Assembly (NCBI RefSeq): GCF_028826105.1
Contig: NZ_JAQGPL010000001.1
Location: forward strand, 4,118,501 to 4,182,500
Origin: Paenibacillus humicola
GTDB lineage: Bacteria; Bacillota; Bacilli; Paenibacillales; Paenibacillaceae
DNA: 64,000 bases
Direction of reading: 5' to 3'
Positions 1-64,000 of the stretch are shown here, in pieces (positions within the stretch are counted from its first letter, which is position 1; the number at the start of each line of letters is the position of its first letter). Under the pieces are notes generated by a model, which made no database searches, had not been told where the DNA came from, and saw nothing but the letters and a program-made list of their open reading frames with translations. The position numbers were made by a program, and so were the translations under genes.

Positions 1-2
1 CG

Positions 3-200
3 AGTTTTTCGAAGCAGATTCTCGACGAAGGCGCGCCGGCCGTCGAGCGTTATCTCGGCTTCCTGAAAAGCGGCGGCAGCGACTTCTCGATCAACATCCT
101 GAAAAAAGCCGGCGTCGATATGTCGACACCGGAGCCGATCGAGCAGGCGATGAGCGTGTTCGAGGATTTGATCAGCCAGATGGAAGAACTGACCAAATAA
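3..200 (+). CDS. pepF: Oligoendopeptidase F-like M3 metallopeptidase, C-terminal fragment
   Basis: The left edge of the window cuts this gene; 65 codons remain, read in the frame that begins at base 3 and ends with TAA at 198-200. The translated tail (GAPAVERYLGFLKSGGSDFS, then a helical segment with ILKKAGVDMSTPEPIEQAM) matches the way M3-family oligoendopeptidases end, where the last helices close the substrate cavity. The HExxH zinc motif lies upstream of the window and cannot be checked. Members of this family cleave short cytosolic peptides. An intrinsic terminator follows 11 bases after the stop. The family call rests only on the tail. Confidence 0.7.
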   Translation, partial: SFSKQILDEGAPAVERYLGFLKSGGSDFSINILKKAGVDMSTPEPIEQAMSVFEDLISQMEELTK

Positions 201-211
201 CGATAGCCTGT

Positions 212-250
212 AAAAAGGGCGTCTCTCCTGCGAGAGACGCCCTTTATTTG
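212..250. terminator. Bidirectional rho-independent terminator
   Basis: A perfect 13-bp stem (214-226 with 233-245) closes a 6-base loop. It is followed by T-rich sequence on the plus strand and an A-run precedes it, so it can stop both the pepF transcript and the convergent ABC-transporter transcript ending at 253. Confidence 0.85.
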
Positions 251-252
251 CT

Positions 253-1128
253 TTATTCCGGAGGGTACAGTACGATGCGGCCGTCCTCCATCTCGACCCG
301 CACCTTGTTCTTTTCTTTGAACTGCTCCGCCTGCAAATAAGCGGCCGGAATTTGCAGCCGCCCCGCTTTGTCGATGACGGCATATTCGACGTGGCTCTCC
401 TGCTCCGCCGCGGCCCCCTGCTCCAGTGCCGCCAGCTCGTCGGCATACGATTGGCGGCGGAGAATCTCCGAGGACGTCTTGCCGTCGCGGATCGCAACGA
501 CGCGGTCGACCTTGCGGGCGAGCAGCGGATCGTGCGTTACGATGACGATCGTAATGCCCGTGCTGCGGTTCAGCTCGCGAAACAGGTCGAGGATCTGGTT
601 CGACGTACGCGTGTCGAGCGAGCCGGTCGGCTCGTCGGCCAGCAGCAGCTTCGGCTCGTTCGACAGCGCGATCGCGATGGCGACCCGCTGCTGCTCGCCG
701 CCGGACAGCTCGCTCAGGCGGTTCTTGATGCGGTGGCTGAGGCCGACCGCATCGAGCAGCTCAAGCGCGCGCAGCCGCTTGCGGCGCCCCTTCAGCAGAA
801 TCGGCAGCTCGACGTTCTCGAGCGCGGTCAAGTACGGGATCAGGTTGCGCGCGTTGTTTTGCCAGACAAAGCCGACCGATTCGCGCTTATATTTCACGAG
901 ATCGCGTTCCGTGAACTTCAGCAGGTCCTTTCCGTCGACGAGGAGCGTCCCGGCGGAAGGGCGGTCGAGGCCGCCCAGCATATTCAGCAGCGTCGATTTG
1001 CCGCTGCCGCTGTTGCCGATGATGGCCATCAGCTCGCCCGCTTCGACCTGCAGATCGAGCCCCTGCAGCGCTACGACCTCCAGATCGTCGGTTTTATAAA
1101 TTTTGACGAGTCCGTCGCAATAGATCAT
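253..1128 (-). CDS. ABC transporter ATP-binding protein with C-terminal AbrB/SpoVT-like domain
   Basis: LolD/MacB-class ATPase of 291 residues. Visible motifs are Walker A GNSGSGKST (about 38-46), signature LSGGEQQR (140-147), Walker B LLLADEP (160-166) and the H-loop THD. The ATPase core normally ends near residue 225. Here it continues through an Ala/Glu-rich linker into about 46 residues (246-291) containing AVIDKAGRLQIPAAYL and RVEMEDGRIVLYPPE, which look like a SpoVT/AbrB swapped-hairpin fold, usually a DNA-binding or dimerisation module. The gene starts 3 bases after the stop of the permease, so the two are translationally coupled. It should energise that permease. What the tail does is unknown; it may only be a dimerisation module. 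Confidence 0.85.
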   Translation of the reverse strand: MIYCDGLVKIYKTDDLEVVALQGLDLQVEAGELMAIIGNSGSGKSTLLNMLGGLDRPSAGTLLVDGKDLLKFTERDLVKYKRESVGFVWQNNARNLIPYLTALENVELPILLKGRRKRLRALELLDAVGLSHRIKNRLSELSGGEQQRVAIAIALSNEPKLLLADEPTGSLDTRTSNQILDLFRELNRSTGITIVIVTHDPLLARKVDRVVAIRDGKTSSEILRRQSYADELAALEQGAAAEQESHVEYAVIDKAGRLQIPAAYLQAEQFKEKNKVRVEMEDGRIVLYPPE

Positions 1129-1131
1129 CGC

Positions 1132-4050
1132 TTATTCCTCCCCGAGCTTGAGCGCCTGCGTAATTTTCATCCGGGAAATGCGGATGCCGAGTATCGACAG
1201 TCCGATCAGCAGCATAAAGCCGACGACGCCGTACAGCTGCGCGTAATCGCTGAGCTGGCGCACGATCTGAAACGGCGGCGACTGATCCGACGCGCTGAAC
1301 GAAAGCTGGAACAGCGGCACGAACAACTGGCTGACTCCATTGCCGATAAAGACGCCGATCAAAACGGCGGCGACGGAGGTGAGCAGCTGCTCGCTCAGCA
1401 GCATGCCGACGATTTGCAGAAACGATATGCCCATCGCGCGCAATATCCCGAACTGCAGCGTGCGGGAGGACAGCGTCAGCACCCAGAACAGCAGGAAGCC
1501 GAAAAAGCTGATCAGCATCGAGATAACGAAGCCGAGCGTCATGACGCCGTTGATCGCCAGGCGGAACGGATCGTTTTTGGACCGGACAAGCAGCTGTTTA
1601 GCGTCGACCAAATCCTGTACCGGGATGTTCTTCTTCTGCAAATCGTCGTACACGACCTGGCTGGATGCGCCGTCCTTCAGCTTGATCCACACCTCATACG
1701 GCTCGAGCGCGAGATGATTCTGGATATACGACAGGTTGCCGACGACGAGGTTCGGCTTTTTGGCTTTCGGGCCGGAATCGTCGTCTCCGGCGTCGGAAGA
1801 CGTATCGCCGTCGTCCGAGGCGCCAGCCGGCAGCGGGTTCCAGCCCGGCCAGTAATCGATAATGCCATACACGATGAAGCTGGCCTCGTCAAGCCCGCTC
1901 CAGCTGAGCGTCAGCGGATCGCCCGGCTTTACCTTGTACGCATCGGCAAGCGACCGGGAGATGAGCACCGCCTTCGGATCGGGCGCAATCAGGTTCAAAT
2001 AACTGTTGAACGGATAATCGAGCAGACCGTCCCGCATCCAGGCCACTTTGCCGAAATCGTCGGTATCGATGCCGTACAATTCGGTGGAATCGGTGCTCCC
2101 GTTTACGCTGACGCTCGCATCCGGCTTGCGGAACACTCGGGCTGCCGTATCGACGCCAGCCAGCTGCGTCATCGTCAAGAACGGCGGCTCCGTGTACGTA
2201 ATTTTCTGCGGAGCCGCGGCGGCGGCATCACCGCCTCCGCCTGCGTCGCCCTGCGTCGGCCCTCCCGAAGGCGAAGGCGGCGGCGCATCGTTCTCCCATT
2301 GAACGGACAGCCGGATATCGGCCCCATTGTTGTACAGGATTTTGTCGTCCATATTGCCGTTGATCGTCCGCGCCGCATTGGCGCTGAACAGTCCCGTCGC
2401 CACCGTCATGATCAGGAACACCTTGATCGTCAAATATTGCGTGGACGAGCGGCTGATTTGCAGCAGCGTGGAGTACAGCGCCGGCGTCCACCACCTTCTG
2501 CCGATCCAGTAAACCAGCTTAATGAACCACGGGTAGATGCGGAGCGCAAGCAGCCCGCACCCGAGCGAGAAGAGCGCCGGCATGAAAAACAGCAGCGGAT
2601 CGACCTGAAGCGAATTCGGATCCAGCGCGAGCGCCTTCAGATCGGACATCCGTTTGTTGAAATTGTACAGCAAATAGACCGAGACGCCGAGCAAAACGAA
2701 ATCGAGAAACGTCTTATGCCAGAACGAGATCCGGTTTGCGCGCGCCATTTGCTGTTTATGTCCGACGATCGTGGTCCGCGTCGCCAGAAAGGCGGGCACC
2801 AGAATGAGCACGATGGAGCCAAGCACGGCGGCGGCGGCGATCCGGTAGGCGGCGCTGTCGAGCACGACCGAAAGCGACGTGCGCTGAACGAATTCGAGGA
2901 AGCCGCTCGAGGCGCCGAGCACCTTCGTGAAGAAGACGCCGAGAAACGGGCCGGCGGCCAGCGCCAGCAGTCCAAGCACGATGCTTTCGATCGCGAACAC
3001 GAGCATGATTTGCAGACGGCTGGCGCCGCGGCTGCGCAGCACCGAAATTTCCGTTTTCTGCCGTTCAATGATGAGATTGGCGGCCATGTATAAATAAAAC
3101 GCCAGCATGAACATGACGGGCGAATAGAGCGACCACAGCATGAGGTCGAGCTTCTCCTTCTTATCGCCGTACGTTTGGATCGGCGCGCTCGCCGGCATTT
3201 CCGTCGAAGAGATGCCGAGCCGCATATTGAAGTAATTGTCAAGCGAGTTGAACTGGCCGGTGATGCGGTCCAGGTTGTCGATTTTGATCTGCGTGTAATC
3301 GAGCGCGTACTGCCATTGGATACTGAACAGCCGCAGCTTGTTCGTATCGACGAAATCCCGCTGAAAACGGTCGTAGGGGATGAAAAAGGACGAGCTGTAC
3401 GCGTCCACGTCGAACTGGTCGTAGCCGCCGTCCGTCTTCGTTTCGATCAGCCCGACGGGGATAATGCGAAACGTCTGCTTCGTGTCCTCGTCCGTATATA
3501 CGAACTCCGCTCCGAGATCGCGCTTTAGATTGATCAGAAACTTCTGCGTCACCAGCGCCTCATAGACGCCGTCGCTCCGGTTCCCGTTCGGCAAACGGCC
3601 GTCGATCAGATGGAAGTGCTTGTCCAGATCGGTGATGGTCCGGAACGAGCCGGTGACGTTCAGCTCGCGCCGCTCAATGTCGCTCGCATCGGCCGGCAGC
3701 ACGCGGAACGACTGCGTCGCGCGCGAGATGAGATACGACTGCGCTTTGAGGCCGAAGCGGTCCGGCACGGCCTTCATGACGGCGTCGGCGCTCGCGATCC
3801 GCGCGCGCGTGACGGCGTATTCGTCGTCTCCACCCGAGACGGACGTCGATACGCGCAGCAGCCCGGGGTAGACGCCGCGGTCCTGCTGCAGCTGCTGAAG
3901 CTCCTTCAGCAGCGTCCGCTGCAAAATCGCATGCGAGTATAGCGGCATCGAGCTGAACAGCGCAACGCAAATCGTCAGCCCGAACCACAAATTTAGCTGA
4001 AGCCAACGATTCTTCGCCATTTTCCGAAAAATCATCGTCCATAAGGCCAT
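1132..4050 (-). CDS. FtsX-like (MacB-type) ABC transporter permease, 972 residues
   Basis: A large integral-membrane protein with an N-terminal transmembrane helix (about 18-38), a long extracellular region, a block of helices around residues 315-500, a second extracellular region and a final FtsX-type three-helix block near the C terminus (FVISMLISFFGFLLFWVLTL and following). This duplicated layout resembles permeases built as two FtsX halves. Two low-complexity inserts lie in the second extracellular part, one Pro/Gly/Ala-rich and one Asp/Ser-rich. The start is ATG with AGAGGTG upstream. It sits 19 bases after the adaptor gene and 3 bases before the second ATPase. By family it exports or extracts lipids, peptides or antibiotics using ATPase-driven conformational change; the substrate is unknown. 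Confidence 0.8.
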   Translation of the reverse strand: MALWTMIFRKMAKNRWLQLNLWFGLTICVALFSSMPLYSHAILQRTLLKELQQLQQDRGVYPGLLRVSTSVSGGDDEYAVTRARIASADAVMKAVPDRFGLKAQSYLISRATQSFRVLPADASDIERRELNVTGSFRTITDLDKHFHLIDGRLPNGNRSDGVYEALVTQKFLINLKRDLGAEFVYTDEDTKQTFRIIPVGLIETKTDGGYDQFDVDAYSSSFFIPYDRFQRDFVDTNKLRLFSIQWQYALDYTQIKIDNLDRITGQFNSLDNYFNMRLGISSTEMPASAPIQTYGDKKEKLDLMLWSLYSPVMFMLAFYLYMAANLIIERQKTEISVLRSRGASRLQIMLVFAIESIVLGLLALAAGPFLGVFFTKVLGASSGFLEFVQRTSLSVVLDSAAYRIAAAAVLGSIVLILVPAFLATRTTIVGHKQQMARANRISFWHKTFLDFVLLGVSVYLLYNFNKRMSDLKALALDPNSLQVDPLLFFMPALFSLGCGLLALRIYPWFIKLVYWIGRRWWTPALYSTLLQISRSSTQYLTIKVFLIMTVATGLFSANAARTINGNMDDKILYNNGADIRLSVQWENDAPPPSPSGGPTQGDAGGGGDAAAAAPQKITYTEPPFLTMTQLAGVDTAARVFRKPDASVSVNGSTDSTELYGIDTDDFGKVAWMRDGLLDYPFNSYLNLIAPDPKAVLISRSLADAYKVKPGDPLTLSWSGLDEASFIVYGIIDYWPGWNPLPAGASDDGDTSSDAGDDDSGPKAKKPNLVVGNLSYIQNHLALEPYEVWIKLKDGASSQVVYDDLQKKNIPVQDLVDAKQLLVRSKNDPFRLAINGVMTLGFVISMLISFFGFLLFWVLTLSSRTLQFGILRAMGISFLQIVGMLLSEQLLTSVAAVLIGVFIGNGVSQLFVPLFQLSFSASDQSPPFQIVRQLSDYAQLYGVVGFMLLIGLSILGIRISRMKITQALKLGEE

Positions 4051-4069
4051 GGTTACACCTCTCGTCCGC

Positions 4070-5113
4070 CTAGTTATTCAAGATAACCTGCTGCCCCGGA
4101 TCGAGTCCTTTCACGATTTCCACATCGGTTGCGGTCGTGATGCCGGACTCGACGTCGACCTCCTTGCGCCGCTCGCCGTCCAGCACCTGCACATAGGTCC
4201 GGCCCAGGTAGCTCCGCAGGCCGCTGCGCGGAAGAACGATGACATTGTCGTGCTTCTCGAGCAAAATTTTGATGTCGGCGCTGTCGCCCATCTGCGCTTT
4301 AACGGCCGGACCGGTAAGCGAGATATACAGCAGCTTGCCGTTCCGCTCGGCAACGTCCTTATCGTCGGTGATCGGCGCGCTGGATGGCGACTGGGTGACG
4401 ACTCCTTTCGCAGCGGCTCCGTCCACCGTCACAACCACCTTCATCCCCGGCTGGAGCGGCAGCAGCGTCTGCGGGTCGTCCGCCTCGTGCACCAGCTGCA
4501 GGCTGCTCGGGTCGGCAATGCTGACAATCGGCTTGTAACCGGTTACATCGTCGCCGGCCTGCAGCGTGTCCCGGTACGATACGACGCCGTCCATCGGCGA
4601 GGTCAGCTTCGCCGCTTCGAACTGCGCCTGAAGCGAATCGATCGTAATCCGTTCCCTCTCCACGTCGATTTGGCGCACCCTCAAGTCGTTTTTGCCGGCG
4701 CCCGATTTGACCGCCTTGTCGAGCTCGATCTGCGCCCGCTCCAGGTTCAGCTTCTCCAGGTTGATGCGCGTATCGAGATCGCCCGTATCGAGCTCCGCGA
4801 CCAGCTGGCCCTTCTTCACCGTATCGCCCTGATTGACGTAAATATCCTTCAGCCGCCCGGCATCCGTGTAATAAAGCGGCACGACCCGGCTTGAAGCGAA
4901 GGTTGCCGTGCCGATGAAATAGCGTTCGATCGTGCCTTTCTTCGCTTCGACCGTATCGAATTTCTCCTGCGCCGGTTTGACGAGCGGCGGCTGCAGCTCC
5001 TTCTGCTGGCGGGGCAGCAGCGAGCAGCCCGACAGCAGCGCTCCCGCAAGCGCGAGTGCGGCGGACGCCCCCGCGAGGCGGGCGAGGCGGCTACGCGTTC
5101 GGTTGTGCGGCAA
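4070..5113 (-). CDS. HlyD/MacA-family efflux adaptor lipoprotein
   Basis: This membrane-fusion-type adaptor of about 347 residues has an Arg-rich n-region, a hydrophobic stretch and a lipobox LSGC (Cys near residue 30), so it should be anchored outside the membrane. Downstream come a barrel/lipoyl-like strand region (FIGTATFASSRVVPLYYTDA), a coiled-coil hairpin rich in Leu/Glu/Arg (about 110-160), and a beta-barrel half (DGVVSYRDTL and following). I chose the TTG at 5113 because GGAGG lies 9 bases before it; the ATGs at 5122 and 5140 lack a usable site. It overlaps the upstream ATPase by 23 bases. Gram-positive relatives such as YknX work with FtsX-type permeases. Confidence 0.8.
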   Translation of the reverse strand: MPHNRTRSRLARLAGASAALALAGALLSGCSLLPRQQKELQPPLVKPAQEKFDTVEAKKGTIERYFIGTATFASSRVVPLYYTDAGRLKDIYVNQGDTVKKGQLVAELDTGDLDTRINLEKLNLERAQIELDKAVKSGAGKNDLRVRQIDVERERITIDSLQAQFEAAKLTSPMDGVVSYRDTLQAGDDVTGYKPIVSIADPSSLQLVHEADDPQTLLPLQPGMKVVVTVDGAAAKGVVTQSPSSAPITDDKDVAERNGKLLYISLTGPAVKAQMGDSADIKILLEKHDNVIVLPRSGLRSYLGRTYVQVLDGERRKEVDVESGITTATDVEIVKGLDPGQQVILNN

Positions 5114-5807
5114 TCTCTCCATCCTCCAGTTCGATGACATGATCGACGATTTCCATAATCCCGGGATCGTGCGTCGTCATGACGACCGTCATCCCGAGCT
5201 CCTGTACCAAGTCGCGGAACACTTTGATCACCTGCAGCCCCATCCGGCTGTCCAGCTCGGCGGTCGGCTCGTCCGCAAGCAGCAGCGCGGGGCTGTGCGC
5301 GATGGCTCGCGCGATGGCGACGCGCTGCTGCTCACCGCCGGACAATTCGGGGGGCCGGTGCTTCATGCGCGGCTTCATCCCGACCCATTCGAGCGCGCGT
5401 TCCGCCCGCTCCCGGTGGAGGCGGCTGTCGCTGCCGGCAATCCGCAGCCCGAACTCAACGTTCTCGTAAGCCGACATCAGCGGAATGAGGCCGAACGCCT
5501 GGAACACGAGGCCGATCTGGGAACGCCGCCAGACGCTGCGCTGCTTTTCCGGCAGCCGGGATATTTCCTGCCCGTTGTAATACACATGGCCCTCCGTCGG
5601 CTGATCGAGCGCGGCCAGCAAATTAAGCAGCGTCGTTTTGCCCGAGCCCGAACGGCCTTTAAGCGCGATCATGGAACCGCGCGCGATGTCGAGGTTAATA
5701 TTTTTCACGGCGGTAACCGCCGATTCGCCGCTCCCGAACACTTTCTTCACGCCGACGGCGCGCAATAGCGGGTTGTCCCCTGCAGCGGGGGCGGGCGCCC
5801 TGTTCAT
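5091..5807 (-). CDS. ABC transporter ATP-binding protein (LolD/MacB/YknY type)
   Basis: This 238-residue ATPase is the first gene of the four-gene efflux cluster. It has Walker A GRSGSGKTT (51-59), Q-loop FQAFGLIP, signature LSGGEQQR (155-162), Walker B LLLADEP (175-181) and H-loop THD. The ATG at 5807 is preceded by GGGGAGGAG at about 10 bases. It is an ordinary-length paralogue of the ATPase at 253-1128 and lacks the AbrB-like tail. A cluster with one permease and two different ATPases suggests a heterodimeric motor, or separate pairing with the two halves of the permease. Confidence 0.85.
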   Translation of the reverse strand: MNRAPAPAAGDNPLLRAVGVKKVFGSGESAVTAVKNINLDIARGSMIALKGRSGSGKTTLLNLLAALDQPTEGHVYYNGQEISRLPEKQRSVWRRSQIGLVFQAFGLIPLMSAYENVEFGLRIAGSDSRLHRERAERALEWVGMKPRMKHRPPELSGGEQQRVAIARAIAHSPALLLADEPTAELDSRMGLQVIKVFRDLVQELGMTVVMTTHDPGIMEIVDHVIELEDGEIAAQPNA

Positions 5808-5965
5808 TCGCGGATCAGCTCCTCCCCATGATTTTACAATTCGCCCAGTTCGAGTTTTTGCATGTCAGAGTTAGGATACTAATCTATGAATGCGCTGTCA
5901 ACCGAAAGATGGACGATTCGGCGGGCTTCCTCCTCCTGCTGTTCAAACGGCCTCGAAATGCGGTA

Positions 5966-6006
5966 AACGAAAGAAACCCGGCTTCACGAGTCGTGAACGC
6001 CGGGTT
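5966..6006 (-). terminator. Rho-independent terminator of the MBL-capA-glpQ operon
   Basis: On the minus strand the stop codon runs into a stem AACCCGGC/GCCGGGTT (5975-5982 with 5999-6006) containing an inner perfect hairpin and one bulged base, followed by TTTCTTTCGTTT. The stem begins inside the stop codon of the glycerophosphodiesterase gene. Confidence 0.75.
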
Positions 6007-6763
6007 ACCGGGGATCGGGGGACGGAACGTCCGGGGGCGGAAGAAGCGCACGGGCGAACCGGTCCGGGTAATTGGTGCAAATCATCAGCTCTCCGTCCAT
6101 GGCGGCCAGCTTCCGGATGGCGCCGATATCGTTGACCGTCCAGGCCATCACGTCCGTGCCGGAGGCGCGCATCGCCTCAAGCAGCGCCCGCGAAACCCGT
6201 TTGTAGCCGATGGACAGAAACGTCGCGCCGAGCCGCCGCAGATCGCCCGGAAGCGTTCGCGGCGCGGTGTCGGTAATCAGTCCGGTCCTCACATCGTCCG
6301 AGAGCCTTCGGACCGCCGTCAGCGCCTCCGGGTCGAATGAGGTTATAACCGTATCATACTGCATCCCTTTGCCGTAAAGCATCTCCACGACCCGGCGCTC
6401 CATGCCCGGGTAACGCCCGCCGTACGTCTTCAGCTCGATATTGAACCGGCAGCGTCCCACCAGTTCGCCCAGCACCTGCTCGAGCAGAGGAATGCGTTCG
6501 CCGACGTACGCCTTGGAAAACCAGCCGCCGGCATCGAGCGTCCGCAAATAAGAGGCGTCGAAATCGCCGACTTTGCCGTACCCGGACGTCGTCCGATGCA
6601 GCCTGTCGTCGTGGATGACGACGGGAACGCCGTCGCGGGACAGCTGCACGTCCAGCTCGATCCACTGCACGAACGGGAACGAGAGCGCTTTGCGGAATGC
6701 GGCCATCGTATTCTCCGGCGCCAGTCCGGAAGCGCCGCGGTGCGCGGCACATGGATTGGCCAA
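6005..6763 (-). CDS. glpQ: Glycerophosphodiester phosphodiesterase
   Basis: This 252-residue GDPD-family protein hydrolyses glycerophosphodiesters to sn-glycerol 3-phosphate and an alcohol. The family motif HRGASGLAPENT (about 8-19) carries the first catalytic His, and the second (VVIHDDRLHRTTSG) follows near residue 50, with IELK further on supplying a metal ligand. There is no signal peptide, so it should be cytosolic. The start is TTG at 6763, with GAGGAGGTGA 9-10 bases upstream inside the end of the preceding gene. The 6-base gap to that gene indicates one operon. Confidence 0.85.
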   Translation of the reverse strand: MANPCAAHRGASGLAPENTMAAFRKALSFPFVQWIELDVQLSRDGVPVVIHDDRLHRTTSGYGKVGDFDASYLRTLDAGGWFSKAYVGERIPLLEQVLGELVGRCRFNIELKTYGGRYPGMERRVVEMLYGKGMQYDTVITSFDPEALTAVRRLSDDVRTGLITDTAPRTLPGDLRRLGATFLSIGYKRVSRALLEAMRASGTDVMAWTVNDIGAIRKLAAMDGELMICTNYPDRFARALLPPPDVPSPDPR

Positions 6764-6769
6764 CGCGTT

Positions 6770-8077
6770 TCACCTCCTCGGTTGGACAAAGCCGTTTTTG
6801 TCGACGGAAGCGTTGAGCGAAAGGCCCGACAGCCGCTTCAGCAGCGCCGCCGCCTGTTCGCCCGCCAGAGGAGCGGGCTGCGAAGCCTCCGAGCGCATCG
6901 GATGAAACTTCAGCCTGCAGCGTCCGTCCTTGGCGCACACGGCGTCGAGCACGCCGGTATCCTTCGTTTTCTCCGTCCTCGTACTATTAAATATATAATT
7001 GCCGAGGCTGTACGATATCCATTTTCCTTTATACGTTTCAAATCCTTGGAGCACGTGCGGATGGCATCCGATCACAAGATCGGCGCCGGCATCGATAAAC
7101 GCGTGCGCGTCCCGCTTTTGCAGGCTGTTCGGACGATCGGCCCGCTCGACGCCCCAATGCACAAGCACGACGACGAGATCCGCCTGCTTGGACGCTTCGC
7201 CGATCGCCTTCACGGCGCGGGTCGTGTCGTACGTTTCGGCAAGCCCCGGCGTGTTCGGCCCCGCTTTCCACGAAACTTCCGGCACGACGTGCGTCAGCCC
7301 GATGTAGGCGACGCGGATGCCGCCCTTCTCCAGCACGACCGGCTTGAACGCTTCGGCCTCGTTGTTGCCCGCGCCTACATTCGGGATGCCCGCATCGTTC
7401 AGATGGCGTATCGTATCCCTCAAGCCTTCGACGCCTTGATCGAGGGTATGGTTGTTCGCCAGCGTGACGAGATCGAACCCCGCGGCCTTAAGCGCCGGGA
7501 GCGCCTTTGGCGAGCTTTTGAACACATACTGCTTATGCTCGGCGGGCTCGCCGCGCGTGGTGACCGGTGTCTCCAGGTTGCCGGCCAGCAGGTCGGGCTT
7601 TTTCAGAAAATCGGCCGATTTCGCATACGGGTAGCCGTACCCCTCCCGCTCCATCCGCGTCTCCACCGATCCGCTCAGCAAAATGTCGCCGACAAACGAG
7701 AGGGTAACCGTCCCTCCGCCCGAGCTGCCGTTCGAACCGCTTTCCCGGCCGTCCTTCCCTTCCGGGCCGGTCGCTTGCCCGCCGTTTTGTCCGTCGGCGT
7801 TCCCGCTGCCGTCCGCGCCGCCGGATTCACCGGAGGCGTTCCCCGGATGCGGGGCGCCCGTCCCGCCGCCTCCGGTATTCGCAGCGGGATGCGAGCCGTT
7901 CGGCCTACTGCCATCCGAAGCGCCGTCCCGGCTATCGCGCATCGTCCAATATACCGCGAACAAGACGGCAACCACGGTCAGCATCGAAAGATACAGCTGC
8001 AGCATCCGGCGAAGCCGCCTCGCCTTTCGTTTTTTTTCGGACCGCCGCGATTCCGAGCGTGACATCGACATCGGCAT
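6770..8077 (-). CDS. CapA-family protein (poly-gamma-glutamate synthesis CapA homologue), membrane-anchored
   Basis: The protein has a basic N-terminus, one transmembrane helix (about 27-45), a Gly/Ser/Asn-rich linker of some 65 residues, and a CapA metallophosphatase-like domain. Domain motifs are TVTLSFVGDILLSG, GNLETP, TLANNHTLDQG and GCHPHVLQG. In Bacillus anthracis and B. subtilis, CapA/PgsA acts in polyglutamate capsule export, but most single CapA homologues far from capB/capC have no assigned role, and none of those genes is near here. I used the ATG at 8077; a second in-frame ATG at 8071 is better spaced from AAGGAG. The upstream gene ends only 17 bases away. Confidence 0.8.
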   Translation of the reverse strand: MPMSMSRSESRRSEKKRKARRLRRMLQLYLSMLTVVAVLFAVYWTMRDSRDGASDGSRPNGSHPAANTGGGGTGAPHPGNASGESGGADGSGNADGQNGGQATGPEGKDGRESGSNGSSGGGTVTLSFVGDILLSGSVETRMEREGYGYPYAKSADFLKKPDLLAGNLETPVTTRGEPAEHKQYVFKSSPKALPALKAAGFDLVTLANNHTLDQGVEGLRDTIRHLNDAGIPNVGAGNNEAEAFKPVVLEKGGIRVAYIGLTHVVPEVSWKAGPNTPGLAETYDTTRAVKAIGEASKQADLVVVLVHWGVERADRPNSLQKRDAHAFIDAGADLVIGCHPHVLQGFETYKGKWISYSLGNYIFNSTRTEKTKDTGVLDAVCAKDGRCRLKFHPMRSEASQPAPLAGEQAAALLKRLSGLSLNASVDKNGFVQPRR

Positions 8078-8094
8078 TTCTCTCTCCTTCTGCG

Positions 8095-9105
8095 TCAAGT
8101 ACGGGAAGCGCGAAAATAAACCGTCTCCCCTCTTTGCTCGCGAACGGCTCTGCCCTTTCGCTCCAGATGAACGAGATGCGCAAGCGTCTCGGACATGGCA
8201 AACCGGAGATTGTGCGCATTGCCCGCAATCCGGGCGCCAAACAGCCTTTCGCAGCAGGCAAAGCCCGTTGCCGGGCCTTCGGCCAGCATCTCCGCGAGAC
8301 CGTCAAGCCTCCGGGCATGGTGTGCGGCCAGCTCCCGGGTCCGCTCCCGGAATCCGGCGAACGGCTCGCGGTGGCCGGGAAACGCCAGCCGGACCTCATA
8401 GCCGCCGAGCCGGTCCAGACTGTTCAAAAACTGCTCCAGCGGATCGTCCTCCTCGCCGGGAACGACGCTGATATTCGGCGTTATATCCGGCAGCACCTGA
8501 TCGCCGCACAGCATCCACCCGCGTTCCTCCGCGTAAAACACCAGCTGGCCGCCCGCGTGTCCCGGCGCGTCGACGGCAATCCAGTCGAGACCGCCCATCG
8601 AGACCGTTGCGCCGGCTTCGACGAATGTTACATCCGGCTGCGGCGTCACCTTTTCCACGAAGCTTTCCAGATGAAGAGCGACCTGCTCCAGTTGTTCGGC
8701 GGGCATGCCGTGCTCCGAGAATAGGGAGGTCAAATCGGCGCCGAACGTCCGGCCCTTCCCCCAGAGCCGCTGCGTATACGCATACGAACGCCGCGAAATC
8801 AAAACGGGCGCGCCGGCGCGGCGCTGGAACAAGCCGGCCAGCCCGTAATGGTCGGGATGCTGGTGCGTCAGCACGATCGTGTGAATATCCGGGTAGCGAA
8901 TGCCCTTTTCAGACAAGAAGGCGTCCCAAGCCGCAAGCGCCTCTTCCGTATGCAGACCGGGATCGACCACGGTAAAGCCGCGGCTGTCCCGCAATATGTA
9001 ACTGTTGACCCATTTCAGCGAAAAGGGAAGCGGCACCTTCACCTGCGTGACGATTCCGCTGAATCCTTCCGGCTTCGCTGTCATTTCTGCGCCCGAAGCG
9101 CTCAT
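8095..9105 (-). CDS. MBL-fold metallo-hydrolase
   Basis: This 336-residue metallo-beta-lactamase-fold hydrolase contains the metal motif THQHPDHYG (His81, His83, Asp85, His86), a downstream GHAGGQLVFY His motif and a final GHREPF motif. A C-terminal winged-helix-like segment (HARRLDGLAEML to the end) is typical of the LACTB2/RNase-Z-like hydrolases that act on thioesters or other small molecules. The start at 9105 has AGGAAGGTG 7 bases upstream; the open frame extends further upstream but without a binding site. It heads an operon with capA and glpQ. The substrate is unknown. Confidence 0.8.
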   Translation of the reverse strand: MSASGAEMTAKPEGFSGIVTQVKVPLPFSLKWVNSYILRDSRGFTVVDPGLHTEEALAAWDAFLSEKGIRYPDIHTIVLTHQHPDHYGLAGLFQRRAGAPVLISRRSYAYTQRLWGKGRTFGADLTSLFSEHGMPAEQLEQVALHLESFVEKVTPQPDVTFVEAGATVSMGGLDWIAVDAPGHAGGQLVFYAEERGWMLCGDQVLPDITPNISVVPGEEDDPLEQFLNSLDRLGGYEVRLAFPGHREPFAGFRERTRELAAHHARRLDGLAEMLAEGPATGFACCERLFGARIAGNAHNLRFAMSETLAHLVHLERKGRAVREQRGETVYFRASRT

Positions 9106-9331
9106 GGAGGCACCTTCCTGTTCCAATTCCGTTTTGTATCCATACATGCAGCCGATCAGATGACGATCATGCTGCGCAAAACCGTTCGCCGGGTGCCGCG
9201 CGCGGTGCCAGTCGATCCGGTGCCGTCTCCCGGCGCGGGCCCGGCATCCTGCCGCCCGTTCCCGGCTTGCGCCGCGGCTGGCGGGCAGCCGCATGACCGG
9301 GCGCCGGCGTCCTTAAGCCGCGCCTTTTGCT

Positions 9332-9361
9332 ATTGTACTTCAATGCCCGCGCGTATGGCAA
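9332..9361 (-). promoter_or_regulatory. Candidate sigma-A promoter for the MBL-capA-glpQ operon
   Basis: On the minus strand, TTGCCA (9356-9361) and TACAAT (9332-9337) are separated by 18 bases. Transcription would start near 9325, leaving an untranslated leader of about 220 GC-rich bases before the ATG at 9105. Confidence 0.5.
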
Positions 9362-9395
9362 AGAACGTAAGGGGCAGCATGAAGAGCGAAGGCGG

Positions 9396-10469
9396 CTATG
9401 CGAAAACAAGCCGCTGCGTCGCCCGCAGCTGCGCGACCGAAGCCGCGCCGATGCCGAACATCGCGCCGCGCAGCTCGAGCTCGATGCGCGCAAGCTGCTC
9501 CGCCGGCGGCACGGGCGCATTCGCTTCGGCCGCGCCGGCGAGCAGCGAGCGGCCGAAGCCGGCCAGATCGGCGCCGAGCGCGATCGCCTTCGCCGCGTCG
9601 ACGCCGTGCTTCAGCCCGCCGCTCGCGATCAGGCAGGCGCCCGGCAGCCGCCCTCGCGCGCCGCGAAGGCACTCCGCGGTCGGCGTGCCCCAGCCGGCGA
9701 AGGCTTCCGCCGCCGCAGCCCGGAGCGGGTCGCGCGAGCGGTGCTTCTCGACCTGGCTCCACGAGGTGCCGCCGGCCCCGGCGACATCGATAAACGCCGC
9801 ACCCGCTTCCGCCAGCCGCGCGGCCGTTTCCTCGTCGATGCCCCAGCCGACCTCCTTGACGCCGACAGGAACGCCGTCATGCGCAAGCCGGCGGCAGACA
9901 TCGGCGATGCGGGCCAGCAGCCCGCGGAAATTCGTATCCCCTTCGGGCTGGAACACCTCCTGCAGGCTGTTCAGGTGCAGCACGAGCGCATCCGCTTCGG
10001 CCAGCTCGACCGCGCGCCTGCACTGGTCGGCGCCGTAGCCGTAATTGAGCTGCACGGCCCCGAGATTGGCGACGAGCGGAATCGTCGGCGCCTGTTTCCG
10101 GACGCGGAACGTGTCCGCCAGCCGCTCATCCTCGATCGCCGCCCGCATCGAGCCGAGCCCCATCGCCCAGCCCCGGGCTTCCGCCGCTTCAGCCAATCGG
10201 GCGTTGATCGCGGCCGCCTCGGCCGTTCCGCCTGTCATGGAGCTGATCAGCAGCGGCACCCGCAGCTTTTTTCCGAGAAATTCGGCCGAGGTGTCGATAT
10301 CGCGGAAGTTCAGCTCCGGAAGCGGCTGATGCCGAAACCGGAAGCGGTCGAACCCCGTCCCGGCGCCGGTTCCCTGCACCTCCTCTTGCAGGCAGATCCG
10401 GATATGCTCGCCTTTCCGTCTGACCGTCGCGCCCGGCTCGTCCGCCTCATAGGTTCGGTGTGTCGTCAT
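9396..10469 (-). CDS. fni: Type 2 isopentenyl-diphosphate delta-isomerase
   Basis: This FMN-dependent IDI-2 of 357 residues interconverts isopentenyl and dimethylallyl diphosphate. Seen in order are RKGEHIRICLQEEVQG at the N-terminus, LISSMTGGT (FMN contact), LGSMRAA, VANLGAVQL, LHLNSLQEVFQPEGDTNF (substrate and metal site), VKEVGWGI, and the Gly-rich phosphate loop VAGAGGTSWSQVE. Length and motifs fit the family. The ATG at 10469 is preceded by AAGGGGGAT. It is transcribed divergently from nagB. The region between it and the MBL gene (9106-9395) holds no credible gene. Confidence 0.92.
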   Translation of the reverse strand: MTTHRTYEADEPGATVRRKGEHIRICLQEEVQGTGAGTGFDRFRFRHQPLPELNFRDIDTSAEFLGKKLRVPLLISSMTGGTAEAAAINARLAEAAEARGWAMGLGSMRAAIEDERLADTFRVRKQAPTIPLVANLGAVQLNYGYGADQCRRAVELAEADALVLHLNSLQEVFQPEGDTNFRGLLARIADVCRRLAHDGVPVGVKEVGWGIDEETAARLAEAGAAFIDVAGAGGTSWSQVEKHRSRDPLRAAAAEAFAGWGTPTAECLRGARGRLPGACLIASGGLKHGVDAAKAIALGADLAGFGRSLLAGAAEANAPVPPAEQLARIELELRGAMFGIGAASVAQLRATQRLVFA

Positions 10470-10631
10470 CCTTCATCCCCCTTGGTGTTCGAAGCAAAGA
10501 GCCCGTATAGGTCTATCATCACATAATGAACGCCTGCGGAGCAAGTTTGCTTCATCCTATCGGAAATTCGGGTGATACGATAATTATGATGAACTATATT
10601 TTCATTTATATGAAATTTACAATCAAATTTG

Positions 10632-10660
10632 TTGTCATTCTTATCGTTCTGGCATAAAAT
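10632..10660 (+). promoter_or_regulatory. Sigma-A promoter of nagB-nagA
   Basis: TTGTCA (10632-10637), a 17-base spacer and TAAAAT (10655-10660) lie 35 bases before the nagB start, in a clearly AT-rich stretch. Confidence 0.75.
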
Positions 10661-10694
10661 TTAAAGAGACGACGTTATCCGGGAGGTTACCGCA

Positions 10695-11417
10695 GTGAAA
10701 ATCAAAACATTCGAACAGACGGACGAACTCGACCGGTATGCCGCAGACCGGTTCGCCGGCCTGCTGGATGCCAAGCCCGGCGCCGTGCTTGGCCTTGCGA
10801 CAGGGTCGACACCGATCGGAATTTATGAAAAAATAATAGCGAAGCATGCCCGGGGCGAAATCAGCTTCCGGCGCGCTACGACCTTTAACCTGGACGAATA
10901 CGTGGGGCTTCCGCCGGAGCACCCGCAGAGCTATGCGTATTTCATGCGCGACAAGCTGTTCGGCTCCATCGACCTGCCGCCGGGCGGCGCCAACATCCCG
11001 AGCGGCGTCGCGGCGGATCTCGCCGCCGAGTGTGCCCGGTACGACCGGCTGCTCGCGGAGCGGCCGATCGATCTTCAGCTGCTCGGGCTCGGCCATAACG
11101 GGCATATCGGCTTCAACGAGCCCGATCATGCGCTTCAGGGCGGCACGCACGTCGTGCGGCTCCGCGAAAATACGCGCGAGGCGAACGCACGGTTTTTCGG
11201 TTCGATGGATGAGGTGCCGAAGCAGGCCATCACGATGGGCATCGGCTCCATTTTGAAGGTCCGCGCCATTTTGCTCGTCGTGAAAGGAGCGGACAAAGCG
11301 GAGATCGTCCGGCAGGCGCTGGCCGGGCCGATCACGACGGAGTGCCCCGCGTCGCTGCTGCAAACGCATGCGGACGTCACGGTGCTGGTCGATCAAGCTG
11401 CAGGGAGGCTGTTATGA
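10695..11417 (+). CDS. nagB: Glucosamine-6-phosphate deaminase
   Basis: This 240-residue isomerase/deaminase converts glucosamine 6-phosphate to fructose 6-phosphate and ammonia. Family motifs visible are LGLATGSTPIGIYE (phosphate binding), FNLDEYVGL (catalytic Asp), LGLGHNGHIGFNEP (catalytic His and active-site loop) and AITMGIGSIL. It is the short, non-allosteric Bacillus-type form. The start is GTG with GGGAGGT 7 bases upstream. Its stop overlaps the nagA start by 4 bases, so the two are coupled. The operon supplies the cytosolic steps of N-acetylglucosamine use. Confidence 0.95.
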   Translation: MKIKTFEQTDELDRYAADRFAGLLDAKPGAVLGLATGSTPIGIYEKIIAKHARGEISFRRATTFNLDEYVGLPPEHPQSYAYFMRDKLFGSIDLPPGGANIPSGVAADLAAECARYDRLLAERPIDLQLLGLGHNGHIGFNEPDHALQGGTHVVRLRENTREANARFFGSMDEVPKQAITMGIGSILKVRAILLVVKGADKAEIVRQALAGPITTECPASLLQTHADVTVLVDQAAGRLL

Positions 11418-12604
11418 ATATGGGTTCGATGGCAACAAACGGCGACTGGCGGATCCGCGGGGTCCGAATCATCGCCGGGGACCGGATCGTTGACGGCAGC
11501 GTGACCGTCAAGGACGGCAAAATTGCCGAAATCGCGGAGGCCGGAAGCGAATCGGCATTCGAAGGAACGGCGATCGACGGCGGCGGCGGGTGGCTGCTGC
11601 CCGGTTTTATCGATATGCATGTACACGGCGGCGGCGGCGCCGATTTTATGGACGCCAGCCGCGAGGCGTACGAAACGATCACCCGTTTCCACGCCTCCAA
11701 AGGAACGACGCGCATGCTGGCGACGACGGTCACCGCGCCGCCGGAAGCGATTGAAGCGGTGCTTGCGGCAGCCGGCGGCTATCGACAGGGCGAGATGCCG
11801 TACGCCGCGCTCGAAGGCGTCCATCTGGAAGGGCCGTTTATTAGCGAGCTTTGGCCCGGCGCGCAAAATCCGGCGTTTATCGCGCCGCCCCGTCCGGACT
11901 GGGTCGAAGCATGGACGGAGCGGCATCCGGGGCTGATCCGGCAGCTGACGCTCGCGCCGGAGAAAGCCGGGGCGACCGGGCTGATCCGTCGGCTGGCGCA
12001 GCAAGGCGTCGTCGTGTCGTGCGGTCATACCGACGCGAAATACGACGAGATTTTAGCTGCCGCGGACGCGGGATTGTCGCAGGCGGTACATACGTACAAC
12101 GCGATGCGCGGCCTCCACCACCGCGAGCCGGGAACGCTTGGCGCCGTGCTGACCGATCCGCGCCTCTACGCCGAGCTGATTGCGGACGGCCACCATGTCC
12201 ACCCGGCGGCCATCCGGCTTGTCGTCCTCTCGAAGCCGGCGGACAAAGTCGTGCTTATTACGGATGCGATCGCCGCTGCGGGACTTGGCGACGGGGATTA
12301 CCGTCTGGGCGGCCTTGCCGTCGACGTCCGCCAAGGCGTCGCCCGCCTGCGGGAAGGCGGCTCGCTCGCCGGCAGCACGCTGACGATGATTGACGCCGTC
12401 CGTTTCATGCTGGCGCATTCCGGCCTGCCGCTTCCGGCGATCAGCCGGATGGCCAGCGCCAATCCGGCCAAGCAGCTCGGTCTGGGGCCCATCACCGGCT
12501 CGATCGAGACCGGCAAGCTTGCCGATCTCGTTCTGGCCGATTCCGGGCTGAATGCCGTCCGCTCGACCTGGGTGGCGGGGAGAAACGTTTTCGCAGCCGA
12601 ATAA
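11414..12604 (+). CDS. nagA: N-acetylglucosamine-6-phosphate deacetylase
   Basis: This 396-residue amidohydrolase removes acetate from GlcNAc-6-phosphate, feeding nagB. Metal and substrate motifs appear in the expected order: DMHVHGGGGADF, HLEGPFIS (metal Glu), SCGHTDAKYDEI (metal His), VHTYNAMRGLHHREPG, IADGHHVHP and LITDAIAAAGLGDG (catalytic Asp). The ATG at 11414 has GGGAGG 5 bases upstream and overlaps the end of nagB. No nag regulator or GlcNAc transporter lies beside it; the neighbouring DeoR gene is convergent. Confidence 0.95.
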   Translation: MNMGSMATNGDWRIRGVRIIAGDRIVDGSVTVKDGKIAEIAEAGSESAFEGTAIDGGGGWLLPGFIDMHVHGGGGADFMDASREAYETITRFHASKGTTRMLATTVTAPPEAIEAVLAAAGGYRQGEMPYAALEGVHLEGPFISELWPGAQNPAFIAPPRPDWVEAWTERHPGLIRQLTLAPEKAGATGLIRRLAQQGVVVSCGHTDAKYDEILAAADAGLSQAVHTYNAMRGLHHREPGTLGAVLTDPRLYAELIADGHHVHPAAIRLVVLSKPADKVVLITDAIAAAGLGDGDYRLGGLAVDVRQGVARLREGGSLAGSTLTMIDAVRFMLAHSGLPLPAISRMASANPAKQLGLGPITGSIETGKLADLVLADSGLNAVRSTWVAGRNVFAAE

Positions 12605-12611
12605 ACGGCAT

Positions 12612-12651
12612 GAAAAAAAGCAATGGGAGACGCGGAATGCTCCCATTGCTT
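12612..12651. terminator. Bidirectional terminator between nagA and the DeoR gene
   Basis: A 12-bp perfect stem (12618-12629 with 12640-12651) encloses a 10-base loop. On the minus strand it is followed by seven Ts, so it is stronger for the DeoR/kdgK transcript; on the plus strand the T-run is weaker. Confidence 0.85.
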
Positions 12652-12687
12652 GTTTGTCGTTAGCGGCGGCGCGCCGTCTTCCGCATC

Positions 12688-13497
12688 TTACGGCATCCCC
12701 GCCGGCTCGGCGTCGCCGCCGGCTACATATTGACTGATGCCGTGCGCATTGGCGGCGGCCGAAAGCTGCGGCGGAAGCGGCCTGTCGGTGATCAGGCCCT
12801 GCAGGCTGCCGAGCGGCGCGATCGAGAACAGCGACGTGCGGCCGATTTTCGTATGGTCGAACATCGCGTAGGTTGCCTGCGAACGCGCCATCATCGCCTT
12901 CGCAATCTGCGCCTCCTGCTCCGAATACGTCGTAATGCCGCCGGTTGACGACACGCCGTCGACGCCGAGAAACATTTTGGCGATATTGAGATGAGCGATC
13001 ATCCCTTCGCCGAGCGGGCCGCACAGCTCGAAGCTGTTATGCCGCATGATGCCGCCGGTGACCACGACCTGAATGTCGCTGCCGCCCAGCTCCATCGCCA
13101 CGTTGACCGCATTGGTCACGACCGTGATGCCGCGCCGCGTCTTCAGCAGCTTGGCGAGAAAATGGTTCGTCGTGCCGCCGGACAAGCCGACGACGTCGCC
13201 CTCCTCGATCAGCTCGTTCGCCGCGCCCGCGATCCGTTCCTTCTCGACGTACGACAGTCCTTCCTTCTCGGCGAAAGGCAGCTCCCGGACGGCGTTCATC
13301 CCGTCGTACATCGCTCCGCCCATCGTGCGGATGACCGGCCCGGACTTCTCCATCAGCTCGAGATCCCGGCGGGCCGTCGCCTCCGATACGCCGAAGCGTT
13401 CCACGACCTCCTGGATCGTGATGCGCCCCTGGCGCTTCAGTACGTTCAGCAGCCTTTCGCGGCGAAGCTGCCCTTTCGACGTCTGCACCTCCGGCAT
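12688..13497 (-). CDS. DeoR/GlpR-family transcriptional regulator
   Basis: This 269-residue repressor has an N-terminal winged helix-turn-helix (RRERLLNVLKRQGRITIQEV, then VSEATARRDLELME, about 10-55) and a C-terminal DeoR sensor domain (VGLSGGTTNHFLAKLL, VVTGGIMRHNSFELCGP, FLGVDGVSSTGGITTYSEQE). Such regulators respond to sugar phosphates. It begins 1 base beyond the stop of the kdgK-like kinase gene and is surely co-transcribed with it, so the effector is probably the kinase product or substrate. The ATG at 13497 matches the normal family start. Confidence 0.88.
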   Translation of the reverse strand: MPEVQTSKGQLRRERLLNVLKRQGRITIQEVVERFGVSEATARRDLELMEKSGPVIRTMGGAMYDGMNAVRELPFAEKEGLSYVEKERIAGAANELIEEGDVVGLSGGTTNHFLAKLLKTRRGITVVTNAVNVAMELGGSDIQVVVTGGIMRHNSFELCGPLGEGMIAHLNIAKMFLGVDGVSSTGGITTYSEQEAQIAKAMMARSQATYAMFDHTKIGRTSLFSIAPLGSLQGLITDRPLPPQLSAAANAHGISQYVAGGDAEPAGMP

Positions 13498-13498
13498 T

Positions 13499-14455
13499 CT
13501 ACCGTTCCACCCAGCCTTTGTCCGACAGCCGGCTTTCGACCGCCGCCCAGTCCGGCTGCGCTTCCCAGTCGCCGCGCATTTGCACGACCAGCGAGCCGCT
13601 GATGCTGCCGATCCGCACCGCTTCCACCGGAGTCAAGCCCTTCAGCAGCCCGGTCAAAAAACCGGCGCAAAACCCGTCTCCCGCTCCCACCGTATCGATC
13701 ACTTGATCGGCCTTATAAAACGGGACCGAGGTCGCTTCGCCCCGCTCGAGGACAACCGTCGATTCTCCGACGCCCTTCACGACGCTGACAGCGCCGAGCG
13801 CCGAAAGCTTCGCTTTGACGGCGTCGAAGTCGTCCGTGCCGTACAGCAGCTTCAGCTCGTCCCAGCCCGGCAGAAAATAATCCGCCTGCTCCGCAAGCGG
13901 CAGCACGACGCGTCGCGCTTCTTCGATCGACCACAGCTTCAGCCGCAGGTTCGGATCGAAGCTGACGCGTACGCCCGCCCGCTTCGCCGCGTCCACGGCG
14001 GCGAACACCGTCTCGCGGCAGCTGTCGCTCAGCGCAGTGGTGATACCGGTTACATGAAGAATGCTGCTGCCCCGGATATAGTCGAGATCAAGGTCCTCGG
14101 GCCGCATCCGGCTGGCGGCCGAATGCTTGCGGTAATAATGCACCGCCAGCTTGCCCGCCACCGTTTCCCGGAACATCATCCCGGTCGGGGCATCCGGTGA
14201 GAGCCGGGCACGCGACACGTCGACGCCTTCGCCGCGCAGCCTCTTGACGACCGCACGGCCGAACGGGTCGTCGCCCAAAGCGCCGAACCAGCCGACCGAG
14301 CAGCCGAGTCTGGCCGCTCCGATCGCCACGTTGCTTTCGGCCCCGCCGAAGCTTTGCTCCAGCGTGGAGGCGCCCTCCAGCCCCCGGTACTCGGGCGGCA
14401 TGAACAGCGCCATCGTTTCTCCAAACGTCAGCAGTTGCGGACTTTCCATCGACAA
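13499..14455 (-). CDS. kdgK: PfkB-family sugar kinase, probable 2-keto-3-deoxygluconate kinase
   Basis: This ribokinase-fold kinase of about 318 residues has the substrate signature FGGAESNVAIGAARLG near residue 40 and the C-terminal PfkB signature DTVGAGDGFCAGFLTGL with the catalytic Asp. The N-terminal TFGETMALFMP and SFGGAESN pattern is typical of KdgK proteins. The TTG at 14455 is 8 bases from AGGAGG, while the ATG at 14449 is 14 bases away, so TTG is my choice. No KDPG aldolase gene lies nearby, so another keto-sugar or fructose-like substrate is possible. Confidence 0.75.
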   Translation of the reverse strand: MSMESPQLLTFGETMALFMPPEYRGLEGASTLEQSFGGAESNVAIGAARLGCSVGWFGALGDDPFGRAVVKRLRGEGVDVSRARLSPDAPTGMMFRETVAGKLAVHYYRKHSAASRMRPEDLDLDYIRGSSILHVTGITTALSDSCRETVFAAVDAAKRAGVRVSFDPNLRLKLWSIEEARRVVLPLAEQADYFLPGWDELKLLYGTDDFDAVKAKLSALGAVSVVKGVGESTVVLERGEATSVPFYKADQVIDTVGAGDGFCAGFLTGLLKGLTPVEAVRIGSISGSLVVQMRGDWEAQPDWAAVESRLSDKGWVER

Positions 14456-14486
14456 TCGTTTCGCCTCCTGTCGAAAATCGAACGCA

Positions 14487-14912
14487 TTATTTCGCGATCG
14501 GAAATACCATGAAATAAAGGATGACGACATAAATAATGAGCATAACTACGCTCAGCGCACGCACTTTGGCGATATGCGAGGATGCGCTGCGGCCGGCCTG
14601 AATTTCGGAAGCGATCAGCTTCAGCGGCTTCGATACAATACCGCCGATGGCAGCAATGGCCAGAAACAGGACGATAACCAGAATCATCCAGACCACCGCA
14701 TATTCGCCTTGCGAAATCAGGTAACCTCCCGTCAAAAACTGCAGCACGAGAAAATATTGCGCGATCCGGTTGGCCGCTCCGAGTCCCGCCGCCAAGCCGG
14801 CTTGTCCGCCGCCGTCGAGCTTGGACGCCCTGCCGACCAGAAATGGGAGCACAAGGTAAAAGCCCATTCCCGCCGCGCCAAGTACGTGTAAAAAGATGAT
14901 GAACTGTACCAT
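14487..14912 (-). CDS. Small multi-pass membrane protein, unknown function
   Basis: This 141-residue protein has four predicted transmembrane helices (about 4-24, 45-64, 70-95 and 118-138) separated by short loops, without signal peptide or recognisable enzymatic motif. I do not recognise the family. The ATG at 14912 is preceded by AGGAGG at 7 bases, and a good promoter lies 70 bases upstream. The kdgK-like gene follows after 31 bases without an obvious terminator, so the two may share a transcript. Confidence 0.7.
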   Translation of the reverse strand: MVQFIIFLHVLGAAGMGFYLVLPFLVGRASKLDGGGQAGLAAGLGAANRIAQYFLVLQFLTGGYLISQGEYAVVWMILVIVLFLAIAAIGGIVSKPLKLIASEIQAGRSASSHIAKVRALSVVMLIIYVVILYFMVFPIAK

Positions 14913-14982
14913 TTCGCATCCTCCTGAACCATATTGTGAACCGTCCTTGCCCCGAAGCCGTATGCAAGTTTTTTCCTCATCA

Positions 14983-15011
14983 AGTATACTAAATCGACCG
15001 TTTGAATTCAA
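14983..15011 (-). promoter_or_regulatory. Sigma-A promoter for the membrane protein/kdgK/deoR group
   Basis: Minus-strand TTGAAT (15006-15011), a 17-base spacer and TATACT (14983-14988). It lies just downstream of the recQ stop, so this group has its own start. Confidence 0.65.
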
Positions 15012-15029
15012 AACAATCCGCAGCCGGCG

Positions 15030-17282
15030 TCACCCGGCGCTTCCAAGCCGGTGCTTCGCCATGACCGCTTTGATCGCGAAATAATCGATCTCTTCCGGCA
15101 GCTCGTCCTTGATCGGCTTCAGCCGCTGCGCGCCGACCCGCCGGATCGTCTCGACAATAAGCGCTTCATGCTCCCCGGGAATAAAAGCGTTCCACTCCAC
15201 CTCTTCGCCTTCGTCCGCGCAGCGAAGCAAATGATTTTCGATCGTGACCCGGCTCATCCCGCGCAGCCCGGCGATTTGCGGGAGCGTAAGACCGTGCCGG
15301 AACAGGGCCAGCGTCTGCGCATGAGTGGCCAGATGGGCCGTCTCGGCAAGCAGCGCAGCCGCCTCCGGATAGGCATCGGCCGTCCGGCGCTCTCCGCTGC
15401 CGGCGGAACCAGACGCAGCGCGGCCGGCCTCCGGACTTCCGGTACGGCCGCCGGCCCCTTCACCTATGGAATCCGCAGCCGCCTCCGGACGCGCTCCCGA
15501 TTCCAGACTCCGGACGATGCGGATCACGTCCAGCCCGTATTTCGCCGCTTTGGCTGCGCCGACGCCTTTAATCGCCAGCAGCTGCTCGGTCGTGACCGGC
15601 TGCCGGTCGGCAATTTCCTTCAGCGTCGCGTCGAAAAACAGCATGAACGGCGGCACGTGCTCGCGTGCGGCCGTCTCTCTGCGCCACTCCCGCAGCGCTT
15701 CGAATAGCGGCGCGTTCTCCGCGCCGGCGGCGGCTCCTTCGCTGCGCCGCCGGACGGCGGTGCTGCGGCGGCGAAGAACGGTGACCTTCCCTTCCAGTAC
15801 CGGAAGGGCCTCCGTAGTCAGCGAGACGGTCGGATATTCGCCGTCGCTGATTCGCATATAGCCTTCCGCCACGAGCCAGTACAGCCAGTCCGAGATGTCC
15901 TTTTCCGCCCAATTTCGGAGCAGCCCGTACGTCGTAAGCCGGTCGAGCCCGAAATCGAGCAGCCGTTTCTCTCTCGAGCCCTTCAGCACCTTCGCCGCCA
16001 TCGAGACGCCGAAGCGCCCTTTCATCCGCCCGACGCAGGACAGCGCTTTGCGCGCTTCCTCGGTCAGGTCGATTTTCTCGCTTTGATCGAGACAGCTGCT
16101 GCATTTGCCGCACGTCGGCACGTCGGCTTCGCCGAAATAACCGACGATAAATTGCAGCAGGCATTTTTCCGTCCGGCTGTAATGCATCATCGTATACAAT
16201 TTGCCAAGTTGAACCGCTCTGCGCTCCGGGTCGGCGGTGCTCCGTTCGATCAGAAAACGCTGCACCTGCACGTCCTGCGGCTCGAACAGGAGGACGCATT
16301 CGCTTTCCTCGCCGTCGCGCCCGGCGCGTCCCGCTTCCTGGTAATACGATTCCACGTCGCCGGGCATCTGCCAATGGACGACATAGCGCACGTTCGGCTT
16401 ATCGATGCCCATCCCGAACGCATTGGTCGCCACCATAACCCGGATCTCGTCGAAACGAAACCGCTCCTGCGCTTCCGCCCGCTCCGTATCGGACAGCCCG
16501 CCGTGGTATTTGCCGGCCGCTACGCCAAGCTTCGTCAGGTCGGCGCACACCTCCTCGGCTTCCTTCCGCGTGGCGGTATAGACGATGCCGGACTGGTCCG
16601 GGCGCTGGCGGACGTATTCGCGCAAATATTTCCGCTTGTCCGTGCCCGTCACGACCGTCAGCGCCAAATTCGTCCGCGCGAAGCCAGTGACGAATATGTT
16701 CGGGCTGCGCAGCCCGAGCATGGCGGCGATGTCGCTCGACACCTCCGGGGTCGCCGTGGCGGTAAAAGCCGCGACCGGCGGCCGCTTCTCAAGCCTGCCG
16801 ATCCAGCCGGCAAGCTGCCGGTAGCTCGGGCGAAAATCGTGCCCCCACTGCGAGACGCAGTGCGCTTCGTCAATTGCGATCAGCGGGATATGCAGCTGGC
16901 TCGTCAGCGATTCGAACATGGTCCCGTCCAGCCGCTCGGGCGCAACATAAAGCAGCTTGTATGCGCCTTGCACCGTCTGCCGGACGACCTCGCGGTAAGC
17001 CGCCGCATCGAGCGAGCTGTTCAAATAGGCGGCGGACACCCCAAGGCGGCCCAGCGTGTCGACCTGATCCTTCATGAGCGAAATGAGCGGCGATACGACG
17101 ATCGTCGTGCCCGGCAGCAGCATCGCCGGAATTTGATAACAGACCGACTTTCCTCCCCCGGTCGGCAAAATGGCGAGCGTATCCTTCCCTTCCATCAGCC
17201 CCCCGATGATCTCCTCCTGGCCTTTGCGAAACCGGTCGTAGCCGTACACCTGCTTCAGCATGTGCAGCGCCTGCTCCAGCAT
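15030..17282 (-). CDS. recQ: RecQ-family ATP-dependent DNA helicase
   Basis: This 750-residue 3'-5' helicase acts in DNA repair and recombination. Walker A TGGGKS (41-46), DEAH box (138-141) with CVSQWGHDFRPSYR, motif V/VI (ATNAFGMGIDKPNVRYVVHW, QEAGRAGRDG), the four-Cys zinc site (CLLQF, CGKCSSCLD), the RQC winged helix, an HRDC domain (about 525-595) and a C-terminal helix-turn-helix like the one downstream of RecQ in YpbB-type proteins (about 670-720) are all visible. A Gly/Ala/Ser-rich linker of some 40 residues joins HRDC to that domain. ATG at 17282 with GGAGGAGG directly upstream. Confidence 0.93.
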   Translation of the reverse strand: MLEQALHMLKQVYGYDRFRKGQEEIIGGLMEGKDTLAILPTGGGKSVCYQIPAMLLPGTTIVVSPLISLMKDQVDTLGRLGVSAAYLNSSLDAAAYREVVRQTVQGAYKLLYVAPERLDGTMFESLTSQLHIPLIAIDEAHCVSQWGHDFRPSYRQLAGWIGRLEKRPPVAAFTATATPEVSSDIAAMLGLRSPNIFVTGFARTNLALTVVTGTDKRKYLREYVRQRPDQSGIVYTATRKEAEEVCADLTKLGVAAGKYHGGLSDTERAEAQERFRFDEIRVMVATNAFGMGIDKPNVRYVVHWQMPGDVESYYQEAGRAGRDGEESECVLLFEPQDVQVQRFLIERSTADPERRAVQLGKLYTMMHYSRTEKCLLQFIVGYFGEADVPTCGKCSSCLDQSEKIDLTEEARKALSCVGRMKGRFGVSMAAKVLKGSREKRLLDFGLDRLTTYGLLRNWAEKDISDWLYWLVAEGYMRISDGEYPTVSLTTEALPVLEGKVTVLRRRSTAVRRRSEGAAAGAENAPLFEALREWRRETAAREHVPPFMLFFDATLKEIADRQPVTTEQLLAIKGVGAAKAAKYGLDVIRIVRSLESGARPEAAADSIGEGAGGRTGSPEAGRAASGSAGSGERRTADAYPEAAALLAETAHLATHAQTLALFRHGLTLPQIAGLRGMSRVTIENHLLRCADEGEEVEWNAFIPGEHEALIVETIRRVGAQRLKPIKDELPEEIDYFAIKAVMAKHRLGSAG

Positions 17283-17311
17283 TCACCCTCCTCCTTTCTG
17301 ACGGTATCGAT

Positions 17312-17349
17312 TGAAAAAGGAAGACCCTGAGCCGTTACGGTCAGGGTCT
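17312..17349 (-). terminator. Terminator of the citZ-icd-mdh transcript
   Basis: The stem at 17322-17330 with 17341-17349 (9 bp, 10-base loop) is followed on the minus strand by TTCCTTTTTC. It sits between mdh and recQ. Confidence 0.75.
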
Positions 17350-17380
17350 CATGTACTTCATGAGGCGGTCAAACGGACGA

Positions 17381-18322
<942 letters not shown>

Positions 18323-18795
18323 CGGCATTGCCTCCTAAACGTTTTATCCGTATAGCGGAACTGGGCGGCGAAGAGCATGACTCGCACGACGAGGAACCGT
18401 TCGCCCGATGCGCGAGAAAATCTTCCCGAAACGCCGCCGGTCCCGGCCGCTCGGCGATAGCCGGCAGCCGGGACGAAAGCGGCGCACTCAAGCGGCAAAC
18501 GAGCACCTCTTGAGCACCCCGTCAGCCGGCGGATGTCCGGAGGGCAATGCCTCCTGGACCCTTAAGCGATTCCGATGAAACCTGCTTCGCAAGGCGCTTA
18601 AGGGGAACCGGAAGAGATATCCCATGAACATGGAGTCCATGGGATGCCAGTCCCAAAATCGGGCCGGGGTGAAGAAGCTCCGCCCTCATTCCCAGTGTAT
18701 CCAGATGGCAAACTTCTCAGAATCCCCGAACGCGTTTTTCCATCAGCAAAACTTGCTTCGCCAACATACGCGACAGGGGCACTTCGAAGGCAGTC
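18323..18795 (-). other. Long structured icd-mdh intergenic region without a gene
   Basis: In 473 bases I find no convincing coding frame. There are two clear inverted repeats: a 10-bp pair CCCTTAAGCG/CGCTTAAGGG (18559-18568 with 18595-18604), whose interior folds into a smaller hairpin, and an 8-bp pair ATCCCATG/CATGGGAT (18619-18626 with 18638-18645). Neither is followed by a T-run on the minus strand. It may be an mRNA-processing or regulatory leader for mdh; I cannot match it to a known riboswitch. Confidence 0.45.
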
Positions 18796-20088
18796 TTACA
18801 TATTTTTAATAATTTCATCCGCAAACGCAGAGCATTTCACTTCGGTTGCGCCTTCCATGAGACGTGCGAAATCGTACGTTACCGTCTTGTTGTTGATCGA
18901 CGTTGCCATCCCTTTATAAATCAGGTCGGCCGCTTCCTGCCAGCCCAGATGCTCAAGCATCATGACGCCGGACAGAATGACGGAGCCCGGGTTGACGACG
19001 TCGAGATCGGCGTATTTCGGAGCCGTGCCGTGCGTCGCTTCGAAAATCGCGTGGCCCGTCAGGTAGTTGATGTTGGCGCCCGGCGCGATGCCGATGCCGC
19101 CGACTTGGGCAGCCAGCGCGTCGGACAAATAGTCGCCGTTCAGGTTCAGCGTCGCGATGACGTCGAAGTCGGTCGGACGGGTCAAAACTTGCTGCAGGGC
19201 GATGTCGGCAATCGCATCTTTCACGATAACTTTGCCGGCTGCTTCCGCTTCCTTCTGCGCTTTGTTCGCCGCGTCGGTGCCTTCGGCTTCCTTGATGCGG
19301 TCGTATTGGCCCCAGGTAAACGTTTTATCGCCGAATTCCTGCTCGGCGACTTCGTAGCCCCAGTTTTTGAACGCGCCCTCGGTAAATTTCATGATGTTGC
19401 CTTTATGGACAAGCGTGACCGATTTGCGGCTGTGCTTAATGGCATATTCGATGGCCGCACGGACGAGACGCTTCGAGCCTTCGGACGAAACGGGTTTGAT
19501 CCCGATGCCCGACGTTTCCGGGAAGCGGATCTTCTTTACGCCCATTTCGTTCTGCAGAAACTCGAGCACTTTCTTCACTTCCGCCGTGCCTTCCTGATAT
19601 TCGATGCCTGCATAGATATCTTCCGTGTTTTCCCGGAAAATGACCATGTTAACGAGATCGGGACGCTTCACCGGCGAAGGAACGCCGTCGAAATAACGTA
19701 CGGGACGCAGACAAACGTACAGGTCGAGCTCCTGGCGCAGCGCCACGTTCAGGGAACGAATGCCGCCGCCGATCGGCGTCGTCAGCGGGCCTTTGATGGC
19801 CACGATATATTCGCGAATCGCCGTCAGCGTATCGGCCGGCAGCCATTCGCCGTACGAATTGAACGCTTTCTCGCCGGCAAACACTTCGTACCAGGCGATT
19901 TTCTTCTGGCCTTTAAACGCTTTGTCCACGGCTGCGTCAAGGACGCGCTTCGACGCCTTCCAAATATCGCGGCCTGTGCCGTCCCCTTCGATGAACGGAA
20001 TGATCGGGTTGTTCGGAACCTGCAATACGCCGTTGTCGATCGTAATTTTGTCGCCCTCGGTCGGAAGTGCAAATTTTTCGAGTTTCAT
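18796..20088 (-). CDS. icd: Isocitrate dehydrogenase (NADP)
   Basis: This 430-residue prokaryotic NADP-type enzyme oxidises isocitrate to 2-oxoglutarate. Visible are [32 protein letters not shown] (the Ser that is phosphorylated in E. coli lies in this loop), [37 protein letters not shown], and the C-terminal cofactor region [16 protein letters not shown]. The ATG at 20088 is preceded by AGGAGG at 10 bases. It follows citZ after 135 bases. Confidence 0.96.
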
Positions 20089-20141
20089 GAGTCGTATTCC
20101 TCCTAAAATAATGACTTTGGCTTGGCTGCAGGATAACGGAT

Positions 20142-20173
20142 GCCGGCGCGCGGCTTGGCAGCCGGGCGCCGGC
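20142..20173 (-). other. Intercistronic hairpin between citZ and icd
   Basis: The 8-bp pair GCCGGCGC/GCGCCGGC (20142-20149 with 20166-20173) has a 16-base loop and no T-run, so it may stabilise or process the mRNA rather than terminate it. Confidence 0.4.
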
Positions 20174-20223
20174 ACCCTGCCGCTCCTTGACGATGCGGCG
20201 GTCCCGCCGGATGCGGGCTTCGA

Positions 20224-21339
20224 TTAACTGCGCTGGTCGATCGGGACGACCTTCTGGCTGACAGCACCGGTGTATTCGGCGCGGGGGCGGATCAGGCGGT
20301 TGTTCTCGTACTGCTCGAGAATGTGCGCCGTCCATCCCGATACGCGGCTGATGGCGAAGATCGGCGTAAATAGGTCGCGCTCGATGTTAAGCGTCGTATA
20401 GACGGAAGCCGAATAGAAATCGACGTTCGGCTTGAGCCCTTTCTGGCCGGTCACGATTTCTTCGATCTTGACCGACATTTCGTACAGCTCCATGTTGCCG
20501 GTCAGCTTGCCGAGCTCGCGCGACATTTTCTGAAGATGCTTCGCGCGAGGGTCGCCGTTCTTGTATACGCGGTGGCCAAAGCCCATGATTTTCTCTCTGG
20601 CCGCGAGCTTTGCGTTGATATAAGGCTCGACGTTGGCGGACGAACCGATCTCTTCAAGCATGACCATCACGGCCTCGTTCGCGCCGCCGTGCAGCGGCCC
20701 TTTGAGAGCGGCGATTGCGCTCGTCACGCCGGAATAGATATCGGACAGCGTCGCGACCGTTACGCGCGCGGCGAACGTCGAAGCGTTCAGCTCATGGTCG
20801 GCATGCAGAACAAGCGCTTGGTCAAGGGCTTTGACCGCCACCTGGTCGGGTTCTTGTCCGGTCAGCATGTACAGGAAGTTGTAAGCCACGGATACGCCGG
20901 CCTTCGGAGCTACCGGCTCCAGGCCTTTGCGAATGCGGGCGAACGCCGCAACGATCGTCGGCAGCTGCGCCTGCAGCTTGACCGCCTTGCGGAGATTCGC
21001 TTCGGGAGTCATATCGTTTGCGGACTCGTCGTACAGCGCAAGGCTCGATACGGCCGTACGCAGCGCCGCCATGGAGTTGGTGTTTTTCGGAAAAAGCTTG
21101 ATTTGCTCGATCACCTGCGCGGGAATCGGAGCATATTCACCCAGCTGCTTGAGCAGACCGTCCAGCTCGGATTTTGTCGGGAGTTTTCCGTACCAGAGCA
21201 GGTATGCGACTTCTTCGAAAGAAGCGTTTGCCGCAAGATCGTCAATATCGTAACCGCGGTATGTCAGCACGCCGTCGACGATGGAGCTGATCGAGGACGT
21301 GGTAGCGACGATTCCTTCCAGACCTTTGGTAGCCGTCAT
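20224..21339 (-). CDS. citZ: Citrate synthase
   Basis: This 371-residue citrate synthase condenses oxaloacetate and acetyl-CoA. Family features are LTYRGYDIDDLAANASFEEV, LHADHELNASTFAARV (catalytic His), GPLHGGANEAVM (second His), MGFGHRVYKNGDPRAKHL (active-site motif) and the catalytic Asp in PNVDFYSASVY. The ATG at 21339 has AAGGAGAG 6 bases upstream. It is the first gene of the TCA block, with a promoter and a candidate CcpC box upstream. Confidence 0.96.
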   Translation of the reverse strand: MTATKGLEGIVATTSSISSIVDGVLTYRGYDIDDLAANASFEEVAYLLWYGKLPTKSELDGLLKQLGEYAPIPAQVIEQIKLFPKNTNSMAALRTAVSSLALYDESANDMTPEANLRKAVKLQAQLPTIVAAFARIRKGLEPVAPKAGVSVAYNFLYMLTGQEPDQVAVKALDQALVLHADHELNASTFAARVTVATLSDIYSGVTSAIAALKGPLHGGANEAVMVMLEEIGSSANVEPYINAKLAAREKIMGFGHRVYKNGDPRAKHLQKMSRELGKLTGNMELYEMSVKIEEIVTGQKGLKPNVDFYSASVYTTLNIERDLFTPIFAISRVSGWTAHILEQYENNRLIRPRAEYTGAVSQKVVPIDQRS

Positions 21340-21404
21340 GTTTTTCTCTCCTTTTATGTTCAATTGAGCATTTCCAAACCTTCGAATCCGTCTCGTCGCT
21401 TTTA

Positions 21405-21433
21405 ATCATATCGGATTTTGATATTGAAGTGAA
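21405..21433 (-). promoter_or_regulatory. Candidate sigma-A promoter of citZ
   Basis: Minus-strand TTCACT (21428-21433), 17-base spacer, TATGAT (21405-21410); a start near 21398 leaves a leader of about 59 bases. Confidence 0.6.
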
Positions 21434-21444
21434 CAAAAACGGAC

Positions 21445-21459
21445 ATAAAAATGCTTTAT
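21445..21459. promoter_or_regulatory. Candidate CcpC operator (ATAA-N7-TTAT) upstream of citZ
   Basis: ATAA at 21445-21448 and TTAT at 21456-21459 are exactly 7 bases apart, the dyad that the LysR-type regulator CcpC binds at B. subtilis citrate-branch promoters. It is centred about 54 bases upstream of the predicted citZ start. No ccpC gene is in the window. Confidence 0.45.
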
Positions 21460-21700
21460 CGGCATCATTAAAATTAGTTGTTGCCAGTGCGGAAGGCCTG
21501 CAGGGCGGCAAAAAAACCGAGAATTCGGCACCATGCCGTATTGTACCACTTCCACCTCAAAAATACACCCGAACAGGTAAAAAATCCCGTCCATGCGGGA
21601 CGATGGGCGACCGGCAATTGCCTCATTTCCGACACCGCAGGCGTTTTTCCCCGGTTCACCGGATTTGGCGGGACTTGCCGGCTTCCGCTCGGTGAATTTC
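21460..21700. other. Intergenic region between citZ and ppx, no gene seen
   Basis: Between the citZ control region and the ppx promoter there are about 240 bases with only short, unlikely frames and no strong hairpin with a T-run. I assign nothing to it. Confidence 0.5.
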
Positions 21701-21729
21701 TTTAGACCTGGGCCTGCACATGTTAAAAT
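21701..21729 (+). promoter_or_regulatory. Candidate sigma-A promoter of ppx
   Basis: TTTAGA (21701-21706), 17-base spacer and TAAAAT (21724-21729), 45 bases before the start codon. Confidence 0.5.
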
Positions 21730-21774
21730 GGGCTGAAGAACGTCATATCAGATGGAAACCGGAGGCTCCCGCAC

Positions 21775-23304
21775 ATGACAGAACAACGCATCGGCATTAT
21801 CGATATCGGCTCCAATTCGATCCGCCTGGTCATCTATGAACGGACCGCCGCCGGCGCCCACCGCGTCATCGACGGGAGCAAACGGTCCGCCCGCTTGAGC
21901 GAGCAGATCGACGAAAAAGGACGGCTGCCGGAAACCGCGATCGACGAGCTTGTCGATATGCTCAGCCACTTCCGGCTCATCTGCGCGCATCACCGGGCCG
22001 GTCATATCCGCGCGATCGCCACGGCGGCGATTCGTAACGCCGTCAACCGGAAACATGTGCTGAGCCGTGTCGAAGCCGAGACCGGCCTCGCCGTGGAGCT
22101 GCTTTCCGGCGAAGAAGAAGCCGGGTACGGCTTTCTCGGGATGATCAACACAATGGACGTGACGGACGGCTTCCTGATCGATATCGGGGGCGGCAGCACC
22201 GAGCTGTCGCTGTTCAAGGACCGGACGCTTGTCCGGTCCGTCTCGTTCCCTTTCGGCTGCGTCAGCCTGACCCGTCGCTTTGCAGCCGGCGGCGGCTTCG
22301 GCGACGAGCAGCTGCGCGCGCTCGTCCAGCACGTCGAGCGGGAGGCGCAGCGCGAGCCGTGGCTCAGCCGGTCGCCGGGACTGCCGCTCATCGGGGTCGG
22401 CGGCACGGTCAGGGCGCTTGGCAAAATACATCAGGCGCACGTCAAATATCCGTTCGACAGCTTCCATAACTACGAAGTCGCATCTGAAGACGCGGATGAG
22501 CTCTACGAGACGATTCGCCGGATGCCGATCGGAAGCCGCCGCAAAATGCCCGGCCTCTCCAAGGACCGGTTGGACATCATCGTGCCCGGCCTCGCCATCC
22601 TGCGTACGCTGTTCTCGGCTGTACGGGCGTCGCGCTATGTCATCTGCGGCTCCGGCCTCAGGGACGGCCTCTTCTACGCGACCCGGTTTCCCGACCGTCC
22701 GATACTGGACGACGTGCTGGCTTACAGCGTCGGCAATCTGGCGGCCCTGCACCCGGAAGCGCCGCGTCATCACGTCGCCCAGGTGAACCGCACGGCGATC
22801 CAGCTGTTCGAAGCGCTGCAGGACGCGTTTCCTTTTCCCGAGCGGGCCAAAACGTGGCTCGACACCGCCTCCACACTGTTCCGGATCGGAGCTAGCATCG
22901 ATTATTACGATTACCGCAAGCATACGTTTTACCTGATGGTCAATTCCCACCTGAACGGCCTGTCCCACCGGGAAACGCTGCTGGTCGCCGCTATCGCCTC
23001 CTATAAAAACAAAAGCCGCGTCCGCCAGATCGCTGCGGCCTACAAGCCGATGCTGTCGGATGCGGACGCGGAGCTGATCTGCCGATTAGGCTTGCTGCTT
23101 CAGCTGGCCGTCGCGCTCGACCGGAGCGAAACGCAGGCGATCGGGCGGCTGACCGTTCGGACGGATGGCGGCAGGCTGCAGCTGCGCGCCGTTCGAGCCG
23201 AGGGAACGCTTGCGGTGGAACGCAAGGAGGTCGAATCAATGGCGGCTGATTTCAAGAAAACGTGGGGGATGCTGCCCGCGCTCCTGCCGCCCGATTACCT
23301 TTAG
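21775..23304 (+). CDS. ppx: Exopolyphosphatase, Ppx/GppA family
   Basis: This 509-residue member of the ASKHA superfamily releases phosphate from polyphosphate chain ends or hydrolyses pppGpp. N-terminal phosphate loop IDIGSNSIRLVIYE (6-19), AIATAAIRNAVN, LIDIGGGSTELSLF (second phosphate loop) and GVGGTVRALGKI are visible. The C-terminal 200 residues look like the HD-type helical domain of long Ppx proteins. ATG with GGAGG 9 bases upstream. Its stop codon overlaps that of the convergent ppk gene, placing synthesis and breakdown of polyphosphate side by side. Confidence 0.92.
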   Translation: MTEQRIGIIDIGSNSIRLVIYERTAAGAHRVIDGSKRSARLSEQIDEKGRLPETAIDELVDMLSHFRLICAHHRAGHIRAIATAAIRNAVNRKHVLSRVEAETGLAVELLSGEEEAGYGFLGMINTMDVTDGFLIDIGGGSTELSLFKDRTLVRSVSFPFGCVSLTRRFAAGGGFGDEQLRALVQHVEREAQREPWLSRSPGLPLIGVGGTVRALGKIHQAHVKYPFDSFHNYEVASEDADELYETIRRMPIGSRRKMPGLSKDRLDIIVPGLAILRTLFSAVRASRYVICGSGLRDGLFYATRFPDRPILDDVLAYSVGNLAALHPEAPRHHVAQVNRTAIQLFEALQDAFPFPERAKTWLDTASTLFRIGASIDYYDYRKHTFYLMVNSHLNGLSHRETLLVAAIASYKNKSRVRQIAAAYKPMLSDADAELICRLGLLLQLAVALDRSETQAIGRLTVRTDGGRLQLRAVRAEGTLAVERKEVESMAADFKKTWGMLPALLPPDYL

Positions 23305-25361
23305 CCCTTCCAGCTTTCGATCCGCTGCGCCTCGAACTGGCTGCGGATCGGCGGCGCCGTTTCGTCCTGCACCCGCTCGTAATTGCCGCCCGGCTGCAGC
23401 TCCCGGGCCTTCCGGTTGTCGCTCAGGTTCAGCCGCAAAATGCCTACGAGCATCCCCCGCAAGCCCGCGTCGAATACGGGGCACATCAGCTCGATCCGGC
23501 GGGTCAGGTTTCTCGTCATCCAATCCGCGCTCGACAAATACACGTCCTCTGCGCCGCCGCCCCGAAAATAAATAATCCGAGAATGCTCCAGAAACCGGTC
23601 GACGATGCTGATGACGCGGATATGCTCGCTTAAGCCCGGGACGCCCGGCCTCAGGCAGCAAACGCCGCGGACGATCAGCTCGATCCTGACGCCGGCCTGC
23701 GACGCTTCGTACAGCTTGTCGATCATTTCCTGGTTCGACAGACTGTTCATTTTGGCGATGATATGGGCCGGCCTGCCTTCCTTCGCATATCCGATTTCTC
23801 GGTCGATCAGGCCGAACAGCTTCTGCTTCAGATCGTTCGGGGCGACGCCGAACGCCTTCCATTCGTACGGCGACGAATACCCGGTCACCTCGTTGAACAG
23901 CGCGGAAGCGTCGGCGCCGATGACCGGATGAGACGTAAACAGCCCGATATCGGTATACAGCTTGGCCGTATTGCCGTTATAGTTTCCCGTGCCGACGTGG
24001 ACGTAGCGGCGAAGCGTATGCTGCTCGCGGCGGACGACCAGCGTAATTTTGGCATGCGTCTTCAAACCGACGAGACCGTATACGACGTGGCAGCCGGCTT
24101 TCTCCAGCTGGCGCGCCCAGGCGATGTTCCGCTCCTCGTCGAACCGCGCCTTCAGCTCCACGACGACCGTCACCTGCTTGCCCGATTCGCCCGCTTTCGC
24201 AAGCGCTTGGATAAGAGCCGATTGGCCGCTGACCCGGTACAGGGTCATTTTGATCGCGAGCACATCCGGGTCATAAGCCGCTTCCATCACGAAATCGTCC
24301 ACCGCTTCGAACGATTCGTACGGATGATAGACGAGCACGTCCCGCTCGCGAAGCAGTGCGAACAGGTCGTCCGCTTCTTCAACTTCGCGGGGATAGACGG
24401 GCTCCATCCGTTCGAAGCGAAGCGATTCATAGCCCTGCAGCGATCCCGCGAACCGCATCAGAAAGCCAAGGTCGAGCGGGCCTTCGATTTCAATCGTGTT
24501 TTCGCCCAGCTCGAGCTCCTCCTTCAGCATGCGCAGCGCATACGGATGCATGCCGCGGGCATATTCAAGCCGGACGGGCATTCCCCAGCGGCGGCGGCGC
24601 AGCTCCTTCTCGATCTCCTCCAGCAAATCCTCGGCGCCTTCCTCGTTCAGCGTCAAATCGGCGTTTCGCGTCAAACGAAACGGATGGACCCCTGCCGTCG
24701 TATAACCGTTAAAGAGCGTGCCGATATGCCGTTCTATCAAATCTTCCAGAAAAACGAATTCGGCCTTCCTGCTGTTCGCCCGGCCCGGAACGGCGACCAA
24801 ACGCTGCAGGATCGACGGCACCTGCACGATGGCGAAATAAGGTTCTTCCTCCGGCGGATCGTCCTCCCGGCGCAGCAGGACGGACAAATACAGCTCTTTC
24901 GAATGCAGCAGAGGGAACGGGCGGCTCTGATCGACGGCCATCGGCGTCAGAACGGGAAAGACGATCTCGCGAAAATAATCATCGATCGCTTTCGTTTGGG
25001 CGGCGGTCAGCTCGCCGAGCGTCCGCAGGCAGATGCCGGCCCGCGACAGTCCCCGCATGACGTCGCGGTACGTTTTATATTGGTCCGCCACCATATGCGC
25101 CGTCCGCTTTAAAATCCGTTTCCATAAACCGGCCGGCGTATAGCCGGTAAAATCTTTTTTCGTATAGCCTGCCTTCATCTGGTCCTGAATGCCGGCAACG
25201 CGGACGCTCATAAATTCGTCCAGATTGCCCGCGAAAATCGCCAGAAATTTTGCCCGTTCGAGCAGCGGATTGTCCGGATCCTGCGCCTCTTCCAGCACGC
25301 GCCGGTTAAACTCGATCCAGCTCAGGTCGCGGTTGAGGTACCGGGATAGCAGCTTGTTCAT
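23301..25361 (-). CDS. ppk1: Polyphosphate kinase 1
   Basis: This 686-residue enzyme builds polyphosphate from ATP. It shows the N-terminal YLNRDLSWIEFNRRVLEEAQ, the central HPYESFEAV segment, LYRVSGQSALIQAL, VVELKARFDEERNI, the GLKTHAK motif that carries the autophosphorylated His, YVHVGTGNYNGNTAKLYTD and GYSSPYEWKAFGVAPNDLK, and the second His region near VRGVCCLRPG. ATG at 25361 with AGGGGG 7 bases upstream. It is transcribed toward ppx, and the two genes share four bases at their ends. Confidence 0.95.
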   Translation of the reverse strand: MNKLLSRYLNRDLSWIEFNRRVLEEAQDPDNPLLERAKFLAIFAGNLDEFMSVRVAGIQDQMKAGYTKKDFTGYTPAGLWKRILKRTAHMVADQYKTYRDVMRGLSRAGICLRTLGELTAAQTKAIDDYFREIVFPVLTPMAVDQSRPFPLLHSKELYLSVLLRREDDPPEEEPYFAIVQVPSILQRLVAVPGRANSRKAEFVFLEDLIERHIGTLFNGYTTAGVHPFRLTRNADLTLNEEGAEDLLEEIEKELRRRRWGMPVRLEYARGMHPYALRMLKEELELGENTIEIEGPLDLGFLMRFAGSLQGYESLRFERMEPVYPREVEEADDLFALLRERDVLVYHPYESFEAVDDFVMEAAYDPDVLAIKMTLYRVSGQSALIQALAKAGESGKQVTVVVELKARFDEERNIAWARQLEKAGCHVVYGLVGLKTHAKITLVVRREQHTLRRYVHVGTGNYNGNTAKLYTDIGLFTSHPVIGADASALFNEVTGYSSPYEWKAFGVAPNDLKQKLFGLIDREIGYAKEGRPAHIIAKMNSLSNQEMIDKLYEASQAGVRIELIVRGVCCLRPGVPGLSEHIRVISIVDRFLEHSRIIYFRGGGAEDVYLSSADWMTRNLTRRIELMCPVFDAGLRGMLVGILRLNLSDNRKARELQPGGNYERVQDETAPPIRSQFEAQRIESWKG

Positions 25362-25474
25362 GCGGTGTCCCCCTAAAGAGATGGTGCCGATAAGCCATTA
25401 TAAGGGCGCACTGTCAGTCCCATATTAAGGGATTGTAAATGCCGCGTAAAACGGCCGTGTCCGTCCGCCGTCAT

Positions 25475-25502
25475 TTGTAAACGTCTGCCGTCATGTTACA
25501 AT
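25475..25502 (+). promoter_or_regulatory. Candidate promoter of ytvI
   Basis: TTGTAA (25475-25480), 16-base spacer and TACAAT (25497-25502), 83 bases before the chosen start. An upstream in-frame start would fall on the -10 box, which supports the start at 25585. Confidence 0.5.
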
Positions 25503-25584
25503 ATTGTGCATCAAGGAAGCATATGCTAAAGCAGGGAGATTGTCCTTCGATACCGCATTTTACGCCCAAAGGGGGTTGATCAGC

Positions 25585-26697
25585 ATGGATCCGGCTCTAT
25601 GGAAGCGGCTCGGCCGCGCCGTTATCGTTCTTGTCGGAATTGCCGCCGTCGTTCTCGCCATCGTCTTTGTAACGCCGCTTGTCTATCCGTTTATTTTCGG
25701 CTGGCTGATCGCTTATGCGATTCATCCCGTCGTCAATTTTTTGCAGCGGCGGCTGAAGCTTCCGAGGTGGATCGGCGTCACGTTAACGCTGCTCGCCTTC
25801 GTCGCCGCGGTCGTCACCATCGTCTCGGCGCTCGTCACCCGCATCGTCGTGGAAATCATCCATTTGTCGAGAACGCTCAATTCGACGATCGACTGGTGGC
25901 GGGACCAGTTTCAACGGCTTGTCGCCGCTCCGGAAATTCAGAATTTGATCGACAAGGTCAGCTCGTTTTATCAGAACAACCCGAACTACCAGAACACGAT
26001 CAACGCGCGCATCTCCGACACGGCCAACCTGATCGCCAAGACAAGCACCGACCTGATCACCTATATTTTGAACGGCATTGTCGGCTTTCTGTCTTCGCTG
26101 CCGAATGTCGCCACAATCAGTATCGTCGTCCTGCTGGCCGCGTTTTTTATTACGAAGGACTGGTACCGCCACCGGACCCGCATGTCCGGCTGGCTTCCCG
26201 ATCATATGCGCAAAACGATATCGGTCGTTTGGAACGACCTGCTTCGCGCGCTGTTCGGCTACTTGCGCTCCCAGTTCATCATGATTTCGATCACGGCGGT
26301 CGTCGTCACCATCGGCCTGCTTATTCTGCGCGTCGATTACGCAATTTCGATCGGACTGCTGATCGGACTCGTCGACCTGCTGCCTTATCTCGGCGTCGGC
26401 GCCGCCATGGTGCCGTGGATCGCATATACGTTCATTTACGGAGACCTGTCGCTTGGCATCGGCTTGTCCGTCTTGTACGGCGTCGTACTCGTCGCACGCT
26501 CCATGATCGAACCGAAGGTGCTGGCCAGCAGCGTCGGTCTGGACCCGCTCCCTACGCTTATCGGCATGTTCGTCGGGCTCAAGCTGTTCGGCGTCGTCGG
26601 CCTGATTATCGGACCGGTTTCCCTTGTCATTCTGTCCACCATACATAACGCGAACGTTTTTCGGGACTTGTACGCTTATATTATGAAAGGAAAATGA
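25585..26697 (+). CDS. ytvI: AI-2E/YtvI-family membrane transporter (sporulation membrane protein YtvI type)
   Basis: This 370-residue polytopic protein of the AI-2E (PerM) family has two N-terminal helices (about 12-50), a central helical region facing one side, and a C-terminal block of four to five helices including VDLLPYLGVGAAMVPW and LKLFGVVGLIIGPVSLVIL, both characteristic. Family members include putative exporters of quorum signals and Na/H antiporter-like proteins; YtvI is linked to sporulation in Bacillus. The ATG at 25585 follows AAGGGGG by 9 bases. The position next to fxsA and pyk is conserved in Bacilli. Confidence 0.85.
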   Translation: MDPALWKRLGRAVIVLVGIAAVVLAIVFVTPLVYPFIFGWLIAYAIHPVVNFLQRRLKLPRWIGVTLTLLAFVAAVVTIVSALVTRIVVEIIHLSRTLNSTIDWWRDQFQRLVAAPEIQNLIDKVSSFYQNNPNYQNTINARISDTANLIAKTSTDLITYILNGIVGFLSSLPNVATISIVVLLAAFFITKDWYRHRTRMSGWLPDHMRKTISVVWNDLLRALFGYLRSQFIMISITAVVVTIGLLILRVDYAISIGLLIGLVDLLPYLGVGAAMVPWIAYTFIYGDLSLGIGLSVLYGVVLVARSMIEPKVLASSVGLDPLPTLIGMFVGLKLFGVVGLIIGPVSLVILSTIHNANVFRDLYAYIMKGK

Positions 26698-26708
26698 CAC
26701 CGCCCGGG

Positions 26709-26760
26709 AAAAAGCGGCGGCAGACCGGAACTCCGGGTTCCGGCACTGCCGCCGCTTTTT
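26709..26760. terminator. Strong bidirectional terminator between ytvI and fxsA
   Basis: A 15-bp perfect stem (26709-26723 with 26746-26760) is bounded by A-run and T-run, and contains an inner CCGGAAC hairpin. It serves the convergent ytvI and fxsA transcripts. Confidence 0.92.
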
Positions 26761-26778
26761 CCGTTTGGCTCCGCTAAG

Positions 26779-27171
26779 TTAACGGCGCCGGATGGTGAAG
26801 CTCCCGTCCCGCATTTTCTTCTCCAGCCAGCGGAACATGACCGAACGGTAAAACGGCCGCGTCAGCGGAAGCAGCAGCGTCGCTCCCAGGATATCCGAGA
26901 AAAAGCCCGGCAGCATCAGGAGCAGCCCGCCGATCAGCACGCACAAGCCGTCGAGCATCGCCCTGCCCGGAGGGAGTCCGGATTGCAGCTGGCGCTGCAC
27001 CTCGAACCACGCCTTGCGCCCTTCCAGCCGGGCCAACTGGGCGCCGGCAACACCGGTGAGCAGGATCAACCCGAATGTCGCCCAGCCGCCGATCCAACGG
27101 CCCATCTGCACGATTCCCCACAGCTCGAGGGCGGGAACGACGATAATAGCCGCCACGAGCCATTTAAGCAT
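26779..27171 (-). CDS. fxsA: FxsA-family membrane protein
   Basis: This 130-residue membrane protein has three hydrophobic segments (4-24, 30-50, 72-102), an ELWGIVQMGRWIGGWATFGLI start and LPGFFSDILGATLLLP near residues 87-102, both diagnostic of FxsA, named from the E. coli suppressor of F exclusion of phage T7. The cellular role is unclear. Its ATG overlaps the end of the thioesterase gene by 8 bases, so they are co-translated. Confidence 0.9.
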   Translation of the reverse strand: MLKWLVAAIIVVPALELWGIVQMGRWIGGWATFGLILLTGVAGAQLARLEGRKAWFEVQRQLQSGLPPGRAMLDGLCVLIGGLLLMLPGFFSDILGATLLLPLTRPFYRSVMFRWLEKKMRDGSFTIRRR

Positions 27172-27679
27172 CAGCGGCGCCCTCCAGCCGCCCGTCCCGG
27201 CCTTCGGCGGCCGCCCGCAGCAGCCGGTACAGCTCCGGAAAGCCTTTATCCAGCCGCGACGGACGCCAGTCCCCGTTCACCCACACGTGGCGCGTTCCGC
27301 CGCGGACCAGCAGATCGCCGGGCGGCTCCTGGCCGTTCCAAACGTCCGGCAGCGGCCCATCCTCTTCAATCCGCCTCACTTCAAAGCGAAAAGCGAGCCG
27401 TACCGGCGAGCATTCCTCAATGGCGGTACAAACCGCGACCCGGTCGTCGTAGCGCGCGGGAGAGAGATAGCTGCACTCTGCGCCGACGACCGGCAGCAGC
27501 AGCCCCTTCGCTTCGATTTCCCTGTACGTCGTACCGAAATGACGGACGAATTCCGTCCGCCCGATCTCGAACCAGGTCAAATAATTGGCGTAGTACACAA
27601 CGCCCATTTGATCGGTCTCCTGGTACCTGACCCGCAGCGGATGCAGATGCCAGATGGGCGTTCCCGTTTCTGTCGACAT
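27164..27679 (-). CDS. Acyl-CoA thioesterase, YbgC/4-hydroxybenzoyl-CoA thioesterase family
   Basis: This 171-residue hot-dog-fold thioesterase hydrolyses acyl-CoA esters. The motif VRYQETDQMGVVYYANYLTW (about 17-36) holds the catalytic Asp/Tyr region, and the downstream FVRHFG and LPVVGAECSYLSPARYDD segments fit the family. The C-terminus is some 30 residues longer than in the smallest YbgC proteins. I used the ATG at 27679, 8 bases from GGGAGG; the upstream GTG overlaps that site. Confidence 0.88.
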   Translation of the reverse strand: MSTETGTPIWHLHPLRVRYQETDQMGVVYYANYLTWFEIGRTEFVRHFGTTYREIEAKGLLLPVVGAECSYLSPARYDDRVAVCTAIEECSPVRLAFRFEVRRIEEDGPLPDVWNGQEPPGDLLVRGGTRHVWVNGDWRPSRLDKGFPELYRLLRAAAEGRDGRLEGAADA

Positions 27680-27734
27680 CGCCGACACCTCCCGAACGTT
27701 TATCGTATCGCCGCCTTAGGCTTCCTTCGATTAA

Positions 27735-27769
27735 ACCAAAAGCGACGGCGCTGTCAGCGCCATCGCTTT
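27735..27769 (-). terminator. Terminator downstream of pyk
   Basis: The 13-bp stem with one mismatch (27739-27751 with 27757-27769) and 5-base loop is followed on the minus strand by TTTTGGTTTAAT. Confidence 0.75.
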
Positions 27770-27805
27770 CGTCTGCTTTATAGATGAGGCGCGCCGCCTT
27801 CCGGC

Positions 27806-29560
27806 TTAAAGCACCTTCGCCTGACCCGAATAGATGACGCCGATCTCCGCGTACACCGTCACTTCCATGCCGTCGTGCAGCAGCTCGAGCGCCTGTTGAA
27901 CGCCGAGAATGACCGGGATGCCGAGGTTAAGCGCCACGATGGCCGCGTGACTCGTTACGCCGCCCTGCTCGGTAATGACCGCGGACGCTTTCTCGATCGC
28001 GGGCATGTACTCCTTGTCCGTTGAAACGGTGACGAGAATCGCGCCTTCCGTCATCTTGGCGGCCGCTTCCTGCGGGCTGCGGGCGACGACGACCTTGCCC
28101 GTCGCGCTCTGCGTGCCGATCCCCTGGCCTTTGGCAATCAGCTCGCCGATCGTATGGATTTTCATCAGGTTCGTCGAGCCGGAACGGCCGACCGGCACGC
28201 CGGCCGTAATGATGACCGTATCGCCAAGCTTGACGATTCCGGAGTCGATGCCGCCGCGCACGGCGATTTCGAATACGTCGTCCGTCGTTTCCGCCGGCGT
28301 CCCTTTCACCGGAATAACGCCCCAGACGAGCGCAAGGCGGCGCATCACCTGCTCGACCGGCGTCACGGCAATAACCGGCGATTTCGGGCGGTACTTCGAA
28401 ACCATCCGCGCCGTATAGCCGCTTTCCGTCGACGTAATGATCGCTTTCGCGTTCAAGTCGAGCGCGGAGTTGGCGACCGCCTGGCTGATCGCCTCGGTCA
28501 CGGTCGTCTGCTGCGCGTTCGCCTGCTTCGTGAACATTTCGCGGTATTCGAGCGCAGCTTCGGCCCGCTCGGCGATCCGGGACATCGTCATCACCGACTC
28601 CACCGGATATTTGCCCGCCGCCGTTTCGCCGGACAGCATGATGGCGTCCGTCCCGTCGAAAATCGCGTTCGCCACGTCGCTTGCCTCGGCGCGCGTCGGG
28701 CGCGGATTGCGCTGCATCGAATCGAGCATTTGCGTCGCCGTAATGACCGGTTTGCCGGCGCGGTTGCATTTCTGAATCATCATTTTCTGCACGAGCGGCA
28801 CTTCCTCGGCCGGAATTTCGACGCCGAGGTCGCCGCGCGCAACCATCAGGCCGTCGGAAACCTCGAGAATTTCATCGAGATTGTCCACGCCCTGCTGGTT
28901 TTCAATTTTGGAAATGATCTGGATATGACCCGCGCCGTGCCGCTCCAGCAGCTCGCGGATTTCGAGCACGTCGCTTGCCTTGCGGACGAACGAAGCGGCG
29001 ACGAAATCAATTCCCTGCTCAATGCCGAATACGATGTCGCCGGCATCCTTCTCCGTTATGCCCGGGAGCGAGATATGAACGCCAGGCACGTTGACGCCTT
29101 TCTTGCTCTTGATCGGGCCGCTGTTGACGATGCGGCAGATGATCTCGGTGCCCTGCACCTCTTCGACCGTCAGCCCGATCAGGCCGTCGTCGATCAGGAT
29201 CGTCGAGCCGACTTTGACGTCCGCCGGCAGGTTGGAATACGTGACCGGAATCCGATAGCGGTCTCCCAATATATCCTCAGTCGTAATCGCGATTGTTTCG
29301 CCCTGCACGAGCTCGATCGGCTCTTCCTTCAGCTTGCCGAGGCGGATCTCCGGGCCTTTCGTATCCAGCAGGATCGCAACCGTTTTGCCGAGCTCTCCGC
29401 AGGCTTGACGGATGTTTTTGATCCGGTTGCCATGCTCCTCGAAATCGCCGTGGGAAAAGTTAAGGCGCGCGACATTCATGCCGGCGTTAATCAGTTTCTT
29501 GGTGTTTTCCAGCGACTCGCTGGAAGGACCGATCGTACATACAATTTTTGTTTTGCGCAT
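27806..29560 (-). CDS. pyk: Pyruvate kinase with C-terminal PEP-utiliser domain
   Basis: This 584-residue, Bacillus-type pyruvate kinase converts PEP and ADP to pyruvate and ATP. It shows [33 protein letters not shown], the [17 protein letters not shown] catalytic Lys region, [20 protein letters not shown] and the allosteric C-domain, followed after about residue 475 by the phosphohistidine swivelling domain ([20 protein letters not shown]) found in Bacilli. ATG with GGAG 7 bases upstream. It follows accA by 63 bases without terminator; pfkA, which usually lies in between, is missing. Confidence 0.96.
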
Positions 29561-29623
29561 GGTTCTTCTCCATCCTCCGTCTGCTGCTTCGGCTAAAGCC
29601 TGATTATTTATAACACGAACCCG

Positions 29624-30673
29624 CTAGACTTGCGCCTCGGCGGATTCGGGCGTATCGGAAAGTTGCTGGGGCTGCGGGCCTTCCTCCTGCCGCTCGGCAG
29701 GCAGCTCCCGAGGACGCTCCGGCTCGCGGATGCGGCCGATGCGGCGGAATTTGTCGTAGCGGTCCCGGATCAGCTCCCCCGGCGTCAGCTTCGACAGCTC
29801 GCCGATATGGCGGCGGATCGCTTCCTTCATCGTCTCCGCCTGCGCGGCCAAATCGCGGTGCGCGCCGCCCTGCGGCTCCGGCACGATCTCCTCCACGATG
29901 CCGAACTCGACCATGTCGGCCGCCGTAATTTTCATGACCGCCGCCGCTTCGTCGGCGCGGGAGGCGTCCTTCCACAATATCGAGGCGGCGCCGTTCGGCG
30001 AAATGGCGGAATAAATCGCGTTCTCCAGCATCAGCACGCGGTTGCCGACGCCAAGCGCCAGCGCTCCGCCGCTGCCGCCCTCGCCGATCACGACGCAGAC
30101 GATCGGCACGCCGAACGTCGCCATTTCCCGCAGGTTGCGGGCGATCGATTCGGATATGCCGCGTTCCTCCGCCGTGTTGCCGGGATAAGCGCCCTTCGTA
30201 TCGATGAACGTCACGATCGGGCGGCCGAATTTGTTCGCCTGCTGCATAAGCCGAAGTGCTTTGCGGAAGCCTTCCGGATGCGGGCTGCCGAAGAAACGGG
30301 CGATGTTGTCCTTCGTATCCTTTCCCCGCTGATGGCCGATCACCGTCACCGGAAGCCCGTTCAGCTTGGCCAGTCCGCCCACGATCGCCAGATCGTCGGC
30401 AAACAGGCGGTCGCCGTGCAGTTCGATGAAATCGGTGAAAATCGCCTGAATGTAATCGAGCGTGGTCGGACGCTGGTGATGGCGCGCCAGATGCATTTTC
30501 TGCGCCGGCGTCAGCTCGCTGTACAAATCGTCCTGGAGCTTCCTGCACCGTTCCTCCAAACGGGCGATTTCCTCGGAAAAATCGATCCCGGATTCCTGGC
30601 CGAGCTTGCGAAGCTCGTCGATCTTTTTGCGCAGCTCGCTGAGCGGCTTTTCGAACGGCAGATCAACCGCCAT
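29624..30673 (-). CDS. accA: Acetyl-CoA carboxylase carboxyltransferase subunit alpha
   Basis: This 349-residue subunit of the carboxyltransferase transfers CO2 from carboxybiotin to acetyl-CoA to form malonyl-CoA, the first step of fatty acid synthesis. Motifs are [75 protein letters not shown] and [20 protein letters not shown]. The last 30 residues form a Pro/Glu/Gln-rich tail beyond the usual end. ATG with GGGGGAGG close by; it overlaps accD by 11 bases. Confidence 0.96.
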
Positions 30674-31535
30674 ACGTAACCTCCCCCTTTACGGCGTGCA
30701 TGTCGAGCAGCTTGGCCAGCATGGCCTTCAATTCCTTGCGGTGCACGACCTTGTCGAGCTGGCCGTGCTGGAGATTGAACTCCGCGGTCTGGAAATTGTC
30801 CGGCAGCTTCTGGCGGATCGTCTGCTCGATCACGACGCGCCCGGCAAAGCCGACCAGCGCCCCGGGCTCGGCCAGATTGTAGTCGCCAAGCATCGCAAAG
30901 CTGGCGGAAACGCCGCCGGTCGTCGGATCGGTCAGCACGGAGATGAACAAACCGCCGCCGCCCTGGAAATGAGCGAGCGCAGCGCTCGTTTTGGCCATCT
31001 GCATCAGGCTGAGAATGCTTTCCTGCATCCGCGCGCCGCCCGAGGTCGAGAAGATGATCATCGGAAGCTTTTTGGCGTGGGCTTGTTCGATCGCGCGCGT
31101 AATTTTCTCCCCGACGACCGACCCCATGCTTCCCGCGAAAAAATCGAAGCTCATGACGGCGACGACAACCGGAAAACCGCCGATCGTCCCTTCGCCCGTC
31201 ACGACCGCGTCGCGCATATTGAGCGCCTTCTTCTGGCGCTCCAGCTTGGCCGCATAATCAGGAAAGCCGAGCGGGTCTTCCGACTCCATCTCGGCGTCGT
31301 ATTCGATCAGTTTGCCGTCGTCGAGCGTAAGCGCGATCCGCTCCCGCGCGTTCAGCCGGAAATGATGGCCGCACTCCGGACAAACCTTCAAATTTTTCTC
31401 GATTTCCTTGCTGAATTGAATATTGCCGCATTTCGGGCATTTCGACATCAGGCCTTCGGGAATGTCCGGCTTCGGACGAGGCTGCCCGGAAGGAATCGTC
31501 GCGTATTTCTTTTTATGAAATAAGTCCTTGAACAC
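30663..31535 (-). CDS. accD: Acetyl-CoA carboxylase carboxyltransferase subunit beta
   Basis: This 290-residue partner of AccA has an N-terminal zinc ribbon ([10 protein letters not shown] ... CPECGHHFR) and the carboxyltransferase core ([57 protein letters not shown]). I took the GTG at 31535, which is 8 bases from AGAGG and gives the usual [15 protein letters not shown] start; another GTG three codons earlier overlaps the binding site. Confidence 0.95.
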
Positions 31536-31566
31536 GAAAGACACCTCTTTGGTGGCGCAGTAGTTT

Positions 31567-31767
31567 TCAATAGGATCGCTGCGAATTCAAAATGTTGTTC
31601 AGCACTTCCTGCACTTCTTCCAATTCGCCGGACGGAACCAAAATCTCATACTGCTGCTTGGAAACGTTAATCGGGCGGATTTTGACGAGAAAACCTTCCT
31701 GCGTCAGCCTGTTTCTGATGGTCTCCGCGATTTTTGCCGTAGGTGCGATATATATGACCGTCCACAT
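31567..31767 (-). CDS. Small conserved-looking protein, unknown function
   Basis: This 66-residue cytosolic protein reads [20 protein letters not shown], then [14 protein letters not shown] and a C-terminal [18 protein letters not shown]. The alternating strands and helices suggest a compact ACT- or DUF2007-like alpha/beta fold. ATG with GGGAGG 8 bases upstream. It ends 31 bases before accD and is probably the first gene of the accD-accA-pyk transcript. I assign no function. Confidence 0.7.
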
Positions 31768-31858
31768 GAATGGAACCTCCCGAGCATCTGACAACGTTAA
31801 TCCGGGCGCCGGCGCTCATGTCCGTCCGGCGTCAGGCAAACTCACGGCAACTAGGCAT

Positions 31859-31899
31859 ATGATGTCATCATGATACCATAAATCCCTTTTTGACCGCAA
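31859..31899 (-). promoter_or_regulatory. Candidate promoter and 13-bp dyad upstream of the accD-accA-pyk operon
   Basis: Minus-strand TTGCGG (31894-31899), 18-base spacer and TATCAT (31870-31875). A perfect dyad ATGATG-T-CATCAT (31859-31871) overlaps the -10 edge and predicted start, where a repressor could act. It does not resemble the FapR site. Confidence 0.4.
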
Positions 31900-31955
31900 C
31901 GCCAGACGCCGGGCCGGGCGGGACGGGTCCCGCATTCGGCTCGGCGTCCGGCGTT
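31898..31955 (-). other. Large GC-rich hairpin after pgpA
   Basis: A 13-bp stem with one mismatch (31898-31910 with 31943-31955) encloses further stems including GCGGGAC/GTCCCGC. There is no T-run on the minus strand, so it is terminator-like but uncertain; it separates pgpA from the acc promoter. Confidence 0.4.
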
Positions 31956-31965
31956 TCGCAAGCGG

Positions 31966-32454
31966 TCAGCCGGAGCAGCCGTAGCGGTTCGCCTTCGGAT
32001 CCTGGTGGGCGATCCTCGCCGACGCCGCCGCCGCAAGGCCGGCGACCAGATCGTCGAGGAACACGTGCACATGCTTGCCTTTCTCGTTCAGCTTGCGGAT
32101 GATTCCGGGCTTGACTTTGTCCAAATAACCGAAGCTGGTAAGCCCGATCATGCCGTAGACGTTCGTAATGCCGAGCGCCAGCGTCTCGTCGACGCCGTAC
32201 AGCGATTCGTCCGCTTCCATGATCGCCTGAAGCGGCTGCGGCAGCTCTTTGCGTTCGGCCAGCTCGTCGAGGGCGATGCCCGTGAACAGCACGTATTGGA
32301 CCTCACGCTTGCCGAGTACGGCCAGCACGCTGTCATTGCATTCCTCGACCGTCAGATCCGGATTATAGGGACGCTGCAGCGAATAGACGATTTCCGCCAC
32401 GTCGCTTGTCGATACGCCGCGTCTTAGCAGCCATTGTTCCACATCCAGAGACAC
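31966..32454 (-). CDS. pgpA: Phosphatidylglycerophosphatase A-family protein (YutG type)
   Basis: This 162-residue protein has the start VEQWLLRRGVSTSDVAEIVY, LTVEECNDSVLAVLGKREVQ in the middle, and a C-terminal HVHVFLDDLVAGLAAA segment with the acidic DD pair of PgpA-type phosphatases. By family it dephosphorylates phosphatidylglycerol phosphate, although the soluble YutG subfamily is less studied. The start is uncertain: GTG at 32454 follows a GGGGTG by about 6 bases, and a second GTG lies four codons later. Confidence 0.75.
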   Translation of the reverse strand: MSLDVEQWLLRRGVSTSDVAEIVYSLQRPYNPDLTVEECNDSVLAVLGKREVQYVLFTGIALDELAERKELPQPLQAIMEADESLYGVDETLALGITNVYGMIGLTSFGYLDKVKPGIIRKLNEKGKHVHVFLDDLVAGLAAAASARIAHQDPKANRYGCSG

Positions 32455-32663
32455 CTCTTCACCCCTTTCGCATCGGCTTGTACGAAACGCGGCGGCCTTT
32501 TGATGCTTTATACAAAAGCCATAAAGGACCAGCTGGCCGGACATTCCGTTCGAGCGGCGAAAATGAGGGCTCCCGCCGTCCGTCTCCGGGCGGTCCGGCG
32601 GTTGTCAGCCCCGTGTTTCCTAAATGTATGCGGACAACGGGGAACATGTGCATATTTTATTTT

Positions 32664-32682
32664 GGCCGCCGCTGCGGCGGCC
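32664..32682 (-). other. Hairpin downstream of dnaE
   Basis: An 8-bp perfect stem GGCCGCCG/CGGCGGCC with a 3-base loop lies 25 bases after the dnaE stop, but is followed by A-rich, not T-rich, sequence on the minus strand. It is a weak terminator or a 3' stabiliser. Confidence 0.4.
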
Positions 32683-32706
32683 TAATCGATCGTGTTATGG
32701 CGGCGT

Positions 32707-35700
32707 TTATTTGACGACGGCCGCGCCTTTGCCGAAGATCGCTTCGATTTCGGCGATCAGCCGCGGCGACGGCTTGACGCGAAACGCATCGCTCAGCGCG
32801 ACCGTCTGCTGGCGGCCTTCGTAGAACAGCACCGTCTCCAGCGGACCGGCGCTTCCGGCGAGCAGCTCCTTCAGCCGCTCGAGCGCCTCCGGCGATTCGC
32901 GGCCGGCGGCGATCTTGACGTAGACGCGCTGGCGGCGGCGTCCGCTCTCGACGCCCGCAGACGCCCGGCCCGGGCGCGGCGGCGCGGCGGCGCGGCCGGG
33001 CGCGGCCGGCGCCTGCTGCGCCGCTTCCGCGCGGCGGCCGCCGCGGAGCGGCTGCGGCTGCCCGCCGCCGGCCGAGAGCGCGCCGGCGGCGGCTTCGACG
33101 GGCCGCGCGCCGGGCGCCGCCCCGCCTGCCGGAGCGCGTACGGCGGCGTCCGGCGGCAGCCCGCGCTCCGGCGCCGGCCGCGCTCCGGCGGAGCCGGCGG
33201 CAGCCGCGGCGCGCCCCGCTCTGGCGCGCGCCTGGCGCTCCAGCCGCCGGACCTGATCCGCCAGCCCGGCCCGGCTTCCGCCGGCGAGCGGGACGACGTC
33301 GTCGACGATCAGCTTGTAATCGTCGTCCTGATGCTGCACCGTCGCCAGCACGACGGCGAGGCCGCCGGGCGCGAGCGCGTCCGCGTGCCGCTTCCAGACG
33401 GACGGGAACGCGACCGCCTCGACGCGCAGGATACGATCCTCCAGCTCGAGAAACGCCATCGCCTGGCCTTTGCGCGTCGTCAGCGGCTTCGCGCCGACGA
33501 TCATGCCGGCCACGACGGCCGGTCCGCCCTCCGGCGCTTCCGCCAGGTCGACGAGCCGGTCGAGCGGCAGCTGCGCAAGCTCCGCCTCGAAATCGTCCAG
33601 CGGATGCCCGGACAAATAGAGGCCGAGCAGCTCCCGCTCCAGCGCAAGCAGCTGCCCCGTCGTGAACGGCTGCACGTCCGGCAGCTCGACGTCCCAGTTC
33701 TGCACCTCGTCGAAGCCGAACAGCTCGATTTGCAGCTCCTCGCGCTCCTTGCGCCATTTCGCCGCCGCCTCGACGGTCTCGTCCAGCGCGGCGACCAGCT
33801 GCGCGCGATGCGCGCCGAACGCGTCGCAGGCGCCTGCCAGCACGAGCGATTCGAGCACCCGCTTGTTAACGACGCGCAGGTCGACGCGCCGGCACAGGTC
33901 GAGCAGGCTGTCGAAGGGCCGCTCGGCGCGCTCCTTCTGCAGCGATTCGATCGCCTGCGTGCCGACGTTCTTGATGGCGGCCAGCCCGAAGCGGACCGCA
34001 GCGTTAACGGGCGTAAACGTCACACCGCTCTCGTTCACGTCCGGGGGCAGCACCTCGATGCCCATGCGCCGGCATTCGTCGACGTATTCGGCCGTCTTGC
34101 GCTGATTCCCCGTCACCGACGCGAGCATCGCGGCCATGAACGGCACGGGATGGTTCGCCTTCAGCCAAGCCGTCTGGAACGCCAGCACGCCGTAAGCCGC
34201 CGCATGCGCGCGCGGAAAGCCGTAGTCGGCGAACCGCACGATCATATCGTAAACGCGGTCCGCTTCCTCCCGCGAATAACCCATTTTCAGACTTCCCGCC
34301 ACGAAATGCGCCCGCTCTTCGTCCAGCACCTCGCGCTTCTTCTTGGAGACGGCGCGGCGCAGCAGGTCCGCTTCCCCGAGCGAAAAGCCGGCCATCTGCG
34401 ACGCGATCTGCATGATCTGCTCCTGGTAGACGATGATGCCGTACGTATCGGACAAAATCGGCTCCAGCGAAGGATGCGGATACTCCACCTTTTCGATCCC
34501 GTGCTTGTACCGGATGAAATTGGGGATAAACTCCATCGGACCCGGCCGGTACAGCGCCACAACCGAGACGATATCCTCGAACTGCGTCGGCTTCAGCTCG
34601 CGCAGCACGCGGCGCATGCCGGCCGATTCCAGCTGGAAAATACCGGTTGTATCCCCTCTTCCGAGCATCTCATACGTAGCCGGATCGTCATCCGAAATAT
34701 GTCGGAAATCGACCGTAATTCCCTGCTGGCGCTTGATCCACGACAGCGTCCGTTCCAGGATCGACAGCGTGCGCAGCCCGAGAAAATCCATCTTCAGGAG
34801 GCCGACCGCCTCCAGATGCTCCATGGAATACTGCGTCAGCGGCGTCCGTTCCGTCCCCGCCTGCAGCGGCACGTAATGCGTCAGCGGCTCTCCGGAAATG
34901 ACGACGCCGGCTGCGTGGGTCGAGGCGTGCCGCGGCATGCCCTCGACCTTGGCCGCCATCTCGAGCATCGCGCGCGTCTTCGGCTGCCGCTCCGCCGTCT
35001 CGCGCAGCTCGGCGCTGCCGGCAAGCGCGCCTTCCAGCGTGATGCCGAGCTGATGCGGCACGAGCTTGGCGGCGCGGTCGACCTCCGCGAACGGCACCGC
35101 CATCGCACGGCCGACGTCGCGCACGGCCGCGCGCGCCGCCATCGTGCCGAACGTGATAATTTGGGCGACATGCTCCTCGCCGTATTTGGCCGAGACGTAC
35201 GCGATCACCTCGTCGCGCCGCTCGTCGTTAAAATCGATGTCGATATCGGGCATCGTCACCCGCTCCGGATTGAGGAAGCGCTCGAACAGCAGCTTGTATT
35301 TGAGCGGATCGACGTCGGTGATCCGCAGCGTATACGCGACCAGGCTGCCCGCCGAGGAGCCCCGCCCGGGGCCGGTCCGGATGCCCTGCTCATGCGCGAA
35401 GCGGATAAAATCCCACACGATCAGAAAATAATCGCTGAAACCCATTGTCTCGATCACGCCCAGCTCGTAAGCGAGCCGTTCCTCCGCCAGACGGCGGAAT
35501 TCCGATCCCTCGGACCATTCCGGCTTTCCCGCGTACCGGGCTTCAAGCCCTTCCCGGCACAGCGCTTCCAAATAGCCGGTCGACTCCATGCCGCTTGGGA
35601 TCGGGCCGAATTTCGGCAGCAGGGCGCGGCCGAACGTCAGCTCCAGCTCGCATTTGTCCGCGATTTCCGCCGTATTTGCGACCGCCTCCGGCGCATGGCG

Positions 35701-36471
35701 AAACAAGCCCGCCATTTCGTCTCCGGACTTCAGGTACAATTGGTCGGTCAGCATTTTCATCCGGCCTTCGTCCTCGGTTGTTTTGCCGGTGCCGATGCAG
35801 ATGAGCACATCCTGCATGGCGGCGTCCTCCGGGCGCAAATAATGCACGTCGTTCGTTGCCGCAAGCGGGATGCCCGTTTCACGGGACAAAGCGACCATCC
35901 CCTGCGCGACCTTCTTCTGGTCGAGCATCCCGTGATCCTGGAGCTCCAGATAGAAGTCCCCGCCGAAAATCGAGCGGTAGCGCATCGCCGAAGCGCGCGC
36001 CGCTTCCGTCCGTTCGTGCAGCAGGTGCTGCGATATTTCGCCCTTCAGGCACGAGCTCAGGCAGACGAGCCCCTCCGAGTGCTCCGCCAGCGCTTCGAGA
36101 TCGATGCGCGGTTTATAATGAAAGCCCTCCAGATGGCCGATTGTACACAGCCGCATCAGGTTCCGGTAGCCGGCCTCGTTTTTGGCAAGCAGAATCAGAT
36201 GATAGATCGGGCTGTCCCGGCGCGGGCCTTTGTCAAAGCGCGAACCGGTCGTCAAATAAACCTCGCAGCCGATAATCGGCTTGATTCCCCGCTCCCGGCA
36301 CGCTTTATAAAACGGAATCGCGCCGTACATGACGCCGTGATCGGTCAGCGCCAGCGCCTTCATCCCGAGCTCCGCCGCCCGGGCCGTCAAATCGCGGATG
36401 CGCGCCGCGCCGTCGAGCAGGCTGTATTCGCTGTGGACGTGCAGGTGCACGAATTCGGTTCCGCCGCTCAT
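32707..36471 (-). CDS. dnaE: DNA polymerase III subunit alpha, DnaE
   Basis: This 1254-residue replicative polymerase extends RNA primers in Gram-positive replication. It has the PHP domain (HLHVHSEYSLLDGAARI, about 9-25), the polymerase palm with GPGRGSSAGSLVAY and the catalytic PDIDIDF (about 407-413), the RPGPMEFIPNFI and YQEQIM finger regions, a helix-hairpin-helix (AIKNVGTQAIESL) and an OB fold (VVAGMIVGAKPLTTRKGQAM). Between the OB fold and the last 75 residues lies an Ala/Arg/Gly/Pro-rich stretch of about 100 residues (about 1075-1175). ATG at 36471 follows AAGGAAGG by 7 bases. Confidence 0.95.
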   Translation of the reverse strand: MSGGTEFVHLHVHSEYSLLDGAARIRDLTARAAELGMKALALTDHGVMYGAIPFYKACRERGIKPIIGCEVYLTTGSRFDKGPRRDSPIYHLILLAKNEAGYRNLMRLCTIGHLEGFHYKPRIDLEALAEHSEGLVCLSSCLKGEISQHLLHERTEAARASAMRYRSIFGGDFYLELQDHGMLDQKKVAQGMVALSRETGIPLAATNDVHYLRPEDAAMQDVLICIGTGKTTEDEGRMKMLTDQLYLKSGDEMAGLFRHAPEAVANTAEIADKCELELTFGRALLPKFGPIPSGMESTGYLEALCREGLEARYAGKPEWSEGSEFRRLAEERLAYELGVIETMGFSDYFLIVWDFIRFAHEQGIRTGPGRGSSAGSLVAYTLRITDVDPLKYKLLFERFLNPERVTMPDIDIDFNDERRDEVIAYVSAKYGEEHVAQIITFGTMAARAAVRDVGRAMAVPFAEVDRAAKLVPHQLGITLEGALAGSAELRETAERQPKTRAMLEMAAKVEGMPRHASTHAAGVVISGEPLTHYVPLQAGTERTPLTQYSMEHLEAVGLLKMDFLGLRTLSILERTLSWIKRQQGITVDFRHISDDDPATYEMLGRGDTTGIFQLESAGMRRVLRELKPTQFEDIVSVVALYRPGPMEFIPNFIRYKHGIEKVEYPHPSLEPILSDTYGIIVYQEQIMQIASQMAGFSLGEADLLRRAVSKKKREVLDEERAHFVAGSLKMGYSREEADRVYDMIVRFADYGFPRAHAAAYGVLAFQTAWLKANHPVPFMAAMLASVTGNQRKTAEYVDECRRMGIEVLPPDVNESGVTFTPVNAAVRFGLAAIKNVGTQAIESLQKERAERPFDSLLDLCRRVDLRVVNKRVLESLVLAGACDAFGAHRAQLVAALDETVEAAAKWRKEREELQIELFGFDEVQNWDVELPDVQPFTTGQLLALERELLGLYLSGHPLDDFEAELAQLPLDRLVDLAEAPEGGPAVVAGMIVGAKPLTTRKGQAMAFLELEDRILRVEAVAFPSVWKRHADALAPGGLAVVLATVQHQDDDYKLIVDDVVPLAGGSRAGLADQVRRLERQARARAGRAAAAAGSAGARPAPERGLPPDAAVRAPAGGAAPGARPVEAAAGALSAGGGQPQPLRGGRRAEAAQQAPAAPGRAAAPPRPGRASAGVESGRRRQRVYVKIAAGRESPEALERLKELLAGSAGPLETVLFYEGRQQTVALSDAFRVKPSPRLIAEIEAIFGKGAAVVK

Positions 36472-36519
36472 GGATAGACCTTCCTTCTTTCGGTCGATGC
36501 ATGCTTTTTCTACTAGTTT

Positions 36520-36549
36520 ATCATAATGAATCGCCCTCCGCCCATACAA
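36520..36549 (-). promoter_or_regulatory. Candidate sigma-A promoter of dnaE
   Basis: Minus-strand TTGTAT (36544-36549), 18-base spacer, TATGAT (36520-36525). It occupies the same bases as the opposite-strand candidate sigma-E promoter. Confidence 0.45.
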
Positions 36550-36550
36550 T
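36521..36550 (+). promoter_or_regulatory. Candidate sigma-E promoter of ytrH-ytrI
   Basis: TCATAATG (36521-36528), a 14-base spacer and CATACAAT (36543-36550) fit the mother-cell sigma-E consensus, and B. subtilis ytrH is a sigma-E gene. Start predicted near 36557. Confidence 0.55.
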
Positions 36551-36609
36551 GGAACAGGAGGGGACGAGCGTCTGCTCCAATCCGATCGTCAGGCGGGTGC
36601 TACTCGAAA

Positions 36610-36945
36610 ATGAATGCCATCGATTCCTATGTATCCAGGGCGGCTCTCGATTTCTTCATCGCCTTCGGCGTCGTGTTCGGCGGCTCGATGCTGGCCGGCA
36701 TCGGCTCGGTCTTCTTCCTGCTGCCGCCCGCGGCCGTCATGCTGCAAACCGCGTCGCAGCTGAAAATATGGGCATTGGTCGCGGCCGTCGGCGGCTCCAT
36801 CGATCCGCTGCGCGTCATCGAAAGCAACATTATCGAGGGTCATTTGTACCCCGTCGCGGTGCAGGTCGCCCTCATGCTGTGCGCCTTTCTCGGCGCGCAT
36901 ATAGGCACCGAGCTGATCCGCTGGCTGTGCCGAGGGGCGGCGTAA
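36610..36945 (+). CDS. ytrH: YtrH-family sporulation membrane protein
   Basis: This 111-residue protein has three hydrophobic segments. The motif AFGVVFGGSMLAGIGSVFFL (about 13-32) and the later GSIDPLRVIESN and GHLYPVAVQVALMLCAFLGA match YtrH, a mother-cell membrane protein needed for efficient sporulation in B. subtilis. The ATG at 36610 gives the family start; the binding site is weak. It is divergent from dnaE, as in Bacillus, and a candidate sigma-E promoter lies upstream. Confidence 0.88.
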   Translation: MNAIDSYVSRAALDFFIAFGVVFGGSMLAGIGSVFFLLPPAAVMLQTASQLKIWALVAAVGGSIDPLRVIESNIIEGHLYPVAVQVALMLCAFLGAHIGTELIRWLCRGAA

Positions 36946-36949
36946 GGCG

Positions 36950-37462
36950 ATGCGGGTGCCGCAGTTCGAACGGTACGCCCGGCTGTCGCAGGGCACGGCT
37001 CTGCTCATCGTCGGCGCTCTGATCGGGGCGCTTGTGTATCATTCCATCTTTTTCATGAACTTTAACGCGCTGCGCACCACGAATCTCGAGCTGGAGGAAC
37101 GGCTGATCCAGTCCGAGAACGATCTGGAAAAGCTGAACCAGTTTAAAAACCAGCATACGATTATTAAAAGCATTTTGCCCATTATGGAGGAAAGCCGGAC
37201 CGGCGGCGGACGGAATGCGGGGATGAACGAATTGACGAAAAGCATCCTGCGGGCGACCATCCGCAAGGAGCTCGGCGTCCTGATCGGCCGCAGCATTTAC
37301 GATATCGACTCGGACGCCAAGCTCGCCCGGCTGCTGCTGGCACGCAAGGAATATACGGTGCAGGATAAAGAATACGCGGTGGAAATCAAGACGATGCTGG
37401 TTGCGGATAACGTGCTGCGGGTCTGGTTTACGGCAAAAGAAAAGGAACCGCCGCCCGGATGA
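36950..37462 (+). CDS. ytrI: YtrI-family sporulation protein
   Basis: This 170-residue protein has one transmembrane helix (about 16-36), a coiled-coil region rich in Glu/Leu (TNLELEERLIQSENDLEKLN, about 44-63), and a C-terminal domain. In B. subtilis YtrI is co-transcribed with YtrH and both affect spore formation. The ATG begins 4 bases after the ytrH stop. The identity rests on gene order and topology more than on any motif. Confidence 0.8.
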   Translation: MRVPQFERYARLSQGTALLIVGALIGALVYHSIFFMNFNALRTTNLELEERLIQSENDLEKLNQFKNQHTIIKSILPIMEESRTGGGRNAGMNELTKSILRATIRKELGVLIGRSIYDIDSDAKLARLLLARKEYTVQDKEYAVEIKTMLVADNVLRVWFTAKEKEPPPG

Positions 37463-37554
37463 ACCCCCGTTATTATTCGCGGCTCGTCTTCATTCGTGGT
37501 ACAATGTTGCTGAACTTGAACAATGCACATCGCAAAGGAGCTGCTTGAACGTCC

Positions 37555-37851
37555 ATGGTTACCGCGCTGCACTGGGTGCTGCTCATTCTGATCTGCCTGC
37601 TTTCGGTCGGGTCGGTCTATTTCAGCTTCAAATCCCGCCGGTTGTCCGACGCGCGCCTGCGCGGCCTGAACGCCGCCCGGATGAACATCTGCATGGGCTT
37701 CATGCTCGTGCTCATCGCCCTCTTCTTCATGCTCGCGTACAGCGGTTCGACGCTGAAGGTCATCGTCGGCGCGCTGTTTATCGTGCTCGGGCTGTTCAAC
37801 CTGTTTGCGGGGCTGCGCAATCACAGCGTTTACCGCTCGATGAAAATGTAG
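37555..37851 (+). CDS. ytpI: YtpI-family membrane protein
   Basis: This 98-residue protein has three transmembrane helices (about 5-24, 44-64, 68-87), with the RMNICMGFMLVLIALFFMLA segment typical of YtpI. Function is unknown. It sits between ytrI and ytoI, as in Bacillus. AAAGGAG lies 14 bases before the ATG, rather far; no better start is in frame. Confidence 0.8.
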   Translation: MVTALHWVLLILICLLSVGSVYFSFKSRRLSDARLRGLNAARMNICMGFMLVLIALFFMLAYSGSTLKVIVGALFIVLGLFNLFAGLRNHSVYRSMKM

Positions 37852-37894
37852 CGCCCGCCCGGTGGCTCGCCGTCCGGCCGTCGCGGGTTTCGCC

Positions 37895-39241
37895 CTAAAA
37901 CGGGTCGATCAGCTGAACGGTCAGCATCGCCTTGGCGGCCAGACCGCTGGCATCGGCCAGCTCGACTTCGAGCTTCGCGCTTCTGCGGCTCATTTCCAAC
38001 AGCTTCGGTACGACCGACATTTCGCTTTCCAGCTGCAGCGGCCTTACGAAATAGGTCGTCAGGCTTTCGATCACGTGGTCCCGCTTGCCGAGCTCGCGGA
38101 TCAGCCCTCTCGCCGCCTGCGTCATCAGCGTCACCATGACGCCTTCGGAAATCGTGCCGAGCGTGCCGGACATCTGCGGCGTGATTTTCCCCCGGTATAT
38201 CCAGGCCGCGCCCTCCGTATCCTGCCTTTTCCCGAAGCCGGCGGCAATCAAATCCTCGAACGTTTCGCCCGACTCCTGCCGCTTGCCGGCGTAGCGGAGC
38301 GCTTCGAGCACTTCGCCCCGGCTGATCGCCGCGAGCAGCTTGCGGTTCTTGTCGACGATCGGCAGCAGGTCGATGCCTTCGGCCGCCATCGTATGCGCCG
38401 CCGACGCGATCGGAATATTCGGGGCCGCCGTAATCGGCCGGCGCGTCATCAGCCGCTCCACCGGCTGCCCGTCCGGCTCGCCGTCCGCGTCTTTGGCGGT
38501 CATCATGCCGACGACCCGTCCGCGCTCGTCAAGCACCGGAAAGCGGGTGCCGCCCGTACGCATCGAAAGCTTGCGGAAATCGGCGGCCGTCTCGCCGAGG
38601 CGCATCGTCTCCACCGGTCTGCTGTACGTCACGATATCCTCGACCAGCATAATTTTCTGCTTGATCAGCCGGTCGAACATCGCCCGGTTGATCATCGTCG
38701 CAACCGTAAACGTATCGTGCCGGGACGAGATTATCGGCAGGCCGCGCTCGTCCGCCAGCCGCTTCACGTCGGCGCTCGTGCCGAAGCCACCCGTAATGAG
38801 CACCCCCGCCCCCTGCTCGAGCGCGCACCGGTGGGCCCCTTCGCGGTTGCCGACGATCAGCAGGCTGCCCGCATCGATGTAGCGCACCATCGCGTCCAGC
38901 TCCATCGCGCCGATGACGAATTTATGCAGCGTTTTGCCCAGCCCGTCCGCGCCGCCGAACAGCTCGCCTTCGACGATGTCGGTCACCTCCGCGAACGTCA
39001 GCCGGTCCAGCTGCTCGCGCTGCTTGCGCTCGATCCGGACCGTCCCGATCCGTTCCTTCGTGCTGACGAGGCCGAGCGCCTCCGCCTCCTTGATCGCTTT
39101 GTACGCCGTTCCCTCGCTCACGCCGAGCTCGTCCGCCATCGTCCGTACCGACAGCTTCGTTCCGATTTTCAGCTGGGCGATGTATTGCATGAGCCGCTCG
39201 TGCTTCGTCAGCGCCGCCGTTTCATGATCATCTGCGTTCAA
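37895..39241 (-). CDS. ytoI: CBS/DRTGG-domain regulator, YtoI family
   Basis: This 448-residue multi-domain protein has an N-terminal winged helix-turn-helix (GTKLSVRTMADELGVSEGTA and following), a DRTGG domain (about 90-190), two CBS motifs (about 195-310; TRFPVLDERGRVVGMMTAKD and DLLPIVDKNRKLLAAISR) and a C-terminal hot-dog-like domain (about 330-445). CBS pairs usually bind adenine nucleotides, so it probably couples energy state to transcription; targets are unknown. I used the TTG at 39241, 7 bases from AAGGGGG; the ATG thirteen codons upstream has no site. Confidence 0.85.
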   Translation of the reverse strand: MNADDHETAALTKHERLMQYIAQLKIGTKLSVRTMADELGVSEGTAYKAIKEAEALGLVSTKERIGTVRIERKQREQLDRLTFAEVTDIVEGELFGGADGLGKTLHKFVIGAMELDAMVRYIDAGSLLIVGNREGAHRCALEQGAGVLITGGFGTSADVKRLADERGLPIISSRHDTFTVATMINRAMFDRLIKQKIMLVEDIVTYSRPVETMRLGETAADFRKLSMRTGGTRFPVLDERGRVVGMMTAKDADGEPDGQPVERLMTRRPITAAPNIPIASAAHTMAAEGIDLLPIVDKNRKLLAAISRGEVLEALRYAGKRQESGETFEDLIAAGFGKRQDTEGAAWIYRGKITPQMSGTLGTISEGVMVTLMTQAARGLIRELGKRDHVIESLTTYFVRPLQLESEMSVVPKLLEMSRRSAKLEVELADASGLAAKAMLTVQLIDPF

Positions 39242-39387
39242 AGCGCGTCCCCCTTTTTTACATGGTTTCGTGATTTTCATTTTAGCAGAAAGATTGTAAA
39301 GTAGAATAGAAGGTCTGACCGCGTGGGAAGATCGGCGCTAAGAAGGGTTCGTTTTACAATTGCGACGATTGAAGGAGCTAGGCCAAG

Positions 39388-40743
39388 ATGACCGCCGAAC
39401 TGATCGCAAAGCTTCAAATCCTGTTTGTGTTCTCGATACCGGAATCCGCGCTCGTGCTTTGGTTCAGCTGCGCGTGGCTCGGGTTAAAGCCGGACCGTTT
39501 TCTGCCCCGCCTGCTTGTTTATGCGGTGCTGTTTTCCGTTTACGTCGACGGGATGCTGTTCGTTCTCCCGAATTGGCTATATTTCGTCAACTCGATTGCC
39601 GGGAACTTCATTCTGATCGGGATCATTTTCCCCATGTACAAGCTCAAAAAAAGTTTTCTGCTGCTGTCGCTCGCCTATTTCGTCGCCCTGACGCTGGAAA
39701 GCACGGTTTCGTTATGCGCGCTCTTCTTCGGCGGATACGACAGCATGATGGCAGGCTCGGTTTGGGATAAAATCGCCGCATGCTGGCCGCCGCTCGCGCT
39801 GCTCGCCCTCGTCACGGCTTATATGCAAAAGAGCGGGAAGACGCCGGCCAAACGGGCGTTCGACTTTTTGCTCCATATTCGCTCGCGCTCGTATTTTGCC
39901 TTGATGATGCTGTTTTTCATCCAATTTTGCCTGCTGGCCATCCTGTTCAGTTACTTGTTTACGCAGCCGGAAAATAGCTCGTCTTATCAAATTTTTATCT
40001 ATTTGTCGATCTATTTTACGATCATTATCGCCATCTACGTCTTTTACTTAATCGCGCGCACGCGCAAAGAAGCGGTGCAAGCGGCGCAGGAGACGTACAT
40101 CGGCGATATGCTGCGCATGTTTGCATCCATCCGCGGACAGCGCCACGATTTCATCAATCACGTTCAGGTCATGTACTCCCTGCTCGGGCTCGGCAAGTAC
40201 GACCAGCTGCGCAGCTATATGGAGCAGGTTGTCCAGGAAATCAAAACGGTAAGCGAATCGATGGACAATATGCCGTCGCCGGCGCTTGCCGCCTTGTTCC
40301 AGGCCAAAACGGCCGCGGCCGAACAGAGCGGCATCCGGTTCCAGTACGAAATTTCCGATACGGCGCATACGTTCGGCGCCGTGACCGATATCGATTTGGT
40401 CCGCATGATCGGCAATCTGATCGACAATGCGTTCGACGAAGTGATGACGATCGCCGATCCGGCCGAGCGCGAAGTCACGATGGAGCTGTTCACCGATCAC
40501 TCCCTGCTTCACATCGTCGTCGCCAACCGCGGGCGGACGCTGACCGAGGACGAGCTGGAAAACATTTGGAAGCCCGGGTATACGACCAAATCGGGCGAGC
40601 ATTCCGGCCTCGGGCTCGCCAATATCCGCGAGCGAGCCCTGCATTACGGCGGCACCGTCTCGGCCGAATCGGACCCGGAGCGCGGCGTCGTGTTTACCGT
40701 CAAGCTGCCCGTACGTCCCGAAATCCATGACAAGCCCGCTTGA
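39388..40743 (+). CDS. Sensor histidine kinase, Spo0B/AgrC-like GHKL type, orphan
   Basis: This 451-residue kinase has an N-terminal half with six or seven transmembrane helices (residues 8-220), a dimerisation segment with the box RGQRHDFINHVQVMYSLLGL (His253 is the likely phosphorylation site) as in Spo0B-like kinases, and a HATPase domain with NLIDNAFDEV and GLGLANIRERA. Kinases of this type usually sense peptides and are encoded with a LytTR or other response regulator, but none is next to it. ATG with AAGGAG upstream. A strong terminator follows, so it is monocistronic. Confidence 0.85.
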   Translation: MTAELIAKLQILFVFSIPESALVLWFSCAWLGLKPDRFLPRLLVYAVLFSVYVDGMLFVLPNWLYFVNSIAGNFILIGIIFPMYKLKKSFLLLSLAYFVALTLESTVSLCALFFGGYDSMMAGSVWDKIAACWPPLALLALVTAYMQKSGKTPAKRAFDFLLHIRSRSYFALMMLFFIQFCLLAILFSYLFTQPENSSSYQIFIYLSIYFTIIIAIYVFYLIARTRKEAVQAAQETYIGDMLRMFASIRGQRHDFINHVQVMYSLLGLGKYDQLRSYMEQVVQEIKTVSESMDNMPSPALAALFQAKTAAAEQSGIRFQYEISDTAHTFGAVTDIDLVRMIGNLIDNAFDEVMTIADPAEREVTMELFTDHSLLHIVVANRGRTLTEDELENIWKPGYTTKSGEHSGLGLANIRERALHYGGTVSAESDPERGVVFTVKLPVRPEIHDKPA

Positions 40744-40767
40744 CGAGAGGCTGTCGGACCCATGATG

Positions 40768-40818
40768 AAAGGCGCCCCGCTTCCGGCCGTCACGGCCTGG
40801 TGCAAGGCGCCTTTTTCA
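40768..40818. terminator. Bidirectional terminator between the kinase gene and the sugar island
   Basis: The stem AAAGGCGCC/GGCGCCTTT (40768-40776 with 40806-40814), with an inner GGCC/GGCC pair, ends in TTTTT on the plus strand. It separates the histidine kinase from the convergent 22-kb catabolic operon. Confidence 0.8.
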
Positions 40819-40844
40819 CGCGTTCGTCCTCGGTGCGATTATCC

Positions 40845-42338
40845 TTATAAGCGGTCGTTGTCATAAGCTGTCAGCGGCTCCAGCAAAGCCAGGAAGCCGC
40901 GCTCGTACAGGCGGGCGTACCGGCTGTGCCGGGCGGGATCCGGCACGATGCGCCTGACGCCCGGACGCGGTACCGCATGGCAGGCTTCGCGCAGCGAGCC
41001 GAAGACGCCGGCTCCGGCGCCGGCGGCCAGCGCCGCCCCAAGCAGGGCCGCCTCGGCCGTATCGGGTACGGTCAGCGTAATACCCGACACGTCGGCTTTG
41101 ATCTGCAGCCAGACGCGGTTGCGGGTACCGCCGCCGACGACGCTCAGCCCTTCGATCGGCCTGCCCGCAACCCCCTGCGCGCTCCGCCGCATCAGCTCCA
41201 GCTGAAAAGCGTTCCCTTCCAGCACCGCTCTCAGCAGTTCGCCTTTGCCGTGCTTTCCCGTCAGCCCGACGAACGCCGCTTTGGCCGACGGCTGGAGCCG
41301 CGGGGCGTCGCTGCCCGACAAGTAAGGAAAATAAAGGATGCCGGTCGGTCCGGGCTCGGTCGCTTCGAGCAGCTCCATCAACCCCTCGTAACTCAGGCTG
41401 CCGTCTCCGATCGTTTCGCGCAGCCATTCGACGGAGCCGCCGGACGAGGAGTGCCCGCCCATCCAGAACATCCGGTCCGACGCCGGATGGAGCCCGAACG
41501 ACAAGCCGGATTCGTAATCCGCCGTCTCCAGCCGGCGCCGCGGAAAGGTGCCGGCCAGCGTCTCCGCGGTTCCCATCGAGTTATACGCTTCCCCTTCCAC
41601 GAGCATGCAGGCGAGCGAAGCGCATATGTGATCGTGGCCGCCGAGGCAGACGACGGTATCCGCGTTCAGACCGAGCGTTTCCGTGCCGGCCGCCGCAGCG
41701 GTCCCGACAACGGCTCCCGCGGGCACCACGTCCGGAAACAGCTCCGGCGCAAGGCCGAAATGCCGGATCAGCGGCACATTCCAGCCGCGGCTGTCGATCC
41801 GGTACACGAACGTGCGGGCGGCCAGCGTTTCGTCCTCGGCGACCCGGCCGGTCAGACGATAGGCGATATAGGCGGACACGGACAGCCATACGGCGCCGCG
41901 AAAGGCATGCGACTCCCGCTCGCGAAGCCAGAGCAGCTTAGGCAGCCCGAATTTAAACGAAGCGTGCAGTCCGGTTTGGCAAAAATGCTCGCGCGCGTCG
42001 ATTTCGTCCCGCACCGCTTCCGCATGCGGGGCCGAGCAAGTCTCGAACCACGGCATAATCGGCGACCGCGCTTCGCCGCTAACGGGATCGAGCAGAAGCC
42101 CGCTTTCGGCCATGCTCGTCACCCCGACGGCCCGGACCGACGGGCTGCCGGCGGCCGCGGTGACGTCGCGGATTAACGCGGCCGCCGTTTCCCACAGCCG
42201 CTGCGGGTCGTAAACGACCGTCCCCTCCGGTCCGTTCGTCTTCGCATTCGGCCGCTGGGCCTGCGATACGGCGGTGCCGTCCTCGCGGAAAAGCCCCGCC
42301 TTAATATTCGTCGTGCCGATATCGATGGCAAGCAGCAT
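40845..42338 (-). CDS. FGGY-family carbohydrate kinase (last gene of the catabolic operon)
   Basis: This 497-residue FGGY kinase phosphorylates an unknown sugar or polyol. It has the N-terminal phosphate loop AIDIGTTNIKAGLF, GVTSMAESGLLLD, the GGHDHICAS motif with catalytic Asp, GTAETLAGT and the C-terminal adenosine motif SVVGGGTRNRVWLQIKADV. The GGHDH motif and the xylulokinase-like layout do not identify the substrate. Start codons ATG at 42338 and 42350 are both possible; the SD-like AAAGG fits the former. It follows the FAD oxidoreductase by 77 bases and may act on that enzyme's product. Confidence 0.85.
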   Translation of the reverse strand: MLLAIDIGTTNIKAGLFREDGTAVSQAQRPNAKTNGPEGTVVYDPQRLWETAAALIRDVTAAAGSPSVRAVGVTSMAESGLLLDPVSGEARSPIMPWFETCSAPHAEAVRDEIDAREHFCQTGLHASFKFGLPKLLWLRERESHAFRGAVWLSVSAYIAYRLTGRVAEDETLAARTFVYRIDSRGWNVPLIRHFGLAPELFPDVVPAGAVVGTAAAAGTETLGLNADTVVCLGGHDHICASLACMLVEGEAYNSMGTAETLAGTFPRRRLETADYESGLSFGLHPASDRMFWMGGHSSSGGSVEWLRETIGDGSLSYEGLMELLEATEPGPTGILYFPYLSGSDAPRLQPSAKAAFVGLTGKHGKGELLRAVLEGNAFQLELMRRSAQGVAGRPIEGLSVVGGGTRNRVWLQIKADVSGITLTVPDTAEAALLGAALAAGAGAGVFGSLREACHAVPRPGVRRIVPDPARHSRYARLYERGFLALLEPLTAYDNDRL

Positions 42339-42415
42339 GACGGTATTCATCCTTTCTTTCGCCGGTAACCGGATTTGCGAGAATGCTTCGCCCGATCCGG
42401 CGGCCGGCTTTCGAT

Positions 42416-45400
42416 TTAATCCGTTCCTTCCACCTGCCGCAAAAGCGATTCGCTGTTCGTCTCCAGGTCGAGACGGATGTCCAAAGGCCGGGGCTGCAGT
42501 TCCGGCCCGGCGGATGCCAGCCATTCACGCCACGCAGCCGGGTCTTTGCCGAAGGGCATGCCGCTCAGCCGCCGGAGCGTCAGGAGCGCCTGCCTGGCAA
42601 GCAGCGAACGCGCGTCGGCCAAATAGCCGATCAGTGTTTCGAAGCCTTCCGGACGGCCGCAGGCGGCCATCGCCCGGCCGATGGCAAGCTCGAGCATCGC
42701 CCGCCGCTCCAGGAAATAATCCTGCTGGTACCCCTGCCCCGACTGCTGCCCGTTCAAGTATGGAATCCGGTGAAGGCGTTCCAGCGCCGGCACCGCATCC
42801 GGGTCTCCTAGCCGTTCCGCGCCTTGGCAAACCGCGTCGATATAATAATAAATGCCTTTCCAGGTATCTTTAAAATCGTCTTCGTCCGGCTTGAGCAGCC
42901 CGGCGACGCGTTCCCAGACGGGAATGCTCCGCCGGTCCTTCGTCTGCGCGAGCGAGTACAGCAGGTATGCCGCGTCGGGCATCGCGCCGTGATCGGGAGG
43001 CAGCTGCACATACATAATCTCCGCCGAGCGCGACGGAAGCTCCGTCCCGCTCAGCTCCGACAAAATCGCCTCGATCAAAACCGGCGCTCCCGCATTCGAG
43101 CCGAACATGGCGAGCGCCTGCGCCAGGCGGATTCGGCGCAGGCCGTCCGCACGCCCAAGCGCCCGTTCCAGAAACGGCACGATGCGCGGGCCGACCGAGC
43201 AAATTTCGGCAAACGGAATCGGCCCTTCGTAAACTTCGTTCATCCGCATGTTGGAATACTCATATAACGGCTTGTCGGCTTCGATCGATTCGACGAGCCG
43301 CTCCAAATCGCCGTCGCGGTATCGAATCGGCCGCAGCGTCCGCTCGGCCGTTCGTTCCGCGAGCAGCCCTTCGGCTGCGAGCCGGCGCTGCAGCCGCTTC
43401 AGGTCGACGGCGCGCAGCGGCATACCGGTGCAGACCGCCTGCACGGCGGCCAATGCGGCCGCCGCGCCCAGATTTTCCAGGTCCGCCTGCATACGGATCG
43501 CCGGCAGTGCATCGTGCGTCGCCGAAACGGCTTTGCCCGCGACGAGCATCCCGTCCAGCCCTTGCGGAAGCAGCATCCGGTACGGGATCTCGATTTCGAG
43601 GTTCGGCGGAATGAGGCCGATATTGACCCAGTCTGCGCCACTGACGCCCTTGACGTCGTGATTGCTGAAATGGACGTTGATGACGTCCGGCCATTTGCGG
43701 TGGAGCAGCTGGTCGGTCAGCTTCATCACGACGTCGCCTTTGATATGGCGGCTTTCGCGGGTCGCCACATAGATGCCATGGTCGTGCGTATTCGTCCCGC
43801 GCCTGCGGCCGGCCAGGATGGCGCGCGTGTAATCGAGCGCATTCGAAACGTCAACCATGCTCGTAAAATTGTTCTGGATTTTATCCGGAGACGTGTACTG
43901 CGCAAGCGAATACCACATTACGGTATGGTCCTTCTCCGAGCCGTAGACGAAATCCGCTCCGGCGAACGCCGCCAGATCGCCGTCGCCGGTCGCATCGACG
44001 ACCGCCTCGGCCAGTACCGCCTTCGGCCCCCAGCAGGTGGCGACGACCGCGCCTTTCGCACGGCTGCCCTGCATGACGACGCCGAAGGTAACCGCGTTCA
44101 GGATCAGCTCGACGCCGCCGTTTACCGCCTTTTCGAGCAGGACGTGCATTTTCGCCTCGATGCTCCATTTGTGCCCCTTGTAACGCAGCTCCCGCTGCAG
44201 CGCCAGCACCGCTTCCTGTATGCGGGCTGCGAAGCCGGCCTTGCGTCCGAACCAGTAGCTGTCGACGCCGCCGAATGTGCCCGTTCCGCCGAGACCCGGA
44301 TTCAGGTCGACAAGAGCGGTGCGGACCCCTTCGCCCGCGGCCGTGTACGATGCGCAAGCGCCGCTGGATCCGCCGCCCGCGACCAGCACGCCGACGGAAG
44401 CCAGCACCGGAACCGCCGATGCCGGAACCTCGGCAAGCGGACCGGTCTCTTCGCTACCCGGCGAAGGGATGCGGATCACCGCTTGGTCGTCGTGAGAGGC
44501 GGCATCGGCTCCGGCCGGGCAGACCGTATCAAAGCTTTTCCCCGGCTTTGCTCGAGGGCTTTCGGCGGTTTCGGCGCGCAGCAGACGGTCTCCGGCAGCC
44601 GCTCCTTTTTCCGGCGGCTGCGGTCCGTCTGCGGCGCTCAACCCTTCCAGCCTCGACGCTTCCGCCAGCAGCCTGCCGACATGCTCGCCTGCCGCCGCGG
44701 CGCCGACCGGACCTTGCGGAGCGGCCCAGCCCAGACGGTAAAAAGCTTTGTTCAGCGAATACACGCCCGGTACGTCGGCGGCCGCCGGCTCCGGCAGCGG
44801 CGGGATCCGGTCCGTGCGCGGTCCGCTAAGCGGATAAGGCCCTGCCAGCTCGTGCGAGGATGAGGCAAGCACCGCTTTGCGAAACGCCGGCTCCCGCTGC
44901 AGCAGATGGACGGCGAGCCTCATGCCGCGGCGGCGAGCCTCGATTTCGCGGTCCCGGCTTGCTTCGAGGCTGTTGGCGCCCGGCAGCTCCAGCGCATACT
45001 CGGCATACAGGTGACCGCCGCCTCTGTACCCCTGCCGCAGCCGGACTTCGTCATTCAAAACGCCGATGTCCGCCGGAACGCCAAACCTCCGGTATCCGCC
45101 CGACACCGCCGCGCCTTCGCCCGGTAAGCCCGCTTCCGGGTCGGCATCGACGAACTCCAGCGTCCGCGCGTATACGGCGGTACTTCCCGGCGCGAAGCGG
45201 GAAACGTCCTCGCCGCACAGCGTGCACGCGATTGACGTTTCAGTCGCGTCGACGATGAGCCGGGCGTCGATCAGCTGCCTCCCGGATTTGTTGGCGATCA
45301 CGACGCCGGCGGCTTTCCCCTCGCGGAGCACAATGGAAACCGGGAGAGAAGCGTACAGAAAGCGGACGCCGGCCGATTCGAGCCGGTCTTCCAAACCGCG

Positions 45401-45736
45401 CTTCAACAGGTCGGGGTACAGCGCGATATATTCGCCGGTGAAACGGCCGCTGCCGGCAGCGAAAGCGCTTAGCCCTTCACCGGCGGCTCGCTGCTCGTTA
45501 ATAAGATGCGCGATCAGGTCCGGCAGCGGCTGCGTCTCCTCCGCCGCGTCCAGCCAGGGGCGAAGCGTCGCCGTCAGCTCGCGGCCCATATACGTCCGCG
45601 GCTCGACCAGCCAGACGCGCTTTCCCCCTTTCGCCAGTTCCAGTGCGCACGCGATGCCGGCAAGCGACCCGCCGAGCACGGCGGCATCGGCTTCGCCGAG
45701 CACCGGAATGTTCGCTTTGCCGATCTGAAGATTCAT
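42416..45736 (-). CDS. Giant FAD-dependent oxidoreductase: two FAD-binding halves plus HEAT-like repeats
   Basis: This 1106-residue protein contains two FAD_oxidored-type Rossmann units. The first dinucleotide loop is VLGGSLAGIACALELA (20-35), with DATETSIA at 163-170; the second is VAGGGSSGACASYTAAGEGV (452-471), with LGGTGTFGG (482-490) and DATGDGDLAAF later. A low-complexity linker (about 368-440) joins them. The second half runs to YRMLLPQGLDGMLVAGKAVS. The last 280 residues are helical pairs (RIRLAQALAMFGSNAGAPVL) resembling HEAT/PBS-lyase repeats. Single FAD_oxidored proteins are common in polysaccharide-use loci; this duplication is unusual. No signal peptide, so cytosolic. GGGGAGG lies 9 bases before the ATG. 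Confidence 0.8.
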   Translation of the reverse strand: MNLQIGKANIPVLGEADAAVLGGSLAGIACALELAKGGKRVWLVEPRTYMGRELTATLRPWLDAAEETQPLPDLIAHLINEQRAAGEGLSAFAAGSGRFTGEYIALYPDLLKRGLEDRLESAGVRFLYASLPVSIVLREGKAAGVVIANKSGRQLIDARLIVDATETSIACTLCGEDVSRFAPGSTAVYARTLEFVDADPEAGLPGEGAAVSGGYRRFGVPADIGVLNDEVRLRQGYRGGGHLYAEYALELPGANSLEASRDREIEARRRGMRLAVHLLQREPAFRKAVLASSSHELAGPYPLSGPRTDRIPPLPEPAAADVPGVYSLNKAFYRLGWAAPQGPVGAAAAGEHVGRLLAEASRLEGLSAADGPQPPEKGAAAGDRLLRAETAESPRAKPGKSFDTVCPAGADAASHDDQAVIRIPSPGSEETGPLAEVPASAVPVLASVGVLVAGGGSSGACASYTAAGEGVRTALVDLNPGLGGTGTFGGVDSYWFGRKAGFAARIQEAVLALQRELRYKGHKWSIEAKMHVLLEKAVNGGVELILNAVTFGVVMQGSRAKGAVVATCWGPKAVLAEAVVDATGDGDLAAFAGADFVYGSEKDHTVMWYSLAQYTSPDKIQNNFTSMVDVSNALDYTRAILAGRRRGTNTHDHGIYVATRESRHIKGDVVMKLTDQLLHRKWPDVINVHFSNHDVKGVSGADWVNIGLIPPNLEIEIPYRMLLPQGLDGMLVAGKAVSATHDALPAIRMQADLENLGAAAALAAVQAVCTGMPLRAVDLKRLQRRLAAEGLLAERTAERTLRPIRYRDGDLERLVESIEADKPLYEYSNMRMNEVYEGPIPFAEICSVGPRIVPFLERALGRADGLRRIRLAQALAMFGSNAGAPVLIEAILSELSGTELPSRSAEIMYVQLPPDHGAMPDAAYLLYSLAQTKDRRSIPVWERVAGLLKPDEDDFKDTWKGIYYYIDAVCQGAERLGDPDAVPALERLHRIPYLNGQQSGQGYQQDYFLERRAMLELAIGRAMAACGRPEGFETLIGYLADARSLLARQALLTLRRLSGMPFGKDPAAWREWLASAGPELQPRPLDIRLDLETNSESLLRQVEGTD

Positions 45737-45871
45737 GCCATCATTCCTCCCCATTCCTTGCGGCGGACATTCGTCCGGTCAAGCGCGGACCTGCCGCTCC
45801 GGCCGACCGGCCAATCACGTCTTTTACCGCAGCTTTCGGGATTCGTCCGTTCCGTTCCCCGGCCGCGCGAA

Positions 45872-45899
45872 CAGAACGGGCGGCACGCCGCCCGTTCTG
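45872..45899 (-). other. Very stable intercistronic hairpin
   Basis: A 13-bp perfect stem (45872-45884 with 45887-45899) with only two loop bases lies between the alpha-galactosidase and FAD-oxidoreductase genes. There is no T-run on either strand; mRNA processing or stabilisation is more likely than termination. Confidence 0.5.
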
Positions 45900-45930
45900 C
45901 GCGAATCCGAACGGCACGGCGGCCTTTCGT

Positions 45931-48087
45931 TCATTTTGACAGCCTGATTTCGATTTGCACGGACCCGCCCTCCGGCCGGTCCGCATTCGTTTCGTAGAGA
46001 TCATCGCCGATTCGCTCTAAGGCAGCTGCCTGCCCGTTGACCGTCACCTGCACGGGGACGGTGCGCGAAGCGAAGATGAACCGTCCGCCTTCGCGGAGCG
46101 ATACCGCCGTGACGTCTTCCTGCTCGGTGCAGCTTAACACCGCCGCAGGCGAAACGTATTTGTCCGCGAGTCCGATCGGTGTGACCGCGCCTTTGACGGG
46201 AACGAGAACATACAACGCAAAACCGCCTTCTTCTAGGCGAACGGCTTTGCTCTCCTCCGCTTTCAAATAAGAGAAGCTGCGGGAGAAATGCTCGTAGACC
46301 GCAAACTCGTTCCCCGCGAGCCCCGGCACATCGGCCGGTCCGATGCCGCCTTCAACCGGACCGGCCTCCTTGTGAATATGGAAAGCGGCCACGACACCGG
46401 CGCCCGCCGCCGTATTCCACAGCTTGAGCGGGATCGTCCGCTCGGTCGGATCAGCCAGCAGGCAATCCGGCGACGGGGCGGCCGGGCCGTCGCAGCGGAT
46501 TATCGTGCCGTCGCGGTAAATAAGCGGCCAAATATGCGCTGGATCTGTATTGCCCGGCGCGTCACTGACATACACCGGCCCGCCGCTGACCGAACGCAGG
46601 ACGGCGCTCTGGACGCCGTCGTGATTTTTCGACCAGTACATATCCCAGTCGCCCCAATAAAACGCGCCATGATAATAAGAATTGTACCCGTTCTGAAGCG
46701 CATGCTCGGGGAAGCCGCGCTTTTCCTGCGGGACGAAATCGTCGCTGTTTCGCGAAACCGCGGATTTCGGACGGTGCCATACGTTTTCGGCCGCCATTCC
46801 CATGCAGTTGATCACCGTATCGTTAAAATGCAGCGCGACCGACGCTTCCAACGCTTCGTGCGCCGCCGCGGCCGCCTCGCCGATCGAACGGCGTTCCTTC
46901 AGATAATTGAGCACGGCGCTTTGACTGTCGACTTTGACGAAATCGACGCCCTGCCGCCGCAGAAAGCCGTGCCACGCGTGCCAGAAGCCGAAGCCCCGGC
47001 CCGCCTCGGGATACGGAATGAGATTGCCCCGCGGCACCCGGTAAAGCGATTCGGCGTACTTTGTCGCAATGCCGCTGTCCTCATGGACGCCGCCCCAATA
47101 GCCGGCAATCGTATGCCAGACGCCGACGTGCCGGATGCCGAAGCGCTCCTTGAGCGCAGTCACGGCCCGTTTCAGGCCGCCGGGAAATTTGACGGGGTCG
47201 GCCTCGAACGACATCAGCCTGCCGTCCTTCGTTTCGGACCAGCCGTCGTCGATCATGACCCAGCCGACCGGCAGACCGAGCTGCTGCAGCTCTTCCGCCT
47301 TGGCCAGCAGCCCCGCTTCGTCGACCTTATGGTAGAAGGCATCCCAGCTGCACCAACCGAGCCTGTCCAGCAGCGCGGGATACGTTTTTCGGCTGCGCGG
47401 CAGCGTCGGGTAGTCCAGCTCGCGAAGAGCCGACTCCGCATTTTGCTCCACCAGCGCGTACGGGTCGTTTCCTGCAGACAGCGCAAATGCGAGCGATTCG
47501 CATGCGGTGCGGCCGCTTTCATAAGCGGACAGCCGAATCGCGAAGCCGCCGCTTGCTCCCGCGGCATCCGTCCGCCAGACCGGCCCGACGACCGGCAGCA
47601 GATGAAAGAAGCTTTCGGCCGTCTTCCACAAAATCGACTGCGTCCGTCCGGGCAGCTCTTCCGGATTCGCGCCGAAGTGGGGGCGTGTCCACCAATCCTT
47701 ATGCTGATAATTGGCCATTAGACCTTCAATCGCTTCCGCCGGACGGACCGTCACGACAATGGCGTGCTCGGCGGCGAACGTCCTCTGTTTGCCGAAATCG
47801 TTATCATTCACCGTTTCCGCTTCGACCGACGCCAGAACGGCCCCGCGGCCGGTCATGCGCAAGCGAATCCGGGCGCGGACGGTATCGTCGTCGTTTTGAA
47901 ACCGCCAAACCGCCGTATCGAGAGCACCGTCCCGGTCATCGCCTCGTTCCAGCTCCGTTCCGCACGCCTTCAGCGCGATCGGCTGCGGATGCGAATCTAG
48001 CCTCACCTCGACCTCGAACGTGCCGAAGACGTCGGCCTGCGGATTGCTTCGGGAGCGCAGCTCCCCTTTTTCGCTGAATTCGAACAT
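45931..48087 (-). CDS. Alpha-galactosidase / raffinose-synthase-like GH36 (Sip1 family)
   Basis: This 718-residue glycosidase of the Sip1/raffinose-synthase branch of clan GH-D has GWCSWDAF (244-251), WVMIDDGW, the nucleophile motif FVKVDSQSA (Asp387), and the acid/base region RNSDDF (Asp449 or 450), plus N- and C-terminal beta domains. It probably releases alpha-linked galactose from an oligosaccharide. It lacks a signal peptide, so the substrate must be imported. ATG with AGGAGG 5 bases upstream. It follows the ROK kinase gene by 35 bases. Confidence 0.85.
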   Translation of the reverse strand: MFEFSEKGELRSRSNPQADVFGTFEVEVRLDSHPQPIALKACGTELERGDDRDGALDTAVWRFQNDDDTVRARIRLRMTGRGAVLASVEAETVNDNDFGKQRTFAAEHAIVVTVRPAEAIEGLMANYQHKDWWTRPHFGANPEELPGRTQSILWKTAESFFHLLPVVGPVWRTDAAGASGGFAIRLSAYESGRTACESLAFALSAGNDPYALVEQNAESALRELDYPTLPRSRKTYPALLDRLGWCSWDAFYHKVDEAGLLAKAEELQQLGLPVGWVMIDDGWSETKDGRLMSFEADPVKFPGGLKRAVTALKERFGIRHVGVWHTIAGYWGGVHEDSGIATKYAESLYRVPRGNLIPYPEAGRGFGFWHAWHGFLRRQGVDFVKVDSQSAVLNYLKERRSIGEAAAAAHEALEASVALHFNDTVINCMGMAAENVWHRPKSAVSRNSDDFVPQEKRGFPEHALQNGYNSYYHGAFYWGDWDMYWSKNHDGVQSAVLRSVSGGPVYVSDAPGNTDPAHIWPLIYRDGTIIRCDGPAAPSPDCLLADPTERTIPLKLWNTAAGAGVVAAFHIHKEAGPVEGGIGPADVPGLAGNEFAVYEHFSRSFSYLKAEESKAVRLEEGGFALYVLVPVKGAVTPIGLADKYVSPAAVLSCTEQEDVTAVSLREGGRFIFASRTVPVQVTVNGQAAALERIGDDLYETNADRPEGGSVQIEIRLSK

Positions 48088-48122
48088 AAGCTCCTCCTGC
48101 CTGCTTCAAATGGTACGGCCGG

Positions 48123-49094
48123 TTATTCCAACGCCTGCAGCGCCACCGACAAGCTGGCCGCATCGCCGACCGATTCGCCGAGCCCCGATGGGACGATCTC
48201 GCACGCCTGCAGCGAAATCGGCAGCGCTTCGCTCGCAAGAGCCTCCATGACGATCGGCCGCAGCAGCGCCTCTTGTCTCGCGTAAATGCTGCCGATCACG
48301 ATCCGCTCGGGGTTCAAAAGATCGACCAGCACGGCAAGTCCTCTGCCAAGCCGGGTGCCGACGGCGTCGACCACCTTCAGCGCAAGCGCATCGCCTGCAG
48401 CCGCGGCTTCGAATATCGTCTTCGCGGTAACGGCGTCCAGCTGTTCCAGTCCCCGGCAAAAGGCGGTTCGGCCGCCGCCCCGGATATGCGCTTCGGCCAT
48501 CAAACGGCCGAGCCGCGCAATGCCGCCGCCGCTGCAAAAGCCTTCGAACGAGCCCGCCTTGCCGTAGCCGACCGGTCCGTCCGGCTCCAGCCGCATATGC
48601 CCGACTTCGCCTGCCATATCGTTTGCGCCGGAGTAGAGCTTCCCGTTTAAAATGAGGCCGGCGCCCATGCCGGTGCCGAACGTCAGAAACACGACGTCGG
48701 ACGCGCCGCGGCCGGCACCCCAGCGCCATTCGGCGAGCGCGCAGGCGTTGGCGTCGTTCTGCAGCGCCACCGGTACGCCGAACCGCTCCTTCAGCGGCGT
48801 CACGACGTCGATCCGGTCCCAGCCCGGCAAATTGGGCGGAGACAGAACGAGCCCGCGGCGGCTGTCGAGCGGCCCGCCGCAGCTGATGCCGATGGCTTGC
48901 AGCGGCCCGGCCCCGCCTGCGACCCGCTGCATGTCGGCCATCGCCTCGCAGAACCAGCCGATCGTCGCCTCCGCGGTTTCGGGCGTCGGGAAGCTGCGCT
49001 TCTCGGCGATGTTCACACGGCCGTCTTCGGCGACGCCGAGCACCGCGGCGCACTTGGTGCCGCCGATATCGAACCCTCCAAGCAGCATGCTCAT
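48123..49094 (-). CDS. ROK-family sugar kinase without the usual zinc motif
   Basis: This 323-residue ROK protein has GGFDIGGTKCAAVLG (ATP-binding), ISCGGPLDSRRG, LQNDANACALAEWRWGAG (catalytic Asp), FGTGMGAGLIL and AGEVGHMRL (sugar contact Glu and His). The CxCGxxGCxE zinc box is replaced by GYGKAGSFEGFCSGGG, retaining one Cys. There is no N-terminal helix-turn-helix, so it is a kinase rather than a repressor. It may phosphorylate the mannose or galactose released by the neighbouring glycosidases. The ATG at 49094 overlaps the SIS gene by 4 bases. Confidence 0.88.
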   Translation of the reverse strand: MSMLLGGFDIGGTKCAAVLGVAEDGRVNIAEKRSFPTPETAEATIGWFCEAMADMQRVAGGAGPLQAIGISCGGPLDSRRGLVLSPPNLPGWDRIDVVTPLKERFGVPVALQNDANACALAEWRWGAGRGASDVVFLTFGTGMGAGLILNGKLYSGANDMAGEVGHMRLEPDGPVGYGKAGSFEGFCSGGGIARLGRLMAEAHIRGGGRTAFCRGLEQLDAVTAKTIFEAAAAGDALALKVVDAVGTRLGRGLAVLVDLLNPERIVIGSIYARQEALLRPIVMEALASEALPISLQACEIVPSGLGESVGDAASLSVALQALE

Positions 49095-49720
49095 GCGAAA
49101 AATGCCTCCTCGAGCATCATGCACAGAACATGATAAACGGGGAGATGCCGCTCCTGAATATCCGGCGTGCTGCTGTAAGGGACGCGAACCGTCACATCGC
49201 ACAGCTCCTTCAAACGGCCGCCGCCCTGGCCCGTAAAGCCGACCGTCTTCATGCCGAGCGACTTCGCGACCTGAACGGCACGAACCACATTGGCCGAATT
49301 GCCGGACGTGCTGAACACGGCGAGCACATCCTCGGGCCGGCCGTAGCCATATACCTGCTGCGCGAATACCATGTCGGCCGCTACGTCGTTAATGTACGCC
49401 GTCGACAGCGCCGTATGGCTGACGAGCGAAATCGCCGGCAGCGCGCCCTGCAGCCGGTCGGCGAGGTAAGCCCCTTCCTCGCCGTGAATCATCATTTTTT
49501 CCCGCTCGGACGGCGGAAGGGGACGCTGCGACATAAAGCCCTTCATCAGCTCCCCGACGATATGCTCGCAGTCGGCGGCGCTGCCGCCGTTGCCGGCCAG
49601 CAGCATTTTGCCTCCCCGCTCGAAGGCGTTTTTCATCGCCTCGTACGCTTCCCGGATCTGCTCCCTGCACGGCTCCAGATCGGGATATTTCGTAAACAAT
49701 CCGTTAAAAATCGCGCTCAC
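49091..49720 (-). CDS. SIS-domain phosphosugar isomerase, GmhA/DiaA-like
   Basis: This 209-residue SIS protein contains LLAGNGGSAADCEHIVGELM (about 40-59, the phosphate loop and metal His of GmhA-like isomerases), LAVFSTSGNSANVVRAV (second phosphate loop) and the C-terminal ERHLPVYHVLCMMLE helix. GmhA converts sedoheptulose 7-phosphate to a heptose 7-phosphate, but relatives act on other sugars. The lack of heptose-biosynthesis genes and the operon context favour a catabolic isomerase. Start is GTG at 49720, with GGGGA 12 bases upstream, so it is uncertain. Confidence 0.82.
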   Translation of the reverse strand: MSAIFNGLFTKYPDLEPCREQIREAYEAMKNAFERGGKMLLAGNGGSAADCEHIVGELMKGFMSQRPLPPSEREKMMIHGEEGAYLADRLQGALPAISLVSHTALSTAYINDVAADMVFAQQVYGYGRPEDVLAVFSTSGNSANVVRAVQVAKSLGMKTVGFTGQGGGRLKELCDVTVRVPYSSTPDIQERHLPVYHVLCMMLEEAFFA

Positions 49721-49763
49721 CGCGTGTTCACATCCCCGTTATCGTTCTAGTCGCTTCCGCGCG

Positions 49764-52193
49764 TTACAGGTCCCACTCCAGCAGGCTTGTCTCCGTTACC
49801 GGAAGGTCGGCGCTTGCCGGCACGCGGAACGTCTTGATTTCCGACGGGCCGAAATCGGCACGGATCGTCCGGTTCCACTTCGGCAGCCGGATTTCCGCCG
49901 TCGTCGCCTTTTTGTCCGTTTCGTAGCAGCGCACGATCAGATCGTCGTTATCCTCCGCTTTTTTCAGCGCGCTGACGATGACGTTGTCCTTGTCGACCGA
50001 GACGTACGAATCGGTTTGCGGCAGCTTGCCTTCATGGAACGTCTCAATAACCGCCACCGGCCTGCAGTTCAGCTCGGCCGCGCGGCGCACCGTGCCCGCC
50101 TGCTCCCACGTGCCTTCGTGCGGAAGAAGCGAGTAATGAAACCGCTGAATGCCCTGGTCGATAAACGCGTATTCGCCGTCCGCTTCGGGCACGTACGGGA
50201 CATGGTGCGCATAGATCGGGCTGCGCAGCACGGTCAGCGCCAGCTCCTTGTTATGGATGCTGTAGCTGTATTTGGCGTCGTTCATCAGGCTGAGCCCGTA
50301 GACGCGGTTGCTTTCCTGTACGATGCCCGTGTAGTCGACCCAGCTTTGGCCGGGCTCCTCTTCGCCGTTATGCTCCCGTTCGATGGTGCCGTACGGAATT
50401 TCGTACGTTTGCTTGCTGAAAATAACGTTCACCGGGAACACCAGCTTGAGCATTTTGAACTTCTCGCGCCAGTCCACCGTCACGCTGACGTCGATTTGAC
50501 CGCTGGCCGGGTACATCGCGAAATCCTGCACCAGCCGCGAGCTGCCGTATTCGCTGACGACGCGGATGACCGATTTGACCGGTCCGTGCTCGATGCGCTG
50601 CACGCGCACGGCCTTGAACGTCCCTGCGATATCGTTAAAATGCAGAACGTCGTGACTCCACGTATCCGACGTATCGTGCAGCACGACCGCCTTTGCGCCT
50701 TCGCCTTTGAACACCTCGTGGTTCAGCCGCTTGTCGCGCAGGCTTTTGATAAAGCCGGTCTCGCGGTCGAATTCGAGGCGCAGACGGTCGTTCTCGAGCA
50801 CGAGATCGCTTGCCGTGATCGGTTCGCCGGCCGGCTTCACCGAAGCCGACTCGAGCGCCAGCTTGTAGACGCGGTAGCCGAGCGGCGGAAGATCGGCCAT
50901 AAAGCTGAGCCGGTAGCGTCCGCGGGCGGCGGCCTGCGACTTCACCGTCTGGAACGGCACAGGCTTGCCGGTATCGTCCAGCAGCACGGAGCTTTCTTTG
51001 ATGCCGCCGACCTCAAGCTCGACGTTTACCCGGCTCTGCCAGGCATGCGGGTTGAACACGACGATCGGGCGCATCGATTCGTCCTGCTCGATGCCGATGT
51101 TCCACGACAGCGACTGCACGGCGTAGTTGAGCGAGCGGTCGGCGATCGCCATCGCTTCGCCGAACAAATACCGCGCGTCCTCGTAGGCGGGCTCAAGGCT
51201 CGTGCCGGCCAAAATATCGTGGAACTGGTTGAACAGCACGTTCTTCCACGCCCGCTCCAGCTCCTTCGGATACGGCTGGCCGGTGATCCAGGAGGCGAGC
51301 GCCGAAAATTTCTCGGCCGCGATCAGCCGGTTCTCCGCCTGGCGGTTCCACTGCTTGATGCCGGAATGGGCGGCATAGCAGCCGCTGGCGTGGTGCTGCA
51401 GATCGTCGTGCACGACCGGGAACGTCAGCCCCGATTTCTCCATGTCTGCGAAATACCGGTCCGGCGTCGCAAACTCGAGCTTCGGCAAATCCGCTTCTTC
51501 GTTCAGACGGCGGATGCTCGCGATATTTTCCTTCGTCGGGCCGCCTCCGTGGTTGCCGACGCCGTAGAAAAGCATCAGGTCGTTCAGCGGATCCTTGAAC
51601 TCGCCGAGGCAGCGCCGGACGTGGCCTTCCAAATCCTTGCCCCAGGACAAATATTCGAACATGATGCGGAACGTCAGCACCTTCGAACCGTCGTCGGACT
51701 GCCACCAGAAGAGCCGCCCCGGAAGTCCTTTCTCATTCGGCATCGGCCGCATCATGACGTAATAATCCATGCCGCTCTTTTTCAGGATTTGCGGCAGCAT
51801 GCCGTTATGGCCGAAGCTGTCGACATTGTAGCCGACCTTGGCCGTGACGCCGAATTTCTCCTTGAAATAGCGCTGTCCGTAAAGCCCCTGGCGAACGAAT
51901 GATTCGCCGCCCGGGATGTTGCAGTCGGGCTGGATCCACCAGCCGCCGACAATGTTCCAGCGGCCCTCGGCCACCCGCTGCCGGATTTCCGCGAACATGC
52001 CGGGATCGTTGTTCTCGATCCATTCGTACATCGCGGCCGAGCTGGATGTGAATATAAAATCGTCCGATTCCTTCATCCGGTCGAGCGCGGAGCGGAAGGT
52101 CGCTTTCGCTTCCTGAAAGCCTTCCTGCCACTGCCACAGCCATACCGGGTCCAGATGGGCGTTGCCGATCATATACAGCTTCTTGTCCTTCAT
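49764..52193 (-). CDS. Alpha-mannosidase, glycoside hydrolase family 38
   Basis: This 809-residue zinc-dependent retaining alpha-mannosidase has the metal motif NAHLDPVWLW (His13, Asp15), the catalytic nucleophile region VGYNVDSFGHNG (Asp125), the middle three-helix domain (QFHDILAGTSLEPAYEDARY holds a further metal His), and C-terminal beta-sandwich domains with FNPHAWQSRVNVEL. It lacks a signal peptide and so acts on imported mannosides. AGGAG lies 15 bases before the ATG. It is flanked by the aldolase and SIS genes in the same direction. Confidence 0.93.
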   Translation of the reverse strand: MKDKKLYMIGNAHLDPVWLWQWQEGFQEAKATFRSALDRMKESDDFIFTSSSAAMYEWIENNDPGMFAEIRQRVAEGRWNIVGGWWIQPDCNIPGGESFVRQGLYGQRYFKEKFGVTAKVGYNVDSFGHNGMLPQILKKSGMDYYVMMRPMPNEKGLPGRLFWWQSDDGSKVLTFRIMFEYLSWGKDLEGHVRRCLGEFKDPLNDLMLFYGVGNHGGGPTKENIASIRRLNEEADLPKLEFATPDRYFADMEKSGLTFPVVHDDLQHHASGCYAAHSGIKQWNRQAENRLIAAEKFSALASWITGQPYPKELERAWKNVLFNQFHDILAGTSLEPAYEDARYLFGEAMAIADRSLNYAVQSLSWNIGIEQDESMRPIVVFNPHAWQSRVNVELEVGGIKESSVLLDDTGKPVPFQTVKSQAAARGRYRLSFMADLPPLGYRVYKLALESASVKPAGEPITASDLVLENDRLRLEFDRETGFIKSLRDKRLNHEVFKGEGAKAVVLHDTSDTWSHDVLHFNDIAGTFKAVRVQRIEHGPVKSVIRVVSEYGSSRLVQDFAMYPASGQIDVSVTVDWREKFKMLKLVFPVNVIFSKQTYEIPYGTIEREHNGEEEPGQSWVDYTGIVQESNRVYGLSLMNDAKYSYSIHNKELALTVLRSPIYAHHVPYVPEADGEYAFIDQGIQRFHYSLLPHEGTWEQAGTVRRAAELNCRPVAVIETFHEGKLPQTDSYVSVDKDNVIVSALKKAEDNDDLIVRCYETDKKATTAEIRLPKWNRTIRADFGPSEIKTFRVPASADLPVTETSLLEWDL

Positions 52194-52305
52194 CGTCTTA
52201 AGGTTCAGCTCCTGTCCAGATAAGTAAAGGCGCGCGCTGCCCTTAGATAAAGAGCCATTCGCGCTTCTTGCGTTCAGATCGATCGCTTTTCGCCGCGAAG
52301 GGTTC

Positions 52306-53226
52306 TTACAGGATGAAACGTCCCGCTTCGCCCGCGCTGCATACGAAATGCTCCATTTTGTCGATGACGGTCAGCTTCACGGCCTCGCGTCCCGACGCCA
52401 GCTGCTCGGCCGAAAGGGCCCGGCATTCCGCGTTCGTCATCCGCTCCTCGCGCCCGAGCGCCGCCAGCAGCGCAAGCTCGAGATCGGTGGCGATGTTCAC
52501 CTTGCTGACGCCGCCGCCCGGCAGACGGTACGCCTGGCGCATCATGTCCGCCGGCACGCCCGAGCCGCCGTGCAGCACGAGATGGACCGGCGTCAGCGCG
52601 CTGATGGCCGACAGCCGGTCATAGTCGATTTTCGGCTGCTTGACGTTATAGACGCCGTGCGCCGTGCCGCACGAAACGGCGAGCGCGTCGATTCCGGTCA
52701 GGCGGACGAATTCCGCCGCTTCCTGCGGGTCCGTGTACAGCTCCTCGTCCTTGTCGGTCTCGACGTAATCGGTCGTGCCGATCATACCGAGCTCCGCCTC
52801 GACCGACACGCCCCGGGCGTGCGCGTAGTCCGCCGCCTCCTTGCTCTCCTTCACGTTCTCGGCGAACGGCTTCTCCGACGCGTCGATCATGACCGACGTA
52901 AAGCCGGCGTCGATCGCCTCGGCGATCACCTTCAGCTCCTTCGTGTGGTCCAGATGGAGCACGACGGGGACGGTAATGTTCAGCTGCCCGACCATGCGGT
53001 AAAATTCCTCGCCGAACTCGGCCGGGGTAATGCCGTAACGGATCAGTTCCTTTTGCGAGATTTGCACGATCAGCGGCGATTTCGCCTGCTGTCCGGCCTC
53101 AAGAACCGCCGCGATCATCGGCGTATAGCGGGGCGAGAACGAGCCGACCGCAAACCGGCCCGCTTCCGCCGTTTCCAGCGCCTGTTTCAGGGTGATGACA
53201 TTGTTGAATTCAGTATGTTTCGGCAT
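52306..53226 (-). CDS. Class II (zinc) fructose-bisphosphate/tagatose-bisphosphate-type aldolase
   Basis: This 306-residue aldolase has VVLHLDHTKELK (catalytic Asp93, zinc His94), GVSVEAELGMIGTTDY, VSCGTAHGVYN (His190) and VLHGGSGVPADMM (His219). Proteins of this group (FbaA, GatY, KbaY, IolJ-like) cleave ketose phosphates to a triose phosphate and an aldehyde. Position in the operon downstream of an FGGY kinase suggests it cleaves that kinase's product. It is not the housekeeping Fba by context. GGGAG is close to the ATG. Confidence 0.9.
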   Translation of the reverse strand: MPKHTEFNNVITLKQALETAEAGRFAVGSFSPRYTPMIAAVLEAGQQAKSPLIVQISQKELIRYGITPAEFGEEFYRMVGQLNITVPVVLHLDHTKELKVIAEAIDAGFTSVMIDASEKPFAENVKESKEAADYAHARGVSVEAELGMIGTTDYVETDKDEELYTDPQEAAEFVRLTGIDALAVSCGTAHGVYNVKQPKIDYDRLSAISALTPVHLVLHGGSGVPADMMRQAYRLPGGGVSKVNIATDLELALLAALGREERMTNAECRALSAEQLASGREAVKLTVIDKMEHFVCSAGEAGRFIL

Positions 53227-53278
53227 AGTCTCCCTCTGTCCTCTCCAATAAAAGCTATTCTACTCCGTGCCTGATTGT

Positions 53279-53968
53279 TTACACCGTCTGCAGCACCTGT
53301 TTGACGCGCTCCATGCCGAGCCTCGGGCTTGTCAAAAACCGCTTCCGCTCGTCCTCCGGGAACTTCTCCGTTACGCGGGCCATGGACGCCTGCGCCAGCA
53401 CGACGAGTTCATGGTCTTCGGCCAGACGGCGAAGCACCGCCGCCAGCTCCTCGTCGTGGCCTTCCTTATCGCCGGCGAGCAGCCGCCGGTAGGCGGTGGA
53501 GGCAACGACCGGCGTCAGCTTAAGCTGCCGGCCCGCCAGCTCCGCCTTGGCGAGCAGCTGCCGCTGCGTCGGCTCCAGCGTCGTGGCAAGCGTGGCGGCG
53601 ACGCCAATGCGGGATGCCGAGCGCACGGCGTATTCCGCCGCCGCCTGGTCGATGCGGACAATCGGCACGCCGATTTCCGGCTGCACCTGCGCGCACAGCT
53701 CGCCGATCGACGAGCAGGCGTTCAGAATACACGCCGCCCCGAGGCTTTCGGCGATACCCGCGTACTCCCGCCAGCGCGGGCGAATGTCGTCCACACGGCC
53801 GCCGTTTGCGGCCAGCTGAGGCAAAATCGAGTCGTCCACGATATTGAACACATCGATCCCGGGCATAAGCTCAAGCGCCAGCGTCTTCAACGGATCGACC
53901 GTCACCGGGGTCGTATGGATAATGGCCAGCCGACGTTCCGCCCATTGGCCCGTTTCATGCTCTCCCAT
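53279..53968 (-). CDS. Asp/Glu racemase-superfamily protein lacking the second catalytic Cys
   Basis: This 229-residue two-domain protein has the first active-site region ILNACSSIGEL (Cys84). The second region, which normally reads LxCT or a similar Cys motif, is VVLAQASMARV (about 189-199), with Ala/Ser instead of Cys. Members with one Cys (arylmalonate decarboxylase-like, maleate isomerase-like) are not two-base racemases. It ends 6 bases before nothing but the FGGY kinase and begins 6 bases after that gene's stop, so they are coupled. Its substrate is unknown; a ring-opened or carboxylated sugar derivative is possible. Confidence 0.75.
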   Translation of the reverse strand: MGEHETGQWAERRLAIIHTTPVTVDPLKTLALELMPGIDVFNIVDDSILPQLAANGGRVDDIRPRWREYAGIAESLGAACILNACSSIGELCAQVQPEIGVPIVRIDQAAAEYAVRSASRIGVAATLATTLEPTQRQLLAKAELAGRQLKLTPVVASTAYRRLLAGDKEGHDEELAAVLRRLAEDHELVVLAQASMARVTEKFPEDERKRFLTSPRLGMERVKQVLQTV

Positions 53969-53974
53969 CTTGTT

Positions 53975-55345
53975 TCATCCTTTCCTCATGCCGGCCAGCG
54001 CCGTCTTCACGTCCGGGAACAAGCCCGCGGCAGCGGCGGCGTACACGGCCGCGCCGTATGCGGCTTCCTCCTGCGTGGCGGCAAGCGTCAGCGGCAAATT
54101 CAAACGCTCCTGCAGCAGCCGCTGCAGCACCGGATTTTTACGGATACCGTTGCCGGAGCCCGCCGCCGCGATTATTTGTCCGCGCAGCCGCCCCGGGAGC
54201 AGATGCACGAAGTCCATCAGCTCGTCGGCGATGCCCGCAAGGACGCCGGCGGCGAAATGGCCGGGCCTGAAATTGTCGTCATTCAAGCCGGCGATTTGGC
54301 CGAGCGCAAGCGGATTCCGGCGCGTGCCGTAAAATTGGGTGCCGATCCGCAGCGGTCCGAGGCCCGTTTCGAGCGCCTCCGCGGCCAGCGCGTTCATTCG
54401 CTCGTAGATGTCCCCGGCGCCCGTCCCGGCGCCGAATGCCCGGCATGTCTCCTTGAAGAACCGCTCGAGCAGCGCGTACGATTTGCCGCCGCCGAGCGGG
54501 GCGCCGACGATAAGGAAGCCTCCCCCCGGGAACGGCCTCGTTTCGAGTCCGGCGATTTCCTCGGCCTGCCCGCTGTAAACCGAGATTTGCGAGCCGGTCC
54601 CAACGTTCGCCAGCAGCGTGCCCTCCAGCCGCGAAACGGCCCCGAGAAAGCTGGCCTGGTTATCGCCGATGGCGCACGCCAACGGCTTGCCGTCCGGCGT
54701 CCTTCCGGCGATGCCGATGCCGCGGCAGACCGGGGGCAGAATGGCGGGATCCAGACCGGCCCGCCGTAACGCCGCGGCGTCGAAGGCGTCCGCCTCCGGC
54801 GAGAACAGCCCCAGACTCGCCGCGTTGGAAGGCTCGATCTGCGGAACGGCTGCACCTGTCAGCTTCATGGCGATATAATCGCCGATCGTGCACAAGTACG
54901 CCGCGTCATCCGGCACTTCCCCGTTGTTCGCGTTGTAATAATGCGTTGCCAGCCCATAGCCTGCGGCCAGCGCGCGGCCCCCTATTCGGCCGAGACGAAG
55001 CGCGTAGGTCTCTCCGCCGGGTTCCATCGGCACATCCGCCCTCCCGTCCTGCCACGTATACAGCGGACTGACGGCGCCTCCTTCGCGATCGACGTAAAGG
55101 ATGCCGTGCATCTGGCAGGAAATGCCGACGGCGGCCACCTCCGGCCAAAGCGCCCGGCATTCGCCGATCAGCTCGCGGACGATCGCGGCGATCCGCTCCG
55201 GATCCTGCAGCCGCTCCCAGCTGCGGCCGCTCTCAAGCGCGGCGTCGTTCGCCCTGCCGGCGACCCGGACCGTTTCGCCGGTTTCGGCCGAGACGAGGGC
55301 GGCGCTGACGGACGTCGTTCCGATATCGATTCCCGCCACCAGCAT
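53975..55345 (-). CDS. FGGY-family kinase, sedoheptulokinase-like
   Basis: This 456-residue kinase has GIDIGTTSVSAALV (5-18), QDPERIAAIVRELI, GISCQMHGILYV, YTWQDGRADVP, IGDNQASFLGAV, LLANVGTGSQISVYSG (adenosine-phosphate loop) and AAGSGNGIRKNPVLQRLL. The QMHG and TWQDGR motifs with short length resemble sedoheptulokinase (SHPK/CARKL). Other ketoses are possible. It is coupled to the racemase-like gene and lies just before the class II aldolase. ATG at 55345 with GGAGG 12 bases upstream. Confidence 0.82.
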   Translation of the reverse strand: MLVAGIDIGTTSVSAALVSAETGETVRVAGRANDAALESGRSWERLQDPERIAAIVRELIGECRALWPEVAAVGISCQMHGILYVDREGGAVSPLYTWQDGRADVPMEPGGETYALRLGRIGGRALAAGYGLATHYYNANNGEVPDDAAYLCTIGDYIAMKLTGAAVPQIEPSNAASLGLFSPEADAFDAAALRRAGLDPAILPPVCRGIGIAGRTPDGKPLACAIGDNQASFLGAVSRLEGTLLANVGTGSQISVYSGQAEEIAGLETRPFPGGGFLIVGAPLGGGKSYALLERFFKETCRAFGAGTGAGDIYERMNALAAEALETGLGPLRIGTQFYGTRRNPLALGQIAGLNDDNFRPGHFAAGVLAGIADELMDFVHLLPGRLRGQIIAAAGSGNGIRKNPVLQRLLQERLNLPLTLAATQEEAAYGAAVYAAAAAGLFPDVKTALAGMRKG

Positions 55346-55378
55346 GCTGACCCTTCACCTCCGGTTGATAGCTTGATA

Positions 55379-57430
55379 TCAGCCGCTCTGCGCCGGCTGC
55401 AAATTCAGCGCATCCGCATAGGCCGCCGCCTCCTGGGCCGCATACAGAATGAGCCCGATGCACCACGAATGCGACAGCGTCAGCATCATGCCTTTCGGCT
55501 GAAAGCAGTTCGTGTTGTAGTAGCGCTCCGTCACCATGCCTTTATACGCGTTGAAGTCGCCGTCCTCCCGCGCGATGAACTGCAGGAAGCAGGCGATATG
55601 GTCGCGGGTCCGGTCCAGATAGTAAGCGTCCTGCGTATACGTCCATAACCGGAGCATTTCCGGCACGCAGAACAGGCCGTAGTTGTGCAGATGCTGGTTG
55701 GACGTCGACGCCTGGTCCGCGCCGCGCGAGCGAAAATCGTACTGTGCGAGCAGCGTATGGCGCGGAAACCGCAGGTTGTACGTCCATCTGAACGTCATCA
55801 TCCAGTCGGCCGCGCTCGAAGCGAGCGCGAGCCATTCGGTCCGCTTATCGGACTCGTACAGCCGTACGTAGGCAACGACGGCGTTGTACGCATCTTCGGA
55901 GGTCGGCGTCAGATGGACGTCCTCGGGCGCGCCGTAAATATATTCGTCTTTCACGAAACGGGCGTAATAATGACCGGCTTTCGCCGCCGCTGCGGCAAAA
56001 TCCTGCCTGCCGAAAAAATCCGCCCCTTCGAGCAGCGCGGCAATCCATAAGATGCCGCCCGCGCCGTCCCATTCCTCGACCTCGCCGGTCGCGGCATTGT
56101 AATAGGAGCCGAAATTGCCGTCCTCCCGCTGATGCGAGGCCGCGAATTCCAGGTTGGACCGCACGGCCGTCTCCCATTCGGGATGCTTCTCGCCGCGTTC
56201 CCGCTCGAAAGCGAGCGCGCGCGTCATGAACAGCGTCGCTTCCGCGATCGTACGTGCCTGCAGCCAGTCGGATTTCGGGTTCCACCCTGCGGTCCAGCCT
56301 TTGCCGACGATCCAGGACGCCCAGAAAATGCCGCTCGGCGAAAGTCCGGATGCGATTTTATCCAGCACGGCCGCGCCCGCTTCCGTATAGGCCGCAATCC
56401 CTTTGCGGAGCCCGTAAGCCAGCAGCGCGTAAGCGTACGGCGCGCCGCTCACCCAGCCGACGTGCATATGGGGACGATCGCCCATCCCTTTCACATTGTT
56501 GTTGAATTCGCGGTCGAACGCCGCCGTCTCATACAAGATTTTATGCTCGTCGCTGTAATGCCACGTATGAAGGCCGTAAGCGGTCAGCTCGGCCGCTTCC
56601 TCCAGTCCCATCCACGGGTTCAGCCCGTGCTCGGCGCCATGAAGCCGATACATTCTGCGCACGAACGGATCGTAGGCATGCGGATCGGCATCCGCGGCAT
56701 AGACGGTCAGATTGAGCCGGATGCGCTGCCCCGGTACGAACCGGGCCGTCGTCCGGTCCGCCGGCTTCGGCACGGCGTCGCCGACGAAGGTGACCGGCTC
56801 CTCCCGGTACGGGTAATTCAGCCAGATCGACGTGCCGTCCGCGCTGCCCCGGAAGCCGAGGCCCGTCAGGCCCAGCTCCGACATCTCGTCCGTACACAAT
56901 GCGCCGCACATGCCGTCGTTCCATGCGAACACCGCCGGCAGCGCGGCACGGTCCGAACGGAACGACCAATGGTCCGACACCATTTGGTCCCTATCGCCGC
57001 CGTTATAATCGTAGCGGGGATAGCGGCGCAAATTTTTTTCGAACCGGTTCTCCTTATAGAAAGCGCCGGGAATCATCCAGTCCGGCCGGCCCGGTCCGGC
57101 AAGCTCGCAGCCGAACGTCAGCCCGAATTCGGCGGGTTCGGCTCCCCGGTAAACCATCTCCAGGCCGACCTCGTAACCGCCGCATTCGCCGTCCAGCGCC
57201 GTCCACCTCGCTTCGGCCTCGAACGACGCGGAAGCTCCCGATACCCGAAGCCCATCTTCCCCGTCCGGGGCCAGCTCCGCGATCGGCACCTCCTCGCTTT
57301 CGCCGGTTGCAGCGTTCCAGGCTTCGACCAGCCGGCCAAAGCGCATGAAGAACGGGCCGCCTTCCTTCCCCGGCTCGTAAACCCGCAGCTCATAGCGGCC
57401 GCCCGATTGTTCGGCTCTCCATCCCATCAT
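55379..57430 (-). CDS. Putative alpha/alpha-toroid glycosidase or lyase, family not recognised
   Basis: This 683-residue protein has an N-terminal beta-rich half (about 1-270) and a C-terminal half with repeating helical pairs (LTAYGLHTWHYSDEHKI, YALLAYGLRKGIAAYTEAGA, LEFAASHQREDGNFGSYYNA, WMMTFRWTYNLRFPRHTLLA). Asp/Glu and aromatic residues line several of these, as in six-hairpin glycosidases and unsaturated glucuronyl hydrolases. I do not recognise the family. No signal peptide is visible. The ATG at 57430 has GGGGG 6 bases upstream; another ATG follows directly. The operon position favours action on an imported oligosaccharide. Confidence 0.65.
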   Translation of the reverse strand: MMGWRAEQSGGRYELRVYEPGKEGGPFFMRFGRLVEAWNAATGESEEVPIAELAPDGEDGLRVSGASASFEAEARWTALDGECGGYEVGLEMVYRGAEPAEFGLTFGCELAGPGRPDWMIPGAFYKENRFEKNLRRYPRYDYNGGDRDQMVSDHWSFRSDRAALPAVFAWNDGMCGALCTDEMSELGLTGLGFRGSADGTSIWLNYPYREEPVTFVGDAVPKPADRTTARFVPGQRIRLNLTVYAADADPHAYDPFVRRMYRLHGAEHGLNPWMGLEEAAELTAYGLHTWHYSDEHKILYETAAFDREFNNNVKGMGDRPHMHVGWVSGAPYAYALLAYGLRKGIAAYTEAGAAVLDKIASGLSPSGIFWASWIVGKGWTAGWNPKSDWLQARTIAEATLFMTRALAFERERGEKHPEWETAVRSNLEFAASHQREDGNFGSYYNAATGEVEEWDGAGGILWIAALLEGADFFGRQDFAAAAAKAGHYYARFVKDEYIYGAPEDVHLTPTSEDAYNAVVAYVRLYESDKRTEWLALASSAADWMMTFRWTYNLRFPRHTLLAQYDFRSRGADQASTSNQHLHNYGLFCVPEMLRLWTYTQDAYYLDRTRDHIACFLQFIAREDGDFNAYKGMVTERYYNTNCFQPKGMMLTLSHSWCIGLILYAAQEAAAYADALNLQPAQSG

Positions 57431-57452
57431 CTTAAACCCCCGATCCCTGGAC

Positions 57453-58706
57453 TTAAAGCTTCAGCTTGTACAGCTCGATCAGATTGTCCCGGAAGATCCG
57501 GTCCGCAAACGTCATCGCCGCCTTCTCCGTCATCGCGCCTTCCGCCACTTTTTCCGTGAGCACGTCGGCAACGATTTTGCGCGCCAGCTTCAGGTGGGCG
57601 TAAGTCCCCTCGATATGATTATAGTCGCCGCCGAAGCCTTGAATTTTCGTCTCCGGCACCATTTCGATCATCTGGTGCAAAATTTGCTTGCCCGCCGTCG
57701 GGGAAATGATATACGTCCACGTGAAATCCGTATAAACGTTCGGATAATTTTTCGCGATGCTTAAATACGGCTCGAAATACGGAAATCCGCAGTGCAGCAG
57801 CACGAATTTGGCGTCGGTATACTCCGCAAGCAGCGGAAGCAGCTTCGAAGCGTCCGAATTCGGGATGAGGTTGCCGTTCCCCGAGACGCTCGTTTCATGA
57901 TGGCCGGTATGAATTTGAATCGGCAGATCGTAGGCGATGGAGCGCTGGATAATAAAATGAATGAGATAGTCCTGAAGAGCGACCGTTTCCTGCTGCGAAA
58001 GCCCGTCTTCGAGCGTCAGGCCGAGCAGCCGGTTGAATACGGCCTCCGCTTCCTGAAAGGTCGGCTTGCCGCTGGCCAGCGTGCGCCAATAAGCGTGTCC
58101 GAGCTTCGTCGCCACCATGCCGTCCTGCTTGAATTTATGCAATAAGGCATCCACCGCATCCAAATAGCCCGCGAGCGTATGCACGTTCGTCCGCGCGCTT
58201 CTTGCAACCTCGTGGATATCCTTCCGTGTTCGCAGCTTATAGGTAAAGTCCAAAAACATGATCGGCCGGAACAGCTCGTATTCCAGCTTCGTCGTCTGAA
58301 TCAGCGTAAAAGCAAGGTCGATTCCCGACTTCTCGGATAACACTTCGCGATACCAATCCGGATTGTGCGTCGCCGCTTTCACTTTCTCGTTCACGGCCAA
58401 AATGCCGCTAACGCTCCAATCGTCGAACCCGTACAGGTCGCGCATCGCCGTCCGGAACATGCGCGCGTAGGTCGTATTGCCCGTTCTCTGCCAATATTTC
58501 AAAAAAACGGAAGCTCTTTCTTCGTCGCTGCCGGCATTTCTTCCGAGTGCGCCTCTCTCCATTCCGGCCGTCACGAGATCGGAATCCAGGTAGTGCATCA
58601 GCGAGAAAAAATCATGGTTCTCTTTTTTGCGAATTTGCGGGGTCGCCAGATGCTCGTGTCCGTCAATGACCCGAAGCTCGTTGATATATTCGTGTATGGT
58701 GCTCAC
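57453..58706 (-). CDS. Amidohydrolase-superfamily protein resembling uronate isomerase
   Basis: This 417-residue TIM-barrel protein has the metal pair in VIDGHEHLATP (His17, His19), a later LPIQIHTGHHETSVSG (metal His), VLLHCGFPYFEPYL and IQGFGGDYNHIEG (metal Asp). The layout resembles uronate isomerase (UxaC-like) and amidohydrolase-2 proteins. It could isomerise a uronic acid or hydrolyse a lactone; the usual UxaC motifs are not convincing enough for a name. Start is GTG at 58706, 10 bases from GGAAGGAG. It is the first gene after the attenuator hairpin. Confidence 0.75.
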   Translation of the reverse strand: MSTIHEYINELRVIDGHEHLATPQIRKKENHDFFSLMHYLDSDLVTAGMERGALGRNAGSDEERASVFLKYWQRTGNTTYARMFRTAMRDLYGFDDWSVSGILAVNEKVKAATHNPDWYREVLSEKSGIDLAFTLIQTTKLEYELFRPIMFLDFTYKLRTRKDIHEVARSARTNVHTLAGYLDAVDALLHKFKQDGMVATKLGHAYWRTLASGKPTFQEAEAVFNRLLGLTLEDGLSQQETVALQDYLIHFIIQRSIAYDLPIQIHTGHHETSVSGNGNLIPNSDASKLLPLLAEYTDAKFVLLHCGFPYFEPYLSIAKNYPNVYTDFTWTYIISPTAGKQILHQMIEMVPETKIQGFGGDYNHIEGTYAHLKLARKIVADVLTEKVAEGAMTEKAAMTFADRIFRDNLIELYKLKL

Positions 58707-58723
58707 CTTGGCCCTTCTCCTTC

Positions 58724-58762
58724 CAAAAATGGGGCGACTGCTCCCGTAACAGAAGCAGTCGC
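58724..58762 (-). terminator. Attenuator-like terminator between binding-protein and enzyme genes
   Basis: Stem GCGACTGCT/AGCAGTCGC (58734-58742 with 58754-58762), 11-base loop, followed on the minus strand by CCCATTTTTGG. As it lies inside a colinear operon, partial read-through would keep the sugar-binding protein in excess over the enzymes. Confidence 0.7.
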
Positions 58763-58776
58763 ACCGATGCTGTCGA

Positions 58777-60117
58777 TTAATCTACGTTAAGCTCCGGGAA
58801 GGCATTCTTGACTTCCTTCTTGAATGCCGCTACGACATCGTCGAAGCTTTTGTTGTTCGTAATGCCGTCGCCGGCTACCGTTCTCCACTTGCTCAGGATG
58901 TCCTCGCCGTATTTATCGGCTTTGAGCGGCGGAATGTTTTTGACCGTGTTATAGTACGGAACGAGGATGTTCTCGTCGCCGAAGAGCGGCGATTTGAACG
59001 TCGTCAGGTTGTTCTCGTACACTTTGGCGTTGCCCGGCATGTTGCCCGTTTTCTCCAAATTGTGCTGCTGCCATTCCACGCCGGCGATATATTTGATGAA
59101 TTCGTACGCCAGCGCTTTGTTCGGCGACTTGTCGTAGATGCCGCGGTACGTGCCGCCTTCATAGAAGCCTTCCGGCGTAGCGGCGACACCGTATTTGCCG
59201 TTCGCCTTATTGTCCTTGTTGTCGACCATAAAGCCAGCCCACGCCGGCATCGAGGTCAGCACGACGCTGCCGTCGTTAAGCGCGTTGCCCCAGCCTGCGG
59301 ACATGAACGGAAGCTTGGCGTCCACGTTGTTTTGGCGGATTTTCAGCTGCGTTTCGTAAATCGTTTTCCATTTCGGATCGATGTTCAGCTTGCCGTCCTT
59401 CACCCAAGGCTGGGTGTTGTACGCCTCGATGTCAAACAGGTCGCCGGCATTTTGAATCAGATGCTCTTTGCCGCCGCTTTCGGCTGCGACATTTTTGCCG
59501 AGGTCGATGATTTTATCCCAGCTGTTCACCATGTCGCCGATTTTTTTCGGATCGTCCGTGCCGAGATATTTCTTGGCGACGTCGCGGAGGTACCAGAAGC
59601 CTCCCGGCGAAGAGTGGTCGGACACGGCGCGCAGCTTGCCGTCCTCGGAGTAACCCAGTTCCTTCACGTACGGAATGTAGTCCTTCACCAGGTCGTCTCC
59701 GCCCATTGCGGACAGGTCGGTCAGAAATTTGGAATTGATGAACTTGCCGATGTAGCCGCGCTCCAGGTCAAAAATATCCGGCACATCGCGGCCGGATTGC
59801 AGCGCCGTCAGCAGCTTCGTTTGATACTGGTCGCCCGGGAACAATTTCACGTCGATCGTGACGCCCGGATTTTTCGCATGGAACTGATCGGCCATGTCTT
59901 TGACCTGATCGAAGAACGTCCAGATGACCAGATGGCCCTTCAGCTCCTGCGCGCCGCCGGTATCGCCCGTTTGGCCGCCCGCATTCGTCGAACCGCCGCC
60001 GGCTGCGCCGTTATCGGCACCGCCCGTAGAATTGTTTCCGTTTTTGCCGCCGCAGGCCGCGAGCACGGTGACCAGGATGACGGACATGACCAATAGGAGC
60101 CATTTTCTCGTTTTCAA
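58777..60117 (-). CDS. Extracellular sugar-binding lipoprotein of an ABC transporter
   Basis: This 446-residue family 1 solute-binding protein has a basic start, a hydrophobic stretch and lipobox LAAC (Cys near 22), then a Gly/Asn/Ser-rich spacer and the binding fold (IWTFFDQVKDMADQFHAKNP; VPDIFDLERGYIGKFI). The start is TTG at 60117, 7 bases from AAGGGGAG; the ATG twelve codons upstream has no site. It follows two permease genes and captures the oligosaccharide outside the cell. Confidence 0.92.
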   Translation of the reverse strand: MKTRKWLLLVMSVILVTVLAACGGKNGNNSTGGADNGAAGGGSTNAGGQTGDTGGAQELKGHLVIWTFFDQVKDMADQFHAKNPGVTIDVKLFPGDQYQTKLLTALQSGRDVPDIFDLERGYIGKFINSKFLTDLSAMGGDDLVKDYIPYVKELGYSEDGKLRAVSDHSSPGGFWYLRDVAKKYLGTDDPKKIGDMVNSWDKIIDLGKNVAAESGGKEHLIQNAGDLFDIEAYNTQPWVKDGKLNIDPKWKTIYETQLKIRQNNVDAKLPFMSAGWGNALNDGSVVLTSMPAWAGFMVDNKDNKANGKYGVAATPEGFYEGGTYRGIYDKSPNKALAYEFIKYIAGVEWQQHNLEKTGNMPGNAKVYENNLTTFKSPLFGDENILVPYYNTVKNIPPLKADKYGEDILSKWRTVAGDGITNNKSFDDVVAAFKKEVKNAFPELNVD

Positions 60118-60268
60118 AACCGTTCTCCCCTTACATCGATTAGTGAACTGCACATGCTGTGGAATGACCCTCGTTTACGTTAACGCTTCTTGATGGATGG
60201 GCTTACCCGCCTCTTCCGCAAGCATCACCTCTTTCGATGGAGTAAGTCCGGGTGCCGCGAGCCGCCTG

Positions 60269-61090
60269 TCAGCCTTTCACCGCGCCTGCGGCAACGCCGT
60301 CGATAATCCGCTTTGACATAAAGGAGAAGAAGACGAGCACCGGCACGACGGCGATGACGATACCGACATATTGGGCGCCGAAGTCGGACGTAAACTGCGA
60401 CTTCAGGCTGGCGATCATGACCGGCAGCGTCTGCAGGTTGTTATCGAACAGCACGATCAGCGGCGTCAGAAAATCGTTCCATTTTCCGATAAACGCGAAG
60501 ATGCCGAGCGTCGCCAGTGCCGGACTCATGATCGGGAGCACGATCCGGTTGAAAATTTGCAGCTCGCCGTAGCCGTCCACCCGCCCCGACTCGACGATTT
60601 CGGTCGGCACCGACGAATCCGCGAACTGCCGCATCAGGAAGATGCCGAATGCGTTATAGATCGACGGCAGGATGAGCGGCCAGTACGTGTTGAGCATGTC
60701 AAACGAGTCCATCAGCTTATAGAAGCCGATGATGCCGAGCTGGCCCGGGATCATCATCGTGCCGAGCACGAACAGAAACAGGAAGTTCCGGTAGCGGAAA
60801 CGGTATTTCGAGAATCCGTAGCCGGCCAGAGCGGCGAAGTAGACGTTGATGATCGTCGACGTAACCGTAATGAACAGCGTGTTCGCGAATCCCCGCCAAA
60901 TATTGACCGTATTTTTCAGCCGCTCGTAATTGTCGAGAAACTGGTCCCCCGGGATGAGCAGCAGCTTGCGGGCGATATCCGAATTGGTGTGCGTCGACGT
61001 GATGATCATGCTGTAGAACGGCAGCAGGCACGTCGCCGCAACGACGATGAGAAACAGATACAGGATGCTTCTCGTGATGATTTTGGTCAT
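60269..61090 (-). CDS. Carbohydrate ABC transporter permease, MalG type
   Basis: This 273-residue permease has six transmembrane helices and the EAA-like loop SVPTEIVESGRVDGYGELQI followed by VLPIMSPALATLG, which contacts the ATPase. LPFYSMIITSTHTNS near the N-terminus is typical of the MalG/LacG class. AGGAGG is 9 bases before the ATG. Transporters of this class use a separately encoded MsmX/UgpC ATPase, and none is present here. Confidence 0.92.
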   Translation of the reverse strand: MTKIITRSILYLFLIVVAATCLLPFYSMIITSTHTNSDIARKLLLIPGDQFLDNYERLKNTVNIWRGFANTLFITVTSTIINVYFAALAGYGFSKYRFRYRNFLFLFVLGTMMIPGQLGIIGFYKLMDSFDMLNTYWPLILPSIYNAFGIFLMRQFADSSVPTEIVESGRVDGYGELQIFNRIVLPIMSPALATLGIFAFIGKWNDFLTPLIVLFDNNLQTLPVMIASLKSQFTSDFGAQYVGIVIAVVPVLVFFSFMSKRIIDGVAAGAVKG

Positions 61091-61103
61091 GCGCGTTCGC
61101 CTC

Positions 61104-61976
61104 CTATTCCCTCAGCTTCGAGGCTCTGGCGGTAATGGCCGTAAAAAACATGACGACGATGAATATCCCGTATGCGACCGCTGCGCCGTAGCTGTAATCG
61201 AAGTTTTTGAATGCCGTCTCGTATAAATACATGACCATGGTACGGCCCGTATTGTTCGGTCCGTCTCCGAGGATGAGCGGCGCGTCGAACAGCTGCAGCC
61301 CGCCGATGACCGAGGTGATGAACACGAACAGAAACACCGGCCTGAGAAGCGGCAGCGTAATATGAAGCGCCGTCTGCGTCTTCGTCGCGCCGTCCACCTC
61401 CGCCGCCTCGTACACCTCGCTTGGGATCGACTGCAGGCCCGCGATAAAGACGATCATGTTGAAGCCGAAATACTGCCAGGCGATGACCCCGGAAGCGATG
61501 ATCCGCGACCACCAGGCGCTGTTGAACCAGTTGACGGGATCCTGAACGATCCCCAGCGCCAGCAAAATTTTGTTGATGCTGCCGGTTTGCCAGTCGAACA
61601 TCAGGGCGAAAATGACGCCGAGCGTAACCGGCGTAATGATGTGCGGAAAGAAGTACACCGCACGGAAGAAATGCTTGCCCCGGATAAACTTCTCGTTCAG
61701 CACGAGCGCGAGCAGCAAAGCGGTAATGAGCTGCGGCGTGTTGGAAAACACCCAGATGATGAGCGTGTTCCAGATCGTCTGATAAAAGAAGCTGTCGTGC
61801 AGCAGCCGCGTATAGTTGGCCACCCCGACGAACACCGGGTCGCTAAAGCCGTCCCACTTCATGAAGCTTAAGTACAAGGTGTACAAAATCGGCGCCAGAC
61901 CGAAAACGGCAAATCCGATAAAGAAAGGCGCCACAAAGAAGTATCCGTAATACGATCTGTTCACCTTCGAGCCCAC
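61104..61976 (-). CDS. Carbohydrate ABC transporter permease, MalF type
   Basis: This 290-residue six-helix permease has VAPFFIGFAVFGLAPILYTL at the N-terminus and the EAA loop EVYEAAEVDGATKTQTALHI followed by TLPLLRPV. It starts with GTG at 61976, shortly after the lacI stop at 61994 and 13 bases before the next permease. It pairs with the MalG-type subunit to form the channel. Confidence 0.92.
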   Translation of the reverse strand: MGSKVNRSYYGYFFVAPFFIGFAVFGLAPILYTLYLSFMKWDGFSDPVFVGVANYTRLLHDSFFYQTIWNTLIIWVFSNTPQLITALLLALVLNEKFIRGKHFFRAVYFFPHIITPVTLGVIFALMFDWQTGSINKILLALGIVQDPVNWFNSAWWSRIIASGVIAWQYFGFNMIVFIAGLQSIPSEVYEAAEVDGATKTQTALHITLPLLRPVFLFVFITSVIGGLQLFDAPLILGDGPNNTGRTMVMYLYETAFKNFDYSYGAAVAYGIFIVVMFFTAITARASKLRE

Positions 61977-61993
61977 TCATCCTCACCTCTTCA

Positions 61994-63001
61994 CTATAAT
62001 TTTCCGCAGGAGTCGCGAATTATGAGCCTTGGTTTCAAAAGGAAATGATCCGCAGGTCCTTTGCCGCCTCCTTCGATTTTTTGCAGCAGGCCTTCGGCCG
62101 CTTTCATGCCGATATCCTGGAACGGCTGCCGGACCGTCGTGAGGGACGGGTACACCCATTCCGATATCGTAATGTCGTCGAAGCCGACGATCGACATCTG
62201 CTTCGGCACGTTGTGGTCGTATTCCTGGACGGCGCGCAGCGCGCCGATCGCCGTTTCGTCGTTCGAGCCGATGACCGCGGTAAAGCCGGCGGTTTCGAGC
62301 AGCTTCTTCATCGCTTTGTAACCGCCCTGATTGCTCCAGTCCGATTCGACGATCCAGTCTGCGTTATAGGTCAGCTGAAGCGCTTCCATTGCCTGCAAAT
62401 AGCCTTTCAGCCGGTATTTGTTGGCGGCTGCATGATCCGGACCGGTAATATACGCGATTTTCCGGTGGCCCAGGCCGTGCAAATATTCGACGATTTCGTA
62501 CACGCCCGCCGCGTTATCCACATCGACGGAGAAAATGTTGTCCATCTCGCCGTGGTCGCCGACCAGCGCGACCGGATAGCTGGAATCGCGGATTTGCTCC
62601 AGATTCGCTACGCTGCGCTTTTGGAAGCTGACGAGAATAACGCCGTCCACCTGCCCTTCGTACAGCAGATTGAGAAAGGATATCTCTTCGGCATAGTTGG
62701 AGGTCCAGCTCAGAAAGATGCAGTTATAGCCTTTCATATTGGCGACCCGCTCAATCCCGCGGATGATGCCGGAATAGAAAATGTTCGAAATGTTGTCTAC
62801 GACGACGGCGATGATATTCGTCCTGTCGAGCACCAGTCTGCGCGCGTTGGCGTTGCGGTGGAAATTAAGCTCCTTGATCGCTTTCTCCAGCGCTTCCTGC
62901 GTGGCCTTCTTCACTTTTTGCCCGTTCAAATACCGGGAGACGGTGCTTTTGGACGTGCCCGCAAGCCTTGCGACGTCATGAATGGTCGGTCCCATTGCCA
63001 T
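61994..63001 (-). CDS. LacI-family transcriptional repressor of the sugar island
   Basis: This 335-residue regulator has the N-terminal helix-turn-helix TIHDVARLAGTSKSTVSRYL, the hinge (RRLVLDRTNIIAVVVDNISN) and a periplasmic-binding-protein-like sensor domain (VDGVILVSFQ, HRKIAYITGP, VIGSNDETAIGALRAV, IVGFDDITISEWVYPSLTTV). It is the first gene of the operon and faces the operator array upstream. GGAAAGAG lies 2 bases before ATG 63001 and 8 before ATG 62995, so the start could be either. It likely binds GGGAACGTTCCC and is released by the imported sugar or its phosphate. Confidence 0.92.
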   Translation of the reverse strand: MAMGPTIHDVARLAGTSKSTVSRYLNGQKVKKATQEALEKAIKELNFHRNANARRLVLDRTNIIAVVVDNISNIFYSGIIRGIERVANMKGYNCIFLSWTSNYAEEISFLNLLYEGQVDGVILVSFQKRSVANLEQIRDSSYPVALVGDHGEMDNIFSVDVDNAAGVYEIVEYLHGLGHRKIAYITGPDHAAANKYRLKGYLQAMEALQLTYNADWIVESDWSNQGGYKAMKKLLETAGFTAVIGSNDETAIGALRAVQEYDHNVPKQMSIVGFDDITISEWVYPSLTTVRQPFQDIGMKAAEGLLQKIEGGGKGPADHFLLKPRLIIRDSCGKL

Positions 63002-63012
63002 CACTCTTTCCA

Positions 63013-63026
63013 CGTTAACGTTTCCC
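63013..63026 (-). promoter_or_regulatory. Degenerate operator or cre-like site
   Basis: On the minus strand GGGAAACGTTAACG agrees with 12 of 14 positions of a CcpA cre (TGNAANCGNTNNCA) and with the left half of the LacI palindromes. It overlaps the leader just upstream of lacI. Confidence 0.4.
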
Positions 63027-63056
63027 GAACCCGGTTTTCTAATATCGCCTGATTTT

Positions 63057-63068
63057 GGGAACGTTCCC
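63057..63068. promoter_or_regulatory. LacI operator O1
   Basis: Perfect palindrome GGGAACGTTCCC, 14 bp with flanking T and A. It abuts the extended -10 box at 63069-63077 and covers its predicted start point. Confidence 0.8.
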
Positions 63069-63077
63069 ATTTTACCA
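63069..63077 (-). promoter_or_regulatory. Candidate extended -10 promoter P1 for lacI operon
   Basis: Minus-strand TGGTAAAAT has the TGn extension; no good -35 is present. It touches operator O1. Confidence 0.4.
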
Positions 63078-63108
63078 AAAAGAAGGTTCCGGCGATACCC
63101 ATCAGATT

Positions 63109-63120
63109 GGGAACGTTCCC
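63109..63120. promoter_or_regulatory. LacI operator O2
   Basis: Perfect GGGAACGTTCCC palindrome, centre 52 bp from O1, close to five helical turns. Confidence 0.75.
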
Positions 63121-63183
63121 GATTTACGAAGAGCCCTTCCGAAAACTTCTGTCTCCACGATTTGCTGATGAGAAACTAAAAAT

Positions 63184-63195
63184 GGGAACGTTCCC
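63184..63195. promoter_or_regulatory. LacI operator O3
   Basis: Perfect GGGAACGTTCCC palindrome (14 bp with flanks), centre 75 bp from O2, close to seven helical turns. Confidence 0.75.
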
Positions 63196-63338
63196 AAAAA
63201 GAACATTGCAAAAATGACCTCTTTGCCTGCAGCCCGTGATCCCATGCTTCCGTCTTCTCCCGTTTGCTGCAGTCCATTCATCGATTCATTCATTTCTATG
63301 CACCGACAGCCGGATAGATAAGAAACCCGGATCATTTT

Positions 63339-63350
63339 GGGAACGTTCCC
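63339..63350. promoter_or_regulatory. LacI operator O4
   Basis: Perfect GGGAACGTTCCC palindrome, 155 bp from O3. Its centre lies about 30 bases downstream of the start predicted from promoter P2, a repressing or road-blocking position. Confidence 0.8.
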
Positions 63351-63381
63351 GTTTTGATAAAAGAAAATCATTTATGCCTCT

Positions 63382-63410
63382 ATGATAGCGGCTGCGGCGA
63401 AGCGTGTCAA
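63382..63410 (-). promoter_or_regulatory. Strong sigma-A promoter P2 of the catabolic operon
   Basis: Minus-strand TTGACA (63405-63410, perfect), 17-base spacer and TATCAT (63382-63387). Start near 63375, so the leader before lacI would be about 375 bases and contain all operators. Confidence 0.75.
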
Positions 63411-63675
63411 CCCTCATTTGAAGCGATCTGCGCGTGCCGCTGACGCTGACCCGCTCCCTTCTTACTTATGGATATGCCGCCATTCACCGGTTTATGCCAC
63501 CGCTTATTCCCTATCCGCCTTCCGCTCCGCCGGCGGCAACGCCCATTTCGTCAAGCAGCCGTCTATGGTCAAACACCAAGGGATAGATGTCCTCATATGA
63601 TGAATTAATTCGTGTAAATACCTACAGGCCGCTGGCTAATTCCTCCATCCTCCAGCAAACGGAAGGAGATCCGCG
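63411..63675. other. Upstream region of the yheC/yheD-like gene, no gene seen
   Basis: About 265 bases with no convincing reading frame. It contains a 10-bp palindrome GAATTAATTC (63602-63611) and AT-rich sequence before the ribosome binding site. I could not fix a promoter; a sporulation sigma factor would be expected for the downstream gene. Confidence 0.4.
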
Positions 63676-64000
63676 ATGCTGAAAACAAAAGTCGCCGTTC
63701 AGGTGATCAGCACAGGCATCTTGCCGGACGATGCGATCATGCTGGGCGAAGCTCACCTCAAAAAGTGGAAAATACCGCAGGGCCAGCCTGTAACGCTGAA
63801 GTTCGGCTCGCAGCGGCATCCCGTCAAGGTCGTGCCGGTCCTTCATTTCGACGGTCTGCGAATCGGGCAATCGCTCGCCAGACGGCTCGGCCTACTCGAA
63901 AACACGACGCTGCGCCTTCAGTACCGAAGCCAAAGCTCCACGCTTGCGCTCGGCCCGCTGATCGGCGTGCTCGTCAGCCGAGACGATCCGGGGAATCCGG
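63676..64000 (+). CDS. YheC/YheD-family spore-associated protein, N-terminal part
   Basis: The gene runs off the right edge; 108 codons are present. The ATG has GGAAGGAG 7 bases upstream. The N-terminal domain shows LKKWKIPQGQPVTLKFGSQR and, at the end, LGPLIGVLVSRDD, the phrase with which the ATP-grasp YheC/YheD proteins enter their catalytic domain. In B. subtilis YheC and YheD localise to the developing spore. Catalytic residues lie beyond the window. Confidence 0.8.
   Translation, partial: MLKTKVAVQVISTGILPDDAIMLGEAHLKKWKIPQGQPVTLKFGSQRHPVKVVPVLHFDGLRIGQSLARRLGLLENTTLRLQYRSQSSTLALGPLIGVLVSRDDPGNP

Follow-up and report, generated by a model that had tools for sequence, protein, structure and literature searches.

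A LacI-headed locus of Paenibacillus humicola with a predicted role in the import and cytoplasmic breakdown of a mannose-containing oligosaccharide

Relation to Described Systems

The N-glycan locus of Streptococcus pneumoniae, with its ABC-NG importer, is among the known systems closest to a 15-gene locus of Paenibacillus humicola within the 64,000-nucleotide stretch of DNA analysed here (the window). As far as the accessible text of PMC5215778 describes it, the two have in common an ABC importer, a GH38 enzyme and a ROK protein for imported mannose-containing glycans, and the GH20C enzyme of S. pneumoniae also occurs in some relatives of the window locus. Compared with the system in that text, the window adds an uncharacterised 683-residue protein (U683), an amidohydrolase (AmidoH), a racemase-superfamily protein (Race), a class II aldolase (Ald), FGGY kinases, a SIS isomerase, a Sip1-type protein and an FAD oxidoreductase (FAD), and it has a lacI gene with a palindrome of its own. 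The S. pneumoniae-type partners GH125, GH92, GH29 and GH20C are without a Pfam match among the 15 window proteins, as is GH85.

A second point of comparison is threonate/tetronate catabolism, for which the accessible part of PMC12540250 gives an LtnD-OtnI-OtnK-OtnC route and an LtnD/2-OtnK/2-OtnC bypass. Measured against that account, OtnK- and OtnC-family genes are found in most related loci, 2-OtnC falls in the same family as Ald, and Race accompanies DUF1537 kinases. In contrast, the window shows no tblastn match to the OtnK and OtnC homologues and no LtnD or OtnI family member among its 15 proteins in Pfam/NCBIfam scans, the scores of the relatives' homologues fall under the curated cut-offs, and the neighbouring genes here encode glycosidases and an importer for glycosides. 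Galactosamine/tagatose-type routes (AgaR, KbaY/GatY aldolase) share with the window the class II ketose-bisphosphate aldolase family, and an AgaR-like DeoR regulator is encoded in a sister locus of the same genome; however, no PfkB-type kinase is present among the 15 window proteins. The SIS-type isomerase of those routes is AgaS, whereas the window SIS protein is GmhA-like. An open-licence literature search yielded no recognised description of this gene set, in agreement with an earlier note on this DNA, whose author knew of no described pathway with this combination.

Gene Organization and Promoter Region

Open reading frames and Pfam/NCBIfam assignments place 15 colinear genes on the minus strand at 40845-63001, in the order and of the families named in the first reading, with lacI at the head and intergenic gaps of -4 to 176 bp with the gene starts chosen here. 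As in LacI-regulated ABC sugar operons, the regulator gene (61994-63001) comes first, followed colinearly by the importer, comprising the BPD_transp_1 permeases P1 (61104-61976) and P2 (60269-61090) and the SBP_bac_1 solute-binding protein SBP (58777-60153; lipobox-like start, by eye), which would together import an oligosaccharide. The catabolic genes then run from AmidoH (57453-58706; Amidohydro_2) and U683 (55379-57430) through the FGGY2 sugar kinase (53975-55345), Race (53279-53968; Asp_Glu_race), Ald (52306-53226; F_bP_aldolase) and a GH38 alpha-mannosidase (49764-52193) to the SIS_2 isomerase SIS (49091-49720) and a ROK sugar kinase (48123-49094). A Sip1/raffinose-synthase-type, GH36-like protein (45931-48087; Raffinose_syn/Sip1), the 1112-residue double Rossmann oxidoreductase FAD (42416-45754; PF12831, with a HEAT-like stretch) and the FGGY1 sugar kinase (40845-42350) complete the unit. 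In a crude hydropathy scan of the first 65 residues of the 15 proteins, values above 2.0 were confined to the permeases and SBP, the peak of 1.97 in FAD being located at a Rossmann strand; the glycosidases look cytoplasmic, as in the first reading, in which none of the enzymes has a signal peptide.

A promoter-like site (TTGACA-17-TATCAT, 11/12 consensus; 63382-63410, minus strand) shifts the predicted start of the transcription unit upstream, to approximately 63410; it is the sole minus-strand site of this kind within 60200-64000, and rests on a consensus match, with 2 sites found versus 2.2 expected in shuffles. Between this site and lacI, the palindrome TGGGAACGTTCCCA occurs in four copies, two exact (63183-63196 and 63056-63069) and two with one mismatch (63338-63351, about 30 bp downstream of the -10 hexamer, and 63108-63121), and LacI may hold one promoter by means of up to four such operator copies. 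The copy at 63056-63069 falls within the longer lacI frame that begins at ATG 63070; since that start borders the copy and puts an operator inside the coding frame, it was rejected in favour of ATG 63001.

The same genome (5.93 Mb) contains five exact 12-mers of the putative operator, four of them in the lacI promoter region and one outside the locus, and none of the reversed control. In the genomes of 27 relatives, 35 exact 14-mers were found in 16, against none for the control, and all 35 fall in the stretch fetched around U683, that is, in this locus; the remaining 11 genomes have no exact copy. All 26 loci with the six-gene block described below have a putative operator copy with at most two mismatches upstream of lacI, of which the two-mismatch copies in L034 and L037 may be due to chance (duplicates are entered once each in the counts of 26 and 27 relatives). 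The promoter would thus have a dedicated palindromic operator that is conserved in relatives.

Behind SBP lies a hairpin with a 13-pair stem (58734-58762, minus strand), which may act as a partial terminator or stabilise the RNA; its stem motif recurs in the gap between SBP and AmidoH in 14/26 related loci. The number of such hairpins is not above chance (23 versus 21.1 in shuffles). Several relatives also have operator near-matches inside the locus, which together with the hairpin suggests that the unit may be read as several transcripts.

Conservation of the Locus

A search for the same gene set in relatives found lacI, P1, P2, SBP, AmidoH and U683 contiguous, in this order and on one strand in 26/48 loci from six genera, and in 23 of these 26 the block extends to Race, Ald and GH38. 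Since the loci were collected around U683, it is present in 48/48, and several of the 22 without the full block lie on short contigs; gene calls in the relatives rest on similarity to proteins of the window or of the relatives, and the ORFs picked by longest frame include some on the wrong strand. FGGY1 was found in 25/26 related genomes, whereas FGGY2 (15/26 loci) and FAD (17/26 genomes, no match in 9/26 at E 1e-60) are variable members. The giant double FAD oxidoreductase of the first reading would be an optional oxidation step, not a universal one. Two genes usual in relatives, the OtnK and OtnC homologues, are missing from the window operon.

The conserved order and shared operator support the earlier reading that these genes form a single catabolic unit, headed by lacI and equipped with an importer and glycosidases of its own. 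With moderate confidence, on the evidence of sequence, we regard the locus as a self-contained, LacI-autoregulated regulon that would import a mannose-containing, possibly acidic hetero-oligosaccharide and degrade it by stepwise cytoplasmic exo-hydrolysis. Unlinked genes in relatives would speak against such a unit; the main block is linked, but modules stand apart in some genomes. L143 and L144 carry Race-FGGY1-MBL2-DeoR-SIS-ROK-ABC2, with U683, AmidoH and Ald not in view, L050 has AmidoH-U683-GH38-SIS-ROK-FAD without Race, Ald and FGGY1, and in L096 ABC-ROK-Sip1-FAD is separate from the block. These arrangements favour a mixed-substrate operon, in which at least two independent pathways (mannoside hydrolysis and sugar-acid catabolism) share one regulator and no molecule; this is unlikely in view of the confinement of the exact operator to the locus in 16 relatives' genomes and the recurrence of the same modules in several arrangements. 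The locus offers a well-bounded target for study, with one regulator, one operator, an importer and eleven enzymes, and with a block that recurs in six named genera.

Mannose-Processing Genes and Sister Locus

The GH38 protein scores above the cut-off for Glyco_hydro_38N, has Ams1-type proteins as its nearest PDB chains and contains the motifs AHLDPVW, NVDSFGH and FHDI, which we take to be markers of GH38 membership. It would take off alpha-mannose, and Sip1 alpha-galactose-type caps; ROK is predicted to phosphorylate the freed hexose, with SIS converting the product to a ketose phosphate. Degradation of xanthan was set aside, there being no polysaccharide lyase match among the 15 proteins.

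A sister locus in the same genome encodes a second GH38 (74% identity), a GH2 protein and a second Ald (72%), with NagA nearby (340 bits, cut-off 226), hinting at a mannose/HexNAc glycan; its AgaR-like DeoR regulator scores 215 bits against a cut-off of 260. Pointing the same way to mannose/HexNAc, genes for GH20C, GH2, NagA or a beta-N-acetylglucosaminidase (PF07555) adjoin the block in some relatives; GH20C was found in 5/48 loci as well as in L073 and L075, and further downstream in L090-L093. The GH2 and NagA genes in or beside the sister locus, and the likeness of the ABC importer, GH38 and ROK (and GH20C in some relatives) to the S. pneumoniae locus as given in the accessible text of PMC5215778, raise the alternative that N-glycan fragments are used here without a real acid branch, with ROK and SIS taking mannose or HexNAc, FGGY1 and Ald splitting a neutral ketose of the fuculose, xylulose or rhamnulose type, and OtnK and OtnC as unrelated accessories. 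In keeping with a neutral ketose, the best NCBIfam match of FGGY1 is xylulokinase, at 232 bits and under the cut-off of 380, and L056 has an FGGY gene near a relative of Ald (35%) and a rhamnosidase. Nevertheless, this alternative appears rather improbable: it has to do without GH125, GH92, GH29 and GH85 among the 15 proteins (Pfam), and it leaves unexplained both the OtnC-OtnK genes of 22/26 loci and the linkage of Race to DUF1537 kinases.

U683 and AmidoH

U683 has no Pfam match and no PDB sequence match, and a search of its profile against the PDB gave nothing credible (best E 0.12). Its homologues match GH127 in 8/28 cases and GH88 in 8/28, weakly (best E 1e-4 and 8e-4), and these Pfam matches hint at an (alpha/alpha)6 glycosidase; comparison of the U683 profile with GH88 and GH127 sets taken from relatives was not significant, in a run in which the GH88-GH127 control also failed and some frames were wrong. 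The family comprises 358 proteins at E <=0.001 among 8000 candidates scored, and the locus provides a genetic handle on this uncharacterised, glycosidase-like group. Within the proposed regulon, U683 may cleave off the third residue, for which a uronic acid is a candidate.

For AmidoH, uronate isomerases (PDB 2q01, 1j5s and 2q08) were considered as the closest known system. Profile similarity to 2q01 and 1j5s extends over most of the length (E 4.5e-16 and 6e-13), with like residues aligned to the AmidoH HxH motif, H266 and D361; however, neither has a His at the place of AmidoH H305, and AmidoH is nearer to PDB 4i6v (3e-29), an entry with no stated function. AmidoH scores 43.5 bits against glucuronate isomerase NF002794, for which the curated cut-off is 387. 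Remote homology thus upholds the earlier wording, uronate-isomerase-like, as a possibility, and the low score and the unshared H305 led us to reject uronate isomerase as a firm assignment. AmidoH might open or isomerise the remaining acidic core, a step for which an MBL-fold hydrolase may substitute in sister loci, although the presence of both AmidoH and a double MBL protein in two genomes (G068 and G071) counts against a simple replacement.

The head group of plant GIPC sphingolipids consists of Man/Gal-GlcN(Ac)-GlcA-inositol, a sugar set that fits GH38, Sip1, NagA and an AmidoH related to uronate isomerases. If this were the substrate, U683 would be a glucuronidase, AmidoH a uronate isomerase, and Gfo/Idh and AP_endonuc_2-type proteins would act on the cyclitol. 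The best NCBIfam match of the Gfo/Idh proteins of some relatives is indeed inositol dehydrogenase (85 bits, cut-off 355), but the Gfo/Idh and AP_endonuc_2 genes occur in some relatives only and are absent from the window operon, and a glucuronidase role of U683 is unsupported, making this substrate very unlikely.

A Putative Sugar-Acid Branch

In 22/26 related loci, homologues of 3-oxo-tetronate kinase (OtnK, DUF1537) and its decarboxylase (OtnC) lie between GH38 and SIS. In the members scanned, they score 275 bits (cut-off 350) and 124 bits (cut-off 250), respectively, suggesting that the substrate may not be tetronate. In the P. humicola genome, the best OtnK relative is 31% identical and an OtnC relative (58%), at C1:387309, is located in another operon; the window strain may have lost the in-locus pair or never had it, and its acid branch may be either cut short or served from elsewhere.

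Two-Cys Asp/Glu racemases have two catalytic cysteines. Race departs from this rule, C85 being the sole invariant Cys in 30 aligned sequences (rows with a stop codon and identical rows dropped beforehand), which bears out its earlier description as a one-Cys racemase homologue. At position 193, taken to correspond to the second catalytic cysteine, all 30 sequences have Gln; a Cys occurs elsewhere after residue 115 in 4/30 rows, and the window protein has none after C92. For Ald, only TIGR00167 exceeds its cut-off, and an F_bP_aldolase protein has been reported as a 2-oxo-tetronate-4-phosphate decarboxylase (2-OtnC) in the accessible part of PMC12540250. The OtnK and OtnC genes of relatives, the company of Race with DUF1537 kinases and the presence of 2-OtnC in the family of Ald make a sugar-acid branch plausible, in which Race, FGGY1 and Ald, with OtnK and OtnC in most relatives, would carry the acid core to dihydroxyacetone phosphate. 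The earlier scheme, of a core sugar isomerised, phosphorylated by an FGGY kinase and split by the aldolase, is possible, but leaves out the DUF1537/OtnC genes of the 22 loci and the 2-OtnC activity reported in that part of PMC12540250.

More tentatively, the locus could represent an undescribed Bacillales pathway in which acidic mannosyl-oligosaccharides are imported whole and stripped by U683 as a new GH family. The acid core would then pass from a one-Cys, racemase-fold sugar-acid isomerase in the place of OtnI to a DUF1537/OtnC or F_bP_aldolase-type decarboxylase and on to DHAP, with AmidoH and MBL-fold proteins as alternative ring-openers. If the acid branch holds true, glycan import is here joined to tetronate-type catabolism, a combination for which no paper was found in the open-licence literature. 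Race adjoins DUF1537 kinases in L085, L148 and L149 and lies approximately 1.2 kb from one in L150, a linkage in several operons that provides a functional lead for proteins whose classification so far goes no further than the Asp/Glu racemase family. In L148 and L150, Race is also accompanied by PdxA-type genes.

Gene Content and Conservation of the Operon

The fifteen colinear minus-strand genes described in the earlier note at 40845-63001 are all present, with the families it had named. In transcription order they encode a LacI regulator, two ABC permeases (P1 and P2), a solute-binding protein (SBP), an Amidohydro_2 protein (AmidoH), a 683-aa uncharacterised protein (U683), the sugar kinase FGGY2, an Asp/Glu-racemase-superfamily protein (Race), an F_bP_aldolase protein (Ald), GH38, a SIS isomerase, a ROK sugar kinase, the raffinose-synthase-type Sip1, a 1112-aa double Rossmann protein (FAD) and the sugar kinase FGGY1. 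Intergenic spacing is -4 to 176 bp, and hydropathy scores exceed 2.0 for P1, P2 and SBP only.

This operon is a conserved, dedicated regulon. When contigs were scanned with aligned U683 homologues, 48 loci were recovered. Of these, 26, in records titled Paenibacillus, Cohnella, Bacillus, Neobacillus, Fictibacillus and Scopulibacillus, carry lacI-P1-P2-SBP-AmidoH-U683 contiguously, in the same order and on one strand; among the other 22 are short contigs as well as distant U683 homologues with different surroundings. Race-Ald-GH38 continues the six-gene block in 23 of the 26 loci and FGGY2 is present in 15. At E 1e-60, the genomes of these loci contain FGGY1 in 25 of 26 cases and FAD in 17, one of which has FAD in a separate ABC-ROK-Sip1-FAD group (L096). 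Near end-to-end U683 matches were found in 7 of 58 further whole genomes taken as relatives. The same-genus genome G002 (L064, L065) keeps the block without FAD and FGGY2, which suggests that these two are dispensable members. In eight genomes the double FAD protein (42416-45754) is matched as two separate halves, the N-terminal one 41-66% identical to that of the window and the C-terminal one 60-76%.

Putative Promoter and Operator, and a Hairpin

A promoter-like site (63410-63382, 11 of 12 matches) is followed by four copies of TGGGAACGTTCCCA before lacI, of which two are exact and the other two differ at one position; LacI would bind this palindrome. The exact 12-mer core occurs at five places in the genome carrying the window, four of them in this promoter region, and its reversed control at none. 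Of 27 genomes from relatives, 16 carry the exact 14-mer, at a total of 35 sites that all fall within the retrieved stretch around U683 (control 0), and 11 lack it; a copy with at most two mismatches lies upstream of lacI in all 26 six-gene loci. Relatives also have copies inside the locus: in the interval from U683 to Race, within the OtnK/SIS stretch, ahead of FAD in L039 and L045, and ahead of P1 and U683 in L040. In the window alone, five matches with up to three mismatches compare with a chance mean of 2.23, and 4 of 100 shuffles reach five; the evidence for an operator lies in the close clustering of the copies and in the genome-wide counts. In the window's genome, the sole exact copy outside this locus (L103:8638; contig position C1:1912637) is about 480 bp upstream of what appear by eye to be PHP, GDPD, LacI and ABC genes, and the LacI there shares the SKSTVSR stretch.

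Terminator-like sites in the scanned stretch are overall not above chance (23 vs 21.1 in shuffles). A 13-pair hairpin lies behind SBP (58734-58762), and a fixed-pattern search finds its stem motif again between SBP and AmidoH in 14 of the 26 related loci; importer and enzyme genes may therefore be expressed at different levels, with the hairpin as a possible attenuator or mRNA stabiliser between them.

Enzymes

Every reaction step of the operon enzymes is put forward as a prediction. GH38 keeps the AHLDPVW, NVDSFGH and FHDI motifs, which we take to be catalytic, and its closest PDB chains are Ams1 and related alpha-mannosidases. Sip1 matches plant galactinol-sucrose galactosyltransferase (E 4.5e-54). 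The SIS protein is GmhA-like, with H53, E57, Q189 and H197, presumably the GmhA zinc ligands, invariant in 33 sequences. In AmidoH, the HxH motif, H266 and H305 are invariant and D361 nearly so across 30 sequences; its PDB matches are, best first, 4i6v, 2qpx and uronate isomerases. Race has three cysteines, C85 being the sole invariant one in 30 sequences, and all 30 have Gln at residue 193. Ald passes the ketose-bisphosphate aldolase subfamily cut-off only. The window U683 has no Pfam match; among 28 homologues scanned, eight match GH127 and eight GH88, all weakly.

A Missing OtnK/OtnC Pair and a Possible Sugar-Acid Branch

Homologues of 3-oxo-tetronate kinase (OtnK, DUF1537) and its decarboxylase (OtnC, Aldolase_II) are encoded between GH38 and SIS-ROK in 22 of the 26 related loci, and a 23rd locus, L037, has the pair further downstream (L095). 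The pair is not in view in the window, L036, L042 or L050; it is present in all four inspected same-genus genomes with the block (G002, G004, G006 and G012). In the genome carrying the window, the closest OtnK relative is 31% identical, and an OtnC relative (58%) adjoins OiaK/OiaX-like genes and a TRAP transporter. That region, L084:3839-11972 (C1:379838-387971), holds together an OiaX-like RuBisCO-fold gene, an OiaK-like kinase, the transporter and the OtnC homologue, both Oia genes scoring under the cut-off (463 and 465 of 700).

Race is matched at E 0.001 or better in 21 of 59 genomes, that of the window included. Nine flanking regions were compared, eight of them from this search and one from the window's own genome (L085). 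In L085, L148 and L149 Race is the direct neighbour of a DUF1537 kinase, and in L150 the two are separated by about 1.2 kb; PdxA-type genes also occur in L148 and L150. The own-genome example, L085:2705-8615 (C1:1698704-1704614), is a minimal Race-DUF1537 operon in which ribose-type ABC importer genes accompany a long DUF1537 kinase and a Race paralogue of 38% identity. L143 to L147 are sister loci of the window system. L143 and L144 read Race-FGGY1-MBL2-DeoR-SIS-ROK-ABC2, and U683, AmidoH and Ald are not seen within the limits of either region. L145, L146 and L147 combine Race and Ald with GH38 and an MBL-type protein, and here AmidoH is not seen within the regions. L146 runs into L073 (same contig, overlapping ranges; OtnC-OtnK-SIS-ROK-Sip1-FAD-GH20C-U683), so that U683 there accompanies the MBL-type protein. 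G068 and G071, however, carry both AmidoH and the double MBL protein. According to PMC12540250, 2-OtnC is an F_bP_aldolase protein and 3-OtnC an Aldolase_II protein; this identity of 2-OtnC and the context of the Race loci make a sugar-acid branch likelier than plain ketose splitting.

Sister Locus and Candidate Glycan

The window's genome also carries a sister locus at C1:2454260-2465532 (L156:8261-19533), SBP2-P1b-P2b-Ald(72%)-MBL(58%)-GH38(74%)-GH2(58%)-DeoR(69%), in which DeoR is AgaR-like, and NagA (340 bits, cut-off 226) adjoins it on the other strand (C1:2466431-2467591; L158:1432-2592). In some relatives, GH2, DeoR, GH20C, a PF07555 beta-N-acetylglucosaminidase, NagA or the second importer is encoded next to the block. 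Given GH38, GH2 and NagA at the sister locus and these flanking genes, mannose with N-acetylhexosamine is the best hint to the glycan. The closest described system found with GH38, ROK, GH20C and an ABC importer is the Streptococcus pneumoniae N-glycan locus (PMC5215778), but most of its partner families are missing from the window operon.

Elsewhere in the window, two long open frames overlap on opposite strands at 32692-36549; the minus frame encodes DNA polymerase III alpha, and the 1261-aa plus frame, with no Pfam or NCBIfam match, is probably its shadow.
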